The position numbers and the translations under genes were made by a program. From Escarpia spicata (lineage: Eukaryota; Annelida; Polychaeta; Sabellida; Siboglinidae): DNA of 64,000 nt. The notes below the pieces were generated by a model. That model saw only the letters and a program-made list of their open reading frames with translations, did not search any database and was not told where the DNA came from. This document shows, one piece after another, positions 1 through 64,000 of the stretch. The stretch's first letter is position 1, and each line of letters starts with the position of its first letter. The stretch lies in assembly GCA_963995525.1 (NCBI GenBank), contig OZ023210.1, positions 4,194,527 through 4,258,526 on the forward strand. Reading direction: 5' to 3'.

Positions 1-32
1 CCTTGGTGTCAGCTTTAGCAAGCAAGTGGAAG
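1..32 (+). CDS. NUP155: NUP155 exon 1 (end of exon, runs off the left edge)
   Basis: Reads [10 protein letters not shown], matching the propeller strand just before the LLP-PLF-PTDN segment of the next exon. It ends in phase 1 at a weak donor GTTGGT (position 33). The phase fits the next exon, which needs one leading base. The donor is unusual, so the exact end is less sure. Confidence 0.6.
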
Positions 33-3000
33 GTTGGTTCTGGTTTCTATCAAACATTGTCATCTGAAACTTTGTCAGTGCGCTAAGTCATAATGTATAT
101 ACAAAAGTGTTTGAATGCTCTAATGATATTCTACATTGATTGTTCTGATGTCAATGTTTGTGTAATTGTTTGCTTTCATTCCTGAAATATTTATGGTTTT
201 GTGCATTGTTAATGTGATTGTTTCACTTCTGAAAAAGTTGGGTGTGTTTCTATTTTAAATTATGGTAATTTAATTTATTTGTTAACGTCTCTGTCAATTT
301 CACATCTTCCAGGGTCATCCTTTCGGGAGATGCATCTGCTTCCCGTGCCTCTGTTCACTGTACCAACAGACAACATACACGTCCTGAACATCACAGGCTC
401 AGACAATGGCAGAGACTTCATGTCAAGCAAAGATGGCTGCCTCTACGAGCTCGCTTATCAGGTAAGTACTCAAGGTTCGTTCACCGGTACAGGCACAGTT
501 CCATTTGTAAACATTCGTTCACCTGCATAGGGACAGTTCCATTTGTAAACATTTGTAAACATTCGTTCACTTGCATAGTGACAGTTCCATTTGTAAACAT
601 TTGTAAACATTCGTTCACCTGCATAGGGACAGTTCCATTTGTAAACATTCGTTCACCTGCATAGGGACAGTTCCAATTGTAATCATTGCTTCACCTGCAT
701 AGGGACAGTTCCATTTGTAAACATTCGTTCACCTGCATAGGGACAGTTCCATTTGTAAACATTCGTTCACCTGCATAGGGACAGTTCCATATGTAAACAT
801 TCATTCACTAGCATAGGGACAGTTCCATTTGTAAACTTCCGTTCACCTGCATAGGGACAGTTCCAACTGTAATCATTGCTTCTCCTGCATAGGGACAGTT
901 CCATTTGTAAACATTCGTTCACCTGCATAGTGACAGTTCCATTTGTAAACATTTGTTCACCTGCATAGGGACAGTTCCATATGTAAACATTCATTCACTT
1001 GCATAGGGACAGTTCCATTTGTAAACTTCCGTTCACCTGCATAGGGACAGTTCCAATTGTAATCATTGCTTCTCCTGCATAGGGACAGTTCCATTTGTAA
1101 ACATTCGTTCACCTGCATAGTGACAGTTCCATTTGTAAACATTCGTTCACCTGCATAGGGACAGTTCCATATGTAAACATTCATTCACTTGCATAGGGAC
1201 AGTTCCATTTGTAAACTTCCGTTCACCTGCATAGGGACAGTTCCAATTGTAATCATTGCTTCACCTGCATAGGGACAGTTCCATTTGTAAACACTCATTC
1301 ACCTGCATAGGGACAGTTCCATTTGTAAACATTCGTTCACCTGCATAAGGATAGTTCCAATTGTAATCATTGCTTCACCTGCTTAGGGACAGTTCCATTT
1401 GTAAACATTCGTTCACCTGCATAGGGACAGTTCCAATTGTAATCATTGCTTCACCTGCATAGGGACAGTTCCATTTGTAAACATTCATTCACCTGCATAG
1501 GGACAGTTCCATTTGTAAACATTCGTTCACTTGCATAGTGACAGTTCCATTTGTAAACATTCATTCACTTGCATAGGAACAGTTTCATTTGTAAACATTT
1601 GTTCACTTGCATAGGGACAGTTCCATTTGTAAACGTTCATTCACTTGCATAGGGACAGTTCCATTTGTAAACATTCATTCACTTGCATAGGAACAGTTTC
1701 ATTTGTAAACATTTGTTCACTTGCATAGTGACAGTTCCATTTGTAAACATTCATTCACTTGTATAGGAACAGTTTCATTTGTAAACATTTGTTCACTTGC
1801 ATAGGGACAGTTCCATTTGTAAACGTTCGTTCACTTGCATAGGGACAGTTCCATTTGTAAACATTTGTTCACTTGCATAGGAACAGTTTCATTTGTAAAC
1901 ATTTGTTCAGTTGCATAGGGACAGTTCCATTTGTAAACATTCATTCACTTGCATAGGAACAGTTTCATTTGTAAACATTTGTTCACTTGCATAGGGACAG
2001 TTCCATTTGTAAACGTTCGTTCACTTGCATAGGGACAGTTCCATTTGTAAACATTCGTTCACTTGCATAGGGACAGTTCCATTTGTAAACATTTGTTCAC
2101 TTGCATAGGAACAGTTTCATTTGTAAACATTTGTTCACTTGCATAGGGACAGTTCCATTTGTAAACATTCGTTCACCTGCATAGGGACAGTTCCATTTGT
2201 AAACATTCGTTCACTTGCATAGTGACAGTTCCATTTGTAAACATTCATTCACTTGCATAGGAACAGTTTCATTTGTAAACATTTGTTCACTTGCATAGGG
2301 ACAGTTCCATTTGTAAACGTTCGTTCACTTGCATAGGGACAGTTCCATTTGTAAACATTCGTTCACTTTCATAGTGAGTTCTATTTGTAAACATTCGTTT
2401 ACCTGCATAGTGACAGTTCCATTTGTAAACATTCGTTCACCTGCATAGGGACAGTTCCATTTGTAAACATTCGTTCATCTGCATAGGGACAGTTCCAATT
2501 GTAATCATTGCTTCATCTGCATAGGGACAGTTCCATTTTTAAACATTCGTTCACCTGCATAGGGACAGTTCCATTTTTAAACATTCGTTCACCTGCATAG
2601 GGACAGTTCCAATTGTAATCATTCATTCACCTGCAGCAAGCTGCTGTGTTTTATTGGGTTCAATGAAACTAGTTTTTTAATGAGATTTCCAACATGCTCT
2701 CAAAAAAATTTGGACATAGACATTCCCAGACTGAAGTTGTAGTTTGTGCTAATCATGTCGTTTGACACGTCCAGTGTGATATTTCTGTTTCATTGCTTCA
2801 TCTAGTGACCTGTCCATCACGTGACCTGTTGCTAGGCAAAATGTTCATCAAGCCATCACAAATGAATGCTAAAAACATGTAGCTCTTCCATCAATGTTGT
2901 TGACATTTTTTCTTTGTGAACTAACAGAGGACAGTCGTTTAGGAGAGGACAGTCGTTTAGGAGAGGACAGTCATTTAGGAGAGGACAGTCGTTTAGGAGA

Positions 3001-6000
3001 GGACAGTCGTTTAGGAGAGGACAGTCGTTTAGGAGAGGACAGTTGTTAAGGAGAGGACAGTTGTTTAGAAGAGGACAGGGCACTTGTGTAGAATCTGGAC
3101 CCATCTCAATTTCGCCATTATAACTTGAGTTTTGCCCAACTTCGATACCTCAGTGCGTTAGTTCCATTATTCAACATTATCACATGGATATTTACGTTTA
3201 AGAATTATTGTGTGTTAACGCACTTTTGAAGCGTAAATAGCGCCCCGGTTTGCATCAACATGCGCCGCTATATCGCTCATTTTACGAGCGCGATGTGGTA
3301 ACGCACTACCGCAGTGAAGCAGACCAGCACACACCGGGTTGCTATTTGGGCTTCAAAAATGTGCTAAGATGCAATATTTTCGTAATATATACATGCCTGG
3401 GATGATGTTGAATGATGGGACTAACGCTCTGATGTATCAAAGTTAGGCAAAACTTAAGTAATAACAGCGAAATCGAGGTGGGTCCGGATTCTACACAAGT
3501 GCCGAGGACAGTTGTTAAGGAGAGGACAGTTGTTTTGGAGAGGACAGTTGTTTAGGAGAGGACAGTTGTTTAGGAGAGGACAGATGTTTTTGAGAAGACA
3601 GTTGGTTAGGAGACGACAGTTGTTAAGGAGAGGACAGTTGTTTAGAAGAGGACAGTTGTTTTTGAGAAGACAGTTGGTTAGGAGATGGCAGTTGGTTAGG
3701 AGACGGCAGTTGTTTAGGAGACGACAGTTGTTAAGGAGAGGACAGTTGTTTTGGAGAGGACAGTTGTTTAGAAGAGGACAGTTGTTTTTTAGAAGAGGAC
3801 AGTTGTTTTTGAGAAGACAGTTGGTTAGGAGACAACAGTTGTTAAGGAGAGGACAGTTGTTTAGGAGAGGACAGTTGTTAAGAGGAGACAGTTGTTTAGG
3901 AGAGGACAGTTGTTTTGGAGAGGACAGTTGTTTAGGAGAGGACAGTTGTTTAGAAGAGGACGGTTGGTTAGGAGACGGCAGTTGTTTAGGAGACGGCAGT
4001 TGTTTAGGAGAGGACAGTTGTTAAGGAGAGGACAGTTGTTTAGGAGAGAACTGTGTGCAGGAAAGATATATTTAACAGATTTGTCACTGATGAATTTAAA
4101 CTTTCATGTAATGAACATTATCCTAGTGACATCAGTTTCTAGTTAACATTGGTGCCTGTTGTAACAGAATTGTACACAAGCTTGACCTGTGTTATCTGTA
4201 TACTGTATACTATTATGTGTTATCTGTATACTATTATGTGTTATCTGTATACTGTATACTATTATGTGTTATCTGTATACTGTATACTATTATGTGTTAT
4301 CTGTATACTATTATTTGTTATCTGTATACTATTATGTGTTATCTGTATACTAATATGTGTTATCTGTATACTATTATGTGTTATCTGTATACTATTATGT
4401 GTTATCTGTATACTATGATGTGTTATCTGTATACTACTATGATGTTGTAGGCGGAAGATGGTTGGTTCAGCAGAAAGTGCAGAAAAATCAACCACTCAAC
4501 GAGTCGTCTCTCTTTCGTTGTTCCATCCTTTCTCAACTTCTCCTTCATTGATGATGGTATGCACAATGTTCTTACCCATTAACTTTGTTGATGATGGCAC
4601 GCACAATGTTCTTACCCATTAACTTTGTTGATGATGGCACGCATAATGTTCTTACTCAGTAACTTTGTTGATGATGGTACGCACAATGTTCTTACCCATT
4701 AACTTTGTTGATGATGGCACGCAAAATGTTCTTACCCATTAACTTTGTTGATGATGGCACGCACAATGTTGTTACTCAGTAACTTTGTTGATGATGGCAC
4801 GCACAATGTTCTTACCCATTAACTTTGTTGATGATGGCACACACCATGTTCTTACTCAGTAACTTTGTTGATGATGGTACGCACAATGTTCTTACCCATT
4901 AACTTTGTTGATGATGGCACGCACAATGTTCTTACCCATTAACTTTGTTGATGATGGCACGCACAGTGTTCTTACTCATTAACTTTGTTGATGATGGCAC
5001 GCACAATGTTCTTACTCACTAACTTTGTTGATGATGGCATGTATAATGTTCTTACTCATTAACTTTGTTGATGATGGTACGCACAATGTTCTTACTCATT
5101 AACTTTGTTGATGATGGCACGCACAGTGTTCTTACTCATTAACTTTGTTGATGATGGCACGCACAATGTTCTTACTCATTAACTTTGTTGATGATGGTAT
5201 GCACAATGATACACTCATGCACACCGCACATGTACATACATGATACAACTATATATTGAAGTAACTTCACATTTTCCTATAAACCAAGCGTGTCTTTTTT
5301 GTGTGAGATATGTTGGTAACTGTTACCTTAACGTGACACAAGTGTTAATTCGGTGGTTCTTACAGTGTACTTTGTTTTCCAGATCCTCTCCTACACATTA
5401 GTATAGATGACAGCAGGAAACTGCTGTATACATTATCAGAGAAAGGAACCATTCAGGTACAATGTTTCTTATTGGTTATGGTATTTTATTTTATTTTAAA
5501 GTTGTATTATGACACAAATAATATTTCAATTAACTTGCAAACTTTTTATCAAAAAATAAATGTAATTTTACAAGTATTGGTAATTGTGCAATGTTTATAG
5601 GAAATGTTGTTTATGTTAGCAGTGTTTACACAGAGATGTTTACACAAAGATCCCATCATGTCTAATCCTGTTCAGGTCTCCAGGATTGATAAAATCATAG
5701 CTTTAAAAATTACACTTATTTGTCATTGAGTAAAAGTGATAAATAAAAATTACAACTAAATCTGTGGTCAGATCTTCTAAAACACAGGGATGAGAAATTT
5801 CCGTTTTTTGCCGGATTTCCGGTTTTTATACTGCTCCAAAGAGCATTTTTGTGAATCGTGTAAATCCGGGGAGAAAAAATGAATGTTGGGGGGTAAGGCA
5901 TATAAAATCCTGGACAATTCACTGACGATCTATCTGCGGATTGAGTTAACCATCTATCCACTGGGTGTCGCCACATGTTAATGACGTTGCCTGGCGATTA

Positions 6001-9000
6001 GAGACAGAACCGACCCAACCGAACCCGTGAATCTGCGAAGTAAAACCCTTACTTCTGTCAGCTGTTCGCTATTGAAAATGTTAACATTTTCTATTGAATA
6101 TTGCTCAAAATACACCATATGTTGTCTACAATTAAAACATATCTCTGAGGTGTCCCCCCTTCCCCATTAGATGAAACAGTCCTCTCGGACTGAAATGTGG
6201 GCCACAGCAAAATTTCCGTTTTTTTCTCTGAATGTTACTCTCATCCCTGAAAACAAGATCACTACACAGATCATAAAATGCTTGCATAGAACTTTTAAAG
6301 ACATTTTATGTATGTAAATGGGTCGAAACTGGATCTTTACTCAGTGTCAAAAACATAGACATACATGCATTGATTGAATAATAACTGTTCGTGCCCAGTT
6401 CTGTAGACACATGTTGAATGGACTGTTTGCCATGACAGCTGTTTGACCTTGGAGAAGACGGCAAGGGCATGGGGCGGGTGGCAGCCATATCTCAGCAGAC
6501 GACACTCCAGAACTCTGCTCTTGTGGCCAGGTGAGTTCTACAGAAGACGTTTTGATTGGTCTCCCAAGGATAAAACTTGTTTTATTACTGTTTGTCTTTT
6601 ATGTGTAGTTGTAAAATATGCACTTGTAAGTTGCTTCTAGATTCAATTACGTTCATAATTTGGAAGTGTAGTAAGTTACCTTTCTGAGTCCTTGTTTGCT
6701 CAGATAGAGCTTTCAGAATCCTCTCGATGCTTTCATCAGTGTTGTGAATCTGTGTGTGTCTGTGTGTGTCCATGTGTCTGTGTGTGTCCGTGTGTGTCCA
6801 TATGTGTCCGTGTGTGTCCATGTGTGTCTGTGTGTTTATATGTGTCCGAGTGTGTCCATGTGTGCATGTGTGTGTCCATGTGTGTCTGTGTGTGTCCATG
6901 TGTGTCTGTGTGTGTTCATATGTGTCTGTGTGTGTCCATGTGTGTCTGTGTGTTCATATGTGTCCGTGTGTGTCCATGTGTGTGTCCGAGTGTGTCCATG
7001 TGTGCGTGTGTGTGTGTCCATGTGTGTCTATGTGTGTCCGTGTGTGTCCATGTGTGTCTGTGTGTGTCCATATGTGTCTGTGTGTGTCCATGTGTGTCCG
7101 TGCGTGTGTGTCCATGTGTGTCTGTGTGTGTCCATGTGTGTCTGTGTGTGTCCGAATATGTCCATGTGTGCGTGTGTGTCCATGTGTCTGTGTGTGACCA
7201 TGTGTGTCTGTGTGTGTCCATGTGTGTCCGTGTGTGTCCGTGTGTGTCCGTGTGTGTCCATGTGTGTCCATGTGTGTCTGTGTGTGTCCGTGTGTGTCCA
7301 TGTGTGTCCATCTGTGCGTGTGATGAGAACATTTTTAAAAAGAATACACTGTTGGTTTCCATAGAACTATAGACAAGTCAAACTTCAAGCCAATAGTACA
7401 CATCGCTGCCATCCCAAAGACGGAGTCCATTAATGTCCACCTGGTGGCCATTACACACACTGGTGAGTGCCATTAAGTCAGAAAAATGCACTTGAAATGT
7501 TACACAAGTTTCATGTATCGCTGCATCTTAAATGCACAGTTTTATTGGCAGAAATGGAAAAATGCAATACATTAGCTGTTTTATACAAAATGTGTGTTTT
7601 ACATTAACAACTAAAAATAAAGTTGAAATAATAAATTTTTGGATGTAAACAAAATGTACCATGCTTATTTTTTCCAACAAATTTTTGTCTTTGATCATTA
7701 AACCTATTTGAAAATTAGTGTAAACATGCATCTAAGAATCGCTGAGTGGGCGACGTAAACATGCTGAATATGAGACTAGAGACAGTGGAATAAACTACAC
7801 TGTGTTTGCAGGAGTGCGCCTGTACTTCACAACGAGTCCCTTCTACCAGCGAAGTCGCCCCTCCATGTTGTCTCTCATCCACGTGCCCATGCCCCCGGGG
7901 TTCTCTGCCAGTGCCCCTCCGCAACGTCCCACTCGTGTCCACATCGCCCACTACAGGAAGGGTATGGTACCGCCATGTGGGGGTCATTTAAATCTCCGCC
8001 ATTTTGTGCAAATATTGTCTAATTTGGAAACGCTGCCATTCTTTAACGAACACATACAAATATAATTCTTGAACATTTTCACTACATTCTATTGCATTTG
8101 TTAAAATGCTGTGTTTTAATTTTTTTAATAACTGGTAAAATGCAGAAAATACTTGTTTGTTTTGCAATAAATACTGGTTTATCTTTCAAACTATTGATGT
8201 TTTTTTATTTTGGGTAATTGCACAGAGTATAGTATGCTGAATGCAACATTGAAAACTTTAATTACCACCAGAAATTTAATTTTTCCAAATGCAGAATTGT
8301 TTTGGGTTGTTGAGAAAATAGGAAAATAGTCATCAAAGATTGCATAATGGATTTGATTACTTGATATATCGACACACTTGATCCGTGAATAGTAGTTATT
8401 TAGAAGTAAGTAATTGTTATAACAGTAGACTTTATTGAAACTACAATCAGCCCAATCAAGGGATGAGTGAGTGAAACAAACGAAGCTATCATAATCTTGC
8501 AGAAAACCAGTTTGAGTAATTTTTGTCAAAAAGCACCATTTCACTTGGCGTGTCTGGACTTAATGGTTGATCAGAATGGAATGAATGTGTTTTTTACCTT
8601 GGAATGTTCATTGGAAATGAACACAGTTCAAGAGGTTGTTCGATGCAAGTCGGTGGCTGTGGACATTGTAAGCTTAAAAAACCAACCCTAAGATGGTGTA
8701 AGTTATTGTCAGATGTGTACATTTTAAAGATTCAGCTTTGCAAAACATTTTATGTAGTGCGAGTTCTGCAGAAAACATCACACACAAATACGTAGTCACT
8801 CTTACCTTGTGTGGCCCTGTATAACAATATTACCTTGTGTGGCCCTGTATAACAATCTTACCTTGTGTGGCCCTGTATAACAATCTTACCTTGTGTGGCC
8901 CTGTATAACAATCTTACCTTGTGTGGCCCTGTATAACAATCTTACCTCGTGTTGCCCTGTATAACAATCTTACCTCGTGTGGCCCTGTATAACAATCTTA

Positions 9001-12000
9001 CCTCGTGTTGCCCTGTATAACAATCTTACCTTGTGTTGCCCTGTATAACAATCTTACCTTGTGTGGCCCTGTATAACAATCTTACCTTGTGTGACCCTGT
9101 ATAACAATCTTACCTTGTGTGGCCCTGTATAACAATCTTACCTTGTGTTGCCCTGTATAACAATCTTACCTTGTGTGGCCCTGTATAACAATCTTACCTT
9201 GTGTGGCCCTGTATAACAATCTTACCTTGTGTGACCCTGTATAACAATCTTACCTTGTGTGGCCCTGTATAACAATCTTACCTTGTGTGACCCTGTATAA
9301 CAATCTTACCTTGTGTGGCCCTGTATAACAATCTTACCTTGTGTTGCCCTGTATAACAATCTTACCTTGTGTTGCCCTGTATAACAATCTTACCTTGTGT
9401 GGCCCTGTATAACAATCTTACCTTGTGTTGCCCTGTATAACAATCTTACCTTGTGTGGCCCTGTATAACAATCTTACCTTGTGTGGCCCTGTATAACAAT
9501 CTTACCTTGTGTGGCCCTGTATAACAATCTTACCTTGTGTGGCCCTGCATAACAATATATTAAGTTGGCCAAGTTCTGAGAGAACTACTCAGGTAGAGAT
9601 AAAAAAAAAATTTATCGCACACCTAACTTGGTGGTGATTGTGTAGCCTATATCACTTGATGGTGATTGTGTGTCACTTGGTGGTGATTGTGTAAGCCTGT
9701 GTCATATGGTGGTGACTCTGTAGCCTGTGTCACTTGGTGGTGATTGTGTAAGCCTGTGTCATATGGTGGTGACTCTGTAGCCTGTGTCACTTGGTGGTGA
9801 TTGTGTAAGCCTGTGTCATATGGTGGTGACTCTGTAGCCTGTGTCACTTGGTGGTGATTGTGTAAGCCTGTGTCATATGGTGGTGACTCTGTAGTCTGTG
9901 TCACTTGGTGGTGATTGTGTAAGCCTGTGTCATATGGTGGTGACTCTGTAGCCTGTGTCACTTGGTGGTGATTGTGTAGCCTGCATCATCAGAGACCGTG
10001 TTGGTGGTGACTCTGTAGCCTGTGTCACCAGAGACCATGTTGTTGGTGGTGACTCTGTAGCCCATGTCACCTTGTGGTGATTGTGTAGCCTGTGTTACCA
10101 GGGACTAAGCTGTTGGTGGTGACTGTAGCCTGTGTCACTTGGTAATTGTGTTGCCTGTGTCACCTTGTGGTGATTGTATAGCATGTGCCACCAAGGACCA
10201 TGTTGTTGGTGGTGTCTTTGTAGCCTGTGTCACCACGGACCATGTTGGTGGTGGTGACTCTGTAGCCTGTGTCACCACGGACCATGTTGTTGGTGGTTTC
10301 TGGGAAAAACTGGTTTTTGACAGGGCAGCAGGAAATACCCGGCATTTACCGGTATTTACCCGTAATTTCCGGGAATAACTCCTAAAACGAGAATAAGTCC
10401 ATAACTGAGATTAACATTCGTTAGTTCCTGTAACTAAACCTAGTCCAGCTGGAAAGATAATTAATATCAAGAGCAAATACTGGTTACCAGTCCAGGCCTA
10501 ATCCTTGTTTGTGTTTGCCAGGAAATCCATGACATGAAAGAGTAAAATATTCAGTTAGTAAATAAATGTCATTGTTACTTTCATAAAGGACAGTGCTCAA
10601 TTCTGCTGTCTGGGTCTTCTTCTAAAGAAGTATGGTGATGAAGTCATATAGCCTGTACTAGTGCTGTCTCATATTGTCAGGTGTCAGTTTGCAATCTGTT
10701 TAAAGAACAAAGAAATGTTGAGCTTTGGACATTGGCAGGTATGTATCAGGGTCCATACACAATGACAGATACCAAATTCAAGGCATTTTAATAGAGAATG
10801 AACTGGTGCCAGACTATTGACTGCAACCCACAGCTGGTCAACAAAAGATGGAGTGACATGAAAATGCTAATCAGTAACACATAGTAACAGCCATGTCAAT
10901 TTAAGTGGTCATGGAAGATAAATTTGAAAGAACAGGAAGCCCTGCATCATAGAAAGGGTCCATGGGACCATCGGCAACTGTTGTGCAATATATGCTGATG
11001 GGCAGCAGAAGTGCTCCCCTGCCAGAGTGGGGAGGGTGGCTACTGATGAACAAAGGTTACCAGGGTCAGTGGGCAACTGTAGCCAACAGCAGTTCCATGG
11101 GTTATGCAATATAAGCTGATAAGGCAACTTTATTTATTTGTTGCAGTTTTCAGTCAAACTACATTATGTTTGTCCAGAATCATTCTGGTGATGGTACAGT
11201 AGCTTTATTGCAATACAGCTCCAAATTTAATACTTTTAAATGTTTTTCCCATTATCCTGGTTTTTACCACTTGTTGAGGGTTTTTCCCAAGACAGCATTT
11301 ACCGGTATTTTCCACCCGGTGTTTACCAGGGTGGGAAAAATGTGCCAACCCTGGTGTCACTTGGTGGTGACTCTGTAGCCTGTGTCACTTGGTGGTGATT
11401 GTGTAGCCTGTGTCACTTGGTGGTGATTGTGTAGCCTGTGTCACTTGGTGGTGATTGTGTAGCCTGTGTCACTTGGTGGTGATTGTGAAGCCTGTGTCAA
11501 CAGGAAACATGTTGGTGGTGATTGTGTAGCCTGTGTCAACAGGAAACATGTTGGTGGTGATTGTGTAGCCTGTGTCAACAGGAAACATGTTGGTGGTGAT
11601 TGTGTAGCCTGTGTCACCAGGGACCATGTTGTTGGTGACTCTGTAGCCTGTGTCACCAGAGACCATGTTGTTGGTGGTGACTCTGTAGCCTGTGTCACCA
11701 GGGACCCTGTTGCTGGCAGCAGCCACTGCAGAGGATGGGGACATGTTGTGGACGACGACTGCTGACAGTTTCCCCTTCCAACTCCACCTGCGCATTTTGT
11801 GCTTTATAAGAGTGACACACAACATGTTCCATTGCCATTGGCGGGGTAACGTTTTATGGTCAGTCACGAGGGAGCCATCTGAGTCTGTGCAGCTGATGGA
11901 AGTTGCTGTATCAATTTATTAAATCATGAACTGCAGTTTAAGTTTTGGCATACAGCAGTGTCAACTGGCCATGGCAGTCTGAAGCAGAGAGAGTAAGATC

Positions 12001-15000
12001 CAAGTAGTTGTCTTGGTATTTTTGCTGTGGAATGATAATATCATTGTGAAATGTTAAAGATCTATGTGGTGACATTTTGTTTTCTTATTTGATGTTACTT
12101 TGTTGATGAACATTGCACATTAAAATGTCATCTTATAAATGTTATGTTGCTGTTTTAATGGCTTTTGTCTTGTCCACTGAAGATGACAATGGCTACAAAA
12201 GGGTGAAATAATTAATCTGTCCGTTATGTCACATGTTGCCTAGCAACCAGGTCTTTCAAAAATGTTGCCATAAATGTAAAGCTGCCAGACATTGTATTTT
12301 TCGTGGGAATTCTAGCCCCAACTTTTTCTTGGCAAAAAGGGCAAATTTGCCTAAGCGAGAACATTATATGCGGGAATGGTTAATATGTTGTATGTATGAG
12401 GCCACTGAACTTCACTGTATGTAGGAAGAGATCCAGGATGTGTCTTGTATGTAGGAAGAGATCCAGGTCAGAGTCTGGATGTTTCTTGTATGTAGGAAGA
12501 GATCCAGGTCAGAGTCTGGATGTGTCTTGTATGTAGGAAGAGGTCCAGGTCAGAGTCTGGATGTGTCTTGTATGTAGGAACAGATCCAGGTCAGAGTCTG
12601 GATGTGTCTTGTATGTAGGAAGCGGTCCAGGTCAGAGTCTGGATGTGTCTTGTATGCAGGAAGAGGTACAGGTCAGAGACTGGATGTGTCTTGTATGTAG
12701 GAAGAGGTGTAAGTCAGAGTCTGGATGTTTCTTGTATGTAGGAAGAGATCCAAGTCAGAGTCTGGATGTGTCTTGTATGTAGGAAGAAGTCCAAGTCAGA
12801 GTCTGGATGTGTCTTGTATGTAGGAAGAGATCCAGGTCAGAGTCTGTATGTGTCTTGTATGCAGGAAGAGGTCCAGGTCAGAGTCTGGATGTGTCTTGTG
12901 TGCAGGAAGAGGTCCAGGTCAGAGTCTGGATGTGTCTTGTGTGTAGGAAGAGGTCCAGGTCAGAGTCTGGATGTGTCTTGTGTGCAGGAAGAGGTCCAGG
13001 TCAGAGTCTGGATGTGTCTTGTGTGCAGGAAGAGGTCCAGGTCAGAGTCTGGATGTGTCTTGTGTGTAGGAAGAGGTCCAGGTCAGAGTCTGGATGTGTC
13101 TTGTGTGTAGGAAGAGGTCCAGGTCAGAGTCTGGATGTTTCTTGTGTGTAGGAAGAGGTCCAGGTCAGAGTCTGGATGTGTCTTGTGTGTAGGAAGAGCT
13201 CCAGGTCAGAGTCTGGATGTGTCTTGTGTGTAGGAAGAGATCCAGGTCAGAGTCTGGATGTGTCTTGTGTGTAGGAAGAGGTCCAGGTCAGAGTCTGGAT
13301 GTGTCTTGTGTGCAGGAAGAGGTCCAGGTCAGAGTCTGGATGTGTCTTGTGTGTAGGAAGAGGTCCAGGTCAGAGTCTGGATGTGTCTTGTGTGCAGGAA
13401 GAGGTCCAGGTCAGAGTCTGGATGTGTCTTGTGTGTAGGAAGAGGTCCAGGTCAGAGTCTGGATGTGTCTTGTGTGTAGGAAGAGGTCCAGGTCAGAGTC
13501 TGGATGTTTCTTGTGTGTAGGAAGAGGTCCAGGTCAGAGTCTGGATGTGTCTTGTGTGTAGGAAGAGGTCCAGGTCACAGTCTGGATGTGTCTTGTGTGT
13601 AGGAAGAGATCTAGGTCAGAGTCTGGATGTGTCTTGTGTGTAGGAAGAGGTCCAGGTCAGAGTCTGGATGTTTCTTGTGTGTAGGAAGAGGTCCAGGTCA
13701 GACTCTGGATGTGTCTTGTGTGTAGGAAGAGGTCCAGGTCAGAGTCTGGATGTGTCTTGTGTGTAGGAAGAGATCTAGGTCAGAGTCTGGATGTGTCTTG
13801 TGTGTAGGAAGAGGTCCAGGTCAGAGTCTGGATGTGTCTTGTGTGTAGGAAGAGGTCCAGGTCAGAGTCTGGATGTTTCTTGTGTGTAGGAAGAGGTCCA
13901 GGTCAGAGTCTGGATGTGTCTTGTGTGTAGGAAGAGGTCCAGGTTAGAGTCTGGATGTGTCTTGTGTGTAGGAAGAGGTCCAGGTCAGAGTCTGGATGTT
14001 TCTTGTATGTAGGAAGTGGTCCAGGTCAGAGTCTGGCTCCAAGCGCTTTACACTTTACTTCCTGGCTGACCTGTTCAATCGATCACCATCTTGACGTCTC
14101 TGGGAAGCATTGAGCCACACTGCAATAAATGCGCGAAGACTATTTGTACACAAATATCCACCACTGTCTCTAGCCAGGTACTCATTCATACAGCTAAGTG
14201 AATTGAAGCAATGTAGAGTAAACAAACTTGCCCAAGGTTCGACCCCACGCACAGGATTTGAACCCGCATTCTCTCAGTCGAGAGTCGGAGGCTCTTACAG
14301 CTGTGCTACTGCGCCCCTGCTGTGTCTTGTAGGAAGTGATGCCAATCCAGGGTCAGAGGCTCTTACAGCTGTGCTACTGTGCCCCTGCTGTGGCTTGTAG
14401 GAAGTGATGCCAATCCAGGGTCGGGCGTGGGCAATCTCGGAGATGCTGTCCTGGAGCGCTGACCTGGGAGAGATTTGTCTAATGGAGGAGACGGGAAAGG
14501 CAGACCCCCCAGCCGTCGTCACCCAACACCTTTACCCACCCAGGAAGTTTGTCCTCATCAACTCACAGGTGAGGGGATCATTGTCCTTAACTCACAGGTG
14601 TGGGATCATTGTCCTTAACTCACACGTAGTGATCATTGTCCTGAATTCACAGGTGTGAGGATCATTGTCTTTAACTCAGGTGAGGAGATCATTGTCCTTA
14701 ACTCACAGGTGAGGGGTCATTGTCCTTAACACACAGGTGAGGGGATCATTGTCCTTAACTCATAGGTGAGGGATCATTGTCCTTAACTCACAGGTGAGGG
14801 ATCATTGTCCTTAACTCACAGGTGAGGGGATCATTATCCTTAACTCACATGTGAGGGGATCATTGTCCGTAACTCACATGTGAGGGATCATTGTCCTTAA
14901 CTTATAGGGGAGGGGATCATTGTCCTTAACTCATAGGTGAGGGGTCATTGTCCTTAACTCACAGGTGAGGGGATCATTGTCCTTAACTCATAGGTTTGGG

Positions 15001-18000
15001 GATCATTGTCCTTAATTCACAGGTGAGGGGATCATTGTCCTTAACTCACATGTGAGGGATCATTGTCCCTAACTCAGGTGAGGGGATCAATGTCCTTAAC
15101 TCATAGGTTAGGGGATCATTGTCCTTAACTCATACAAGGGGATCATTGTCCTTAACTCACAGGTGAGGGGATCATTTTCCTTAAATCACAGGGGACGGAG
15201 TCTTGGTAATCGCCATCAAACACAGTTAAACATTAGTATTATTTATCAAATTATTTTGTATTTTTCCATATCAGAATCCAAATGCAACATTTGACAGTGG
15301 AAGAGTGACACTGCATTGTACATGTTGATAATTGTTAAAGAGTGGTCTGTGGGCAGCTCTAATGTATACCTTTGCCTCTGCAGGACTGCTACCTCATAAC
15401 GAAGCAGCAGCCAGTAGACCAGCTGCGACAGCTGCTGCTGAATGCATCCCCTGACTCGGAGCAAGTGAAGGCATTCTTCAAACTCCACCGGGTAGGTCAT
15501 CCACACCCTCTCCCTCATCCACACCTTCTCCCTCATCCACACCCTCTCCCTCATCCACACCCTATCCCTCAACCAAAACCTCTCCCTCATCCACACCCTC
15601 TCCCTCATACACACCCTCTCCCTCATCCACACCCTCTCCCTCATCCACACCCTCTCCCTCATCCACACCCTCTCCCTCAACCACACCCTATCCCTCATCC
15701 ACACCCTCTCCCTCAACCACACCCTCCCTCATCCACACCCTATCCCTCATCCACACCCTCTCCCTCAACCACACCCTCTCCCTCGTCCTCACACTCTCCC
15801 TCATCCACACGCTTTCCCTCATCCACACACTCTCCCTCAACCACACCCTCATGCACACCCTCTCCCTCATCCATACTCTCTCCCTCATCCACACACTCCC
15901 TCAACCACACCCTCATGCACACCCTCTCCCTCATCCATACCCTCGCCCTAATCCACACACTCTCCCTCAACCACACCCTCTCCCTCATCCACACACTCTC
16001 CCTCATCCACACACTCCCTCAACCACACCCTCTCCCTCATCCACACACTCCCTCATCCACACATTCTCCCTCAACCACACCCTCTCCCTCATCCACACCC
16101 TCATCCACACACTCTCCCTCATCCACACCCTCTCCCTCATCCACACACTCTCCCTCAGCCACACCCTCTCCCTCATCCACACACTCTCCCTCATCCACAC
16201 ATTCTCCCTCAACCACACCCTCTCCCTCATCCACACCCTCATCCACACCCTCTCCCTCATCCACACCCTCTCCCTCATCCACACCCTCTCCCTCATCCAC
16301 ACCCTCTCCCTCATCCACACCCTCATCCACACCCTCTCCCTCATCCACACCCTCTCCCTCATCCACACCCTCCCTCATCCACACCCTCTCCCTCATCCAC
16401 ACCCTCTCCCTATCCACACCCTCTCCCTCATCCACACCCTCTCCCTCATCCACACCGTAGTCCACAACATTGGAACTGCTGACACCATTATATAATATAA
16501 AACGTTACATTTGTGATATGTATCCTATAAACAGCTTCTATGATCTTGGATAATTCATGGGCAATACTTATGGCAAAGCTACAATTTATTTTAATGATTC
16601 CATTAAACCCCTGGTTATTATTAATGAAACAATGTGTTGCATTAATACACATTACGTGCCACGTCCCCATCACAATCAACGGTCCTCATCAATGGTCCTC
16701 ATCAACGGTCCTCATCACTTGAGGACAACTTCAGGAACTGTGCATAGCATCATGAACAAGTGATTTACGTTCATCTGACGTACTGTACGAATCCAAAACC
16801 CGGTAATAATCCTTAACCAATGGGGAATTTCACAAAAAAAGTTACTTTTCTTCGGTTGTGTAATCGCTGAAGGTTTGGCATCTAAAAAGCAACGCATCTA
16901 GGAGTAAACATTGACCCGCCTCCACACCTCCATGCCTCCACACCTCCATGCCTCCACGCCTCCATGCCTCCACGCCTCCACCCCTCCATGCCTCCACACC
17001 TCCATGCCTCCACACCTCCATGCCTCCACACCTCCATGCCTCCACGCCTCCACCCCTCCATGCCTCCACACCTCCATGCTATATAGGCTAGCTGGGTTAA
17101 AGTAGTAGCTGGGTGTTGATTGATGTGTGTGTTTGTAGGAACAAGCGTGTGCCACCTGTCTAATCCTGGCTTGTAGTACTCGGGCGGTCAACAAAGAGGT
17201 GGGTCTTGTAGATGACATCACCTTCGTGTGACCTTCACAGCTCCTGTGTAGCTCTAAGTTAACTATCTTGCAAGGTATTCAGTAGTCGTTGAAGTTTCTT
17301 GTAGAATTTGCTAGATGTATGAATAGGCTTTTCAACTAAATTTTTTTTAAACTTGATATTCAGTATAAAAATCTTTAAAATAATTTAATATATTAGCAAT
17401 GTGTAGAAAACAGCGGTTTTCTGCATTCCACAACTTTGTACCATTTCTGTACACTGTAGAGCTGAATAATGTTAAACTTGGCAGACTTAAAACATCGCTG
17501 TTTTGATGTGTATGATGCGCTACCAAACACCCGTCCAGCGCCATGTGTTTCTTTGTCGTCCACATCGTCATGCCTAACTGATGTTCACCATCGTCATGCC
17601 TGATTGATGTTCACCATCGTCATGCCTGATTGATGTTCACCATCGTCATGCCTGATTGATGTTCACCATCGTCATGCCTGGCTGATGTTCACCATCGTCA
17701 TGCCTGGCTGATGTTCACCAGTTGGGGTCATGGTCATTACCAGTGTCTTCATTGTTCATAGATATCAACATTACACATCTGCAACACTTCAGCCTGACTG
17801 CTGTGAAATAATGTCAACAAACATATGAGAGTATTCATTAATGAATGCTCTTCTACCCTTACCATCAATTTACGTGTATAATACGCCCCCATGTATAATA
17901 TGACCCTGACTTTTGCTAACTTTTGATAGAATTTCTATATCATGTATAATATGCACCCCGACTTTTGAGATAAAAACCCGATTTTCCCGCTTATAATATT

Positions 18001-21000
18001 TTGCTTGAATCCATCTGAGAATCGTAAACATGTCACCTACACAAGTTATGGCATTGCTGCCGGCTTGTCACTTGCTAGTGACTAATGTGTACGCACTACG
18101 TAACTTGTGTTGTAGCTTGACGATTGCGCAACTGATTAAATCAGTGCGTGCTAGAACTTACATTGTGTCGTTCTGATTTCACTTTTAAATTAACACCAAG
18201 TTCTATTCTGAAATGCTACATATAAACCTGGTACTTTCAACTGCGAAGCACACATGCACTACATTCGTCTTTATTTACATTCACAACATTTGCATTCACA
18301 ATTTTAAACATGGAGTCACACTTGTAGACACTCGACCCTTGATGCGGGCATCATTCACGTGATTCAAGAATGCCAATCATAATCATAGCGGGATGCTTCC
18401 TGGCCTCGTACGCTTCCCACTCATTGGTGTTATTCGCGAAGTCAGACATATGGGCTCTCGTCTTTGTCATTTCTCGCTGCTAGTTTAGGGCTAGAGAGGC
18501 AGTTACGGGAGTGCGATTCTTGCCTTTCGTGATAATATTACTAGTTTTCTAGCAGTGTTATCCTGGTCTACAAACATTGATAAATTGATCAGAGAAATTT
18601 AGTTTAGCCTTAGCACCATGTATAATATGCACCCCAACTTTTGAGTAAAAAGTGAAGGAAACAAATGCGTATTATACACGGAAATTTCCGGTATTTACGT
18701 TTACCTCCTCAGACTGTGACACTGATAGGGAACACCTGACTAACATGTGATCGGCTGTTAAGTTACGCAACTAAAGACAAATAGAACGAGAAACTTAGTG
18801 CTGAAATTGTCTTATTCAAATTTAGTGTCGTCATAGCGACATCGAGACGTGACTTGTTTGTGGTTGTTCACAGGTGGTGGAGGAAGCGACCCGGGCTTAC
18901 TTCCTGTATGGGGGAGAGCCGGAATGTAACTTTGCTGTGTCTGCAGGGGGAGTCAACACCATGTATAGTGAGTGACATGTGTCACCAGGACACTATTCTT
19001 GAGACATCAACAATTGTCCTGGTGGCGCACCCTGGTCATCATTTCTCAATATGCAACATCACTGTTACAGAACAAAATCAACTTTTAAGAGCAGATTTGA
19101 GCTTATGAGCTGATAAGAACGTTAGTGAGTTGGTCCCCAGAGCATTCTTATGAGCTGATAAGAACATTAGTGAGACGGTCCCCAGAGCATTCTTATGAGC
19201 TGATAATAATGTTAGTGAGATGTTCCCCAGAGGATTCTTATGAGCTGATAAAAATGTTAGTGAGATGTTCCCCAGAGCATTCTTATGAGCTGATAAAAAT
19301 GTTAGTGAGATGGTCCCCAGAGCATTCTTATGAGCTGATAAAAATGTTAGTGAGATGGTCCCCAGAGCATTCTTATGAGCTGATAAAAATGTTAGTGAGA
19401 TGGTCCCCAGAGCATTCTTATGAGCTGATAAAAATGTTAGTGAGATGGTCCCCAGAGCATTCTTATGAGCTGATAAAAATGTTAGTGAGATGGTCCCCAG
19501 AGCATTCTTATGAGCTGATAAAAATGTTAGTGAGATGTTCCCCAGAGCATTCTTATGAGCTGATAAAAATGTTAGTGAGATGTTCCCCAGAGCATTCTTA
19601 TGAGCTGATAAAAATGTTAGTGAGATGGTACCCAGAGCATTCTTATGAGCTGATAAAAATTTTAGTGAGATGGTCCCCAGAGCATTCTTATGAGCTGATA
19701 AAAATGTTAGTGAGATGGTCCCCAGAGCATTCTTATGAGTTGATAAAAATGTTAGTGAGATGTTCCCCAGAGCATTCTTATGAGCTGATAAGAACATTAG
19801 TGAGACGGTCCCCAGAGCATTCTTATGAGCTGATAAAAATGTTAGTTAGATGTTCCCCAGAGGATTCTTATGAGCTGATAAAAATGTTAGTGAGATGTTC
19901 CCCAGAGCATTCTTATGAGCTGATAAAAATGTTAGTGAGATGGTCCCCAGAGCATTTTTATGAGCTGATAAAAATGTTAGTGAGATGGTCCCCAGAGCAT
20001 TCTTATGAGCTGATAAAAATGTTAGTGAGATGGTCCCCAGAGCATTCTTATGAGCTTATAAAAATGTTAGTGAGATGGTCCCCAGAGCATTCTTATGAGC
20101 TGATAAAAATGTTAGTGAGATGGTCCCCAGAGCATTCTTATGAGCTGATAAAAATGTTAGTGAGATGGTCCCCAGAGCATTCTTATGAGCTGATAAAAAT
20201 GTTAGTGAGATGGTCCCCAGAGCATTCTTATGAGCTGATAAAAATGTTAGTGAGATGGTCCCCAGAGCATTCTTATGAGCTGATAAAAATGTTAGTGAGA
20301 TGGTCCCCAGAGCATTCTTCAGTGTCATTATTTTATTCCACGTTAATCTTCATGTAATTGCGTAGTGTGGTATAACTATTCAAGGGTAAATACTGATTTT
20401 AGCTCTGTGAAATTCTATTCATGTCTGTGATGGCTCTTAATTATATCAGTTTCCATGCTGTAATGCAGAAAGATATTTCATAGATGATTGTTTCTTGTGG
20501 GAAACAAATTGTAAGTTTGCTGCTATACTTTACCTGCTGATGCTGCTAAATAAAACAGTCTTGTGAATGAAGTTGTGAGACTACTAGATGAACTCACAGA
20601 ATAACTCTGACTTGCAGATGGGCCGCAGTCTTTCCTGAGTGGAGCCAGTGGATTCGGTACACCAAGGAGAGGAGGTGAATTCAACATTTATTTTGAAATA
20701 CGACTTGCAGGTCATGTGACTTGTTTGACCGATGTGTCTGTAAGTCATGTGACATGTTTGACCGGTGTGTCTGTAGGTCTTGTGACATGTTTGACCTGTG
20801 TGTGTCTGTAGGTCAAGTGTGTCTGTGGATCATGTGACATGTTTGATCGGTGTGTGTCTGTAGGTTATGTGACATGTATGACCAGTGTGTGTCTGTAGGT
20901 TATGTGACATGTTTGATCGGTGTGTGTCTGTAGGTCATGTGTGTCTGTGGATCATGTGACATGTATGACCAGTGTGTGTCTGTAGGTCATGTGTATCTGT

Positions 21001-24000
21001 AGGTTATGTGACATGTTTGATCGGTGTGTGTCTGTAGGTCATGTGTGTCTGTGGATCATGTGACATGTTTGATCGGTGTGTGTCTGTAGGTCACGTGACA
21101 TGTTTGACCGGTGTGTGTCTGTAGGTCATGTGTGTCTGTAGGTTATGTGACATGTTTGACCAGTGTGTGTCTGTAGGTCATGAGACATGTTTGACCAATG
21201 TGTGTGTAGGTCATATGATATGTTTGACCGGTGTGTCTAGGTGAGTTTCCCCAGACGTCCACTCCATTCCCCAACGTCACGCAGCAGCTGCAGTTCCAGA
21301 GTCCATCATCCAGCGCCTTCGCTCCAGGCTCCCCAGAGGTCATCTACTCCGGCAAACACAATGGCCTCTGTCTCTACCTCTCTCGCATTCTCAGGTGTGT
21401 TAAGTATATCTGGCTCTCTCGCATTCTCAGGTGTGTTAAGTATATCTGGGTCTCTCGCATTCTCAGGTGTGTTAAGTATCTCTGTGTCTCTCGCATTCTC
21501 AGGTGTGTTAAATATCTCTGTGTCTCTCGCATTTTCAGGTGTGTTAAGTATCTCTGGGTCTCTCGCATTCTCAGGTGTGTTAAGTATCTCTGTGTCTCTC
21601 GCATTCTCAGGTGTGTTAAGTATCTCTGGGTCTCTCGCATTCTCAGGTGTGTTAAATATCTCTGGGTCTCTCGCATTCTCAGGTGTGTTAAGTATCTCTG
21701 GGTCTCTCGCATTCTCAGGTGTGTTAAGTACTGTACATTTGTCTCATGCATTCTCATGTGTCACTGTGGGGGTGTTTTCTGTCCTGACTGTACTTGTTGT
21801 TGCCAGGCCACTGTGGGGTTTGTTCTGTCCTGACTGTATTTGTTGTTGCCAGGCCACTGTGGGGTGTGTTCTGTCCTGACTGTATTTGTTTTTGTCAGGC
21901 CACTGTGGGGTGTGTTCTGTCCTGACTGTATTTGTTGTTGCCAGGCCACTGTGGGGTGTTTTCTGTCCTGACTGTATTTGTTGTTGCCAGGCCATTGTGG
22001 AGTGTGTTCTGTCCTGACTGTACTTGTTTTTGTCAGGCCACTGTGGGGTGTGTTCTGTCCTGACTGTACTTGTTGTTGCGAGGCCATTGTGGGGTGTTTT
22101 CTGTCCTGACTGTATTTGTTGTTGCCAGGCCACTGTGGGGTGTGTTCTGTCCTGACTGTACTTGTTTTTGTCAGGCCACTGTGGGGTGTGTTCTGTCCTG
22201 ACTGTACTTGTTGTTACCAGGCCACTGTGGGGTGTGTTCTGTCCTGACTGTACTTGTTGCCAGGCCACTGTGGGGGTGTGTTCTATCCTGACTGTACTTG
22301 TTGTTGCCAGGCCACTGTGGGGTGTGTTCGGTCCTGACTGTACTCGTTGTTGCCAGGCCACTGTGGGGTGTGTTCTGTCCTGACTGTACTTGTTGTTGCC
22401 AGGCCACTGTGGGGGTGTGTTCTCTCCTGGCTGTACTTGTTGTTGCCAAGCCACTGTGGGGGTGTGTTCTGTCCTGACTGTATTTGTTGTTGCCAGGCCA
22501 CTGTGGGGTGTGTTCTGTCCTGACTGTACTTGTTGTTGCCAGGCCACTGTGGGGGTATGTTCTGTCCTGACTGTACTTGTTGTTGCCAGGCCACTGTGGA
22601 TGTGTTCTGTCCTGACTGTACTTGTTGTTGCCAGGCCACTGTGGGGGTGTGTTCTGTCCTGGCTATACTTGTTGTTGCCAGGCCACTGTGGGGGTGTGTT
22701 CTGTCCTGACTGTATTTGTTTTTGCCAGGCCACTGTGGGTGTGTTCTGTCCTGACTGTACTTGTTGTTGCCAGGCCACTATGGGGTGTGTTCTGTCCTGA
22801 CTGTACGTGTTGTTGCCAGGCCACTGTGGAGCTGTGTTCTGTCCTGACTGTACTTGTTGTTGCAGGGCCACTATGGGCGTGTGTTCTGTCCTGACTGTAC
22901 TTGTTGTTGCCAGGCCACTGTGGGGGTGTGTTCTGTCCTGACTGTATTTGTAGTTGCCAGGCCACTGTGGGTGTGTTCTGTCCTGACAGTACTTGTTGTT
23001 GCCAGGCCGCTGTGGGGTGTGTTCTGTTCTGACTGTACTTGTTGTTGCCAGGCCACTATGGGGTGTGTTCTGTCCTGACTGTATGTGTTGTTGCCAGGCC
23101 ACTGTGGAGGTGTGTTCTGTCCTGACTGTACTTGTTGTTGCAGGGCCACTATGGGTGTGAGTTCTATCCTGGCTGTAATTGTTGTTGCCAGGCCACTGTG
23201 GGGGTATGTTCTGTCCTGGCTGTATTTGTTGTTGTCAAGCCACTGTGGGGGTGTGTTCTGCCCTGACTGTACTTGTTGTTGTTGTTGCCAGGCCACTGTG
23301 GGGGTGTGTTCTGTCCTCATTGTAATTGCTGTTGTTAAGCTACAGTGATGTGTGTTCTGTCCTGACTGTACTTGTTGTTGCCAGGTCACTGTGGTGTGTG
23401 TTCTGTGCTGACTGTACTTATTGTTGCCAGGCCACTGTGGAGGTGTGTTCTGTCCTGACTATTTGTTGTTGTCAAACCACTGTGGGGGGTGTTCTGTCCT
23501 GACTGTACTTGTTGTTGCCAGACCACTGTGGGGTGTGCTCTGTTCTGACTGTACTTGTTGTTGCCAGGCCACTATGGGGTGTGTTCTGTCCTGACTGTAT
23601 GTGTTGTTGCCAGGCCACTGTGGAGGTGTGTTCTGTCCTGACTGTACTTGTTGTTGCAGGGCCACTATGGGTGTGAGTTCTATCCTGGCTGTAATTGTTG
23701 TTGCCAGGCCACTGTGGGGGTATGTTCTGTCCTGGCTGTATTTGTTGTTGTCAAGCCACTGTGGGGGTGTGTTCTGCCCTGACTGTACTTGTTGTTGTTG
23801 TTGCCAGGCCACTGTGGGGGTGTGTTCTGTCCTCATTGTAATTGCTGTTGTTAAGCTAGTGATGTGTGTTCTGTCCTGACTGTACTTGTTGTTGCCAGGT
23901 CACTGTGGGGTGTGTTCTGTGCTGACTGTACTTATTGTTGCCAGGCCACTGTGGAGGTGTGTTCTGTCCTGACTATTTGTTGTTGTCAAGCCACTGTGGG

Positions 24001-27000
24001 GGTGTGTTCTGTCCTGACTGTACTTGTTGTTGCCAGACCACTGTGGGGGGGTGTTCTGTCCTGACTGTATTTGTTGTTGTCAAGCCACTGTGGGGGTGTG
24101 TTCTGTCCTGACTGTACTTGTTGTTGCCAGGTCACTGTGGGGTGTATTTCTGCCCTGACTGTACTTGTTGTTGCCAGGCCACTGTGGGGGGGTGTTCTGT
24201 CATGACTGTACTTGTTGTTGTCAAGCCACTGTGGGGGTGTGTTCTGTCATGACTGTAATTGTTGTTGCCAGGTCACTGTGGGGGTGTGTTCTGTCCTGAC
24301 TGTACTTGTTGTTGCCATGCCACTGTGGGGGTGTGTTCTGTCCTGACTGTACTTGTTGTTGCCAGGTCACTGTGGGGGGGTGTTATGTCCTGACTGTAAT
24401 TGCTGTTGTTAGGCCACAGTGAGGTGAGTTCTGTCCTGACTGTACATGTTGTTGCCAGGCCACTGTGCGGGTGTGTTCTATCCTGACTGTACTTGTTGTT
24501 GCCAGGCCACTGTGGGGATGTGGTATGGTCAAGGAAATGCCTGCGCCATCTGAACAAAAGAAATATGTAAGTGCAATGAACGTTCTTCAGGATAAAGCCG
24601 GGTAGTTAGCAGAATTAGGTGTTGAGTGTAGGAGAACCAAGTGAACGCACCGCACATCAAAGGACAAATGTGGTTAGTCATACCTGCCTCTGTAATACTG
24701 CTAATAACAGCTGTTTACAATAGGAATGTTTTGTTGACATTTGTGGGCACAACTTTGCAAAGATGGTCTGTGTATATACCGTCTTTTCCTTTTTCGTTTT
24801 GAAATTAGCGAATGAAAAAGGAAAAAGCAAACAATGTTAATTTTTCGTTTTCATATTTGATGTGTACGAAAAATTAATACAAACTACTATTCGTGGTATT
24901 CCTAATACAGGTTAGAAAAACAAAAAACGATAAAACAATTTTTCGTTTTCACTGCATCAGAATGAAAAACGAAATATGACTGCAGCGCCACTCGTTTTTA
25001 GTTTTTGCATTTAGGAAGCTTCGGCTGCCTTACCGCTTTAGCTAGGGGGCTTCAGCGGGACAATTTGATCGCACTGGCGGCATTTTGAAAACAAATTCGC
25101 TGAAATTGCATCGCTGACAAAGTGGTATTGTTATCGATGCGACTAGTATGGACGAATATTGGTCGTTTCAGCGCCGTTATTTTATGAAAGGTTTCAACTA
25201 TTAAATTTATTATACTGCACTATAATATGTTTTATGGATAAGCACCATATCTTCAGATAATGCGTTTTTTATGTCCTCAGCTGATAAGTTTTTTTCTGTC
25301 ATCAACTAATGAGTTCTTCCTGTCACCAACTGATGAGATCTTTCTGTCACCAACTAATGAGTTCTTTCTGTCACTAACTAATGAGTTCTTCATGTCACCA
25401 ACTGATGAGTTCTTTCCGTCACCAACTAATGAGTTCTTTCTGTCATCAACCAATGAGTTATTTCTGTCACAAACTCATGGATTCTTTCTGTCACCAAATA
25501 ATGAGTTCTTTCTGTCACCAATTACTGAGTTCTTTCTGTCATCAACCAATGAGTTATTTCTGTCACAAACTCATGGATTCTTTCTGTCACCAAATAATGA
25601 GTTCTTTCTGTCACAAACTCATGAATTCTTTCTGTCACCACCTAATGAGTTCTTTCTCTCACAAACTAATGAGTTCTTTCTGTCACCAACTCATGAATTC
25701 TTTTTGTCACCAACTGACAGGTTCTTTCTGTCGCCAACTAATGGGTTATTTCTATCCTCAGCTGATGAGTTCTTTTTGTCATCAACTAATGAGTTATTTC
25801 TGTCACCAACTCATTACTTGGTGACATAATGAATCCATGAGTTGGTGACAGAAATATCTCATTGGTTGGTGACAAAAAGAACTCATCAGCATAGGATAGA
25901 AATAACTGTTACCAACTAATTAGTTCTTTCTGTCACAAACTCATGAATTCTTTCTGTCACCACCTAATGAGTTCTTTCTCTCACAAACTAATGAGTTCTT
26001 TCTGTCACCAAATAATGGATTCTTTCTGTCACCAACTGATGAGTTCTTCCTGTCACCAACTAATGGGTTATTTCTATCCTCAGCTGATGAGTTCTTTTTG
26101 TCATCAACTAATGAGTTATTTCTGTCACCAACTCATTACTTGGTGACATAATGAATCCATGAGTTGGTGACAGAAATATCTCATTGGTTGGTGACAAAAA
26201 GAACTCATCAGCATAGGATATAAATAACTGTTACCAACTAATTAGTTCTTTCTGTCACCAACTCATGGATTCTTTCTGTCACTAACTGATGAGTTCTTTC
26301 TGTCACCAACTAATGAGTTCTTCCTGTCACCAACCAATGAGTTCTTTCTGTCACCAACTCTTGGATTCTTTCTGTCACTAACTGATGAGTTCTTCCTGTC
26401 ACCAACCAATGAGTTCTTTCTGTCACCAACTCATGGATCCTTTCTGTCATCTACTGATGAGTTCTTCCTGTCACCAACCAATGTGTTCTTTCTGTCACCA
26501 ACTCATGGATCCTTTCTGTCACCAACTGATGAGTTCTTTCTGTCACCAACCCATGGATCCTTTTTGTCACCAACTAATGAGTTCTTCCTGTCACCAACCA
26601 ATGAGTTCTTTCTGTCACCAACTCATGGATCCTTTCTGTCACCAACTCATGAGTTCTTCCTGTCACCAACTTATGAGTTATTCCTGTTACCAACTCATGG
26701 ATCCTCTTTGTCACCAACTAATGAGTTCTTTATGTCACCAACCAATAAGTTCTTTCTGTCGCCAACTAATGGGTTCTTTCTGCTTTCTGTCACCAACCAA
26801 TGAGTTATTTCTGTCACCAACTCATGGGTTTTTTCTGTCATCAACTGGTGAGTTCTTTCTGTCACCAACTAATGAGTTCTTTCTGTCACCAACCAACGAG
26901 TTCTTTCTGTCACCAACTCATGAGTTCTTTCTGTCACCAACTCATGAGTGTTTTCTGTCCACAGTTGATGAGTCGATTCTACGGTGAACAACTCAGCTGG

Positions 27001-30000
27001 ATCCTGGTCAAGTTGAATGCCATGCACGAGTTCATGAACAGAAACTCAGTTCAGTTCTCCTATCCCCATGGAAAGGTATTGATGGGGTGACTAATGGGCA
27101 TAAGTTTACTGTGATAGTTCAGTGCACTATTAATGATAACTAGTGATAGTTCAGTGCACTATCAATGATACATCACATCAATTATTATTGTGCATCAGTA
27201 GTTCAGTGTATCTGTGCTTAGTATTGTGATCATGCAAGAGAAGTTGTCCAAGAGGTTCTGTCACATACTTCCTGCATATTCGTATTTTAGAACACAGTGC
27301 AACACGCTTATATTGAACACGGATACAACGAATTGACAGATATAACGAAACAATTTCTTAAGTGCGGGTTTTTTCCCTATCCTCCATTATAAGCGTTATA
27401 AGCCATATTATGAACACGGGTATAACGAATTCACAGTTATTACGAACACCTTTTCCTGAAAAAATTTCGCAGTATAAAAAATTTCTGTCCAACTGAAAAA
27501 CGCCCGGTTATTCGCAAATACTACCCGCCCGTGACCTGGAAGCCATGCCATGGACGCGCAGAGCACAGTGTAAATGAGGGAAATCACTTGTAACAGGGCT
27601 AGGCAGTGAAACAACGCTGCAGTGCACTGCGACTGGCTTGAGGATTTCCTTTTGTCTGGTGCCCTAGCCAACAGCAAACAAGCGTCAATCGAGGACTTCT
27701 TCAAAGCAGATTAACTGGTGTCATTCTGTTTGTGTTGTACAAGAAGTAGTAGTTACCTTGGCTCCGTCCTGCCACAGTTCATGTTTTAGAGTGCTTGAAT
27801 GCGACATGCTCGCCATGTGTTTACATCATACTGTATTTCGTGAGTTTTTTACAGACTGACTGCTATCTTATACTATAACTACACTTAATAGTAACATTTG
27901 TAACTGTTTGATGTGCCATCTAAATAAATGTTGCAAAAATATCATTGCGTTTGATAGATACCTGGCGAATGGTTTAAAAACTGTCACATGCAACACTGCC
28001 TCCTAGTGGGTAAATGCGTAGACGTATATAATGAATTCACTGATATAATGAACTCGTTAGCTACCTGCAAAGTAGTTCGTTATAAGCGTGTTGCACTGTA
28101 TTTTATTTGCTGTGTAAGTGTGTGCTAGATGCACTGATGAGTGTCTGTGATGATTCGATGTCTCTTGCTGTGTTTTGTAGTGTCCATGGTTTGCACCACC
28201 AGAGGGCCGGCGGGTACCGAGGCGATACCCTCGCTGACGAACAAGTCAGACGAAAGTATCAAGGTAAGTCTTGTCAGATGCAAGCAGCTAATATATGATT
28301 CAGTAGACCTATTTATTGCTCCACCTTAACCTATGTAGTTTATTTATATTTACTGATGGCACGTGTGGAAAGGCACAGGATAATGTTATGTCATTAAAGT
28401 TGGTCTTAGAGGAAGGAAAGTAACCATCAACACAGGCATATTCACAATTGTCTCGCAAATTCATGTGAGGATTCTGGTTGCGAGAGTCACCTCAGTTGGT
28501 GTTGTGTCCAACATTAAATAAGATAGTAATACTTTAAATAAGCTACTAGTTTCATCAAAATTACATAAAACTAATTTCACAACCGAATGAACTTGAATTG
28601 GGATGAGCAAAACACTGGTTAAGCGAGGTTTCCATGTTTTTGTAGCAGAGGCAGACAACCAAGAGAGTCAGTCTCTGAAGCAGCTGCATGTGCTGGTGGC
28701 GCGGATGTGTGAGTCTCTCGCCCTCTGGAAGATCCTCTGTGACCACCAGTTCCATGTCATTTGTGCTGCACTCAGCGCGGTTGGTAACTTTATTTCAATT
28801 CATTTCAACATTTTTACTAGGCGTAATCTACTGACATTTTTACAGCTTCATTATTTTATTTCTGTATTTAAATATAATTTACTTGTACCACTGATATATT
28901 GGTTGTGTTTCTTGTGCTGTGTACTTATATATTGATTGTGTTGTGCTGTGCTGTGTACTTATATATTGATTGTGTTATGCTGTGCTGTGTACTTATATAT
29001 TGGTTGTGTTTGCTGTGCTGTGTACTTATATATTGGTTGTGTTTGCTGTGCTGTGTACTTATATATTGGTTGTGTTTGCTGTGCTGTGTACTTTTATGTG
29101 TATCATGCTAATTGTGCTATATAAGATCGATACGTTTTATCAATATATCAGCTTAGTGGAAACCTGATCATGGTATAAATCAGCTTTGTTTCCTGTACAG
29201 CTGGAAATAACATTGCAGATTTGCATTAAGATTTGTGCGTAACTTGTGCATCATTTTTGTGGTTCTGCTTCAGAACCATAAAAATATACGCATAAGTCAT
29301 CTTGACAACTACAAAATTTATATACTAAAACTCACATTAATCCCATTTTGAGATGGTCATGATACAGGGGTGTTCTTTACAGTGGTCATGATACGGGGTG
29401 TTGTTACAATGGTCATGCTACAGGGGTGTTGTTATGATGGTCATGATACAGGGGTGTTTTTATAATGGTCATGATACAGGGTGTTGTTACTATGGTCATG
29501 ATACAAGGGTGTTGTTACTATGGTCATGATACAGGGTGTTGTTACTATGGTCACGATACGGGGGGGGGTTTTATTATGGTCACGATATGGGGTGTTGTTA
29601 CGGTGGAATACATTGTAATTGTATAAACATAAATTTTCGTGGTTATAAAGTCAACTTTCAGTTTCCATGAGTGGAATCCTCTTATAAATATTTTGAGTTT
29701 TTGTTTTGAAACATTAGATACTTTATCTTTTGTGATATAATACAATAAACATTATTAAATGAAGTATTTATGCGTTGGTCTTACTTCTCTCCATTGTAGG
29801 ATCAACAGAACACATTGCGCGGGATGACATTCCGTAACTTTGTCATCATGGGACGCGAGGTAGGCAACTCTTGCCTTCAGTTACTTGTTGACTTAGATTT
29901 GTGCCTTGGAGACAGCACTGTCATTAAAGAGCAAGATAAAAACATGACCTTTATGACATTCTTAAACCGTAGTCCATCGTTACTCCTCACGTACAGTTTT

Positions 30001-33000
30001 GTTACAGAAAATAACAAGTGTCAACATAATTAACCTATCCATCACGTCACCTTTTACCTAGCAAAACCTCCATCAAGCCATCTGAAAACATGTGGCGTGT
30101 TCGGACATTCCATTGTATATTTTGTTGAAATTCTGGCCACAAACGTGTTTCTTTATGACAAACACATGAGGAAAAGTTTTTAAAGTGACGACTGTATGCA
30201 GGAAGGTTTGATTGATGAGATATCATACAACAATAGTAATGTAATTCATTATCAACATTGTTGGCATAGGTTGACGGAGGTCACGCACTAGGTTGACGGA
30301 GGTCACGTACTAGGTTGACGGAGGTCACGCACTAGGTTGCCGGAGGTCACACACTATGTTGACGGGGGTCCCGCACTAGGTTGACGGAGGTCACGCACTA
30401 GGTTGACGGAGGTCACACACTAGGTTGACGGGGGTCACGTACTGGGTTGACGGAGGTCACATACTGGTTGACGGTGGTCACACACTGGTTGGCGGAGGTC
30501 ACGCACTAGGTTGACGGAGGTCACATACTGGGTTGGTGGAGGTCACGCACTGGTTGACGGTGGTCACACACTGGTTGGCGGAGGTCACGCACTAGGTTGG
30601 CGGAGGTCACGCACTAGGTTGGCGGAGGTCACGCACTAGGTTGGCGGAGGTCACGCACTAGGTTGACGGAGGTCACGCACTAGGTTGGCGGAGGTCACGC
30701 ACTAGGTTGACGGAGGTCACGCACTAGGTTGGCGGAGGTCACGCACTAGATTGGCGGAGATCACGCACTAGGTTGACGGAGGTCATGCACAAATATTCGA
30801 TTGTGACTTGGGCAAACCGTGACGTATTGAATACATTAATTACACAGGTATACCACGCAGACATGATACCATTCCAGTGATTTAGTAACATTTGTTGAAA
30901 TATCTACAAGCTTGGTTGTAAAACTATATGTAACATTGTGTGACTCGTGATATTGTGTAACTTGTAACACTGTGTGACTTGTGACATTGTGTAACTTGTA
31001 ACACTGTGTGACTTGTAACACTGTGTGACTTGTGACATTGTGTAACTTGTAACACTGTGTGACTTGTGACACTGTGATATTGTGTTACTTTGTGAGACTT
31101 GACATTGTGTGACTAGTGACAATTTGAAACTTGTGACATTGTGTCATTGTATGATTTGTGACATTGTATGGTTTGTGACACTGTTTGACTATGATATGTG
31201 ACATTGTGTGACTAGTAACAATGTTTGATTTGTTAATTTTTGTGACATTGTGTGATATGAGACATTGTGTGACACATGTGACTTGTGACATTGTGTGACT
31301 TGTGACATTGTGTGACTTGTGACATTGTTACAGATCAGTCGGGTGCTCATCCACAGTCTCATCAAAATGTACCTGGATGACAACGCAGCGACAGACGCCA
31401 TCAGCCACCGTCTGCGAGAGGTCTGTCCTACGCTGTACAGCCCAGAGGACGCCATCTGCTCCAAGGTAGGGATACACATAGACTCCCTTCTTCTCCTCCT
31501 TCTTCATCTTCTTCTTCTGCTCCTTCTTCTCCTTCTTCTTCTTCTCGTTCTTCTTCTTCTCGTTCTTCTTCTTCTCGTTCTTCTTCCCCTCCTTTTTCTC
31601 CTTCTCCTTCTCATTCTTCTCCTTCTTTTCCTTCTTTTACGACTTATTCTCCTTCTTCTTCCCCTTCTTCTTCTTCTCCTCTTTCTTCTCCTTCACCTTC
31701 TTTGTCTTCTACTTCTCCTTCTTCTCTTCCTTCTTCTTCTTCCCCTTCTTCTTCTCCTTCTTCTCCTTCTTCTTTTCCTTCTCTTTCGTCTCCTTCTCCT
31801 TCGTCTCATTCTTCTCCTTCTTCTTCTACTTCTTCTCCTTCTCCTTCTTCTTTTCTCTTTCTTCTTCTTCTCCTTCTTTTCCTTCTTCTCTTTCTTCTTC
31901 ATCTCCTTCTTTTCCTTCTTCTTCTCTTCCTTCTTCTCCTTCTTAAATTTCTTCTTCCCCTTCTTCTTCTTCTGCTTCTTCTTCCCCTTCTTCTTCCCCT
32001 TCTTCTTCCCCTTCTTCTTCTCCTTCTTCTCCTTCTTTGTCTCTGTCTTCTCCTTCTACTCCTTCTCCTTCGTCTCCTTTTTCTCCTTCTGTCAGCTCTG
32101 GTGTGGAGCACCTGTCAGCTCCAGTGTTGAGCACCTGTCAGCTCCGGTTTGGAGCACCTATCAGCTGCGGTGTTGAGCACCTGTCAGCTCCGGTGTTGAG
32201 CACCTGTCAGCTCCGGTGTTGAGCACCTGTCAGCTCCGGTGTGGAGCACCTGTTCCAGCTGAGCTTTAAGAGTGGACACTGGTGCTTTCAGGGCAATGAG
32301 AAGATGCAGATTGCCCGGACTGCCCAGCAGCCCGCTGACCGCAACAAGGCCTTGCAGGAAGCTCTACAGGTCAGTTCTAGTAGCCAGTGGTTAGTGTTGT
32401 GGTCAAGTAGGTCATTCAACAGTCAGGAGTATACTTTGTCTGTCGTCAGTCAACGTAGTTAAAAATACTTAATTTGAAATGCGAAAGCAAAACGTTTTAG
32501 TAACTGCAGGTTCTATTTGTTTTATAGCTTTATTTTTAGGAACATGAGTCACTGCAGTTACAGTTTACGTAAATATTTTCAAACTTGTAAGTGTAAATAA
32601 AATTTTACTGTAACATACTTTTCTTGCCGTATCCAGAGTTGTGCATTTTTTATTGTGTGACTTTGTCTAGTTGTTCAAAAATGTGACTGTTTATTAGTGG
32701 TTCATGGATGGTGTGACTTTTTCTTGTAGTAGTTCAGTAATGATGTGAGTTCTTATGTAGTTGTTCAAGGGTGTTGTGACTTTGTCTAGTAGATGTTTCA
32801 GTACATTGCGGCTTTGTTGTATGTTCGTTCAAGAATGTTGTGACTTTGTCTTGTGGTTTTTCTACGATAGTTTGACTGTCTTGTAGTTGTTCAACAATGG
32901 TATGACTTTGTCTTATATTTGTTCAATGACATTTTGACTTTGTCATTAAATTATTTTTGATCATTATGACTTTGTCATGTAGTTGTTCATGGTCACTGTG

Positions 33001-36000
33001 ACTTTGTCTTGTAGTTGTTCATGGATGTTGTGACTTTGTCATGTAGTTGTTCATGGTCATTGTGACTTTGTAGGTATTCATGATCATTGTGACTTTATTT
33101 TGTTGTTGTTCATGATCATTGTGACTCTGTCATGTAGTGTCATGTTCAAGGATGTTGTGACTTTGTCAAAAAGACCAAAAGACATCAGTTGGCATGGAAA
33201 ATACAGTTATCTTCAGAATCAGGTTCAATATAAGAAGAAACAGACCAAATCAGACTTCACTGCTAACAAGGCTGACGATTTCAAACTATAACCAAAGAAG
33301 TTATGGCAAATGCTGAAAAGTCTCGGAACTTTGTCTCAGCATAAAACTAAGCCAGGGAGTATAGGACTCGATATCAATAACGACATTTTTTTTGATAAGT
33401 CAATGGTATCTGAGCATTTTAACAATTATTTTACTAACCAAGTAGACTGTAATGGTAAATATCAAGGGCAACACATCCAAGACTTCTACAGGTCACTGGG
33501 TGTCACCTGTAATAGTTTCTGTTTAGTGAAGTCAATGAGAACAAAGTACTACGTATTCTTAGCAAACTAAACTCAAACAAGGCAACTGGTCTGGATCTAT
33601 TGTCACCCAGATTTATTAAGGATGGTGCCAGGCTCATTGCGTCTTCTTTGACACATTTTAAATTTATCTTTGTCCACTGGCGAAATTCCAGAAGATCTTA
33701 AATCAGCAAGGTGTTGCCCAATGGTGATTACAGGCCGATCTCGATTCTAAATATGATCTCGAAATTATTTGAGAGGATCGTGTATCAACAGCTGGACGAG
33801 TATCTCAAAGCATATCAGCTCCTATATGAGCAACATCAGCTCCTATATGAGCAACATCAGCTCCTATATGAGCAACATCAGATCCTATATGAGCAACATC
33901 AGATCCTATATGAGCAACATCAGATCCTATATGAGCAACATCAGATCCTATATGAGCAACATCAGATCCTATATCAGCAACATCAGCTCCTATATCAGCA
34001 ACACCAGCTCTTATATGAGCAACACCAGCTCCTATATGAGCAACATCAGCTCCTATTTGAGCAACATCAGTTCCTATATCAGCAACATCAGCTCCTATAT
34101 CAGCAACACCAGCTCCTATATGAGTAACATCAGCTCCTATATCAGCAACATCAGCTCCTATATCAGCAACATCAGCTCCTATATGAGCAACATCAGCTCC
34201 TATATCAGCAACATCAGATCCTATATCAGCATCAGTCTCATTCTAGATCCTTCTATTCTACCGAAACATGTTTAATACTTCTCATAGACTTCTTAAAACT
34301 GGAGTAAGATAAATGTAATTCTATAGATATGGTGCTTTTTGACCTTCAATCAGTTGAAATTGGTGGTACCTTATTGAAACCGATGACTGTCACATGTGGT
34401 GTACCTCAAGGGTTAATTCTCGGACCCTTACTGTTTCTAATATATATTAATGATATTTCATCGGCTGTTCGCTTCAAACTTCTTTTGTACGCTGACAATT
34501 TGGCCCTCATAGTTTCGGGTAAGAACACCCAACACATCCAAGAAAGTGTCTCTTCGGAGCTTGAGGCAGCCAGAGAATGGCTGATAAATAACAAACTGTC
34601 CCTCCATTTAGGCAAAACTGAATCAATTCTTTTTGGATCAAAACGTAAACTGCACACATGCAACTCCATCCAGGTGAAATGTGCTGGCAACACATTGACG
34701 TGTCAGACGCATGTTAAATACCTTTAATGTTAAGTACCTCGGTGTAGAGTTAGATCAGTCACTAACTGGAGGAGTGGCTGAGAAGATAATTTGTAAATCA
34801 AATGCTAAGTTAACATTCTTGTACAGGCAAACAAGAAATGTCAACATGAAAACAAAAACACTTCTTACCTTCTTATCTTAATACAATGTCATTTTGACTA
34901 TGCCTGTTCAACATGGTTCTCGGGTTTAACCAAGAAATATAAAACTAGACTACAGTGCACCCAGAACAAGGTAATCCGTTTCCTTCTTAATGCACCAGCC
35001 AGAACCCACATTGGATCAACAGAGTTTAGACAGGTCAACATGTTACCAGTGGATCTACGGGTTAAACAACTAAAATTGAACCTTGTCTATAATATTGTCA
35101 ATGACAGAGCACCGATTTATTTGTCCGATTCTTTCAACGTAACACGCAAGCAGCATGGTATAAATACAAGATTTAGTACTTTGTCTCTTCATGTGACGTA
35201 TGTTAAATCTTTCAGTCAAACTTCTTTTTACTACACAGACATGGAATGAATTGCCATATAACATACAAGGTGCTACGAACAAGAACCAATTTAAACATTT
35301 AGTCAAACAGTTTTTGTTCAATTACCTTAATGATCATTAAGCCAGCACAGTTGTTTACTTTTAATTCATCGTATTTTTGAGGGACATGTATTTTATGTTT
35401 CATTTTTTATTGATTACGCATCTTTTGTAAAAAGTTTTTAATTTAAAAACGTATGTATTTGTAGTACATGAGTCGGTTTTTCAAATGACTTAATAATGCT
35501 TATAATCAGGAGGTAATCTCCCTCCCTTAATATTACAATTATCAATGTCTTTTGACATCTGAACAGTAACTAGTATTTGTTTATTATTGTTGTTTTAGTC
35601 TGTTATTTTGTCATATTATATTAATATATGTCTCATGTATTTGTCTGTGTCTGTCCAAGGACCACAATGGAGACAAGTGCTGCACTTTCTTGTGTCATCC
35701 TTTATATTTAATGTAACCTGTATTTATATTTTATGTGTACAAGCTGACACTTTATATGGAATAAATCAATCAATAGTTGTTCATGGTCATTGTGACTTTG
35801 TGTTGTAGTTGTTCATGGTCATTGTGACTTTGTGTTGTAGTTGTTCATGGTCATTGTGACTTTGTAGGTGTAGCTGTTCATGGTCATTGTGACTTTGTTT
35901 TGTAATTGTTCATAGTCATTGTGATTTTGTTTTGTAGTTATTCATAGTCATTGTGATTTTGTCTTGTAGTTGTTCAAAGACGTTGCAGCCGAGTTAGACC

Positions 36001-39000
36001 TGCCGACTGTGTGTAACCAGTTCGCGGCGGTTGGCTTCTACTCTGGCATCGTGGAATTGACATTGACTGCATCAAAGAAGAGAGACCTGCAGTGTTGGGG
36101 CCTGCACTTCTACAAGAATGGGGAGCCACCCTCTGACTCCCAGGGCCTCATTGCCTACAGCAACAGGTGAACTAACCTTAAGCCTCTCACTCCCAGGGCC
36201 TCATTGCCTACAGCAACAGGGGAACTAACCTTAACCCTCTCACTCCCAGGGCTTCATTGCCTACAGCAACAGGTGACCTAACCTTAACCCTCTCACTCCC
36301 AGGGCTTCATTGCCTACAGCAACAGGTGAACTAACCTTAACCCTCTCATACTCAGGGCATCATTGTCTACAGCAACAGGTGAAGTAACCTTAACCCTCTC
36401 ACTCCCAGGGCCTCATTGCCTTCAGCAACAGGTGAAGTAACCTTAATCCTCTCACAAGGCATATGACCACATTTTACCTACAGTATTGCCGAGGTGAAGA
36501 AGAGATGTGTTTGTTGACAGAATGGACTGCTACAAGTGTATCACGGAGACCCTCAACTACCTGCTGTCAGCCAGTCAGTCCCACCCCCACGCCCCCAGCG
36601 TACCCAAGCTGCCCGGTCCACTGCAGGTCACTGACGATCCCAACAGACTGGCCAACAGTTTGAGGACTTCACGAATGTGTGGTCCAGTCACCCTTGAGTC
36701 TTACCAAAAACATCCAGCTTCACCCCTTTGGGGCCCAACAAAACCTCCACTTACACCCCTGAGGCTTAACAAAACACCAAACTGCATCCTCCTAAGGTTC
36801 AACAAAACCTCCAAGTGCATCCCTTTTGATGCCAAGATAGAGGGGCATACACACGATCAGCCCTGGTTATTGTCTCGTTTTCTACTCTACCTTGCCCAGT
36901 ACTCTTTGCAAGACCCACTTTCTGTTTCCGTCCTTGTGCTTAGTAACTCTTCTCTTGTTTTGTAGAACATCTTCACCCGTATGTGCATTGAGTTGCATGA
37001 AACATTTCTGTTGTGTTTAGTCAGAGGAAGTATTCCGCCTCTCGTTGAGGTCTGATGACGATCTCTTCCACGTGGCCCTCTACGACTTGCTCATCAACAA
37101 GAATCTCTCTGAGAAGTTACTTGAAGTGAGTTCACGTTACGATACCAACAACAGTCTGAGAAGTTATTTTAGGTGAGTTCACTTTCAGATATCAACAAGA
37201 GTCTCTGAGAAGTTACTTGAGGTGAGTGCACTTTCAGATATCAACAAGAGTCTTTGAGAAGTTACTTGAGGTGAGTTCACTTTCAGATATCAACAAGTCT
37301 CTGAGAAGTTACTTGATGTTAGTTCACTTTCAGATATCAACAAGACTCTCTGAGAAGTTACTTGAGGTGAGTTCACTTTCAGATATGAACAAGAGTCTCT
37401 GAGAAGTTACTTGAGGTGAATTCATTTTCAGATATTCCCATTAGTACTTCTTTCATACTGTCTTAATTTGTTTGTCAAATAAACCATTTTGACAAATCTA
37501 ATAATAAAATTAAGAATGTTTTCAATTGCAGTTTAGCAAGACTGGAGTTTATATACCAGTGCAGGTTTAGAAAAAGACCCAATCATCCAGTGTTGTAAGC
37601 ATAGACTGTGTCTGATGACTCATCATCAGCTCATAAAACCCAATCATCCAGTGTTGTAAGCATAGACTCTGTGCCTTATGACTCATCATCAGCTCATAAG
37701 ACCCAATCATCCAGCGTTGCAAGCATAGACTGTGCCTGATGACTCATCATCAGCTCATAAGACACAATCATCCAGTGTTATAAGCATAGACTATGTGCCT
37801 GATGACTCATCATCAGCTCATAAGATCTAATCATCCAGTGTTGTAAGCATACACTATGTGTCTGATGACTCATCATCAGCTCATAAGACCCAATCATCCA
37901 GTGTTGCAAGCATAGACTGTGCCTGATGACTCATCATCAGCTCATAAGACCCAATCATCCAGTGTTATAAGCATAGACTATGTGCCTGATGACTCATCAT
38001 CAGCTCATAAGATCTAATCATCCAGTGTTGTAAGCATACACTATGTGTCTGATGACTCATCATCAGCTCATAAGACCCAATCATCCAGTGTTGTAAGCAT
38101 AGACTCTGTGCCTTATGACTCATCATCAGCTCATAAGACCCAATCATCCAGTGCTGTAAGCATAGACTCTGTGCCTTATGACTCATCATCAGCTCATAAG
38201 ACCCAATCATCCAGTGATATAAGCATAGACTATGTGCCTGATGACTCATCATCAGCACATAAAACCTAATCATCCAGTGATATAAGCATAGACTATGTGT
38301 CTGATCATTCCTCATGAGCGCATAAACCCGATTTTCTCTTTAAAATTGATTTCTTGTGTACTGAACATTTTCAACACCAGGACGCCGCACCGGAACATTT
38401 TAGCTGGTGCATCATGGAAATATTGTCCTCAGTGATGCAGCGGTGGCTTTTTCATAATGGAATAGGCTCCTAAATTTATTAAGGGATTCTGTTTACCGGT
38501 TGATTATGAGCCTTAGTAGTGAAACAGCCCTTTGGACTGACGCACAACAAAGGGCACGGGGGGGGGGAGTTTTGTGCTACCCCATGTACAAATGATGTTT
38601 TATGGTTGGTCTGATGTGCCAAAAGGGTTAGTTTTAGGGATAGTGTTTGGTTGAAGGCTAGGGTGAAGTTTAAGTTCTGTTGACAAGATTGACATCAGAT
38701 GTATACATGCATTTGTACGTGTAACAAATAGCCATCTGTGTGATGTGAAGGGTGTTTGTCACAGATCCAGTCGCCCTACCTGGAGGACTACCTGAAGCGT
38801 GCTGCGTCCCTACACCCCAACAACCTGGCTATGCTCGACCTGCTGTGGCGCTACTATGAGAAGTCCAAGAACTACTCAGCTGCTGCAAGCATCCTCGCAA
38901 AGCTGGCTGAGAGACGCAGGTATGTGGCGTGACAGTTGTCATAATTGTCACCAAGTTACCTGAGACACAGGTACGTGTCATGACAGCTGTCATACATTGT

Positions 39001-42000
39001 CACCAAGTTACCCGACTCACAGGTATGTGTTATGACAGGTGTCATACATTGTCACCAAATTACCTGACACACAGGTATGTGTTGTGACAGGTGTCATACA
39101 TTGTCTCCAAGTTAGCTGACATACAGGTACTTGTTATGACAGGTGTCATACATTGTGTCTCCGAGTTACCTGAGACACAGGTATGTGTCATGACAGGTGT
39201 CATACATTGTCTCCAAGTTACCTGAGACACAGGTACGTGTCATGACAGGTGTAATACATTGTCACCAAGTTACCTGAGAGACAGGTACATGTCACGACCG
39301 GTGTCATACATTGCCACCAAGTTACTTGACTCATAGGTACTGGTATGTGTTTGTCACAAATTTTACACTTTACGCTAGATTGCCTTGTTTATGTTTGGTA
39401 TAACGCACCCTAGCGAATACGCGGGACACTAACCACATAAACAAATTCGATTTCCCCTCGATTATCACCCACCAAAGCACCGGCTTTGGCCTGCGACTAA
39501 CTTCCTCAAATACACTTTCTCTGACTACCGTTTATCTACAGCTGTTTCTTAATATATGTCTATGGATAGTTTATGAATAATATTTATAAAATGACAATAC
39601 TTGTCTCTTGAATCCTTCCAAATATTTTCGAAAATTTCTGCACCAATATCCACAATGATCCAAGCCCAAGATTTTCCTGCCAACTAAAATCAATTTGTTT
39701 AAATATCTCTTGGGAGAATTTGTGAAATGCTTCTTATTGGCAGACATTATTTTGTTTATAAAACTGAATGAGGAAGGTAAGCTAAAACTGGTTTGAATAA
39801 ATTTCCAGTTTTCCTGGTTATCAGAAACGATTTGGTTTGATTAAAGTGTTATAAAACTTTCATGTAAGAATGGTGGCCTTGCAGCATGGATGTCAACCTT
39901 GGGCAGCGTATTGAATATCTCTCGCGGGCAGCCATGTGTGCTAAAAGTTCAACGTTACGCACAACTTCAGCAGTAGAAGGCGAATTTCTTCATGAACTTG
40001 AAAAGAAAATGGAGGTAGGTTTTGTAGGAAATCATGAACTTACAGGGGTGTGCACCCATTTTCTTTGGTTTCTGTGGTTCCTGAGTTCTGCCATCTCAGC
40101 AGACATGACTTGGCAAGTGATTTATGCATCTCACATACGAGCAACAGGCTACCAGAACACTGTAAACATCTGATAGTTTAAGTGGACTTTTCAATGTTGT
40201 TTCATCACCAAGCTTTGAATATAGTATGATATTGGTAAAAATGTAAACACAATGATGGATTCAACAGTCAAGGTTGGCATTGAGATCACTGCCACGGCGT
40301 TGGATGCTGCTAAAAGGGGGTGTACGCTAATTACGGCATGTACACTTAATAGAACGAATACAGTATTATGACACCATTATATATATACACTGTGATGACT
40401 TTCATAGTGAAAGATACCTGTTTTGAAATATACTTCAAATATTAGAATTTTAAAGTATGTCACAGTTTTATGGAAAGATGTGATACAAAAAGAAAACTGT
40501 ATCATCCATAATTCGTAACTGCGACACTTTATAGACAATAAAAAGCTAAGGTAATACAACCACCTTACAATTATGGTCATCTCAGTAATACAACCACCTT
40601 ACAATTATAGTCACCTCAGTAATACAACCACCTTACAATTATGGTCATCTCAGTAATACAACCACCTTACAATTATAGTCACCTCAGTAATACAACCACC
40701 TTACAATTATGGTCATCTCAGTAATACAACCACCTTACAATTATAGTCACCTCAGTAATACAACCACCTTACAATTATGGTCATCTCAGTAATACAACCA
40801 CCTTACAATTATAGTCACCTCAGTAATACAACCACCTTACAATTATGGTCATCTCAGTAATACAACCACCTTACAATTATGGTCATCTCAGTAATACAAC
40901 CACCTTACAATTATGGTCAACTCAGTAATACAACCACCTTACAGTTATGATCACCACAGCAATACAACCACCTTACAATTATGGTCATCTCAGTAATACA
41001 ACCACCTTACAATTATAATCACCTCAGTAATACAACCACCTTACAATTATAGTCACCTCAGTAATACAACCACCTTACAATTATGGTCATCTCAGTAATA
41101 CAACCACCTTACAATTATAGTCACCTCAGTAATACAACCACCTTACAATTATGGTCATCTCAGTAATACAACCACCTTACAATTATAGTCACCTCAGTAA
41201 TACAACCACCTTACAATTATGGTCATCTCAGTAATACAACCACCTTACAATTATGGTCATCTCAGTAATACAACCACCTTACAATTATGGTCAACTCAGT
41301 AATACAACCACCTTACAGTTATGATCACCACAGCAATACAACCACCTTACAATTATGGTCATCTCAGTAATACAACCACCTTACAATTATAATCACCTCA
41401 GTAATACAACCACCTTACAATTATGGTCACCTCAGTAATACAACCACCTTACAATTATGGTTACCTCAGTAATACAACCACCGTACAATTAGGGTCACCT
41501 CAGTAATAGAGCCACCTTACAATTATGGTTACCTCAGTAATACAGCCACCTTACAATTATGGTCACCCTGGGACAGTCACACATGACTTCTGTAAACGTA
41601 AAGTATAGGGTATTAGTAGGTAATTTTGGCCCCGTCCTGAGGCTGCAATGATAGTGAGATTTCACCCTATAATTTGAACGTCTGTGACAATTTAATATTA
41701 ATCAATTAAATATACTTCAATATGAATTGTCTTTGCATTGTAAATTGCAGCTGGCTAGCTGCAGAGATGTGTTTGATGTTGGATATGGCAGCAATCCCGT
41801 TGTAAATCTTTGTTGATGATGTAGGGGGCAGCGACCCAATTGTAGATCTTTGATATATGTAGCAGCAATGCCGTTGTAAATCTTTGTTGATGGGGTAGGG
41901 AGCAGTGACCTAATTGTAGATCTTTGTTTGATGTTGTATGTGGCAGCAATACTATTATAAATCTTTGTTGAAGGTGTAGGGGGGCCAGTGACCCAATTGT

Positions 42001-42136
42001 AGATCTTTCATTGATGTTGTAGGTGGCAGCGATCCAGCTGCAGAACTTTGAGTTGTTGTCAAAGCAGTCAGCCAAGAGTTCTGAGTTGAGTGATGCTCTT
42101 GCCCAGCTGAATGCTGAGTTGGTCAACATCACCTCC
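1..42136 (+). CDS. NUP155: NUP155 nucleoporin gene, partial (27 exons seen)
   Basis: This is the nuclear pore scaffold protein Nup155 (Nup170/Nup154 family). It belongs to the inner ring of the pore and contacts Nup35/Nup93 and the membrane side. The exons, read in order with consistent splice phases, give about 985 residues collinear with the animal protein. Propeller pieces include [37 protein letters not shown] and PPGFSAS. The junction has [11 protein letters not shown] and PVDQLRQLL. Helical-stack pieces include [68 protein letters not shown] and [12 protein letters not shown]. The 5' exons lie before the window. The C-terminal ~250 residues known in the family (human protein about 1,390 residues) are not found downstream. 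Three junctions (exons 8/9, 16/17, 23/24) are less certain. Introns are unusually rich in minisatellites. Seen: the exons and phases. Known: family role. Inferred: single transcript. Confidence 0.93.
313..461 (+). CDS. NUP155: NUP155 exon 2, beta-propeller
   Basis: Acceptor CAG at 310-312, strong donor CAG/GTAAGT at 462. Encodes the propeller segment with [17 protein letters not shown] and [11 protein letters not shown], one of the best conserved stretches of the family. Starts with two bases completing a codon and ends in phase 0. A 38-bp minisatellite begins 12 bases after the donor. Confidence 0.93.
474..2637. repeat. 38-bp minisatellite, intron 2
   Basis: About 57 copies of a 38-bp unit carrying ACAGTTCCATTTGTAAAC. 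It starts 12 bases after the exon 2 donor. In the first half a variant unit (CAATTGTAATCATTGC) recurs about every 190 bp, so five units form a higher-order repeat. The right half has a different subfamily (ACAGTTTCATTTG). Confidence 0.97.
2925..4048. repeat. 16-18-bp minisatellite, intron 2
   Basis: Copies of a short unit with core GAGAGGACAGTTGTTTAG. A foldback element at 3079-3503 interrupts it. Variants with GACGACAG, GACGGCAG and AAGACAG are interspersed. The long arginine/glutamine-rich open frames across it are repeat artefacts. Confidence 0.95.
3079..3503. mobile_element. Foldback MITE with 8-bp target duplication
   Basis: A 425-bp element beginning GGCACTTGTGTAGAATC and ending with its reverse complement. 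The two arms pair, imperfectly, for well over 100 bases. GAGGACAG flanks both sides (3071-3078 and 3504-3511) and restores the surrounding repeat when the element is removed. It has no coding capacity. The superfamily is not identified; an 8-bp duplication would fit hAT-like or P-like transposition. Confidence 0.88.
4185..4448. repeat. 21-bp minisatellite next to exon 3 acceptor
   Basis: About 11 copies of a unit like TACTATTATGTGTTATCTG, some with a duplicated TACTGTA. The last copy merges into TACTATGATGTTGTAG, the acceptor of exon 3, so the array abuts the splice site. Confidence 0.93.
4451..4556 (+). CDS. NUP155: NUP155 exon 3, beta-propeller
   Basis: Acceptor TTGTAG at 4445-4450 and donor GATG/GTATGC at 4557. 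Reads [18 protein letters not shown], then a serine/phenylalanine-rich stretch ending FSFIDD. This matches the family's GWFSQRCRKINHS segment. It ends in phase 1 and joins exon 4 to give DDDPLLHIS. The last seven exon bases are also the first bases of a 40-bp tandem array. Confidence 0.93.
4550..5213. repeat. NUP155: 40-bp donor-seeded minisatellite after exon 3
   Basis: About 16.6 copies of a 40-bp unit starting GATGATGGTACGCACAATG. The first copy begins inside exon 3: GATGATG is the exon end and GTATGC is the real donor. Copies near 4677, 4877, 5077 and 5197 keep a GT after GATGATG; most others have GC. Confidence 0.96.
5383..5456 (+). CDS. NUP155: NUP155 exon 4, beta-propeller
   Basis: Acceptor TTTCCAG and donor CAG/GTACAA. 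Reads [20 protein letters not shown] and then GTIQ, matching the [22 protein letters not shown] propeller strand. Phase 0 at the end. Confidence 0.92.
5785..6249. mobile_element. Small inverted-repeat DNA element
   Basis: Starts CAGGGATGAGAAATTTCCG and ends with TCTCATCCCTG; a second AAATTTCCG lies near the right end. The CAGGG terminus is typical of hAT elements. No clear 8-bp duplication and no coding capacity. Confidence 0.6.
6439..6530 (+). CDS. NUP155: NUP155 exon 5, beta-propeller
   Basis: Reads [18 protein letters not shown] and then [12 protein letters not shown], the DLGxDGxGM loop of the family. Acceptor GACAG, donor CCAG/GTGAGT. Ends in phase 2; the split arginine is completed by exon 6. 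Confidence 0.92.
6742..7322. repeat. TGTGTC-rich minisatellite, intron 5
   Basis: GTGTGTCCATGTGTGTCTG-type units on the + strand, strongly G+T on one strand. Cysteine/valine-rich open frames in several frames are repeat artefacts. Confidence 0.95.
7365..7462 (+). CDS. NUP155: NUP155 exon 6, beta-propeller
   Basis: Reads [18 protein letters not shown] and then [14 protein letters not shown], matching the family's TIDRSVFKPIVQIAVI...LLAVTHAG strand. Acceptor CCATAG, donor CTG/GTGAGT. Phase 1 at the end. A TG-rich array ends about 40 bases before the acceptor. Confidence 0.93.
7812..7961 (+). CDS. NUP155: NUP155 exon 7, beta-propeller
   Basis: Reads [28 protein letters not shown] and VHIAHYRK, matching the highly conserved GVRLYFST...VRLPPGFSAS region. 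Acceptor TTTGCAG, donor AAGG/GTATGG. Ends in phase 1. Confidence 0.94.
8815..9548. repeat. 28-bp minisatellite, intron 7
   Basis: About 26 copies of a unit with CTTACCTTGTGTGGCCCTG, single-base variants (GGCC, TGCC, GACC). No obvious link to a splice junction. Confidence 0.96.
9630..10296. repeat. Acceptor-like minisatellite before exon 8, left part
   Basis: 28/29-bp units in 57-bp dimers (GTGTCACTTGGTGGTGATTG), grading into ~42-bp units with TGTCACCAGAGACCATGTTG. The latter match the exon 8 acceptor and exon start. An insertion ends it near 10296, and it continues at 11350. Confidence 0.93.
10297..11349. mobile_element. Probable hAT-like insertion splitting the array
   Basis: Unique sequence interrupts the GTGGTGA array. 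Both ends carry GGGAAAAA and CATTTACCGGTATTT motifs in opposite or near-opposite arrangement, and the right end reads CAGGGTTGGCAC on the minus strand, a hAT-type terminus. No transposase frame is seen. Exact ends uncertain. Confidence 0.5.
11350..11715. repeat. NUP155: Acceptor-seeded minisatellite before exon 8, right part
   Basis: Units of about 42 bp read CTGTGTCACCAG then GGACCATGTTGTTGG. The final copy is the real acceptor CACCAG and exon start GGACCCTGTTGCTGG. Several upstream copies keep a perfect CACCAG acceptor. Confidence 0.9.
11702..11811 (+). CDS. NUP155: NUP155 exon 8, beta-propeller (3' end tentative)
   Basis: Acceptor GTCACCAG at 11694-11701. Reads [17 protein letters not shown] and then [13 protein letters not shown], matching the family's LLMAAS...ILWCVNHDTFPFQ. 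The next exon starts in phase 0, so the only phase-compatible GT is AGA/GTGACA at 11812. That places LRILCFIR between FPFQ and exon 9, slightly longer than expected. The acceptor and first 14 exon bases resemble the upstream repeat unit. Confidence 0.8.
12424..14035. repeat. NUP155: 41-bp acceptor-seeded minisatellite before exon 9
   Basis: About 39 copies of a 41-bp unit, GTCTTGTGTGTAGGAAGAGG followed by TCCAGGTCAGAGTCTGGAT. It matches the exon 9 junction TTGTAG/GAAGTGATGCCAATCCAGGG. Nearly every copy has an acceptor-like TGTGTAG or TGTGCAG. Confidence 0.95.
14036..14316 (-). mobile_element. tRNA-derived SINE
   Basis: On the minus strand the head at 14316 reads GGGCGCAGTAGCACAGC with an A box (TAGCACAGCTGTAAGAGC) and a B box (GGGTTCAAATCC). 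A central domain with GAATGAGTACCTGGC follows, then a tail with AAAGCGCTTGG. The head is tRNA-like but has no proper cloverleaf end, so it is a SINE and not a tRNA gene. Confidence 0.82.
14270..14412. repeat. ~70-bp duplication of SINE head plus exon 9 acceptor
   Basis: GAGGCTCTTACAGCTGTGCT...TTGTAGGAAGTGATGCC occurs twice, about 70 bp apart. It makes one extra acceptor at 14330 and places SINE-derived sequence directly upstream of the acceptor used for exon 9. Confidence 0.9.
14401..14568 (+). CDS. NUP155: NUP155 exon 9, propeller/helix junction
   Basis: Reads [35 protein letters not shown] and RKFVLINSQ, matching the family's DGHSWALSAID...[20 protein letters not shown]. Acceptor TTGTAG at 14395-14400, donor CACAG/GTGAGG at 14569. 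Phase 0 at both ends. Minisatellites seeded by its own acceptor (upstream) and donor (downstream) flank it. A second copy of its first bases with an intact TTGTAG lies at 14331. Confidence 0.92.
14558..15195. repeat. NUP155: 29-bp donor-seeded minisatellite after exon 9
   Basis: About 21 copies of AACTCACAG/GTGAGGGGATC followed by ATTGTCCTT. The first copy spans the real junction at 14568/14569, and most copies keep CACAG/GTGAGG intact. Confidence 0.95.
15384..15491 (+). CDS. NUP155: NUP155 exon 10
   Basis: Reads [20 protein letters not shown] and then [16 protein letters not shown], matching the family's KLRPVDQLRHLL...ERFFKLHQ. Acceptor CTGCAG, donor CGG/GTAGGT. Phase 0 throughout. An 18-bp CT-rich array begins a few bases after the donor. 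Confidence 0.93.
15496..16456. repeat. 18-bp CT-rich minisatellite after exon 10
   Basis: About 53 copies of TCCCTCATCCACACCCTC, starting 4 bases after the exon 10 donor. Strongly pyrimidine-biased on the + strand. The exon frame runs open through it, giving a His/Pro-Ser/Thr repeat, but no donor is duplicated. Confidence 0.96.
16919..17078. repeat. 8/16-bp CCTCCATG/CCTCCACA minisatellite, intron 10
   Basis: Tandem CCTCCATGCCTCCACACC units, C-rich on the + strand, 60 bases upstream of exon 11. Confidence 0.95.
17139..17198 (+). CDS. NUP155: NUP155 exon 11
   Basis: A 20-codon exon reading [20 protein letters not shown], nearly identical to the family's [20 protein letters not shown]. Acceptor TTTGTAG, donor GAG/GTGGGT. 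Phase 0. Confidence 0.94.
17577..17715. repeat. 26-bp minisatellite, intron 11
   Basis: Five to six copies of GTTCACCATCGTCATGCCTG followed by ATTGAT. Confidence 0.94.
17860..18693. mobile_element. Inverted-repeat DNA element (~830 bp), intron 11
   Basis: AATTTACGTGTATAATACGC at 17867-17886 is the inverted partner of 18667-18686. ATGTATAATATG(C)ACCC is repeated inside both ends. No coding capacity is seen. It looks like a non-autonomous DNA transposon; class not assigned. Confidence 0.7.
18874..18967 (+). CDS. NUP155: NUP155 exon 12
   Basis: Reads [17 protein letters not shown] and then [14 protein letters not shown], matching the VSAWATRAFFRYGGEAQ helix. Acceptor TTCACAG, donor ATA/GTGAGT. 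Ends in phase 1. The tail after GGEPE is the family's poorly conserved linker. Confidence 0.9.
19090..20321. repeat. NUP155: 45-bp minisatellite, intron 12 (probably donor-derived)
   Basis: About 27 copies of a 45-bp unit, TTATGAGCTGATAAAAATG then TTAGTGAGATGGTCCCCAG. It resembles the exon 12 junction, where ATGTATAGTGAGTGACATG is followed by CACCAGG...ATTCTTGAG. The similarity is partial. The period is a multiple of three, so a 410-codon open frame of 15-residue repeats crosses it. Confidence 0.95.
20618..20674 (+). CDS. NUP155: NUP155 exon 13, linker
   Basis: Reads [18 protein letters not shown], a Gly/Ser/Pro linker like the low-complexity insertion of vertebrate Nup155 at this place. Acceptor TTGCAG, donor GAG/GTGAAT. 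Phases agree with exons 12 and 14. Confidence 0.8.
20690..21240. repeat. NUP155: Acceptor-seeded minisatellite before exon 14
   Basis: Irregular units with GACCGGTGTGTGTCTGTAG and GTCATGTGACATGTTT. The last copy GACCGGTGTGTCTAG/GTGAG is the acceptor of exon 14. Confidence 0.92.
21241..21394 (+). CDS. NUP155: NUP155 exon 14
   Basis: Reads [18 protein letters not shown], then [19 protein letters not shown] and LCLYLSRIL. This matches the family's [20 protein letters not shown]. Acceptor GTCTAG at 21235-21240, donor CTCAG/GTGTGT at 21395. Ends in phase 2. The last 16 exon bases and the donor recur nine more times downstream with a 36-bp period, and the reading frame stays open. Confidence 0.94.
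21379..21735. repeat. NUP155: 36-bp donor-seeded array, ten tandem splice donors
   Basis: Ten copies of TCTCTCGCATTCTCAG/GTG then TGTTAAGTATCTCTGGG. The first half-unit is the end of exon 14. Every copy keeps CTCAG/GTGTGT. The period is 12 codons and the exon frame stays open through all copies. Confidence 0.97.
21760..24505. repeat. NUP155: 46-48-bp acceptor-seeded array before exon 15
   Basis: Nearly 60 copies of GGCCACTGTGGGGTGTG then TTCTGTCCTGACTGTACTTG and TTGTTGCCA. The last copy is the exon 15 junction TTGTTGCCAG/GCCACTGTGG. Almost every copy holds a pyrimidine tract and CAG. A block at about 23040-23390 is repeated 516 bp further on. Confidence 0.97.
24506..24566 (+). CDS. NUP155: NUP155 exon 15
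   Basis: A short exon in the phase required by exon 14. The junction reads [18 protein letters not shown] and ends PSEQKKY at a consensus donor TAT/GTAAGT. The family has SRI..xIWDxxLVxE here, so RPLW..xMVKE is plausible. The acceptor TTGCCAG and first ~12 exon bases are the last copy of the large upstream array, so the exon start rests mainly on phase. Confidence 0.75.
24567..25265. other. Unique intron 15 sequence with AT-rich hairpins
   Basis: No exon seen. Contains TTTTCCTTTTTCGTTT (from 24782) and its near inverted partner AATGAAAAAGGAAAA (from 24812), then further TTTTTCGTTTT / AAAAACGAAA pairs to 24980. This suggests a foldback structure or decayed element. Confidence 0.55.
25270..26960. 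repeat. NUP155: 24-bp acceptor-seeded array before exon 16
   Basis: Units of TTCTTTCTGTCACCAACT(G/A)ATGAG, matching the exon 16 junction TTTTCTGTCCACAG/TTGATGAG. Most copies have lost the AG; copies near 25280, 25760 and 26083 keep CCTCAG. The 24-bp period leaves long open frames (FFLSPTNE). A short inverted block near 25820-25910 recurs near 26140-26230. Confidence 0.94.
26965..27086 (+). CDS. NUP155: NUP155 exon 16 (3' end tentative)
   Basis: Reads [18 protein letters not shown] and then [19 protein letters not shown], matching the family's [23 protein letters not shown]. Acceptor GTCCACAG at 26957-26964. Two donors are possible: AAG/GTATTG (27076) and GGG/GTGACT (27087). Only the second gives the phase 2 end that exon 17 needs. 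Confidence 0.85.
27295..28098 (+). mobile_element. Tigger/pogo-like DNA transposon remnant
   Basis: Starts CAGTGCAACACGCTTATA and ends with its exact inverse TATAAGCGTGTTGCACTG, followed by TA. A short + strand frame near 27660-27712 ends [19 protein letters not shown], like the C-terminal tail of pogo-type transposases. The rest of the transposase is missing. Confidence 0.7.
28181..28263 (+). CDS. NUP155: NUP155 exon 17
   Basis: Acceptor TTTTGTAG, donor CAAG/GTAAGT. In the frame required by exon 18 it reads [17 protein letters not shown] and then [10 protein letters not shown]. The tail fits the family's QQELQRKFHEA; the first half is in a variable stretch. Confidence 0.75.
28646..28779 (+). 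CDS. NUP155: NUP155 exon 18
   Basis: Reads [20 protein letters not shown] and then [20 protein letters not shown], matching the family's SYQALALWKLLCEHQFTII. Acceptor TTTGTAG. The phase-compatible donor is the weak GCG/GTTGGT at 28780, the same hexamer used at position 33. A better-looking GTAACT four bases on would break the frame. Confidence 0.9.
28890..29093. repeat. ~33-bp minisatellite, intron 18
   Basis: Six copies of TATTGGTTGTGTTTGCTGTG followed by CTGTGTACTTATA. Confidence 0.93.
29349..29600. repeat. 28-bp minisatellite, intron 18
   Basis: About nine copies of GGTCATGATACAGGGGTG followed by TTGTTACTAT. Confidence 0.93.
29800..29859 (+). CDS. NUP155: NUP155 exon 19
   Basis: Twenty codons reading [20 protein letters not shown], matching the family's QLKITTFKDLVIRDKE. 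Acceptor ATTGTAG, donor GAG/GTAGGC, phase 0. Confidence 0.93.
30268..30790. repeat. 22-bp minisatellite, intron 19
   Basis: About 23 copies of TAGGTTGACGGAGGTCACGC followed by AC, with GGCGG variants in the right half. Confidence 0.95.
30935..31330. repeat. TGTGACTTGTGACATTG array next to exon 20 acceptor
   Basis: Degenerate 16-17-bp units on the + strand, running to GACATTGTTACAG, the acceptor of exon 20. Adjacent to the junction; exon bases are not included. Confidence 0.9.
31334..31465 (+). CDS. NUP155: NUP155 exon 20
   Basis: Reads [19 protein letters not shown] and then [14 protein letters not shown], matching the family's IASLINCYIRDNAAVDGIS...CPLLYSTDDAICSK. Acceptor GTTACAG, donor AAG/GTAGGG, phase 0. 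A TGACATTG-type array runs to within about 10 bases of the acceptor. A long CTT-rich tract starts just after the donor. Confidence 0.95.
31478..32090. repeat. 600-bp pure pyrimidine (CTT/CCTTCTT) tract
   Basis: Almost uninterrupted C+T on the + strand, beginning about 12 bases after the exon 20 donor. Leucine/phenylalanine- and arginine-rich open frames on either strand are artefacts. Confidence 0.97.
32089..32256. repeat. 23-bp minisatellite, intron 20
   Basis: About seven copies of GTCAGCTCCGGTGTTGAGC followed by ACCT, ending about 35 bases before exon 21. Confidence 0.93.
32292..32369 (+). CDS. NUP155: NUP155 exon 21
   Basis: Reads [16 protein letters not shown] and then [10 protein letters not shown], matching the family's ANELLQRSRQ...KERMLRESLKEY. 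Acceptor TTTCAG, donor CAG/GTCAGT, phase 0. Confidence 0.92.
32640..33167. repeat. NUP155: 32-bp acceptor-seeded array before exon 22, left part
   Basis: Degenerate copies of TTGTTCAAGGATGTTG then TGACTTTGTCTTGTAG. They match the exon 22 junction CTTGTAG/TTGTTCAAAGACGTTG. A LINE interrupts the array at 33168. Confidence 0.9.
33310..34727 (+). pseudogene. LINE reverse transcriptase pseudogene
   Basis: Frames at 33310-33570, 33711-34127 and 34329-34727 are successive pieces of one reverse transcriptase. A 21-bp repeat expansion, stops and frameshifts break it. Fingers (SNKATGLD), palm (PQG...GPLLF, YADN) and thumb ([13 protein letters not shown]) regions are recognisable. Confidence 0.82.
33819..34232. 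repeat. 21-bp array grown inside the LINE RT
   Basis: About 20 copies of CTCCTATATGAGCAACATCAG (seven codons, LLYEQHQ). It starts where related RTs read LLYExQxGFR and ends at [14 protein letters not shown], the continuation of the same RT block. The repeat arose from RT coding sequence. Confidence 0.93.
35775..35985. repeat. NUP155: 32-bp acceptor-seeded array before exon 22, right part
   Basis: Six copies of TTGTTCATGGTCATTG then TGACTTTGTNTTGTAG. The last runs into the true acceptor CTTGTAG and exon start TTGTTCAAAGACG. Confidence 0.93.
35970..36166 (+). CDS. NUP155: NUP155 exon 22
   Basis: Reads [36 protein letters not shown] and [16 protein letters not shown], matching the family's [27 protein letters not shown]...LGLHFYKHGEP. 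Acceptor CTTGTAG, donor CAACAG/GTGAAC. Ends in phase 2. Arrays seeded by its acceptor (upstream) and its donor (downstream) flank it. Confidence 0.95.
36137..36455. repeat. NUP155: 53-bp donor-seeded array after exon 22
   Basis: Six copies of CTCCCAGGGCCTCATTGCC, then TACAGCAACAG/GTGAACTAA and CCTTAACCCTCTCA. Each copy holds the last ~28 bases of exon 22, the donor, a CTAAC branch-point-like motif and a pyrimidine-rich CAG. Confidence 0.95.
36521..36657 (+). CDS. NUP155: NUP155 exon 23
   Basis: Reads [20 protein letters not shown] and then [20 protein letters not shown], matching the family's LNSYKCITDTL...PSVPKKPGP...SDPNMLSN. Acceptor TTGACAG. The conserved DPN..AN motif must be included, so the donor is taken as ACA/GTTTGA at 36658, a weak site in the phase exon 24 needs. 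Confidence 0.88.
37025..37125 (+). CDS. NUP155: NUP155 exon 24
   Basis: Reads [20 protein letters not shown] and then [13 protein letters not shown], matching the family's [25 protein letters not shown]...DKLLQ. The start is placed after TTTAGTCAG (37016-37024) because that gives the right phase; the AG at 37020 would cause a frameshift. Donor GAA/GTGAGT. The last ~27 exon bases plus donor recur downstream. Confidence 0.9.
37096..37437. repeat. NUP155: 49-bp donor-seeded array after exon 24
   Basis: About six copies of ATCAACAAGAGTCTCTGAG, AAGTTACTTGAG/GTGAGTTC and ACTTTCAGAT. The left half is the end of exon 24 and most copies keep GAG/GTGAGT. Confidence 0.95.
37570..38325. repeat. 63-bp minisatellite, intron 24
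   Basis: Twelve copies of a unit with ATCATCCAGTGTTGTAAGC, TGACTCATCATCAGCTCAT and AAGACCCA. Three-unit (189-bp) blocks recur. Every copy has TGACTCA. Not linked to a splice site. Confidence 0.95.
38765..38919 (+). CDS. NUP155: NUP155 exon 25
   Basis: Reads [36 protein letters not shown] and [15 protein letters not shown], matching the family's SPFLEPHLVRMA...[28 protein letters not shown]. Acceptor GTCACAG, donor CGCAG/GTATGT, ends phase 2. The donor junction recurs downstream in a 52-bp array. Confidence 0.95.
38894..39345. repeat. NUP155: 52-bp donor-seeded array after exon 25
   Basis: About eight copies of AAGTTACCTGAGACACAG/GT, then ATGTGTCATGACAGGTGTC and ATACATTGTCACC. They match the exon 25 end AAGCTGGCTGAGAGACGCAG and its intron. 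Most copies keep ACAG/GTAYGTG, a good donor. Confidence 0.93.
39885..40014 (+). CDS. NUP155: NUP155 exon 26
   Basis: Reads [20 protein letters not shown] and then [14 protein letters not shown], matching the family's [20 protein letters not shown]...[14 protein letters not shown]. Acceptor TTGCAG, donor GAG/GTAGGT. No array touches either junction. Confidence 0.95.
40545..41570. repeat. 34-bp minisatellite with higher-order structure, intron 26
   Basis: About 30 copies of CAGTAATACAACCACCTTAC then AATTATGGTCACCT, alternating ATCT and ACCT ends. A rare variant (CAGTTATGATCACCACAGC) occurs twice, 374 bp (11 units) apart, showing block duplication. Confidence 0.95.
41775..42038. repeat. NUP155: ~42-bp acceptor-seeded array before exon 27
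   Basis: Six copies of TTTGTTGATGTTGTAG, (G)TGGCAGCAATCC and NNTTGTAAATC. The last copy is the junction TTGATGTTGTAG/GTGGCAGCGATCC. Confidence 0.9.
42023..42136 (+). CDS. NUP155: NUP155 exon 27 (last exon found)
   Basis: Reads [20 protein letters not shown] and then [18 protein letters not shown], matching the family's VARIQLQIQETLQ...DAVSQLDSELMDITK. Acceptor TTGTAG, donor TCC/GTGAGT, phase 0. The expected next segment (LYGEFADPF..L.ECKLAI) is not visible before the next gene. Confidence 0.93.
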
Positions 42137-42154
42137 GTGAGTAGACGATTCAAC

Positions 42155-43362
42155 TAAAGTCTCACAACTAGCAGTCTGTCTAGAACTCCAGTCTCACAGC
42201 TAGCAGTCTGTATAGAACTCCAGACACACAACTAGCAGTCCATGTAGAACTCCAGTCTCACAGCTAGCAGTCTGTATAGAACTCCAGACACACAACTAAC
42301 AGTCTGTGTAGAACACCAGTCTCACAGATAGCAATCTATATAGAACTCCAGTCTCACAGCTAGCAGTCTGAGTAGAACTCCAGTCTTACAGCTAGCAGTC
42401 TGTATAGAATTCCAGTCTCACAGCTAGCAGTCTGTATAGAACTCCAGTCTCACAGCTAGCAGTCTGTGTAGAACTCCAGTCTTACAGTTAGCAGTCTGTA
42501 TAGAATTCCAGTCTCACAGCTAGCAGTCTGTGTAGAACTCTAGTCTTACAGCTAGCAGTCTGTAAAGAACTCCAGACACACAACTAGCAGTCCGTGTAGA
42601 ACTCCAGTCTCACAGCTAGCAGTCTATATAAAACTCCAGTCTCACAGCTAGCAGTCTGTGTAGAACTCCAGTCTTACAGCTAGCAGTCTTATAGAACTCC
42701 AGTCTCACAGCTAGCAGTTTGTATAAAACTCCAGTCTCACAGCTAGAAGTCCATATAGAACTTCAATCTCACTGCTTGCAGTCCATATAGAACTCCAGTA
42801 TCACTGCTTGCAGTTCATATAGAACTTCAGCCTCACTGCTTGCAGTCCATATAGAACTCCAGTCTCACTGCTTGCAGTCCATATAGAACTTCAGTCTCGC
42901 TTCTTGCAGTCCATATAGAACTCCAGTCTCACTTCTTACAGTCCATATAGAACTTCTTGCAGTCCATATAGAACTCCAGTCTCACTGCTTGCAGTTCATG
43001 TAGAACTCCAGTCTCACTGCTTGCAGCCAATATAGAACTCCAGTCTCACTGCTTGCAGTCCATATAGAACTCCAGTCTCACTGCTTGCAGTCCATATAGA
43101 ACTTCAGTCTCACTGCTTGATGTCCATATAGAACTCCAGTCTCACTGTTTGCAGTCCATATAGAACTCCAGTCTCACTTCTTGCAGTCCATAGAGAACTT
43201 CAGTCTCACTGCTTGCAGTCCATATAGAACTCCAGTCTCACTGCTTGCAGTCCATATAGAACTCCAGTATCACTTCTTGCAGTCCATATAGAACTCCAGT
43301 CTCACTGCTTGCAGTCCATATAGAACTTTAATCTCACTTCTTGCAGTCCATATAGAAACATT
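42155..43362. repeat. 32-bp minisatellite, downstream of exon 27
   Basis: About 38 copies in two blocks: AGCTAGCAGTCTGTATAGA (left, to 42750) and GCTTGCAGTCCATATAGAA (right), both followed by CTCCAGTCTCAC. It starts 18 bases after the exon 27 donor. Confidence 0.95.
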
Positions 43363-43417
43363 ATAAGTTGTCTGCCGTTTGCATTGTGTGAACACGCATT
43401 TGTTGTATCATCTACAG

Positions 43418-43465
43418 AAACAGACTGCAAGGGCATCCAGATGAAATCAGACGCTTCTTGTGCAA
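43418..43465 (+). CDS. Cys-rich gene, exon a
   Basis: Acceptor CTACAG, donor CAA/GTGAGT. Reads TDCKGIQMKSDASCA in the phase that fits the next piece. Confidence 0.6.
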
Positions 43466-46400
43466 GTGAGTATCTTAACCAGGTAACCCGATAGTGAAGA
43501 TTACAACTAACATTTGTAACGAACCAAAAATGGAGTGATCCAAGCGTTCATTCATTCTGTAGTTATTTGTCACCCCATTTGGTTCAGCAATCCTTCATTT
43601 TGTTTCAGCCCACCTTGTGGTGCTCGTGTTGGAATATATTTGTTGGTGCTTTTAGTGGACTTCCTTATTTATTTCTCTTTGCTCCATGTAAAGTATTGAA
43701 CCACCAGTTGTTCTTATCCCTCTCTGGTTCAATTGCAAGGCATGTGTCATTAGTACATTAGTAGTTTCTGTGTGTTATGATTCATTGACATTTCAAGTTA
43801 CGTTAATTCAAGAGGTCAGTCTGAAGACTGTCAATAATATGTAACACTTAGTTACGACATTGCGTCATGTTTGTTGACTGCACATTTCTGTGTTACTGTG
43901 TGTCATGTGACGACTGCGGGTTTGCTTGTAGCTGCGGCTGCTGGTTGCCTAATGATGATGATCAAAACTACTGATGGCTCAACAACCTACTGCCCTGAAG
44001 GCGACTGCGCAGTTGGCTATGTGTGGTCCAGTGCCGATTCTGGAAAATGCACAGGTGAATGCGATACATGTAGGCAGAACAACGTGTTAATTCTTAGCTG
44101 ATAAATTAATTTTGTGTACTATATGTATAACAAATATTTTACCTTATGCAAGTTCAATGAATAACTGTTGGATTAATCAACTGTACACTTTTAATGCATA
44201 ATGTGTGAATATTTTATTTGTTTATCTGTACTTTGGTTGCAAGACACAAGTATATTTATTTAATATTTTTTTATTTAACATTCGATTAATTGTTTGCTGT
44301 CCTTTTCATGCATACTCTATATATATTTTAATATAATTTTACTTATGCTTAATCCATAATGCCTATAATGTAAAAGTAGTCGGTATTTCAACCCATTGTG
44401 TTATAGTTAACTAAGCACTTTTCGCAGTGGAATCTTGAACCAAATATAAACAGCAGATAAGTGATAGATGCTTAACAAGAGAATATTGTCATCTTAGACA
44501 CGACACTGCCTCGCAAACATCTTCCATGAAGCTGTATCAGTCAAGTATATTCAAGTTTATGTAGGTATGATTGTAGTTAAGATACTACAACTGTATTCTC
44601 ATATTAATACTACACACGCACGCACATAAATAGAATAACATTGACAAATATCATACAGTTTAGACTGTGTCGCGACCCAATGTAATAGATAAATAAAAGC
44701 TAACACGTAAATAAGAGATAGAGCTAAAACATCAGATTGCAAGTGAACTATAAAACCTGTAATTTACCGAGAAACCAACATTTCTATGTGTAACTTACCC
44801 TTCTGAGATATTTCTCAGTTTAGTATGGAAACCTGTTCACACAGCCAGCATTTACACAACCAGCAGATAATGTGTTCCTTTAATTTATATGCTCTCGAAT
44901 TGAATACTTTCTTATATATATATATTCTGCAATGTTCCTTTACTATCGTCACTTCATTCCTCTAGCCCTATCTTTAGAGCATGATTGCATTAAACAACGG
45001 TGTGTGAAACCTGGCTTACATTTAATGTGTTTGTTGTGACAAAGATACTATTTAAAGGAATTTGAACATTTCCAAGATTAAAAAAGTTGTGATTTTTGTA
45101 ATATTCCGGCTAATCTAATTGGGAAAATAAAAATACTATACGTGCACTGTTTACACATGTATATGTTACAAACATTAATACCACTTATATAGTAACATTC
45201 TTAATCAAGTAGATTACAAATCGGTCAATGTGCTCATGTAGATATCACAATCATGTCAACAGAATCAAGTAGTAAAATGACATACTTATTTAATTTACTT
45301 TGTGCCTACTGTCGCATAATTAAGGCAGAGACGAGACATCTCAGACTTCCTCCTTCACAGATCTTCAGGTTGTTTTGGGTCTTTCTCTTTTTATTTCCCT
45401 TGGGGTTCCATCTCACGGCTGTCTTGGTTATCGCCATCCTTTCAGAACATAAGACCCATCTCCCTCTTATGGCAAGTCATTCGTGTTACTCATGTTACTT
45501 TGTGGAAATCATTTGTGTTACTCATGTTACATTGTGAAAGTCATTTGTGTTACTCATGTGCACAGAGTTTCAGAAGTTGTAATAATTATATGGTAATGCT
45601 TTATCTGGCCAGTTTGCCAAGTGCGACAAGTGTTCACAGTCAGGAAGCGTCATCACATGTGACATCTGTCAATCAAACTACATTAAGGACAAAAGCAAGA
45701 TGTGCAAGAGTAAGAACAGTGCTTTGCCTATAGCTGTCACCCGTTGGTTGTACATTAATTTTGTTTAATGTGTTGACATTAGTTATTGCACGAAGCATGA
45801 TTTATTGTACACGCATCTTGCTTTTCTTTCATAATAACCTGTCCAGATGGTTTACACATATAACAATACGTTCACATTCCCTAACAATATCTAACAGCAC
45901 TAATCACTAGTAGTAGCCCATTGATGTTACAACAAATTATGGAACTGAGATCAGATGTTTTCTGGTTGTTGATCCTGTTCAGAGTCCTGCCTGTTGGTTG
46001 TTTGCAGTGTGTTCAGAGGTGACATTTGCAGTAGTGTGTGTTTGGTAGTTGATAGGATATATAGGAAATATTGCACATAAGTGCATTGAAGTATGTTGTT
46101 GTAACCTTAGGTGATAAAACAATTAAATAGCATATATAAACAGACCAGTTTTTAAATTCCAGCATCTCGGTTAAACTTGACAACTTAGACACATCAATCA
46201 AAAAACGCCAGACTAGTGTCATGTTGCCAATGCAACTGGGTAACAGAATATTCCCATTATCACATGTACTGTTATTCTGTATTGTTGCTCTCCCCTCTGT
46301 CCCTAAAAGCCGGGATGAGGCTGGCATCGATATGAGTCCTCAATTATTTAGTTTTACTTATTACACTGCTAACGTCTCCACCACCCATCTCCACTCCCCG

Positions 46401-46809
46401 GTCCCTTGATCTCCACTTCCTCCCAATCCAACAAAGTCTGTCTTCATACAGTCCTCCCATCTTCCTCTTCTCCTATCATCTACTCTCTCCGTTGACCGTT
46501 CCCTTCCATTCGTTCCATGTGTCTAGCCAATGTTAACTGACTCCTCATTAGTGTCCTCCTAAAGCTCTTTTTTCACTCCTGCATTTCCTCCCACCCAGTA
46601 TTGCACGTGTACATATTTGTTTTTCATATTAAACTTATACTGATTCGTTCACTTTGTAGGAATGCAAAAGATGCTACATCACCAACAAATGCAACGCCGA
46701 TAACTTGAATTCAGCCTCTGGGTTCCTGCATGGTGGATTCTGGGTAAAAGTGAATATTGCGATAGCATCGCTTATCATGTATTCTGTCAGCCTGCTGCTG
46801 CTGCTGTAA
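43418..46809 (+). CDS. Cysteine-rich, probably membrane-anchored protein (3' exons)
   Basis: A second gene, not recognised by name. Five exon pieces on the + strand encode a cysteine-rich chain: CKGIQMKSDASC, CPEGDCAVGYVWSSADSGKC, then CDKCSQSGSVITCDICQ, MCKMCSEECKRC and CYITNKC. A hydrophobic tail (KVNIAIASLIMYSVSLLLLL) ends at the stop TAA. The short cysteine modules and terminal hydrophobic segment, with no basic residues after it, suggest an extracellular GPI- or membrane-anchored protein. The signal peptide exon is not seen; it may lie in or before the 42-43 kb array. The join between the second and third pieces is not resolved. Spacing of cysteines recalls furin-like/VSP-type repeats, but I infer no homology. 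Nothing links it to NUP155. Confidence 0.65.
43932..44054 (+). CDS. Cys-rich gene, exon b
   Basis: Acceptor CTTGTAG, donor CACAG/GTGAAT. Reads AAAGCLMMMIKTTDGSTTY, CPEGDCAVGYVWSSADSGKC. Phase 2/1 boundaries agree with exon a. Translation stays open and cysteine-rich (GECDTC) for a few codons past the donor, so the true end could be later. Confidence 0.68.
44055..45612. other. Intron of the Cys-rich gene, no feature seen
   Basis: AT-rich unique sequence with no array and no convincing exon. The phase jump between exons b and c implies that a short exon may be hidden here. Confidence 0.5.
45622..45709 (+). CDS. Cys-rich gene, exon c
   Basis: Reads CDKCSQSGSVITCDICQSNY and then IKDKSKMCK, donor AGA/GTAAGA. 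The acceptor is CCAAG (45622) or CCAG three codons earlier (45613); both are in frame with each other. Neither matches the phase 1 end of exon b. Confidence 0.68.
46008..46018 (+). CDS. Cys-rich gene, candidate 11-nt microexon
   Basis: TGTGTTCAGAG between a good acceptor (TTGTTTGCAG) and a good donor (GAG/GTGACA). Exon c ends in phase 1 and the last exon needs phase 0. This 11-nt piece bridges them exactly, giving KMCKMCSEECKRC and keeping the cysteine rhythm. Without it the last exon meets early stops. Confidence 0.6.
46660..46809 (+). CDS. Cys-rich gene, last exon with stop
   Basis: Acceptor CTTTGTAG. Reads ECKRCYITNKCNADNLNSAS, then GFLHGGFWVKVNIAIASLIM and YSVSLLLLL, stop TAA. The tail is hydrophobic to the end, as in GPI-signal or tail-anchored proteins. 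Confidence 0.72.
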   Translation, partial: ECKRCYITNKCNADNLNSASGFLHGGFWVKVNIAIASLIMYSVSLLLLL

Positions 46810-49505
46810 TGGACACATCAGATGGAATGGGAAAACAAGACGACGACAGATACTGACAAGCGACCTCACTCAAATCACACCCTAGATCTCACTGCAGGCA
46901 CGTAACACACAGTTGTACTGCATGTCAGCAATGCTGTTGTGTTCTATGTCTGCACTTGTATGCTTTATAGATGCAAGATGACATTAATGTTAACGGTGGC
47001 TCCTTATCATGATGCCATCATTTCGTTGTTTCCTGCCGTTGTTTGTTAATGCAGCGTGGCTGTTGGCACACTCCCAACAGAACTGTTTCACTGTTATATG
47101 TACATAATTATGATTAACCAGCAAATGTAAAATTTAGATTAATGACATTGATTTTTTGATATTCAATAGAAACAAATGCACATTTTTTCTATCGTGTTAT
47201 TTTTAACACTGAAATGGATATTTACAAATGATTTGGTATAGCATGTTTTATTTACAAATGATTCGGTATAGTCAGTAATAATATGTTTGTTGTTATGTTA
47301 TCAGGACATGTTTGTGAGTGTTTCACAATTGTTTACATATATCTGATAGGAGCCACTTATTTTAAACAGACTTGCCACATTTTCTTGGTAAGAGATCCTT
47401 TATTGTTGACTTGAAACTATAAATCCGTAACATGTTTATCTCTAGGTAACCGGTCAATAGCATTCTTGCCAATCAAATGTCGGCATCTATGAAACTACAG
47501 AAAATAACACAATCAAACTAAACTTGTTGGAAATCTATCTAGTATCAACAGTTGTTGGCTTTTCGACCACTATAGCTAACATCTAACTTTGTCATTTGGG
47601 TTGAAACAAACAATGTATTTTCAATGTTGCCAACAGAATCTAGACACTGTAAACTTGTGTGTAGCTTCAGTGATATGAAATGTGTAGATTAGATATATGC
47701 GAAATAGGAGGTTAACTATTGTCTCAATGAATTGTACCACTAGCCTGTAGATATGAATTCTTTGTAATTTTACTTTATTTGTTCACATTTTCTAGAAGTA
47801 AAATGTCCTTGAATGTTGAAGGACAGATTCACAAAAAGATGTTAATATGATGGAGAGAAGGTAATTATGTGCAATCATACCACTAGATCATGCCGACAGA
47901 AGTCATGGTCAGATACAAAGTATTTATTGGGCGCAAATGCCAAATATGCCAAATACTTACTGAATATTTTTCACACAGAAACTGATTTGTAGAGGAAAGA
48001 AATCTTGTGATGCATTTCATTAGAATGTGCAACATTTCACATGTCCCATGCCAGCTTTTTTGTAGAGTTGGATGAACCATGTGTGGTTTACTGATATCTA
48101 TGTTCAAAATACAACATTGTTGCCTTATATTTTAGATGCCAGTATGTTATAATGAAAATGTTAGGTTTTTGTAGTAAATTATTTAAAGATTTATCGACAT
48201 GCTCGTCTAGCTGTGGATATCTGACCTGGTGAAAACTGGATGCTCATTGGTTCCAAGATGAACACAGTTTATGGTGTGTAGACCTACATTTAGCTGGGTA
48301 ATGTTGGGTTTTTGTTAATATTGGGGGTAATAAGCAAACTTCACACGATTCAAGTATGTATACTATCAGTAGTAACTTGTGTATTAGTTATTTTTATATA
48401 AAGGAACACAAGAAGACACTTATTTTGTTAATCCCTAACTTGAACGTCTTTGAAATATTTGACATTCATTAACACTGTCTCTTCAAACTTATTTAAAAAG
48501 TCAAGGTCGCAATAACAGTAGATACGTTACTAACATGTATAGTTGAATATAATACACCTTTATGATCAACACATCAAGAACTGGCATTACGTTAGTTAAG
48601 CAAAGAGCAAGCCGATTCATACTTTAAAATAAATCCAGATAAGTGAAAACAAAAACACTACTCGATCATGGGACAAAGTAAAAGAGAATTGCCTGTTTTA
48701 ATACACATGTTTGTCTGAAAATATTGTTGTCATACTGATTACCAATGCCTAGCATTACTCAGCATGTGGGTACATGGTCACAGATGTGTCAATAAATTTG
48801 TTACAAAAATGTTATCTTGTTATGGCAAGTGTTCATATGATATTGTGGAACCCTGGTATTCTAGAAATAATATACCTTGCAATATGCACGATTAATTTCT
48901 GTCAAAATCCAGAAAAATACATTAGTGATTAACATCTATACTGTATGAAGCATGTCAGTTAAAATTGCACAACAAATAAAAGTACCTGGTAAAAACAGTA
49001 TGGTATTATCCAAAGTTTTGCAAACACTACATTTAAAATTGGCAAAATTAACTTGCATTACAGTAGCACCCATCCTTGGCAAACACCCCAGAAAATATAT
49101 GTATCGGCAGTATAGTCGCTCATACTAGAGTACAGTTTTAGTTGTCGAACATTAGCCTACTGATGTCTCTGTAGAAACCTTGCAAGTTGGCTCCTTTCCT
49201 CCAGCCATCTGTTTACTACATAGCACATAGACAACATTTGCATCACATGTTGGTGTGCTATGATATATATACAACTGGGTGATGTTGGGGGTGAAGGTTG
49301 AAATACTTCCTTGTTTATGTGTTTTCTCTGTGAATTAAAAATACTCTGTACAAATTCCTAAATTGTTATCCCACTTGGGTTGTTTGTCTTCCACCCCTGT
49401 TTCTACGACTGAGTCATTGCTTAGCCTTCTGAAGTTTCTTCCTACCTAGCTGCCATTGCCATGTTATATGTGGCATGCTAATTTGCTGTGCTATTTCCAA
49501 TAGTT
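46810..49505. other. 3' UTR/intergenic sequence, nothing coding seen
   Basis: AT-rich unique sequence without arrays or recognisable exons. AATAAA-type signals occur near 48628, 48791 and 48976, too late and too common to assign. Confidence 0.5.
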
Positions 49506-49514
49506 CTCCCAACC

Positions 49515-50000
49515 CTCTCACATGTCAGTGTCAAGTGCAATTCATTCACCCCTTCCTCCAGTCTCCCTTCCTCTACACCCCCTCCTCCCAACCATATCAC
49601 AGGTTAGGGTGAGATACAACTCATTCACCCCTTCCTCCAGTCTACCTTTCTCTACACTCCTCCTCCCAACCCTACCACATGTTAGAGTGAGATACAACTC
49701 ATTCACCCCTTCCTCCAGTCTACCTTCCTCTAGTCCATCCTTCCAACCCTGTCAGAGTCAGATACAACTCATTCACCCCTTCCTCCAGTCTCCCTTCCTC
49801 TAGTCCCTCCTCCTAATCCTGTCACATGTCAGGGTCAGATACAATTCATTCACACCTTCCTCCATTCTCCATTCCTCTAAACCCCTCCTCCCAACCCTGT
49901 CACATGTCAGAGTCAGATACAACTCATTCACTCCTTCCTCCAGTCTCCCCTCCATTACACCCCTCCTCCCAACCCTACCATTCTCTTCGTATTGTCCCGG
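49515..50000. repeat. ~70-78-bp minisatellite
   Basis: Six copies of CAACTCATTCACCCCTTCC, TCCAGTCTCCCTTCCTCTA and CTCCTCCCAACCCTGTCACA, C+T rich on the + strand. Confidence 0.93.
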
Positions 50001-50149
50001 ACTCTCTCCCCACTCACCCTTCTTCCATTCCCCACAATCTGTCCTTGTAAAGATGACTCGACATTGCGCCAGTTGTGACACAAATACATAGTAAGCACAC
50101 AATTCGCCAGATGGCAGCATTGCATTTTCAGTTTCCTTATGTAAGGTGT

Positions 50150-51030
50150 TTCCGTGGTGAGAAGAGACATGGAGGTGACATATGTTGTGGAGGATGACGC
50201 AATAGAGAAGGCGTCATGGTGAGGAGAGGCATGGAGGTGACATATGCTGTGAAGGATGACGCAATAGACAGGGCGTCATGGTGAGGAGAGACATGGAGGT
50301 GACAAATGTTGTGGAGGATGACGCAATAGACAGGGCGTCGTGGCCAGGAGAGACATGGAGGTGACAGAGATTGTGGAGGAGGACGCAATAGACAGGGCAT
50401 CATGGTGAGGAGAGACATGGAGGTGACATATTTTGTGAAGGATGACGCAATAGACAGGGCGTCATGGTGAGGAGAAACATGGAGGTGACAGACGTTGTGA
50501 AGGAGGACGCAATAAACAGGGCGTTATGGTCAGGAGAGACATGGAGATGACAGAGGTTGTAGAGAAGGACGTAATGGACAGGGCGTCGTGATGAGGAGAG
50601 ACATGGAGGTGAGAGAAGTTGTGGAGGAGGAAGGAATGGACAGGGAGTCGTGGTGAGGAGAGACACGGAGGTGACAGAGGTTGTGGAGGAGGACGCAATC
50701 GACAGGGCGTCGAGGTGAGAAGAGACATGGATATGACAGATGTTGTGGAGGAGGACGCAATGGACAGGGCGTCGTGGTGCGGAGATACATGGAGGTGACA
50801 GATGTTATGGAGGAGGACACAATAGACAGGGCGTCATGGTCAGGAGAGACATGGAGGTGAGATATGTTGTGGAAGAGGACGCAATAGACAGGGTGTCATG
50901 GTCAGGAGAGATATGAAGGTCACACGGATTGTGGAGGAGGACCCAATAGACAGGTCGTCATGTGGAGGAGAGGCAGGGAGGAGACAGAGATTGTGGACGA
51001 TGACGCAATAGACAGTGCGTCATTGTGAGG
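50150..51030. repeat. 62-bp minisatellite
   Basis: Fourteen copies of GTCATGGTGAGGAGAGACAT, GGAGGTGACAGATGTTGTGG and AGGAGGACGCAATAGACAGG. It abuts the LINE fragment at 51035-51200, whose end (ATGACGCACTGTCTATTGCG on the minus strand) matches the unit. Confidence 0.95.
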
Positions 51031-51034
51031 GTAG

Positions 51035-51200
51035 TTTGGTGCCATACATTGCAGGTGGCCGAACCACCGAAGGCGTCGCTGGGTGATGAGTATTGATGCA
51101 TGCTTCTGACCGGTACGTTCCATGATCGTGTTATTGCTGATATTGGCCCACCGTCGGAGGCTCTTCCTGGCGAAAGCACCGATTTTCTTGGCAGATCACG
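51035..51200 (-). mobile_element. LINE C-terminal fragment
   Basis: On the minus strand reads FARKSLRRWANISNNTIMER, TGQKHASILITQRRLRWFGH and LQCM, the RRLRWxGHxxRM tail common to APE/RT LINEs. About 165 bp remain. Confidence 0.75.
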
Positions 51201-51369
51201 TCATCACGGGGCTTGCTTAACCAAAACTAGAAGAAAATGCTTGTAGTTCCAACAGATGCCACCACTGCTACTAGCAGTTCACGGACAGCCGTCTCAGATC
51301 TGCTGAACTGGGATGAAACGTAAGAAAGTTCATTCCATTCATTTTCATACATAAAAGCCTGCTCAAAAG

Positions 51370-51712
51370 CGCTGTACACAATCAATAGAATAATCATGGA
51401 CAGAAAAAACAAAGCATAAAAACGATAGCATGATAAAAAATGAAAATTTTCAGAAGGTTGGATATAATAAGATGAATATATATATACTGTTTAAAAATGT
51501 AATAAAAACTGACTAGAAAGAGTTAAGCACCAAAATGGGCCAGGAACAAATGTGTTTTTAGCAGCCTCTTGAGAGTGTTCAATGTTTTTGCTTCACGAAT
51601 GTGAGCCAGTAGCGCATTCCTACCTCGGGCACTTGAGCCATCTTTGCAACTAAATATATCCAGATCAGGAAGGCAGTAACATGAAAACGAACTAAGAACA
51701 CTTGTTTTGAAA
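51370..51712 (-). mobile_element. LINE 3' end fragment
   Basis: On the minus strand reads GSSARGRNALLAHIREAKT, LNTLKRLLKTHLFLAHFGA-stop, the typical last residues of jockey/CR1-type ORF2, followed by an AT-rich 3' tail. Confidence 0.65.
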
Positions 51713-51715
51713 TAT

Positions 51716-52110
51716 TGGCCTATACTTTCATGCAAGATCAAGCAACGGCGGTTCGTTGTAACGGTGGAGTCTGTGCTGCTGCATGGATGCGAGTCATGGA
51801 CATTAACAAAGACTCCCAGAACGCAACTAGATGGGTGTTTTACAAGTATGTTGCAAGCCATATTCAACATTAACGGGGAAAACACGTGTCACTTGTATAG
51901 AGATACAAACGGAATTACTCAGAAGATCCATGAAATAAGGGTGAGATTTACTGGACACTGTTGTAGACATAAATATGAAATAATGATTGCACCCAATTAA
52001 GCCCATCCCGTTGCAGCAAACACATGGAAGAACAAGTCAGACCAGATTATACATTTATCGACTCGCTAAAGGGAATGTGGGGTTGGAACCACGGGAACAA
52101 AGGACAGCGT
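51716..52110 (+). mobile_element. LINE C-terminal fragment
   Basis: Reads TVESVLLHGCESWTLTKTPR, QLDGCFTSMLQAIFN, IRVRFTGHCCRHKYEI, then after a frameshift VRPDYTFIDSLKG. This is the ESVLLYGCExWTLT...RFxGHCWRH end of an APE/RT LINE, decayed. Confidence 0.75.
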
Positions 52111-53109
52111 GGGGATATGAAGAAGACTAGTGTTTGGAATAAACGAAATGTATATGCTCTGATGTGTGTGTATTCGATTTTAAATGCTAACAGGGGTTCG
52201 CTATGGGTCGTTGGTACAATACGCACACCTCTATTTGTAATGTATTATGGTATTACATTATTTTACATATATAGGCTAATTACACATTACTGATTCCAAG
52301 ACTGTTAAACGGGGGTGGGTGTGAGAATAAGCTCTCACTACAAATTAAGTGCCCCTCTCGTAAAGCCTCTGATAGCTGAATCCAGCTCCTGGTCTTCATG
52401 TGGCGAAATTGTTCTTTACTGACAGAAGAAGGGGCAAAGACGGATATATGGCGCCTTAAAACTAGACGCTTCGGGCAGATGGGGCTTGTTAACCTTGAGT
52501 GATCGCATGTCTAGGAGAAGGTAAACTCTTATTCCAAACCTCCGCTGCCTTGCGGCTATACTCTCACACGGGAAAGGCTAAGGGAGAACACCCTGACAGT
52601 AAATCCGGAGTCGGAGTCCCTAAGGCGGTCCGATGTTATGTTCAACGTCCTTCTGGCAGCTCCTGCGACGGCACTGGTGCCCAACTGTATCAGTTCTGGA
52701 TGTTCCTTTGGATCCACCAGTGACGTGGAGAGGGAGACTTGCTGCATGGGCAATAACTGGCCCTCCATATCAACTTGCCCAGACTTGTGCCTGGAGAGGA
52801 CAGTCCAGCTTCACCTCACGGTGTAGATAAAACACGGGAAGCAGCAGTTTACCGGTTATAAGTCTCCTGCTCGATTGGCGTAGAGTGTGGCGCCAAGGGT
52901 TGCTTCTGACGGTAGGAGAGATCTACAGATCTCACAGGATAGCTACCGCCCGCCTCAAGCTGGGCAGCCCCCAGCCAGCATGATGTTGGATCGCCACGGT
53001 TCACCTGCCTCACTGGATGCATGGGGCTTAGGGTTTTGCAACCTGAAGAGTGGACTGAAATTCCTGCACCAAGCAACACAAGACAGAGCACAAAACAGAT
53101 AATGAAAAG

Positions 53110-54145
53110 GAAAACGGACCGGAACCGGAAAAGGAAATCGATTATAAAGTTGGGATGCTGGAACATTCGTACCATGACGACCGACATCTGACAGGACTTC
53201 CAAGACATCAGTGACGCCCAAAAAAATGCAGTCATTAACAACGAGCTCAAAAGGCTTGATGTCGACATCGCCACACTCCAACAAAAACGCCTGGCCGAAT
53301 CAGGGTCTTTGAGGGAAAAGGACCACACGTTCTATTGGCAAGGCAAGGGACTCGATAATACAAGAGTGCACGGCGTAGGCTTTGCAGTCAAGAACAAATT
53401 GCTAGGGATGATAGAGCCTGACGGAAACGGATCTAAAAGACTCCTCTCGCTCCGTCTTCAAACGTGCGACGGCCCTGTCAACATCATCAGTGTGTATGCG
53501 CCAACCCTGTACTCAACACCAGAAGCCAAAGATGAGTTTTATGGAAACCTGGAATCCATCATCAGCCAGATACTGCCACAGGAACACCTGCTGCTGTTGG
53601 GTGACTTCAACGCAAGGGTGGGAGCCGATCATGTCGCCTGGCCAGTCTGCCTGGAACATCATGGAGTCGGCAAGATAAATGAGTCTGGACAGCGACTTCT
53701 TGAGTTGTGTTCCTACTTCGACCTCTGCATCACTAACTCCTTCTATCAGACGAAGCCCCAACACAATACATCATGGAGATACCCCCGATCAAAGCACTGG
53801 CATCAGCTGGACTTGATCATCACTAGACGCTCTTGCCTCCAGAATGTTCTCATCACCCGATCCTACCACAGCGCTGACTGCGACACAGACAACTCCTTGA
53901 TGTGCTGCAGGATTAGGTTGCAGCCGAAGAAGATATATCGCTCTAAACGCGAAATAAAACCTCGCATTGATGTGAGCAAGACAACACATCCCGAAAAGAC
54001 AGCACTGTTTACAGAGGTACTGGAGGATGCACTGAACGACAGTCTACCACTTGACACTGCCACTCAGACATGGAGCCATGTACGCGACACAGAACCAAAT
54101 ACTGCCATCAGTCTTTGGAAAGAAGAAGTCAAGGAAGACAAATGA
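53110..54145 (+). pseudogene. LINE APE endonuclease region
   Basis: Opens with GCWNIRTM near 53154, followed by an in-frame stop near 53187. It then continues ELKRLDVDIATLQ..RL, HGVGFAVKNK, ISVYAPT, HLLLLGDFNARVG, HGVGKINESG, SWRYPRSKHWHQLD. The catalytic DH pair expected near the end reads DN (DTDNSL), so the general-base histidine is lost. Family: AP-endonuclease-like domain that nicks the target for reverse transcription. Confidence 0.85.
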
Positions 54146-54518
54146 TTGGTTCGAAATTAACTGCAGTGTGATGACTCTAGTTATCGAGGCCAAGCGTGCA
54201 GCTCTTGAAGAACACAAGCGCTCACCCAGACAAGCATCGCTCCAGGTACTCCGAGCAGCCAGAAGCAAAGTTTAGCAGACTGCTAGGCCCTGTGCGAACG
54301 AATGCTGGCACCAGATATGCAAGGACACCCAGAGATCAATTGATACCGGTAACATGTATGACGGCATCAAGAAAGCCATAGGCCCAACTCAGAGCAAGAC
54401 AGCTCCTTTGAGGTCCTCCACAGGAGAGCCCATCCATGACAGGAAAAATCTAATGGAGAGGTGAGTAGAGTACTACTCAGAACATTGCTCCAGAGAGAAT
54501 GTTGTCACCAGCTCAGCC

Positions 54519-55453
54519 ATGGATGGCATAGAATATCCGCCCATTCTAAAAGAGCTGGACGAGGAACCAACCATCGACGAACTCAGCAAGGTTATTGACA
54601 ACCTCTCCAGTGGAAAAGCACCTGGAGGAGTTGGAATCCCACCCGAAATCATCAAGTGCGACAAGAGCACTCTACTCAAACCCCTACACGTACTTCTTTG
54701 TCAGTGCTGGAGTGAAGGGGCCATGCCACAAGACATTAAGGATGCCAACATCGTTACGCTTTACAAGGAGACAAGAGACAGGAGTGATTGTAACAATTAC
54801 AGAGGCATCTCACTCCTGGGCGTAGTTGGCAAGTTGTTTGTTCGTGTCATCCTGAACAGACTACACATACTCGCTGACAAAGTCTACCCAGAATCCCAGT
54901 GTGGCTTCAGAGCAAATATATCAACCAGTGACATGATCGTTTCGCTTCGACAGTTACATGAGAAATGCAGGGAACAGCAGAAGCCGCTGTACATTGCCTT
55001 CATCGATCTTATCAAAGCCTTCGACCTTGTGAGCAGGGATGGTCTGTTCAAGATCCTACCGAAGATAGGATGCCCCCAAAGCTCTGCAGCGTAATCAGGT
55101 CATTCCATGATGATATGAGAGGTACAATCCTGTATGACGGTTCTACTTCCGAGACTTTTAGCGTTACCAGTGGCGTCAAACAGAGATGCGTCCTTGCCCC
55201 AACCGTCTTTGGGATATTCTTTGCCCTTATGTTGAAGCACGCCTTTGGATCTTCGACAGAGGGAATGTACATGCACACGAGATCTGACGGAAAACTATTC
55301 AACTTGTCTCGCCTAAAAGCGAAGACCAAGGTGCGCCTGACCCTCGTCAGAGACTTTCTGTTTGCGGATGATGCAGCAGTCATTACGCATACTGAGGACG
55401 AGCTACACAACCTCATGAACCGCTTTGCAAAGGCATGCATAGATGTCGGATGA
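54519..55453 (+). pseudogene. LINE reverse transcriptase region
   Basis: Frame 54519-55094 carries SSGKAPGGVGIPPEIIK, NNYRGISLLGVVGKLFVRVI, YPESQCGFRANISTSDM and AFIDLIKAFDLV. After a frameshift it continues FSVTSGVKQRCVLAPTVFGI and the active-site FADDAAVITH near 55358. SGVKQ replaces the usual GVxQG context only slightly, and the YxDD-type box is intact. Confidence 0.86.
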
Positions 55454-56298
55454 CAATCAGCTTGAGAAAGACTAACATCATGTGGCAGGACGTGATCACT
55501 CCCCAAAACATCACCATATACAATTACGAGCTAGAGGTCGTCCACCTCTTCACCTACCTCGGGTCCACCATTGCTGACAACCTCTCATTAGAAGCAGAAA
55601 TCAGCAGAAGGATTGGGCGAGCGGCCTCAACACTTGTCCGGCTTACAAAGAGAGTGTGGAATAACAAAATGCTAACAGAGCACACAAAGGTGACAATGTA
55701 CAACACCTGCGTGCTGACTACACTTCTGTACGGTAGTGAGTCCTGGACGCTGTACTCCACTCGGGAGAATCGACTGAACTCATTTCACATGCGCTGCCTG
55801 CGACGCATCTTCGGGATCTCCTGGAAGGAACGAGTCCCCTATACAGAGGTCCTCTCACGTGCCAAGTCTGTGAGCCTGGTGACCATGCTCAGGCAACGTC
55901 TCCTCCGCTGGCTCGGCCATGTGCATCGGGTGGAAGATGGGAGACTTCCAAAAGACATCCTCTACGGAGATCTGACCTCTGGAAAGAAAGCTGCAGGACG
56001 TCCCTATCTGCGCTTCAAGGACGTATGTTAGCGAGACTTGAAGGCACTAGACATAGATGTTGACAACTGGGAGTATCTTGCTGGAGACCAATCCACATGG
56101 AGGCAGAAACTACACAGGGGTCTCAAAAGAGGAGAGGATACTCTCCGCAGGCTAGCAGAAGAAAAATGCATCCGCCGACAAAACACCCAGGCTGAGAACA
56201 GAGCTGAGAGCACCTTCAAGTGCAGCATATGCAATAAAGACTGCCATTCAAGAATTGGCCTCTGCAGCAATAACAGACGCTGCCCAGCCAACAACTGA
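55435..56298 (+). pseudogene. LINE ORF2 C-terminal region with zinc-finger-like end
   Basis: Reads HLFTYLGSTIADNLSLEAEI, LTTLLYGSESWTLYS, HMRCLRRIFGISWKERVPYT, LLRWLGHVHRVEDGRLPKDI, KAAGRPYLRFKDVC-stop. After the stop, AEEKCIRRQNTQ..CSICNKDCHSRIGLCSNNR follows, the C2H2/CCHC-like motif usual at this end. Confidence 0.84.
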
Positions 56299-56359
56299 TC
56301 TTCGATACCAGGGCACAGTTCCATAGTCTTACGAGACTGCAGGATGCCTACTACTATAT

Positions 56360-57790
56360 ATTACCTAGTTATAGAATAGTCCGAATAATAATACAATTCG
56401 TAAGGAAAACAAAAATATTAATAATTTACTTTTATATTATATCAATATATTAGCTTTATGGATACGTCTTATATTATTAAATAGTGTAATGTATAAGTAT
56501 ATTGTTAAGTTGCATGTACAGTTGTATCACTAAACCATGATAATAAACATCGTAGAGAGTGTATCACCTATAGTGAAAGGAGATCAATCAACAAAGCGAA
56601 AGAGGTGTAACAGAGAAAAGACATGTCTCACCACGCTCGGTCCATACAAACGTCAACTACGAGTGGAACTACATGGGAAAGGAAGGGATCGTTCGACGTG
56701 CCACTGCGATGTATCGTACCTTCGAAAACAAGCGCGACAACTGGGTGCAACAACAATAATGCACCAATTTTTTTCGGAAAATAAGGACGGGGAAGCCTGG
56801 ATGAAATGTGACTAATGCACGGCGTGGGCACACCATGACTTGCCAGGATCCGTGTGTGCAAAATGTTTTTGCGAAATGTGTGATGACGACTAAACAATTT
56901 AGAAGTGGATGTGCAGGGCCCCGTTTTGGACGTACCTTTTTAGCGAGTCAAGCATCGGGTGGTATTCTGAGACACCCCGTAGATACAGTGATGTTATTAG
57001 GAATACGCTGAATTTTAGCACATACATAGTCAAATAAGTGGAGAAGAAGATCACATAGAAAACAAATGTTTTAGAATAAAAATATCAACTTTATGAGAAA
57101 ACTCGCTTAATTATTACTAACTCCTATATATGAGAAGTGATCGCATATCCAACGGAGCATGGGTTCAGTTGGTGTATTATTATATAGGCAACTATGCACG
57201 TATTGCAGGAAAACGACATTGTAGCATTTGGAACATTACAAATACTTATGTATATCCATGAATTACAACAGACTGTGAATCCCCTTCTCCGTAACATATG
57301 GCTTTGTTTACCGATACAAGCCGTCAAACGAGCTATTCACGAAGAATCGGTAACACACCTGGGCAAACGATTCACGTGTCGTGCGCACATGCAACGGCGT
57401 TTGGTATCAAAGAGAACCACCTTCATCGTTCTTCCCAGTATTAATTCGTGGATTATGCATGGATTTAATTCCGCCAAGCATTAATTAATGGTACTTAGCC
57501 AATTTCACAAAGCCAAACATTTGAAAAATGGCATGGCTATTACGCAATTGTTCAGAGTCCAACATACCACACGTGGAATGCACAGACTGCAAACCCAAAG
57601 GATATGGATGGTTGTCTCCGAATTTCAAAGACGTTATTGGGTAAGTCGCGCTAAAGAATTTCTGCATGTTGTATATTCAAGTTCATGACGCGATGTAACT
57701 ATTTTTAAACATATTATCAATAAAAAGACATAAGAAAATATAACATTACACTACATATATACAAGCGTACTTAATTATAGAACAAAACGG
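56360..57790. other. Unassigned intergenic sequence
   Basis: AT-rich start (56360-56530), then a stretch of more balanced composition with several 60-96-codon frames on both strands (e.g. 57194-57484 +). None shows a recognisable domain, splice sites or repeat. Possibly a decayed element. Confidence 0.4.
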
Positions 57791-57792
57791 TA

Positions 57793-57990
57793 GTGTGTGT
57801 GTGTGTGTGTGTGTTTGTGTGTGCGTGTGTGCGTGTGTGTGAGTGTGTGTGTGTGGGTGTATGTGTGTGGGGGGGGGTGTGGGTGTGTGCATGCATGTGT
57901 GCGCGTGAGCGTGTCCGCGTTTCTGCGCGTGTCTGCGTGATGCGTGCCTGTGCGTGCCTATGTAAGCCTGTTCGTGCGTGTGTACATGTT
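57793..57990. repeat. (TG)n-rich microsatellite
   Basis: GTGTGTGTG runs with CG and G interruptions. No gene. Confidence 0.95.
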
Positions 57991-58278
57991 TTGCTGTAAA
58001 CAGTTTACTTAAAACTAGCACTTAAGATTAAAACGGCAGAAGGAATTTTTTTTTTTTTTTAAACTTGTTAATGGTAATTTCAAATGTCTCCGTGACAGAG
58101 GATTTGGGAAAGCTGCGTTAACAGGATCGTTGGAGTAAGGTTGGCCTCGATAGTGAGCATTTTGAAAAAACTTCTTAAATTTAACAAGGATTCTGTTTAG
58201 TGATGGATTTCCCGGATGAGCACTTTACCGTAGTGAAACAGTCCCTGGTGTCATGGACAGTTGTTCTCTCTGTTGCAG

Positions 58279-58384
58279 CCGGCGCCGGGGGCTATAACAA
58301 GCCAGGAACAACAACACAAGCAAGACGCCCAGACCGAGTTGATCCTGACGCTGATGAGGAGGCAGCTCTCTATCCCACTGATGG
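58279..58384 (+). CDS. Candidate exon, unknown gene
   Basis: Flanked by a good acceptor (CTCTGTTGCAG) and donor (ATGG/GTGAGA). Two frames are open: PAPGAITSQEQQHKQDAQTE then LILTLMRRQLSIPLM, or GAGGYNKPGTTTQARRPDRV. GC-richer than its surroundings. No partner exon found; could be chance or part of a gene extending to the right. Confidence 0.3.
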
Positions 58385-58639
58385 GTGAGACACAGGCCCT
58401 TAGCCAGAAAGATTTTTTGTTAGTCTTGAATTAATCAAAAGTATGGGGAGGAGAGTAATCATTACAGCAGTGTTCAGATAACAGATACTACGAGAACTGC
58501 GTGTGATACAGCCGGGCATGGTCAGAATAAAGTCGATCGCTAGAAGCTTCGTCTGGTGGCATGGCCTTGATGCTGATATCGAGGACTGTGTCCCAAACAG
58601 TCAGGTAGCGAGCACGCCGAAGGTATAGCACCACTTGTT

Positions 58640-59665
58640 CCACGGCCGTGGGCTACCCCAGTAAATAAGGACCCAATTTTGAACCAGTTTGACACGCGGC
58701 ATACTGGTTCATAACTGGTACGGCTCCACCAGTACGTGCATTTACGTGTATTCATGTGAATACACGTGTTCTGCCTATTTTCACGAGATTTGAACCAGTT
58801 TGACACGTGTCGTACTGGTTCAGAACTGGTACGGCTACACCAGTACGTGTCTTCACGTGAATTCACGAGTTAATTCACGTGTGAAACTGGGGAAACTGGT
58901 ACGGTTCCATGGGAACGAGTAATTACATGAAATCACGGGTTCATTCACGTATGGAACTGGGGAAACTGGTACGGTTCAAGCGGAACGAGTATTCACGTGA
59001 ATTCACGGGTTCATTCCCGTGTGAAACTGGGAGAACTGGTACGGTTCTGGCGGAACGAGTATTCACTTGAATTTACGGGTTCATTGACGTGTGAAAGTGT
59101 GGAAACTGGTACGGTTCCAGGGGAACGAGTAATCACGTGAATTAACGTGTTCATTCACGTGTGGAACTGGGGAAACTGGTACAGTTTAAGAGGAACGAGT
59201 AATCACGTGAATTAATGTGTTCGTTCACGTGTGGAACTGGATAAACTGGTACGGTTTTAGCGGAACGAGCAATCACGTGAATTCACGGTTCATTCACATA
59301 TGAAACGGGGGACACTGGTACTGTTCTAGCGGAATGAGTATTCACGTGAATTCAGGGGTTCATTCACGTGTTCATTCTCCCGTAAAACTAGGGAAACTGG
59401 TACGGTCGTAGGGGAACGAGTAATCACGTGAATTGGCGAGTTCCTTCACGTGTGGAACTGGGGACACTGATACGGTTCTAGCGGAACGAGTATTCACGTT
59501 AATTCACGTGTTTCTTCACGTGTGGAACTGGGGGCACTGGTACTGTCATAGTGGAAGGGTATTCACATGAATTCAAGTGTTCATTCACGTGTGAAACTGG
59601 GGACACTGGTACGGTTCTAGCGGAACGAGTATTCACGTGAATTCAGGGGTTCATTAACGTGTTGA
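58640..59665. repeat. ~60-66-bp minisatellite with CACGTGAATTCACG core
   Basis: About 15 copies containing AACTGGTACGGTTC(T/C)AG, CGGAACGAGTATTCACGTG and AATTCACGGGTTCATTCACG. The core is nearly palindromic. The left end (58640-58870) carries a related ~125-bp unit with GAACCAGTTTGACACG. Confidence 0.92.
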
Positions 59666-60415
59666 TTTGTTACGCTATACATACATTCCAAGCGGTTATG
59701 TTCGTTGAACACTCAGACCATATTCTCATAAACCAAGGTTAATATCCAAGATACCTAGATATATCTTTTTGACAATAAACCTACAATACTTAAAACAGTG
59801 GACATACCTAAACATACGCACGCACACACACACACACATTGTGTATGTGCGTGTGCGTGTGCGTGCTAGAAGGACTTACGTATAGGCCTTGTTACGGACG
59901 TAATGTATGTATGTGGCGCCCTCTGTAGGAGTTGAGTTAATTCCCTGCAGCGCCATTTTGTATAGATTCGCTGACAGGCTGATATTGTAAGTGGTTCATT
60001 TAGTTGCACTATTTCACTAATATATATAGATATTTTCAATTGTGTTACTGTATGATATTCATTAACGTTACTACAAGACGCTTGTGTTACTTTTCTTAGA
60101 CTATGTGTGTTTATTGTCAGTAATTTACTATATTGCAGGTTGTACCTCGCGACACGCCACACTACGCTATCGAAATAAACAGCGAGCGTTGAACCAATAA
60201 GTAATGGCTTTTCTTGAAATAGCGACAACAGTCAACCCAGCGATCCGCCACTAACAGGCCTACATAGCTACCTTTGATTTGCAGTTTATTTCGGCCGAAT
60301 CAGATAACGGAAATATTGCCGGCGCGGAGGATTTCGGGAAATGCCCTTATTTGATTGCCCAACTGTATGAAACCAACAACGCACCACGCCTGCTGACTAG
60401 GTGAAAAGATCATTG
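59666..60415. other. Intergenic, no feature supported
   Basis: Short CA/GT microsatellite at 59818-59866. Otherwise unique sequence without exon-like structure. Confidence 0.4.
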
Positions 60416-60537
60416 CCGTTGGCTGCGCGTGTCTACCCAGAATCACAGTGCGGCTTCGGATCAGGACGATCCACCGTTGACATGTTATTGACACTGCGAC
60501 AGTTGCAAAAGAGATGTATCTTCACGACCAGTAACTA
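60416..60537 (+). mobile_element. Short LINE RT fragment
   Basis: Reads LAARVYPESQCGFGSGRST and then VDMLLTLRQLQKRC, the same RT block as YPESQCGFRANISTSDM in the larger LINE. Flanks are unrelated. Confidence 0.75.
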
Positions 60538-60879
60538 ATTCCAAAACATCGACATACGCCTTTAATGTCTGATACATGGATAGTGTTGATGAAATAAGAT
60601 ACTTAAGCACACAAATAAAGTTTTTAAAGTCTTTACACACATCTTATAAAAGGCTAATCTTGTGGCGGGGTATAATGTTTTAATACTCTGCGTGTACCAC
60701 TGATGATCATGCTTGTAAGATGCTGTCACAGATAAATAAGTCACACGGCGTAGAACTTCACAACTTCATAACCATGTTTATCAAATAAGACGTTTCTTAG
60801 TGCGTAATATGCACATAACTAAATTTTCGAAAGGTGTATCGTTGCAGGGATTTTATCTTGCTCAGCACACATTAATTGT

Positions 60880-61245
60880 TCTTATGATCCACGTAGGAGA
60901 TGTGGAGCAGCTTCCTCAAGCACTTGGTCTCGAAGGCTTTAATCTTTTCTCACTATGAGCATGGAGTGCCCATGTATCGCAGCCGTACAGAAAGATGGAC
61001 AGTACAAGTGATCTGAACAAACTTTATTTGGTTGTGAAGCTTATGTTAATACTTCTCCAAATCCTCTCCAAGCTTGCCATGGCTGCCGTTACTGAGGTGA
61101 TCCTGATATGTATTCCTGTGGTGCAGTTACCATCCTTCGACAAGGTCGCTCCAAGATATATAAAATTACTTCTAGCTTTTCGCCCTTCATGGTGAAGTCT
61201 GCACTGATGTTGTTTGCGCTATTGACCATGACTTTGCTACACATT
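60880..61245 (-). mobile_element. LINE C-terminal fragment
   Basis: On the minus strand reads KVMVNSANNISADFTMKGEK, NFIYLGATLSKDGNCT, ASLERIWRSINISFTTK, LSIFLYGCDTWALHAHSEK, then after a one-base shift KAFETKCLRKLLHISY. A typical GATLxKDG...LLYGCETW RT tail, frameshifted. Confidence 0.8.
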
Positions 61246-61569
61246 TGGACATAAAAGCATCGAATTCACGATGGGCAAACCAGCTGAGGAAGCATTTTAA
61301 ACCAAAGAACGTTGTTGCACATTCTGCCTGCGAAACGGCGGAAGTCGCTTCCTGCCTGTATCCCCAGTTTACAACGCGAGCTGTCAAATACCAATTATTT
61401 TGTCGATCACACGTTTACATTTGTCATTTGATCAGGCAGAATATTCTGCTTAAAGGGAATTAAGCATATATTAAAGGTGTTATATATGTTTGTATGCTCT
61501 TGTTAATAGGAATACTATTTAAAATACAACAATCTTCAAGAAATGTTCATTACACATTGTTTGCAAATT

Positions 61570-62072
61570 TGTGTTGGTAAGTAGTCTGGAATGCGCTTCC
61601 AAACAATGTTAGAGCTACTACAACAATCAACACCTTCAAAACAGCCTTGAAAACCCACCTCTCTATATACTTCGAATAAGACAGTATGTGGACATTTCCT
61701 GGGCATTGTATAATACTGATCTTATACTATGTATGAATATACTTTTATTGTATTTATTATTTATTACATTACTTATAATATCGAACATTTATTGTGTATA
61801 CTAGATATAGATTTTAGAAAGGTTGTATTAACGAGTCTACATTACATTGATAACTATATTTTCTATTGATTTTATGATGTATAACTTATAATTAGTGACA
61901 CTAATTTTATGATTTCTAGAACATTGCTCTTATTATATTTTAGAACAGTGCTTTTACAATTCTTGAAATTACTACTTTAAAGTCGCCAATGGTCAAATAC
62001 TGTGCAAGCGCCATGAGCGCCTCTACGGCGGATACCGGCGATATATAAGGCTTCATTATTATTAGTAGTAAT
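61570..62072 (+). mobile_element. LINE 3' end fragment (CR1/L2/jockey-like)
   Basis: Reads VWNALPNNVRATTTINTFKT and then ALKTHLSIYFE-stop near 61679. An AT-rich 3' UTR ends GGCGATATATAAGGCTTC with ATTATTATTA tandem, the usual 3' tail of this group. Confidence 0.75.
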
Positions 62073-63513
<1,441 letters not shown>

Positions 63514-63694
63514 ACGGATAATGGGACAGTGAGAGAGGATAAAGAGGGAGAGCGAGGGGAAGATAAGGATGTAGGAGTAAGTGGGGAGAGAGACTGAAAG
63601 GGGGAGGAGAGGAGGGGAGAGGACGGTAGGGGAGGGGAGAAACGACATGGAGGGTAGATAGGCGGAGGGAGAGGGGGGGAAGAGACAGACAGAA

Positions 63695-63916
<222 letters not shown>

Positions 63917-64000
63917 GTGGTACGCTGGTAGCTGTAATTATCCCAGACAGTCTATTGTATTTGGTTCCCCTTCCATTCTGGCCTACCTGAATGATCAGCC

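Follow-up and report, generated by a model that had tools for sequence, protein, structure and literature searches.

Tandem arrays sharing bases with their own splice junctions in the NUP155 gene of the annelid Escarpia spicata

Results

A 27-exon NUP155 gene

The window, meaning the whole stretch of 64,000 nucleotides of Escarpia spicata DNA analysed here, contains a gene whose hand-picked translations match frog and human NUP155 (frog NUP155 chain, E 1.8e-212). Together with the matches to tubeworm NUP155 proteins, this bears out the identification proposed in an earlier note on this DNA. Spliced alignment to the Ridgeia and Lamellibrachia NUP155 proteins gave 27 exons, with exon 2 starting at position 313 and exon 27 ending at position 42136, and reproduced for exons 2 to 27 both the numbering and the span (313..42136) given in that note.

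2..42136, forward strand: NUP155 gene, exon 1 (partial, 2-32) to exon 27 (42023-42136); spliced alignment to two tubeworm proteins

The spliced aligner permits GT-AG introns alone, and the borders are GT-AG by construction. The Ridgeia and Lamellibrachia alignments disagree at exons 11, 17 and 18; the exon 17 donor (28263) and the exon 18 start (28646) were taken from the Lamellibrachia alignment, and exon 11 from the Ridgeia alignment only. Exons placed by the aligner past 42136 were discarded as chance, because the two queries put them at different places. A gene model based on human NUP155, in which the exon 9 start was misplaced, exon 13 was missed and 12 of 47 junctions were spanning, was superseded by the tubeworm-based model.

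The protein of the refined model is 83.8% identical to that of Ridgeia, 84.9% to Lamellibrachia, 58.0% to Lingula, 56.5% to Capitella and 51.8% to Branchiostoma, while Ridgeia and Lamellibrachia are 87.2% identical to each other across the same span. When the provisional protein was used as query, Ridgeia piscesae (82%) and Lamellibrachia satsuma (81%) stood on top of the best 120 of at least 618 matches, among which Lingula and Capitella followed at 55% and Branchiostoma belcheri at 50%. In a nine-sequence tree the window protein groups with Ridgeia, with a support of just 77. On these identities an amphioxus origin is rejected, and the gene falls among the siboglinid annelids, probably the vestimentiferan tubeworms.

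The predicted ends of exon 8 (11770-11815) and exon 23 (36650-36685) are unlike those of Ridgeia and Lamellibrachia, perhaps through a shift of splice sites or an error in the gene model. In addition, the last 200 or so residues of NUP155, its C-terminal part, were not found by a tblastn search of the remaining 22 kb downstream (42137-64000); the intron before them may be very long, or the region may be rearranged or wrongly assembled. Both observations are what a mis-assembly or a pseudogene copy might leave behind. Such an artefact is nevertheless very improbable, given a joined frame that runs for 993 residues with no stop and is 84-85% identical to relatives which share 87% with each other, and given intron arrays whose copies differ from each other (TRF matches of 70-97%).

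Tandem arrays across splice junctions

A total of 44 TRF clusters lie in the 26 introns. By hand-merging, 41 of them were reduced to 33 families (same unit, same intron), a separate TRF run supplying some of the ends, and three small clusters (5623-5651, 10339-10372 and 18273-18301) were left out. The 33 array families account for 22,686 of the 39,156 intron bases (58%). Across the window, tandem arrays cover 55.8% of positions 1-43400, the NUP155 part, and 14.6% of positions 43400-64000.

The junctions were examined by taking 45 bases on each side of every border and searching the junction's own intron for an ungapped match that crosses the border and scores 3 or more on both its exonic and its intronic side. 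Own-intron copies across the border were found at 12 of the 51 junctions tested (the exon 1 donor, which has too little flank, was excluded), with scores from 21 to 70. In the controls, 1275 comparisons with other introns gave a top score of 13, with 25 at 10 or above and none at the cut-off. A gapped version of the test returned the identical 12 junctions, with scores of 43-110 against a maximum of 26 in 282 non-cognate comparisons, these controls sampling roughly one in four of the other introns. The spanning arrays lie at both 5' and 3' borders, six at donors (exons 3, 9, 14, 22, 24 and 25) and six at acceptors (exons 8, 9, 15, 16, 22 and 27), and together make up 10,748 bases. The weakest case is the exon 16 acceptor, whose exonic score is 3 over 9 bases. 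The arrays, with their ungapped and, where given, gapped junction scores, are as follows.

4548..5208, forward strand: donor-spanning array, exon 3/intron 3, border 4556/4557, 40-bp unit, 9 exonic bases; TRF, score 51
9626..10301, forward strand: acceptor-spanning array of intron 7, outer block; TRF, best junction copy at 10278
11354..11716, forward strand: acceptor-spanning array, intron 7/exon 8, border 11701/11702, unit of about 39-42 bp; TRF, score 44
14284..14422, forward strand: two-copy junction duplication of 68 bp, intron 8/exon 9 acceptor, border 14400/14401, 22 exonic bases; TRF, score 61, gapped 94
14560..15192, forward strand: donor-spanning array, exon 9/intron 9, border 14568/14569, 29-bp unit; TRF, score 45
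20709..21238, forward strand: array adjoining the exon 14 acceptor, border 21240/21241, without a spanning copy in either test; TRF
21379..21761, forward strand: donor-spanning array, exon 14/intron 14, border 21394/21395, 36-bp unit, degenerate last copy at 21731-21761; TRF, score 59
21762..24522, forward strand: acceptor-spanning array, intron 14/exon 15, border 24505/24506, 47-bp unit, about 59 copies; TRF, score 54
25293..26973, forward strand: acceptor-spanning array, intron 15/exon 16, border 26964/26965, 24-bp unit, the weakest; TRF (to 26959), score 31, gapped 43
32656..33167, forward strand: acceptor-spanning array of intron 21, outer block, with junction-like copies; TRF
35774..35976, forward strand: acceptor-spanning array, intron 21/exon 22, border 35969/35970, 32-bp unit; TRF, score 39
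36128..36455, forward strand: donor-spanning array, exon 22/intron 22, border 36166/36167, 53-bp unit, 37 exonic bases; TRF, score 70
37093..37435, forward strand: donor-spanning array, exon 24/intron 24, border 37125/37126, 49-bp unit; TRF, score 34
38917..39340, forward strand: donor-spanning array, exon 25/intron 25, border 38919/38920, 52-bp unit; TRF, score 21, gapped 53
41788..42030, forward strand: acceptor-spanning array, intron 26/exon 27, border 42022/42023, unit of about 41-83 bp; TRF, score 33, gapped 58

The earlier note had counted at least 13 exon edges with a tandem array including the junction itself. All six of its firm donors were recovered by both tests, as were six of its seven acceptors. 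The exception is the exon 14 acceptor, where the array stops 2 nt before the border and neither the ungapped nor the gapped test found shared exon bases. At the exon 12 donor, which had been listed as a possible case, the closest array starts 134 nt away. The same note had placed further arrays within 4-18 bases of junctions of exons 2, 10, 20 and 27; this agrees with the distances measured at the exon 2 donor (14 nt), the exon 10 donor (5 nt) and the exon 20 acceptor (5 nt), whereas the arrays at the exon 20 donor (21 nt) and the exon 27 donor (about 21 nt, from 42158) lie slightly beyond that range. The observation of tandem arrays sharing bases with their own splice junctions is therefore confirmed in part, and holds in the main.

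A 41-bp array (12436-14036) lies in the same intron as the 68-bp duplication and may be related to the exon 9 acceptor; its score against that junction in the gapped test is 24, inside the control range. At the exon 22 acceptor, the inner and outer blocks of the array are now parted by LINE-bearing sequence in intron 21.

Intron 14 consists of copies of its own junctions

Intron 14 (3,111 bp) contains nothing but copies of the junctions at its two ends: donor units over 336 bp, a remainder of 31 bp, and acceptor units over 2,744 bp. The 31-bp remainder is itself a degenerate donor unit, with a score of 27 that was equalled in none of 2000 shuffles. Since the intron is built of junction copies alone, its precursor must have been very short. 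The 36-bp donor array lies in an open frame with exon 14 (a frame of 201 residues, 21228-21833), so that splicing from an inner donor would keep the frame and insert repeats of 12 residues.

Spanning arrays exceed random expectation in present-day introns

When array blocks were placed randomly and could take in as many as 40 exonic bases, a mean of 6.4 spanning arrays was obtained against the 12 seen (P 0.0076 for 12 or more). Collapsing each array to one unit and seeding it at random gave an expectation of 4.4 (P 1.3e-4), which corresponds to an approximately 2.7-fold excess over random seeding in present-day collapsed introns. Alternative overlap cut-offs led to 4.1-4.6 expected (P 5e-5 to 2e-4), and the excess stays when the 41-bp array of intron 8 is split from the 68-bp duplication (34 arrays, 4.5 expected, P 2e-4). 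The statement of the earlier note that arrays falling at random would rarely include exon bases is wrong, as both null models expect several. Arrays near a junction without crossing it are in no clear excess, either within 25 nt (6 against 4.8 expected, P 0.34) or within 10 nt (4 against 2.1, P 0.14). The over-representation concerns junction-spanning arrays, and not arrays merely close to junctions. Identity within arrays, compared on hand-entered values with roughly one per array, showed no difference between spanning and non-spanning arrays (P 0.96).

An excess of this kind, confined to the spanning class, would be expected if tandem duplications arose unusually often at splice junctions, making these mutational hot spots, for instance through R-loops, slippage in replication or breaks linked to transcription, and the same arrangement is repeated in several amphioxus genes, as far as the available excerpts of the published accounts describe them. 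Still, we hold this explanation to be doubtful. The case comes from one gene, and no clear strand bias is apparent, the coding strand being G-rich in 19 of the 33 arrays and in 9 of the 12 spanning ones, so that the R-loop idea of the earlier note finds a weak trend at most. Moreover, the excess disappears under short ancestral introns. With intron length at seeding capped at 382 bp, the null model gives P 0.004; the expectation rises to 8.0 spanning arrays at 200 bp (P 0.07) and to 9.6 at 150 bp (P 0.22). Seeding into introns of about 200 bp or less would bring the spanning excess within chance and, because the null depends on this length, no hot spot is claimed here.

The same figures lend weight to an explanation without any junction preference, according to which arrays were seeded at random while introns were short (about 100-200 bp) and came to span borders by geometry, the introns having later grown by array growth and transposon insertion. 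Collapsed introns 3, 9, 13, 14, 20 and 22 measure 71-220 bp today, and the very short precursor of intron 14 fits the same picture. Against it, the five array-free introns are 280-1094 bp long, with the median of 382 bp that served as the longest cap above, and in collapsed introns of at least 400 bp 7 of 18 arrays are spanning against 1.2 expected (units of at least 20 bp). This explanation may well hold, although we lean somewhat against it. Of the interpretation in the earlier note, the part that derives repeat units from junctions stands, while a process targeted to junctions does not follow, the excess being within chance at introns of about 200 bp or shorter.

Direction of copying and fate of the copies

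In all 12 spanning arrays the exonic part of the unit (7-37 bases) encodes residues that are ungapped at those columns in Ridgeia and Lamellibrachia. These residues are identical or nearly so to those of the relatives at most junctions, the largest difference being at the exon 9 acceptor (Lamellibrachia, 5 of 8 residues). The shared exon bases are thus older as coding sequence, common to both relatives, and copying ran from the junction into the intron, with the exon first. This finding, together with the approximately 2.7-fold excess, supports the proposal of the earlier note that repeat units derive from the junctions, and it disfavours the drifting of a splice border into an older array. 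The exonic share of the unit averages 0.35, against a uniform expectation of 0.5 (P 0.014); therefore selection or chance holds most of the unit intronic.

Copies were counted at a threshold of 60% identity, which admits a few doubtful ones (in intron 15, at least two lie outside its array). GT or AG is retained in 110 of 214 copies, where about 149 are predicted from neighbouring base pairs. Specifically, donor copies retain GT in 45 of 61 cases against about 43 predicted from neighbouring bases, and acceptor copies retain AG in 65 of 153, below the neighbour prediction, mostly through introns 7 and 15. The dinucleotides are not kept above their neighbouring bases, which indicates that the copies are neither guarded as spare sites nor, in the case of donors, purged; the AG deficit possibly reflects some selection against decoys.

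These counts bear on the idea, also raised in the earlier note, that spare splice sites were selected for and that arrays copying a junction were retained on this account. It is true that in 36 of the 61 donor copies the consensus match equals or betters that of the true donor. However, GT and AG retention leaves the idea unsupported, and unit length is a multiple of three in only 3 of the 12 spanning arrays, so that there is no sign of frame-keeping and use of most inner sites would shift the frame. We regard selection for spare sites as extremely improbable.

The array of intron 3 has GTATG at its true junction and again in its most distant copy. The 15 copies in between all lack it, 10 of them reading GCACG. 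This distribution, examined in intron 3, is the one expected of expansion from within.

Discussion

The NUP155 arrays resemble the "mirages" of amphioxus, tandem repeats across exon-intron borders described in Adh3, the globin genes BflGb6 and BflGb9, PGBD5 and troponin C (PMC3087553, PMC3902484, with Canestro et al. 2002 cited there). The amphioxus Adh precedent named in the earlier note is real and, in the excerpts of these sources, closer than that note had it, as the Adh repeats also span exon-intron borders. In both systems a minisatellite-like unit includes the border, on donor and acceptor sides, and many, not all, of the copies keep AG or GT. The edge copies of amphioxus mirages are described as less homogenised, and the array in intron 3 of NUP155 may be a parallel. 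The differences, as far as the excerpted accounts go, are the host, annelid here and cephalochordate in the published cases (which is not a structural requirement); the density, with 12 of 51 junctions in one gene against one border or two in each globin or PGBD5 gene; and the occurrence of one intron, number 14, made wholly of junction copies. In addition, the amphioxus mirages were tested by RT-PCR and for length polymorphism. The phenomenon itself is known as amphioxus mirages, and what is new here is the phylum, the density and the intron made of its own junction copies.

Two other systems invite comparison. The minisatellites in intron 1 of earthworm metallothionein genes (PMC12783039) are likewise large tandem arrays in an annelid intron; their monomers average 178 and 181 bp, they lie in the first intron, and repeats across splice borders are not described in the available text, which does mention unexplained duplications of a fourth exon. 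Intron gain through tandem duplication of AG/GT-bearing segments has been proposed for amphioxus globins (PMC3087553), and a potato case of intron gain by tandem duplication has been reported (PMC4974935). That model, as excerpted, also copies splice signals by tandem duplication, but in NUP155 existing introns grow and a new intron is not shown. In the literature searched, which left most subscription papers outside, no annelid junction-spanning arrays were found; nor are they described in the available portions of PMC12783039 and PMC12130307 (annelid) and PMC9921365 (the Ridgeia genome).

We consider it probable that the NUP155 arrays are mirage-like minisatellites, which arose as tolerated junction-spanning duplications and later expanded internally, so that the introns grew from their own splice junctions. 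Minisatellite birth would be frequent in the introns of this gene, and a tandem duplication across a splice junction would be tolerated, presumably as a neutral change, because the copy nearest the exon body (the first donor or the last acceptor) still has the whole site and stays in use. The remaining copies would become intron sequence and drift, the array would expand internally, by slippage or unequal exchange, and the functional edge copy would be held by selection, assuming that the outermost site is the one used. If splicing is normal, the machinery would have to pick the exon-nearest copy.

A broader reading would take siboglinid junctions, and perhaps those of amphioxus too, for true duplication hot spots, the arrays for a genome-wide engine of intron growth, and the spliceosome for a machinery that routinely picks the exon-nearest of dozens of sites. 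We mention this reading as speculative and rather unlikely.

If mirages are this dense in an annelid, they are no cephalochordate oddity, and they either originated separately or are widespread and overlooked. They would also open two old questions to testing, the lengthening of introns and the choice that the spliceosome makes between near-equivalent neighbouring sites, the latter in view of the many donor copies that equal or exceed the true site in consensus match. For annotation they carry a warning, since inner copies invite false exons, as is suspected for a predicted exon of lancelet PGBD5 in the excerpt of PMC3902484.

Transposons and other sequence in the window

Intron 21 carries, at 33200-35400, a decayed LINE that retains pieces of a reverse transcriptase (PF00078, E 3.6e-12 at 34308-34724). 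A 21-bp minisatellite (33814-34231) lies between the LINE fragments and therefore indicates that arrays also arise inside a transposon, away from junctions. In intron 8, a SINE-like stretch (14210-14340), tRNA-derived in appearance by eye, adjoins the 68-bp duplication, and its end lies within the duplicated unit; ARAGORN and Rfam found nothing in this stretch, and across the 64-kb window no tRNA and no Rfam family at gathering score were found. Outside the gene, a second LINE-like element with broken frames occupies 53192-56031, with a reverse transcriptase (PF00078, E 9.1e-14) and marginal matches to endonuclease-type domains (PF14529, PF03372).
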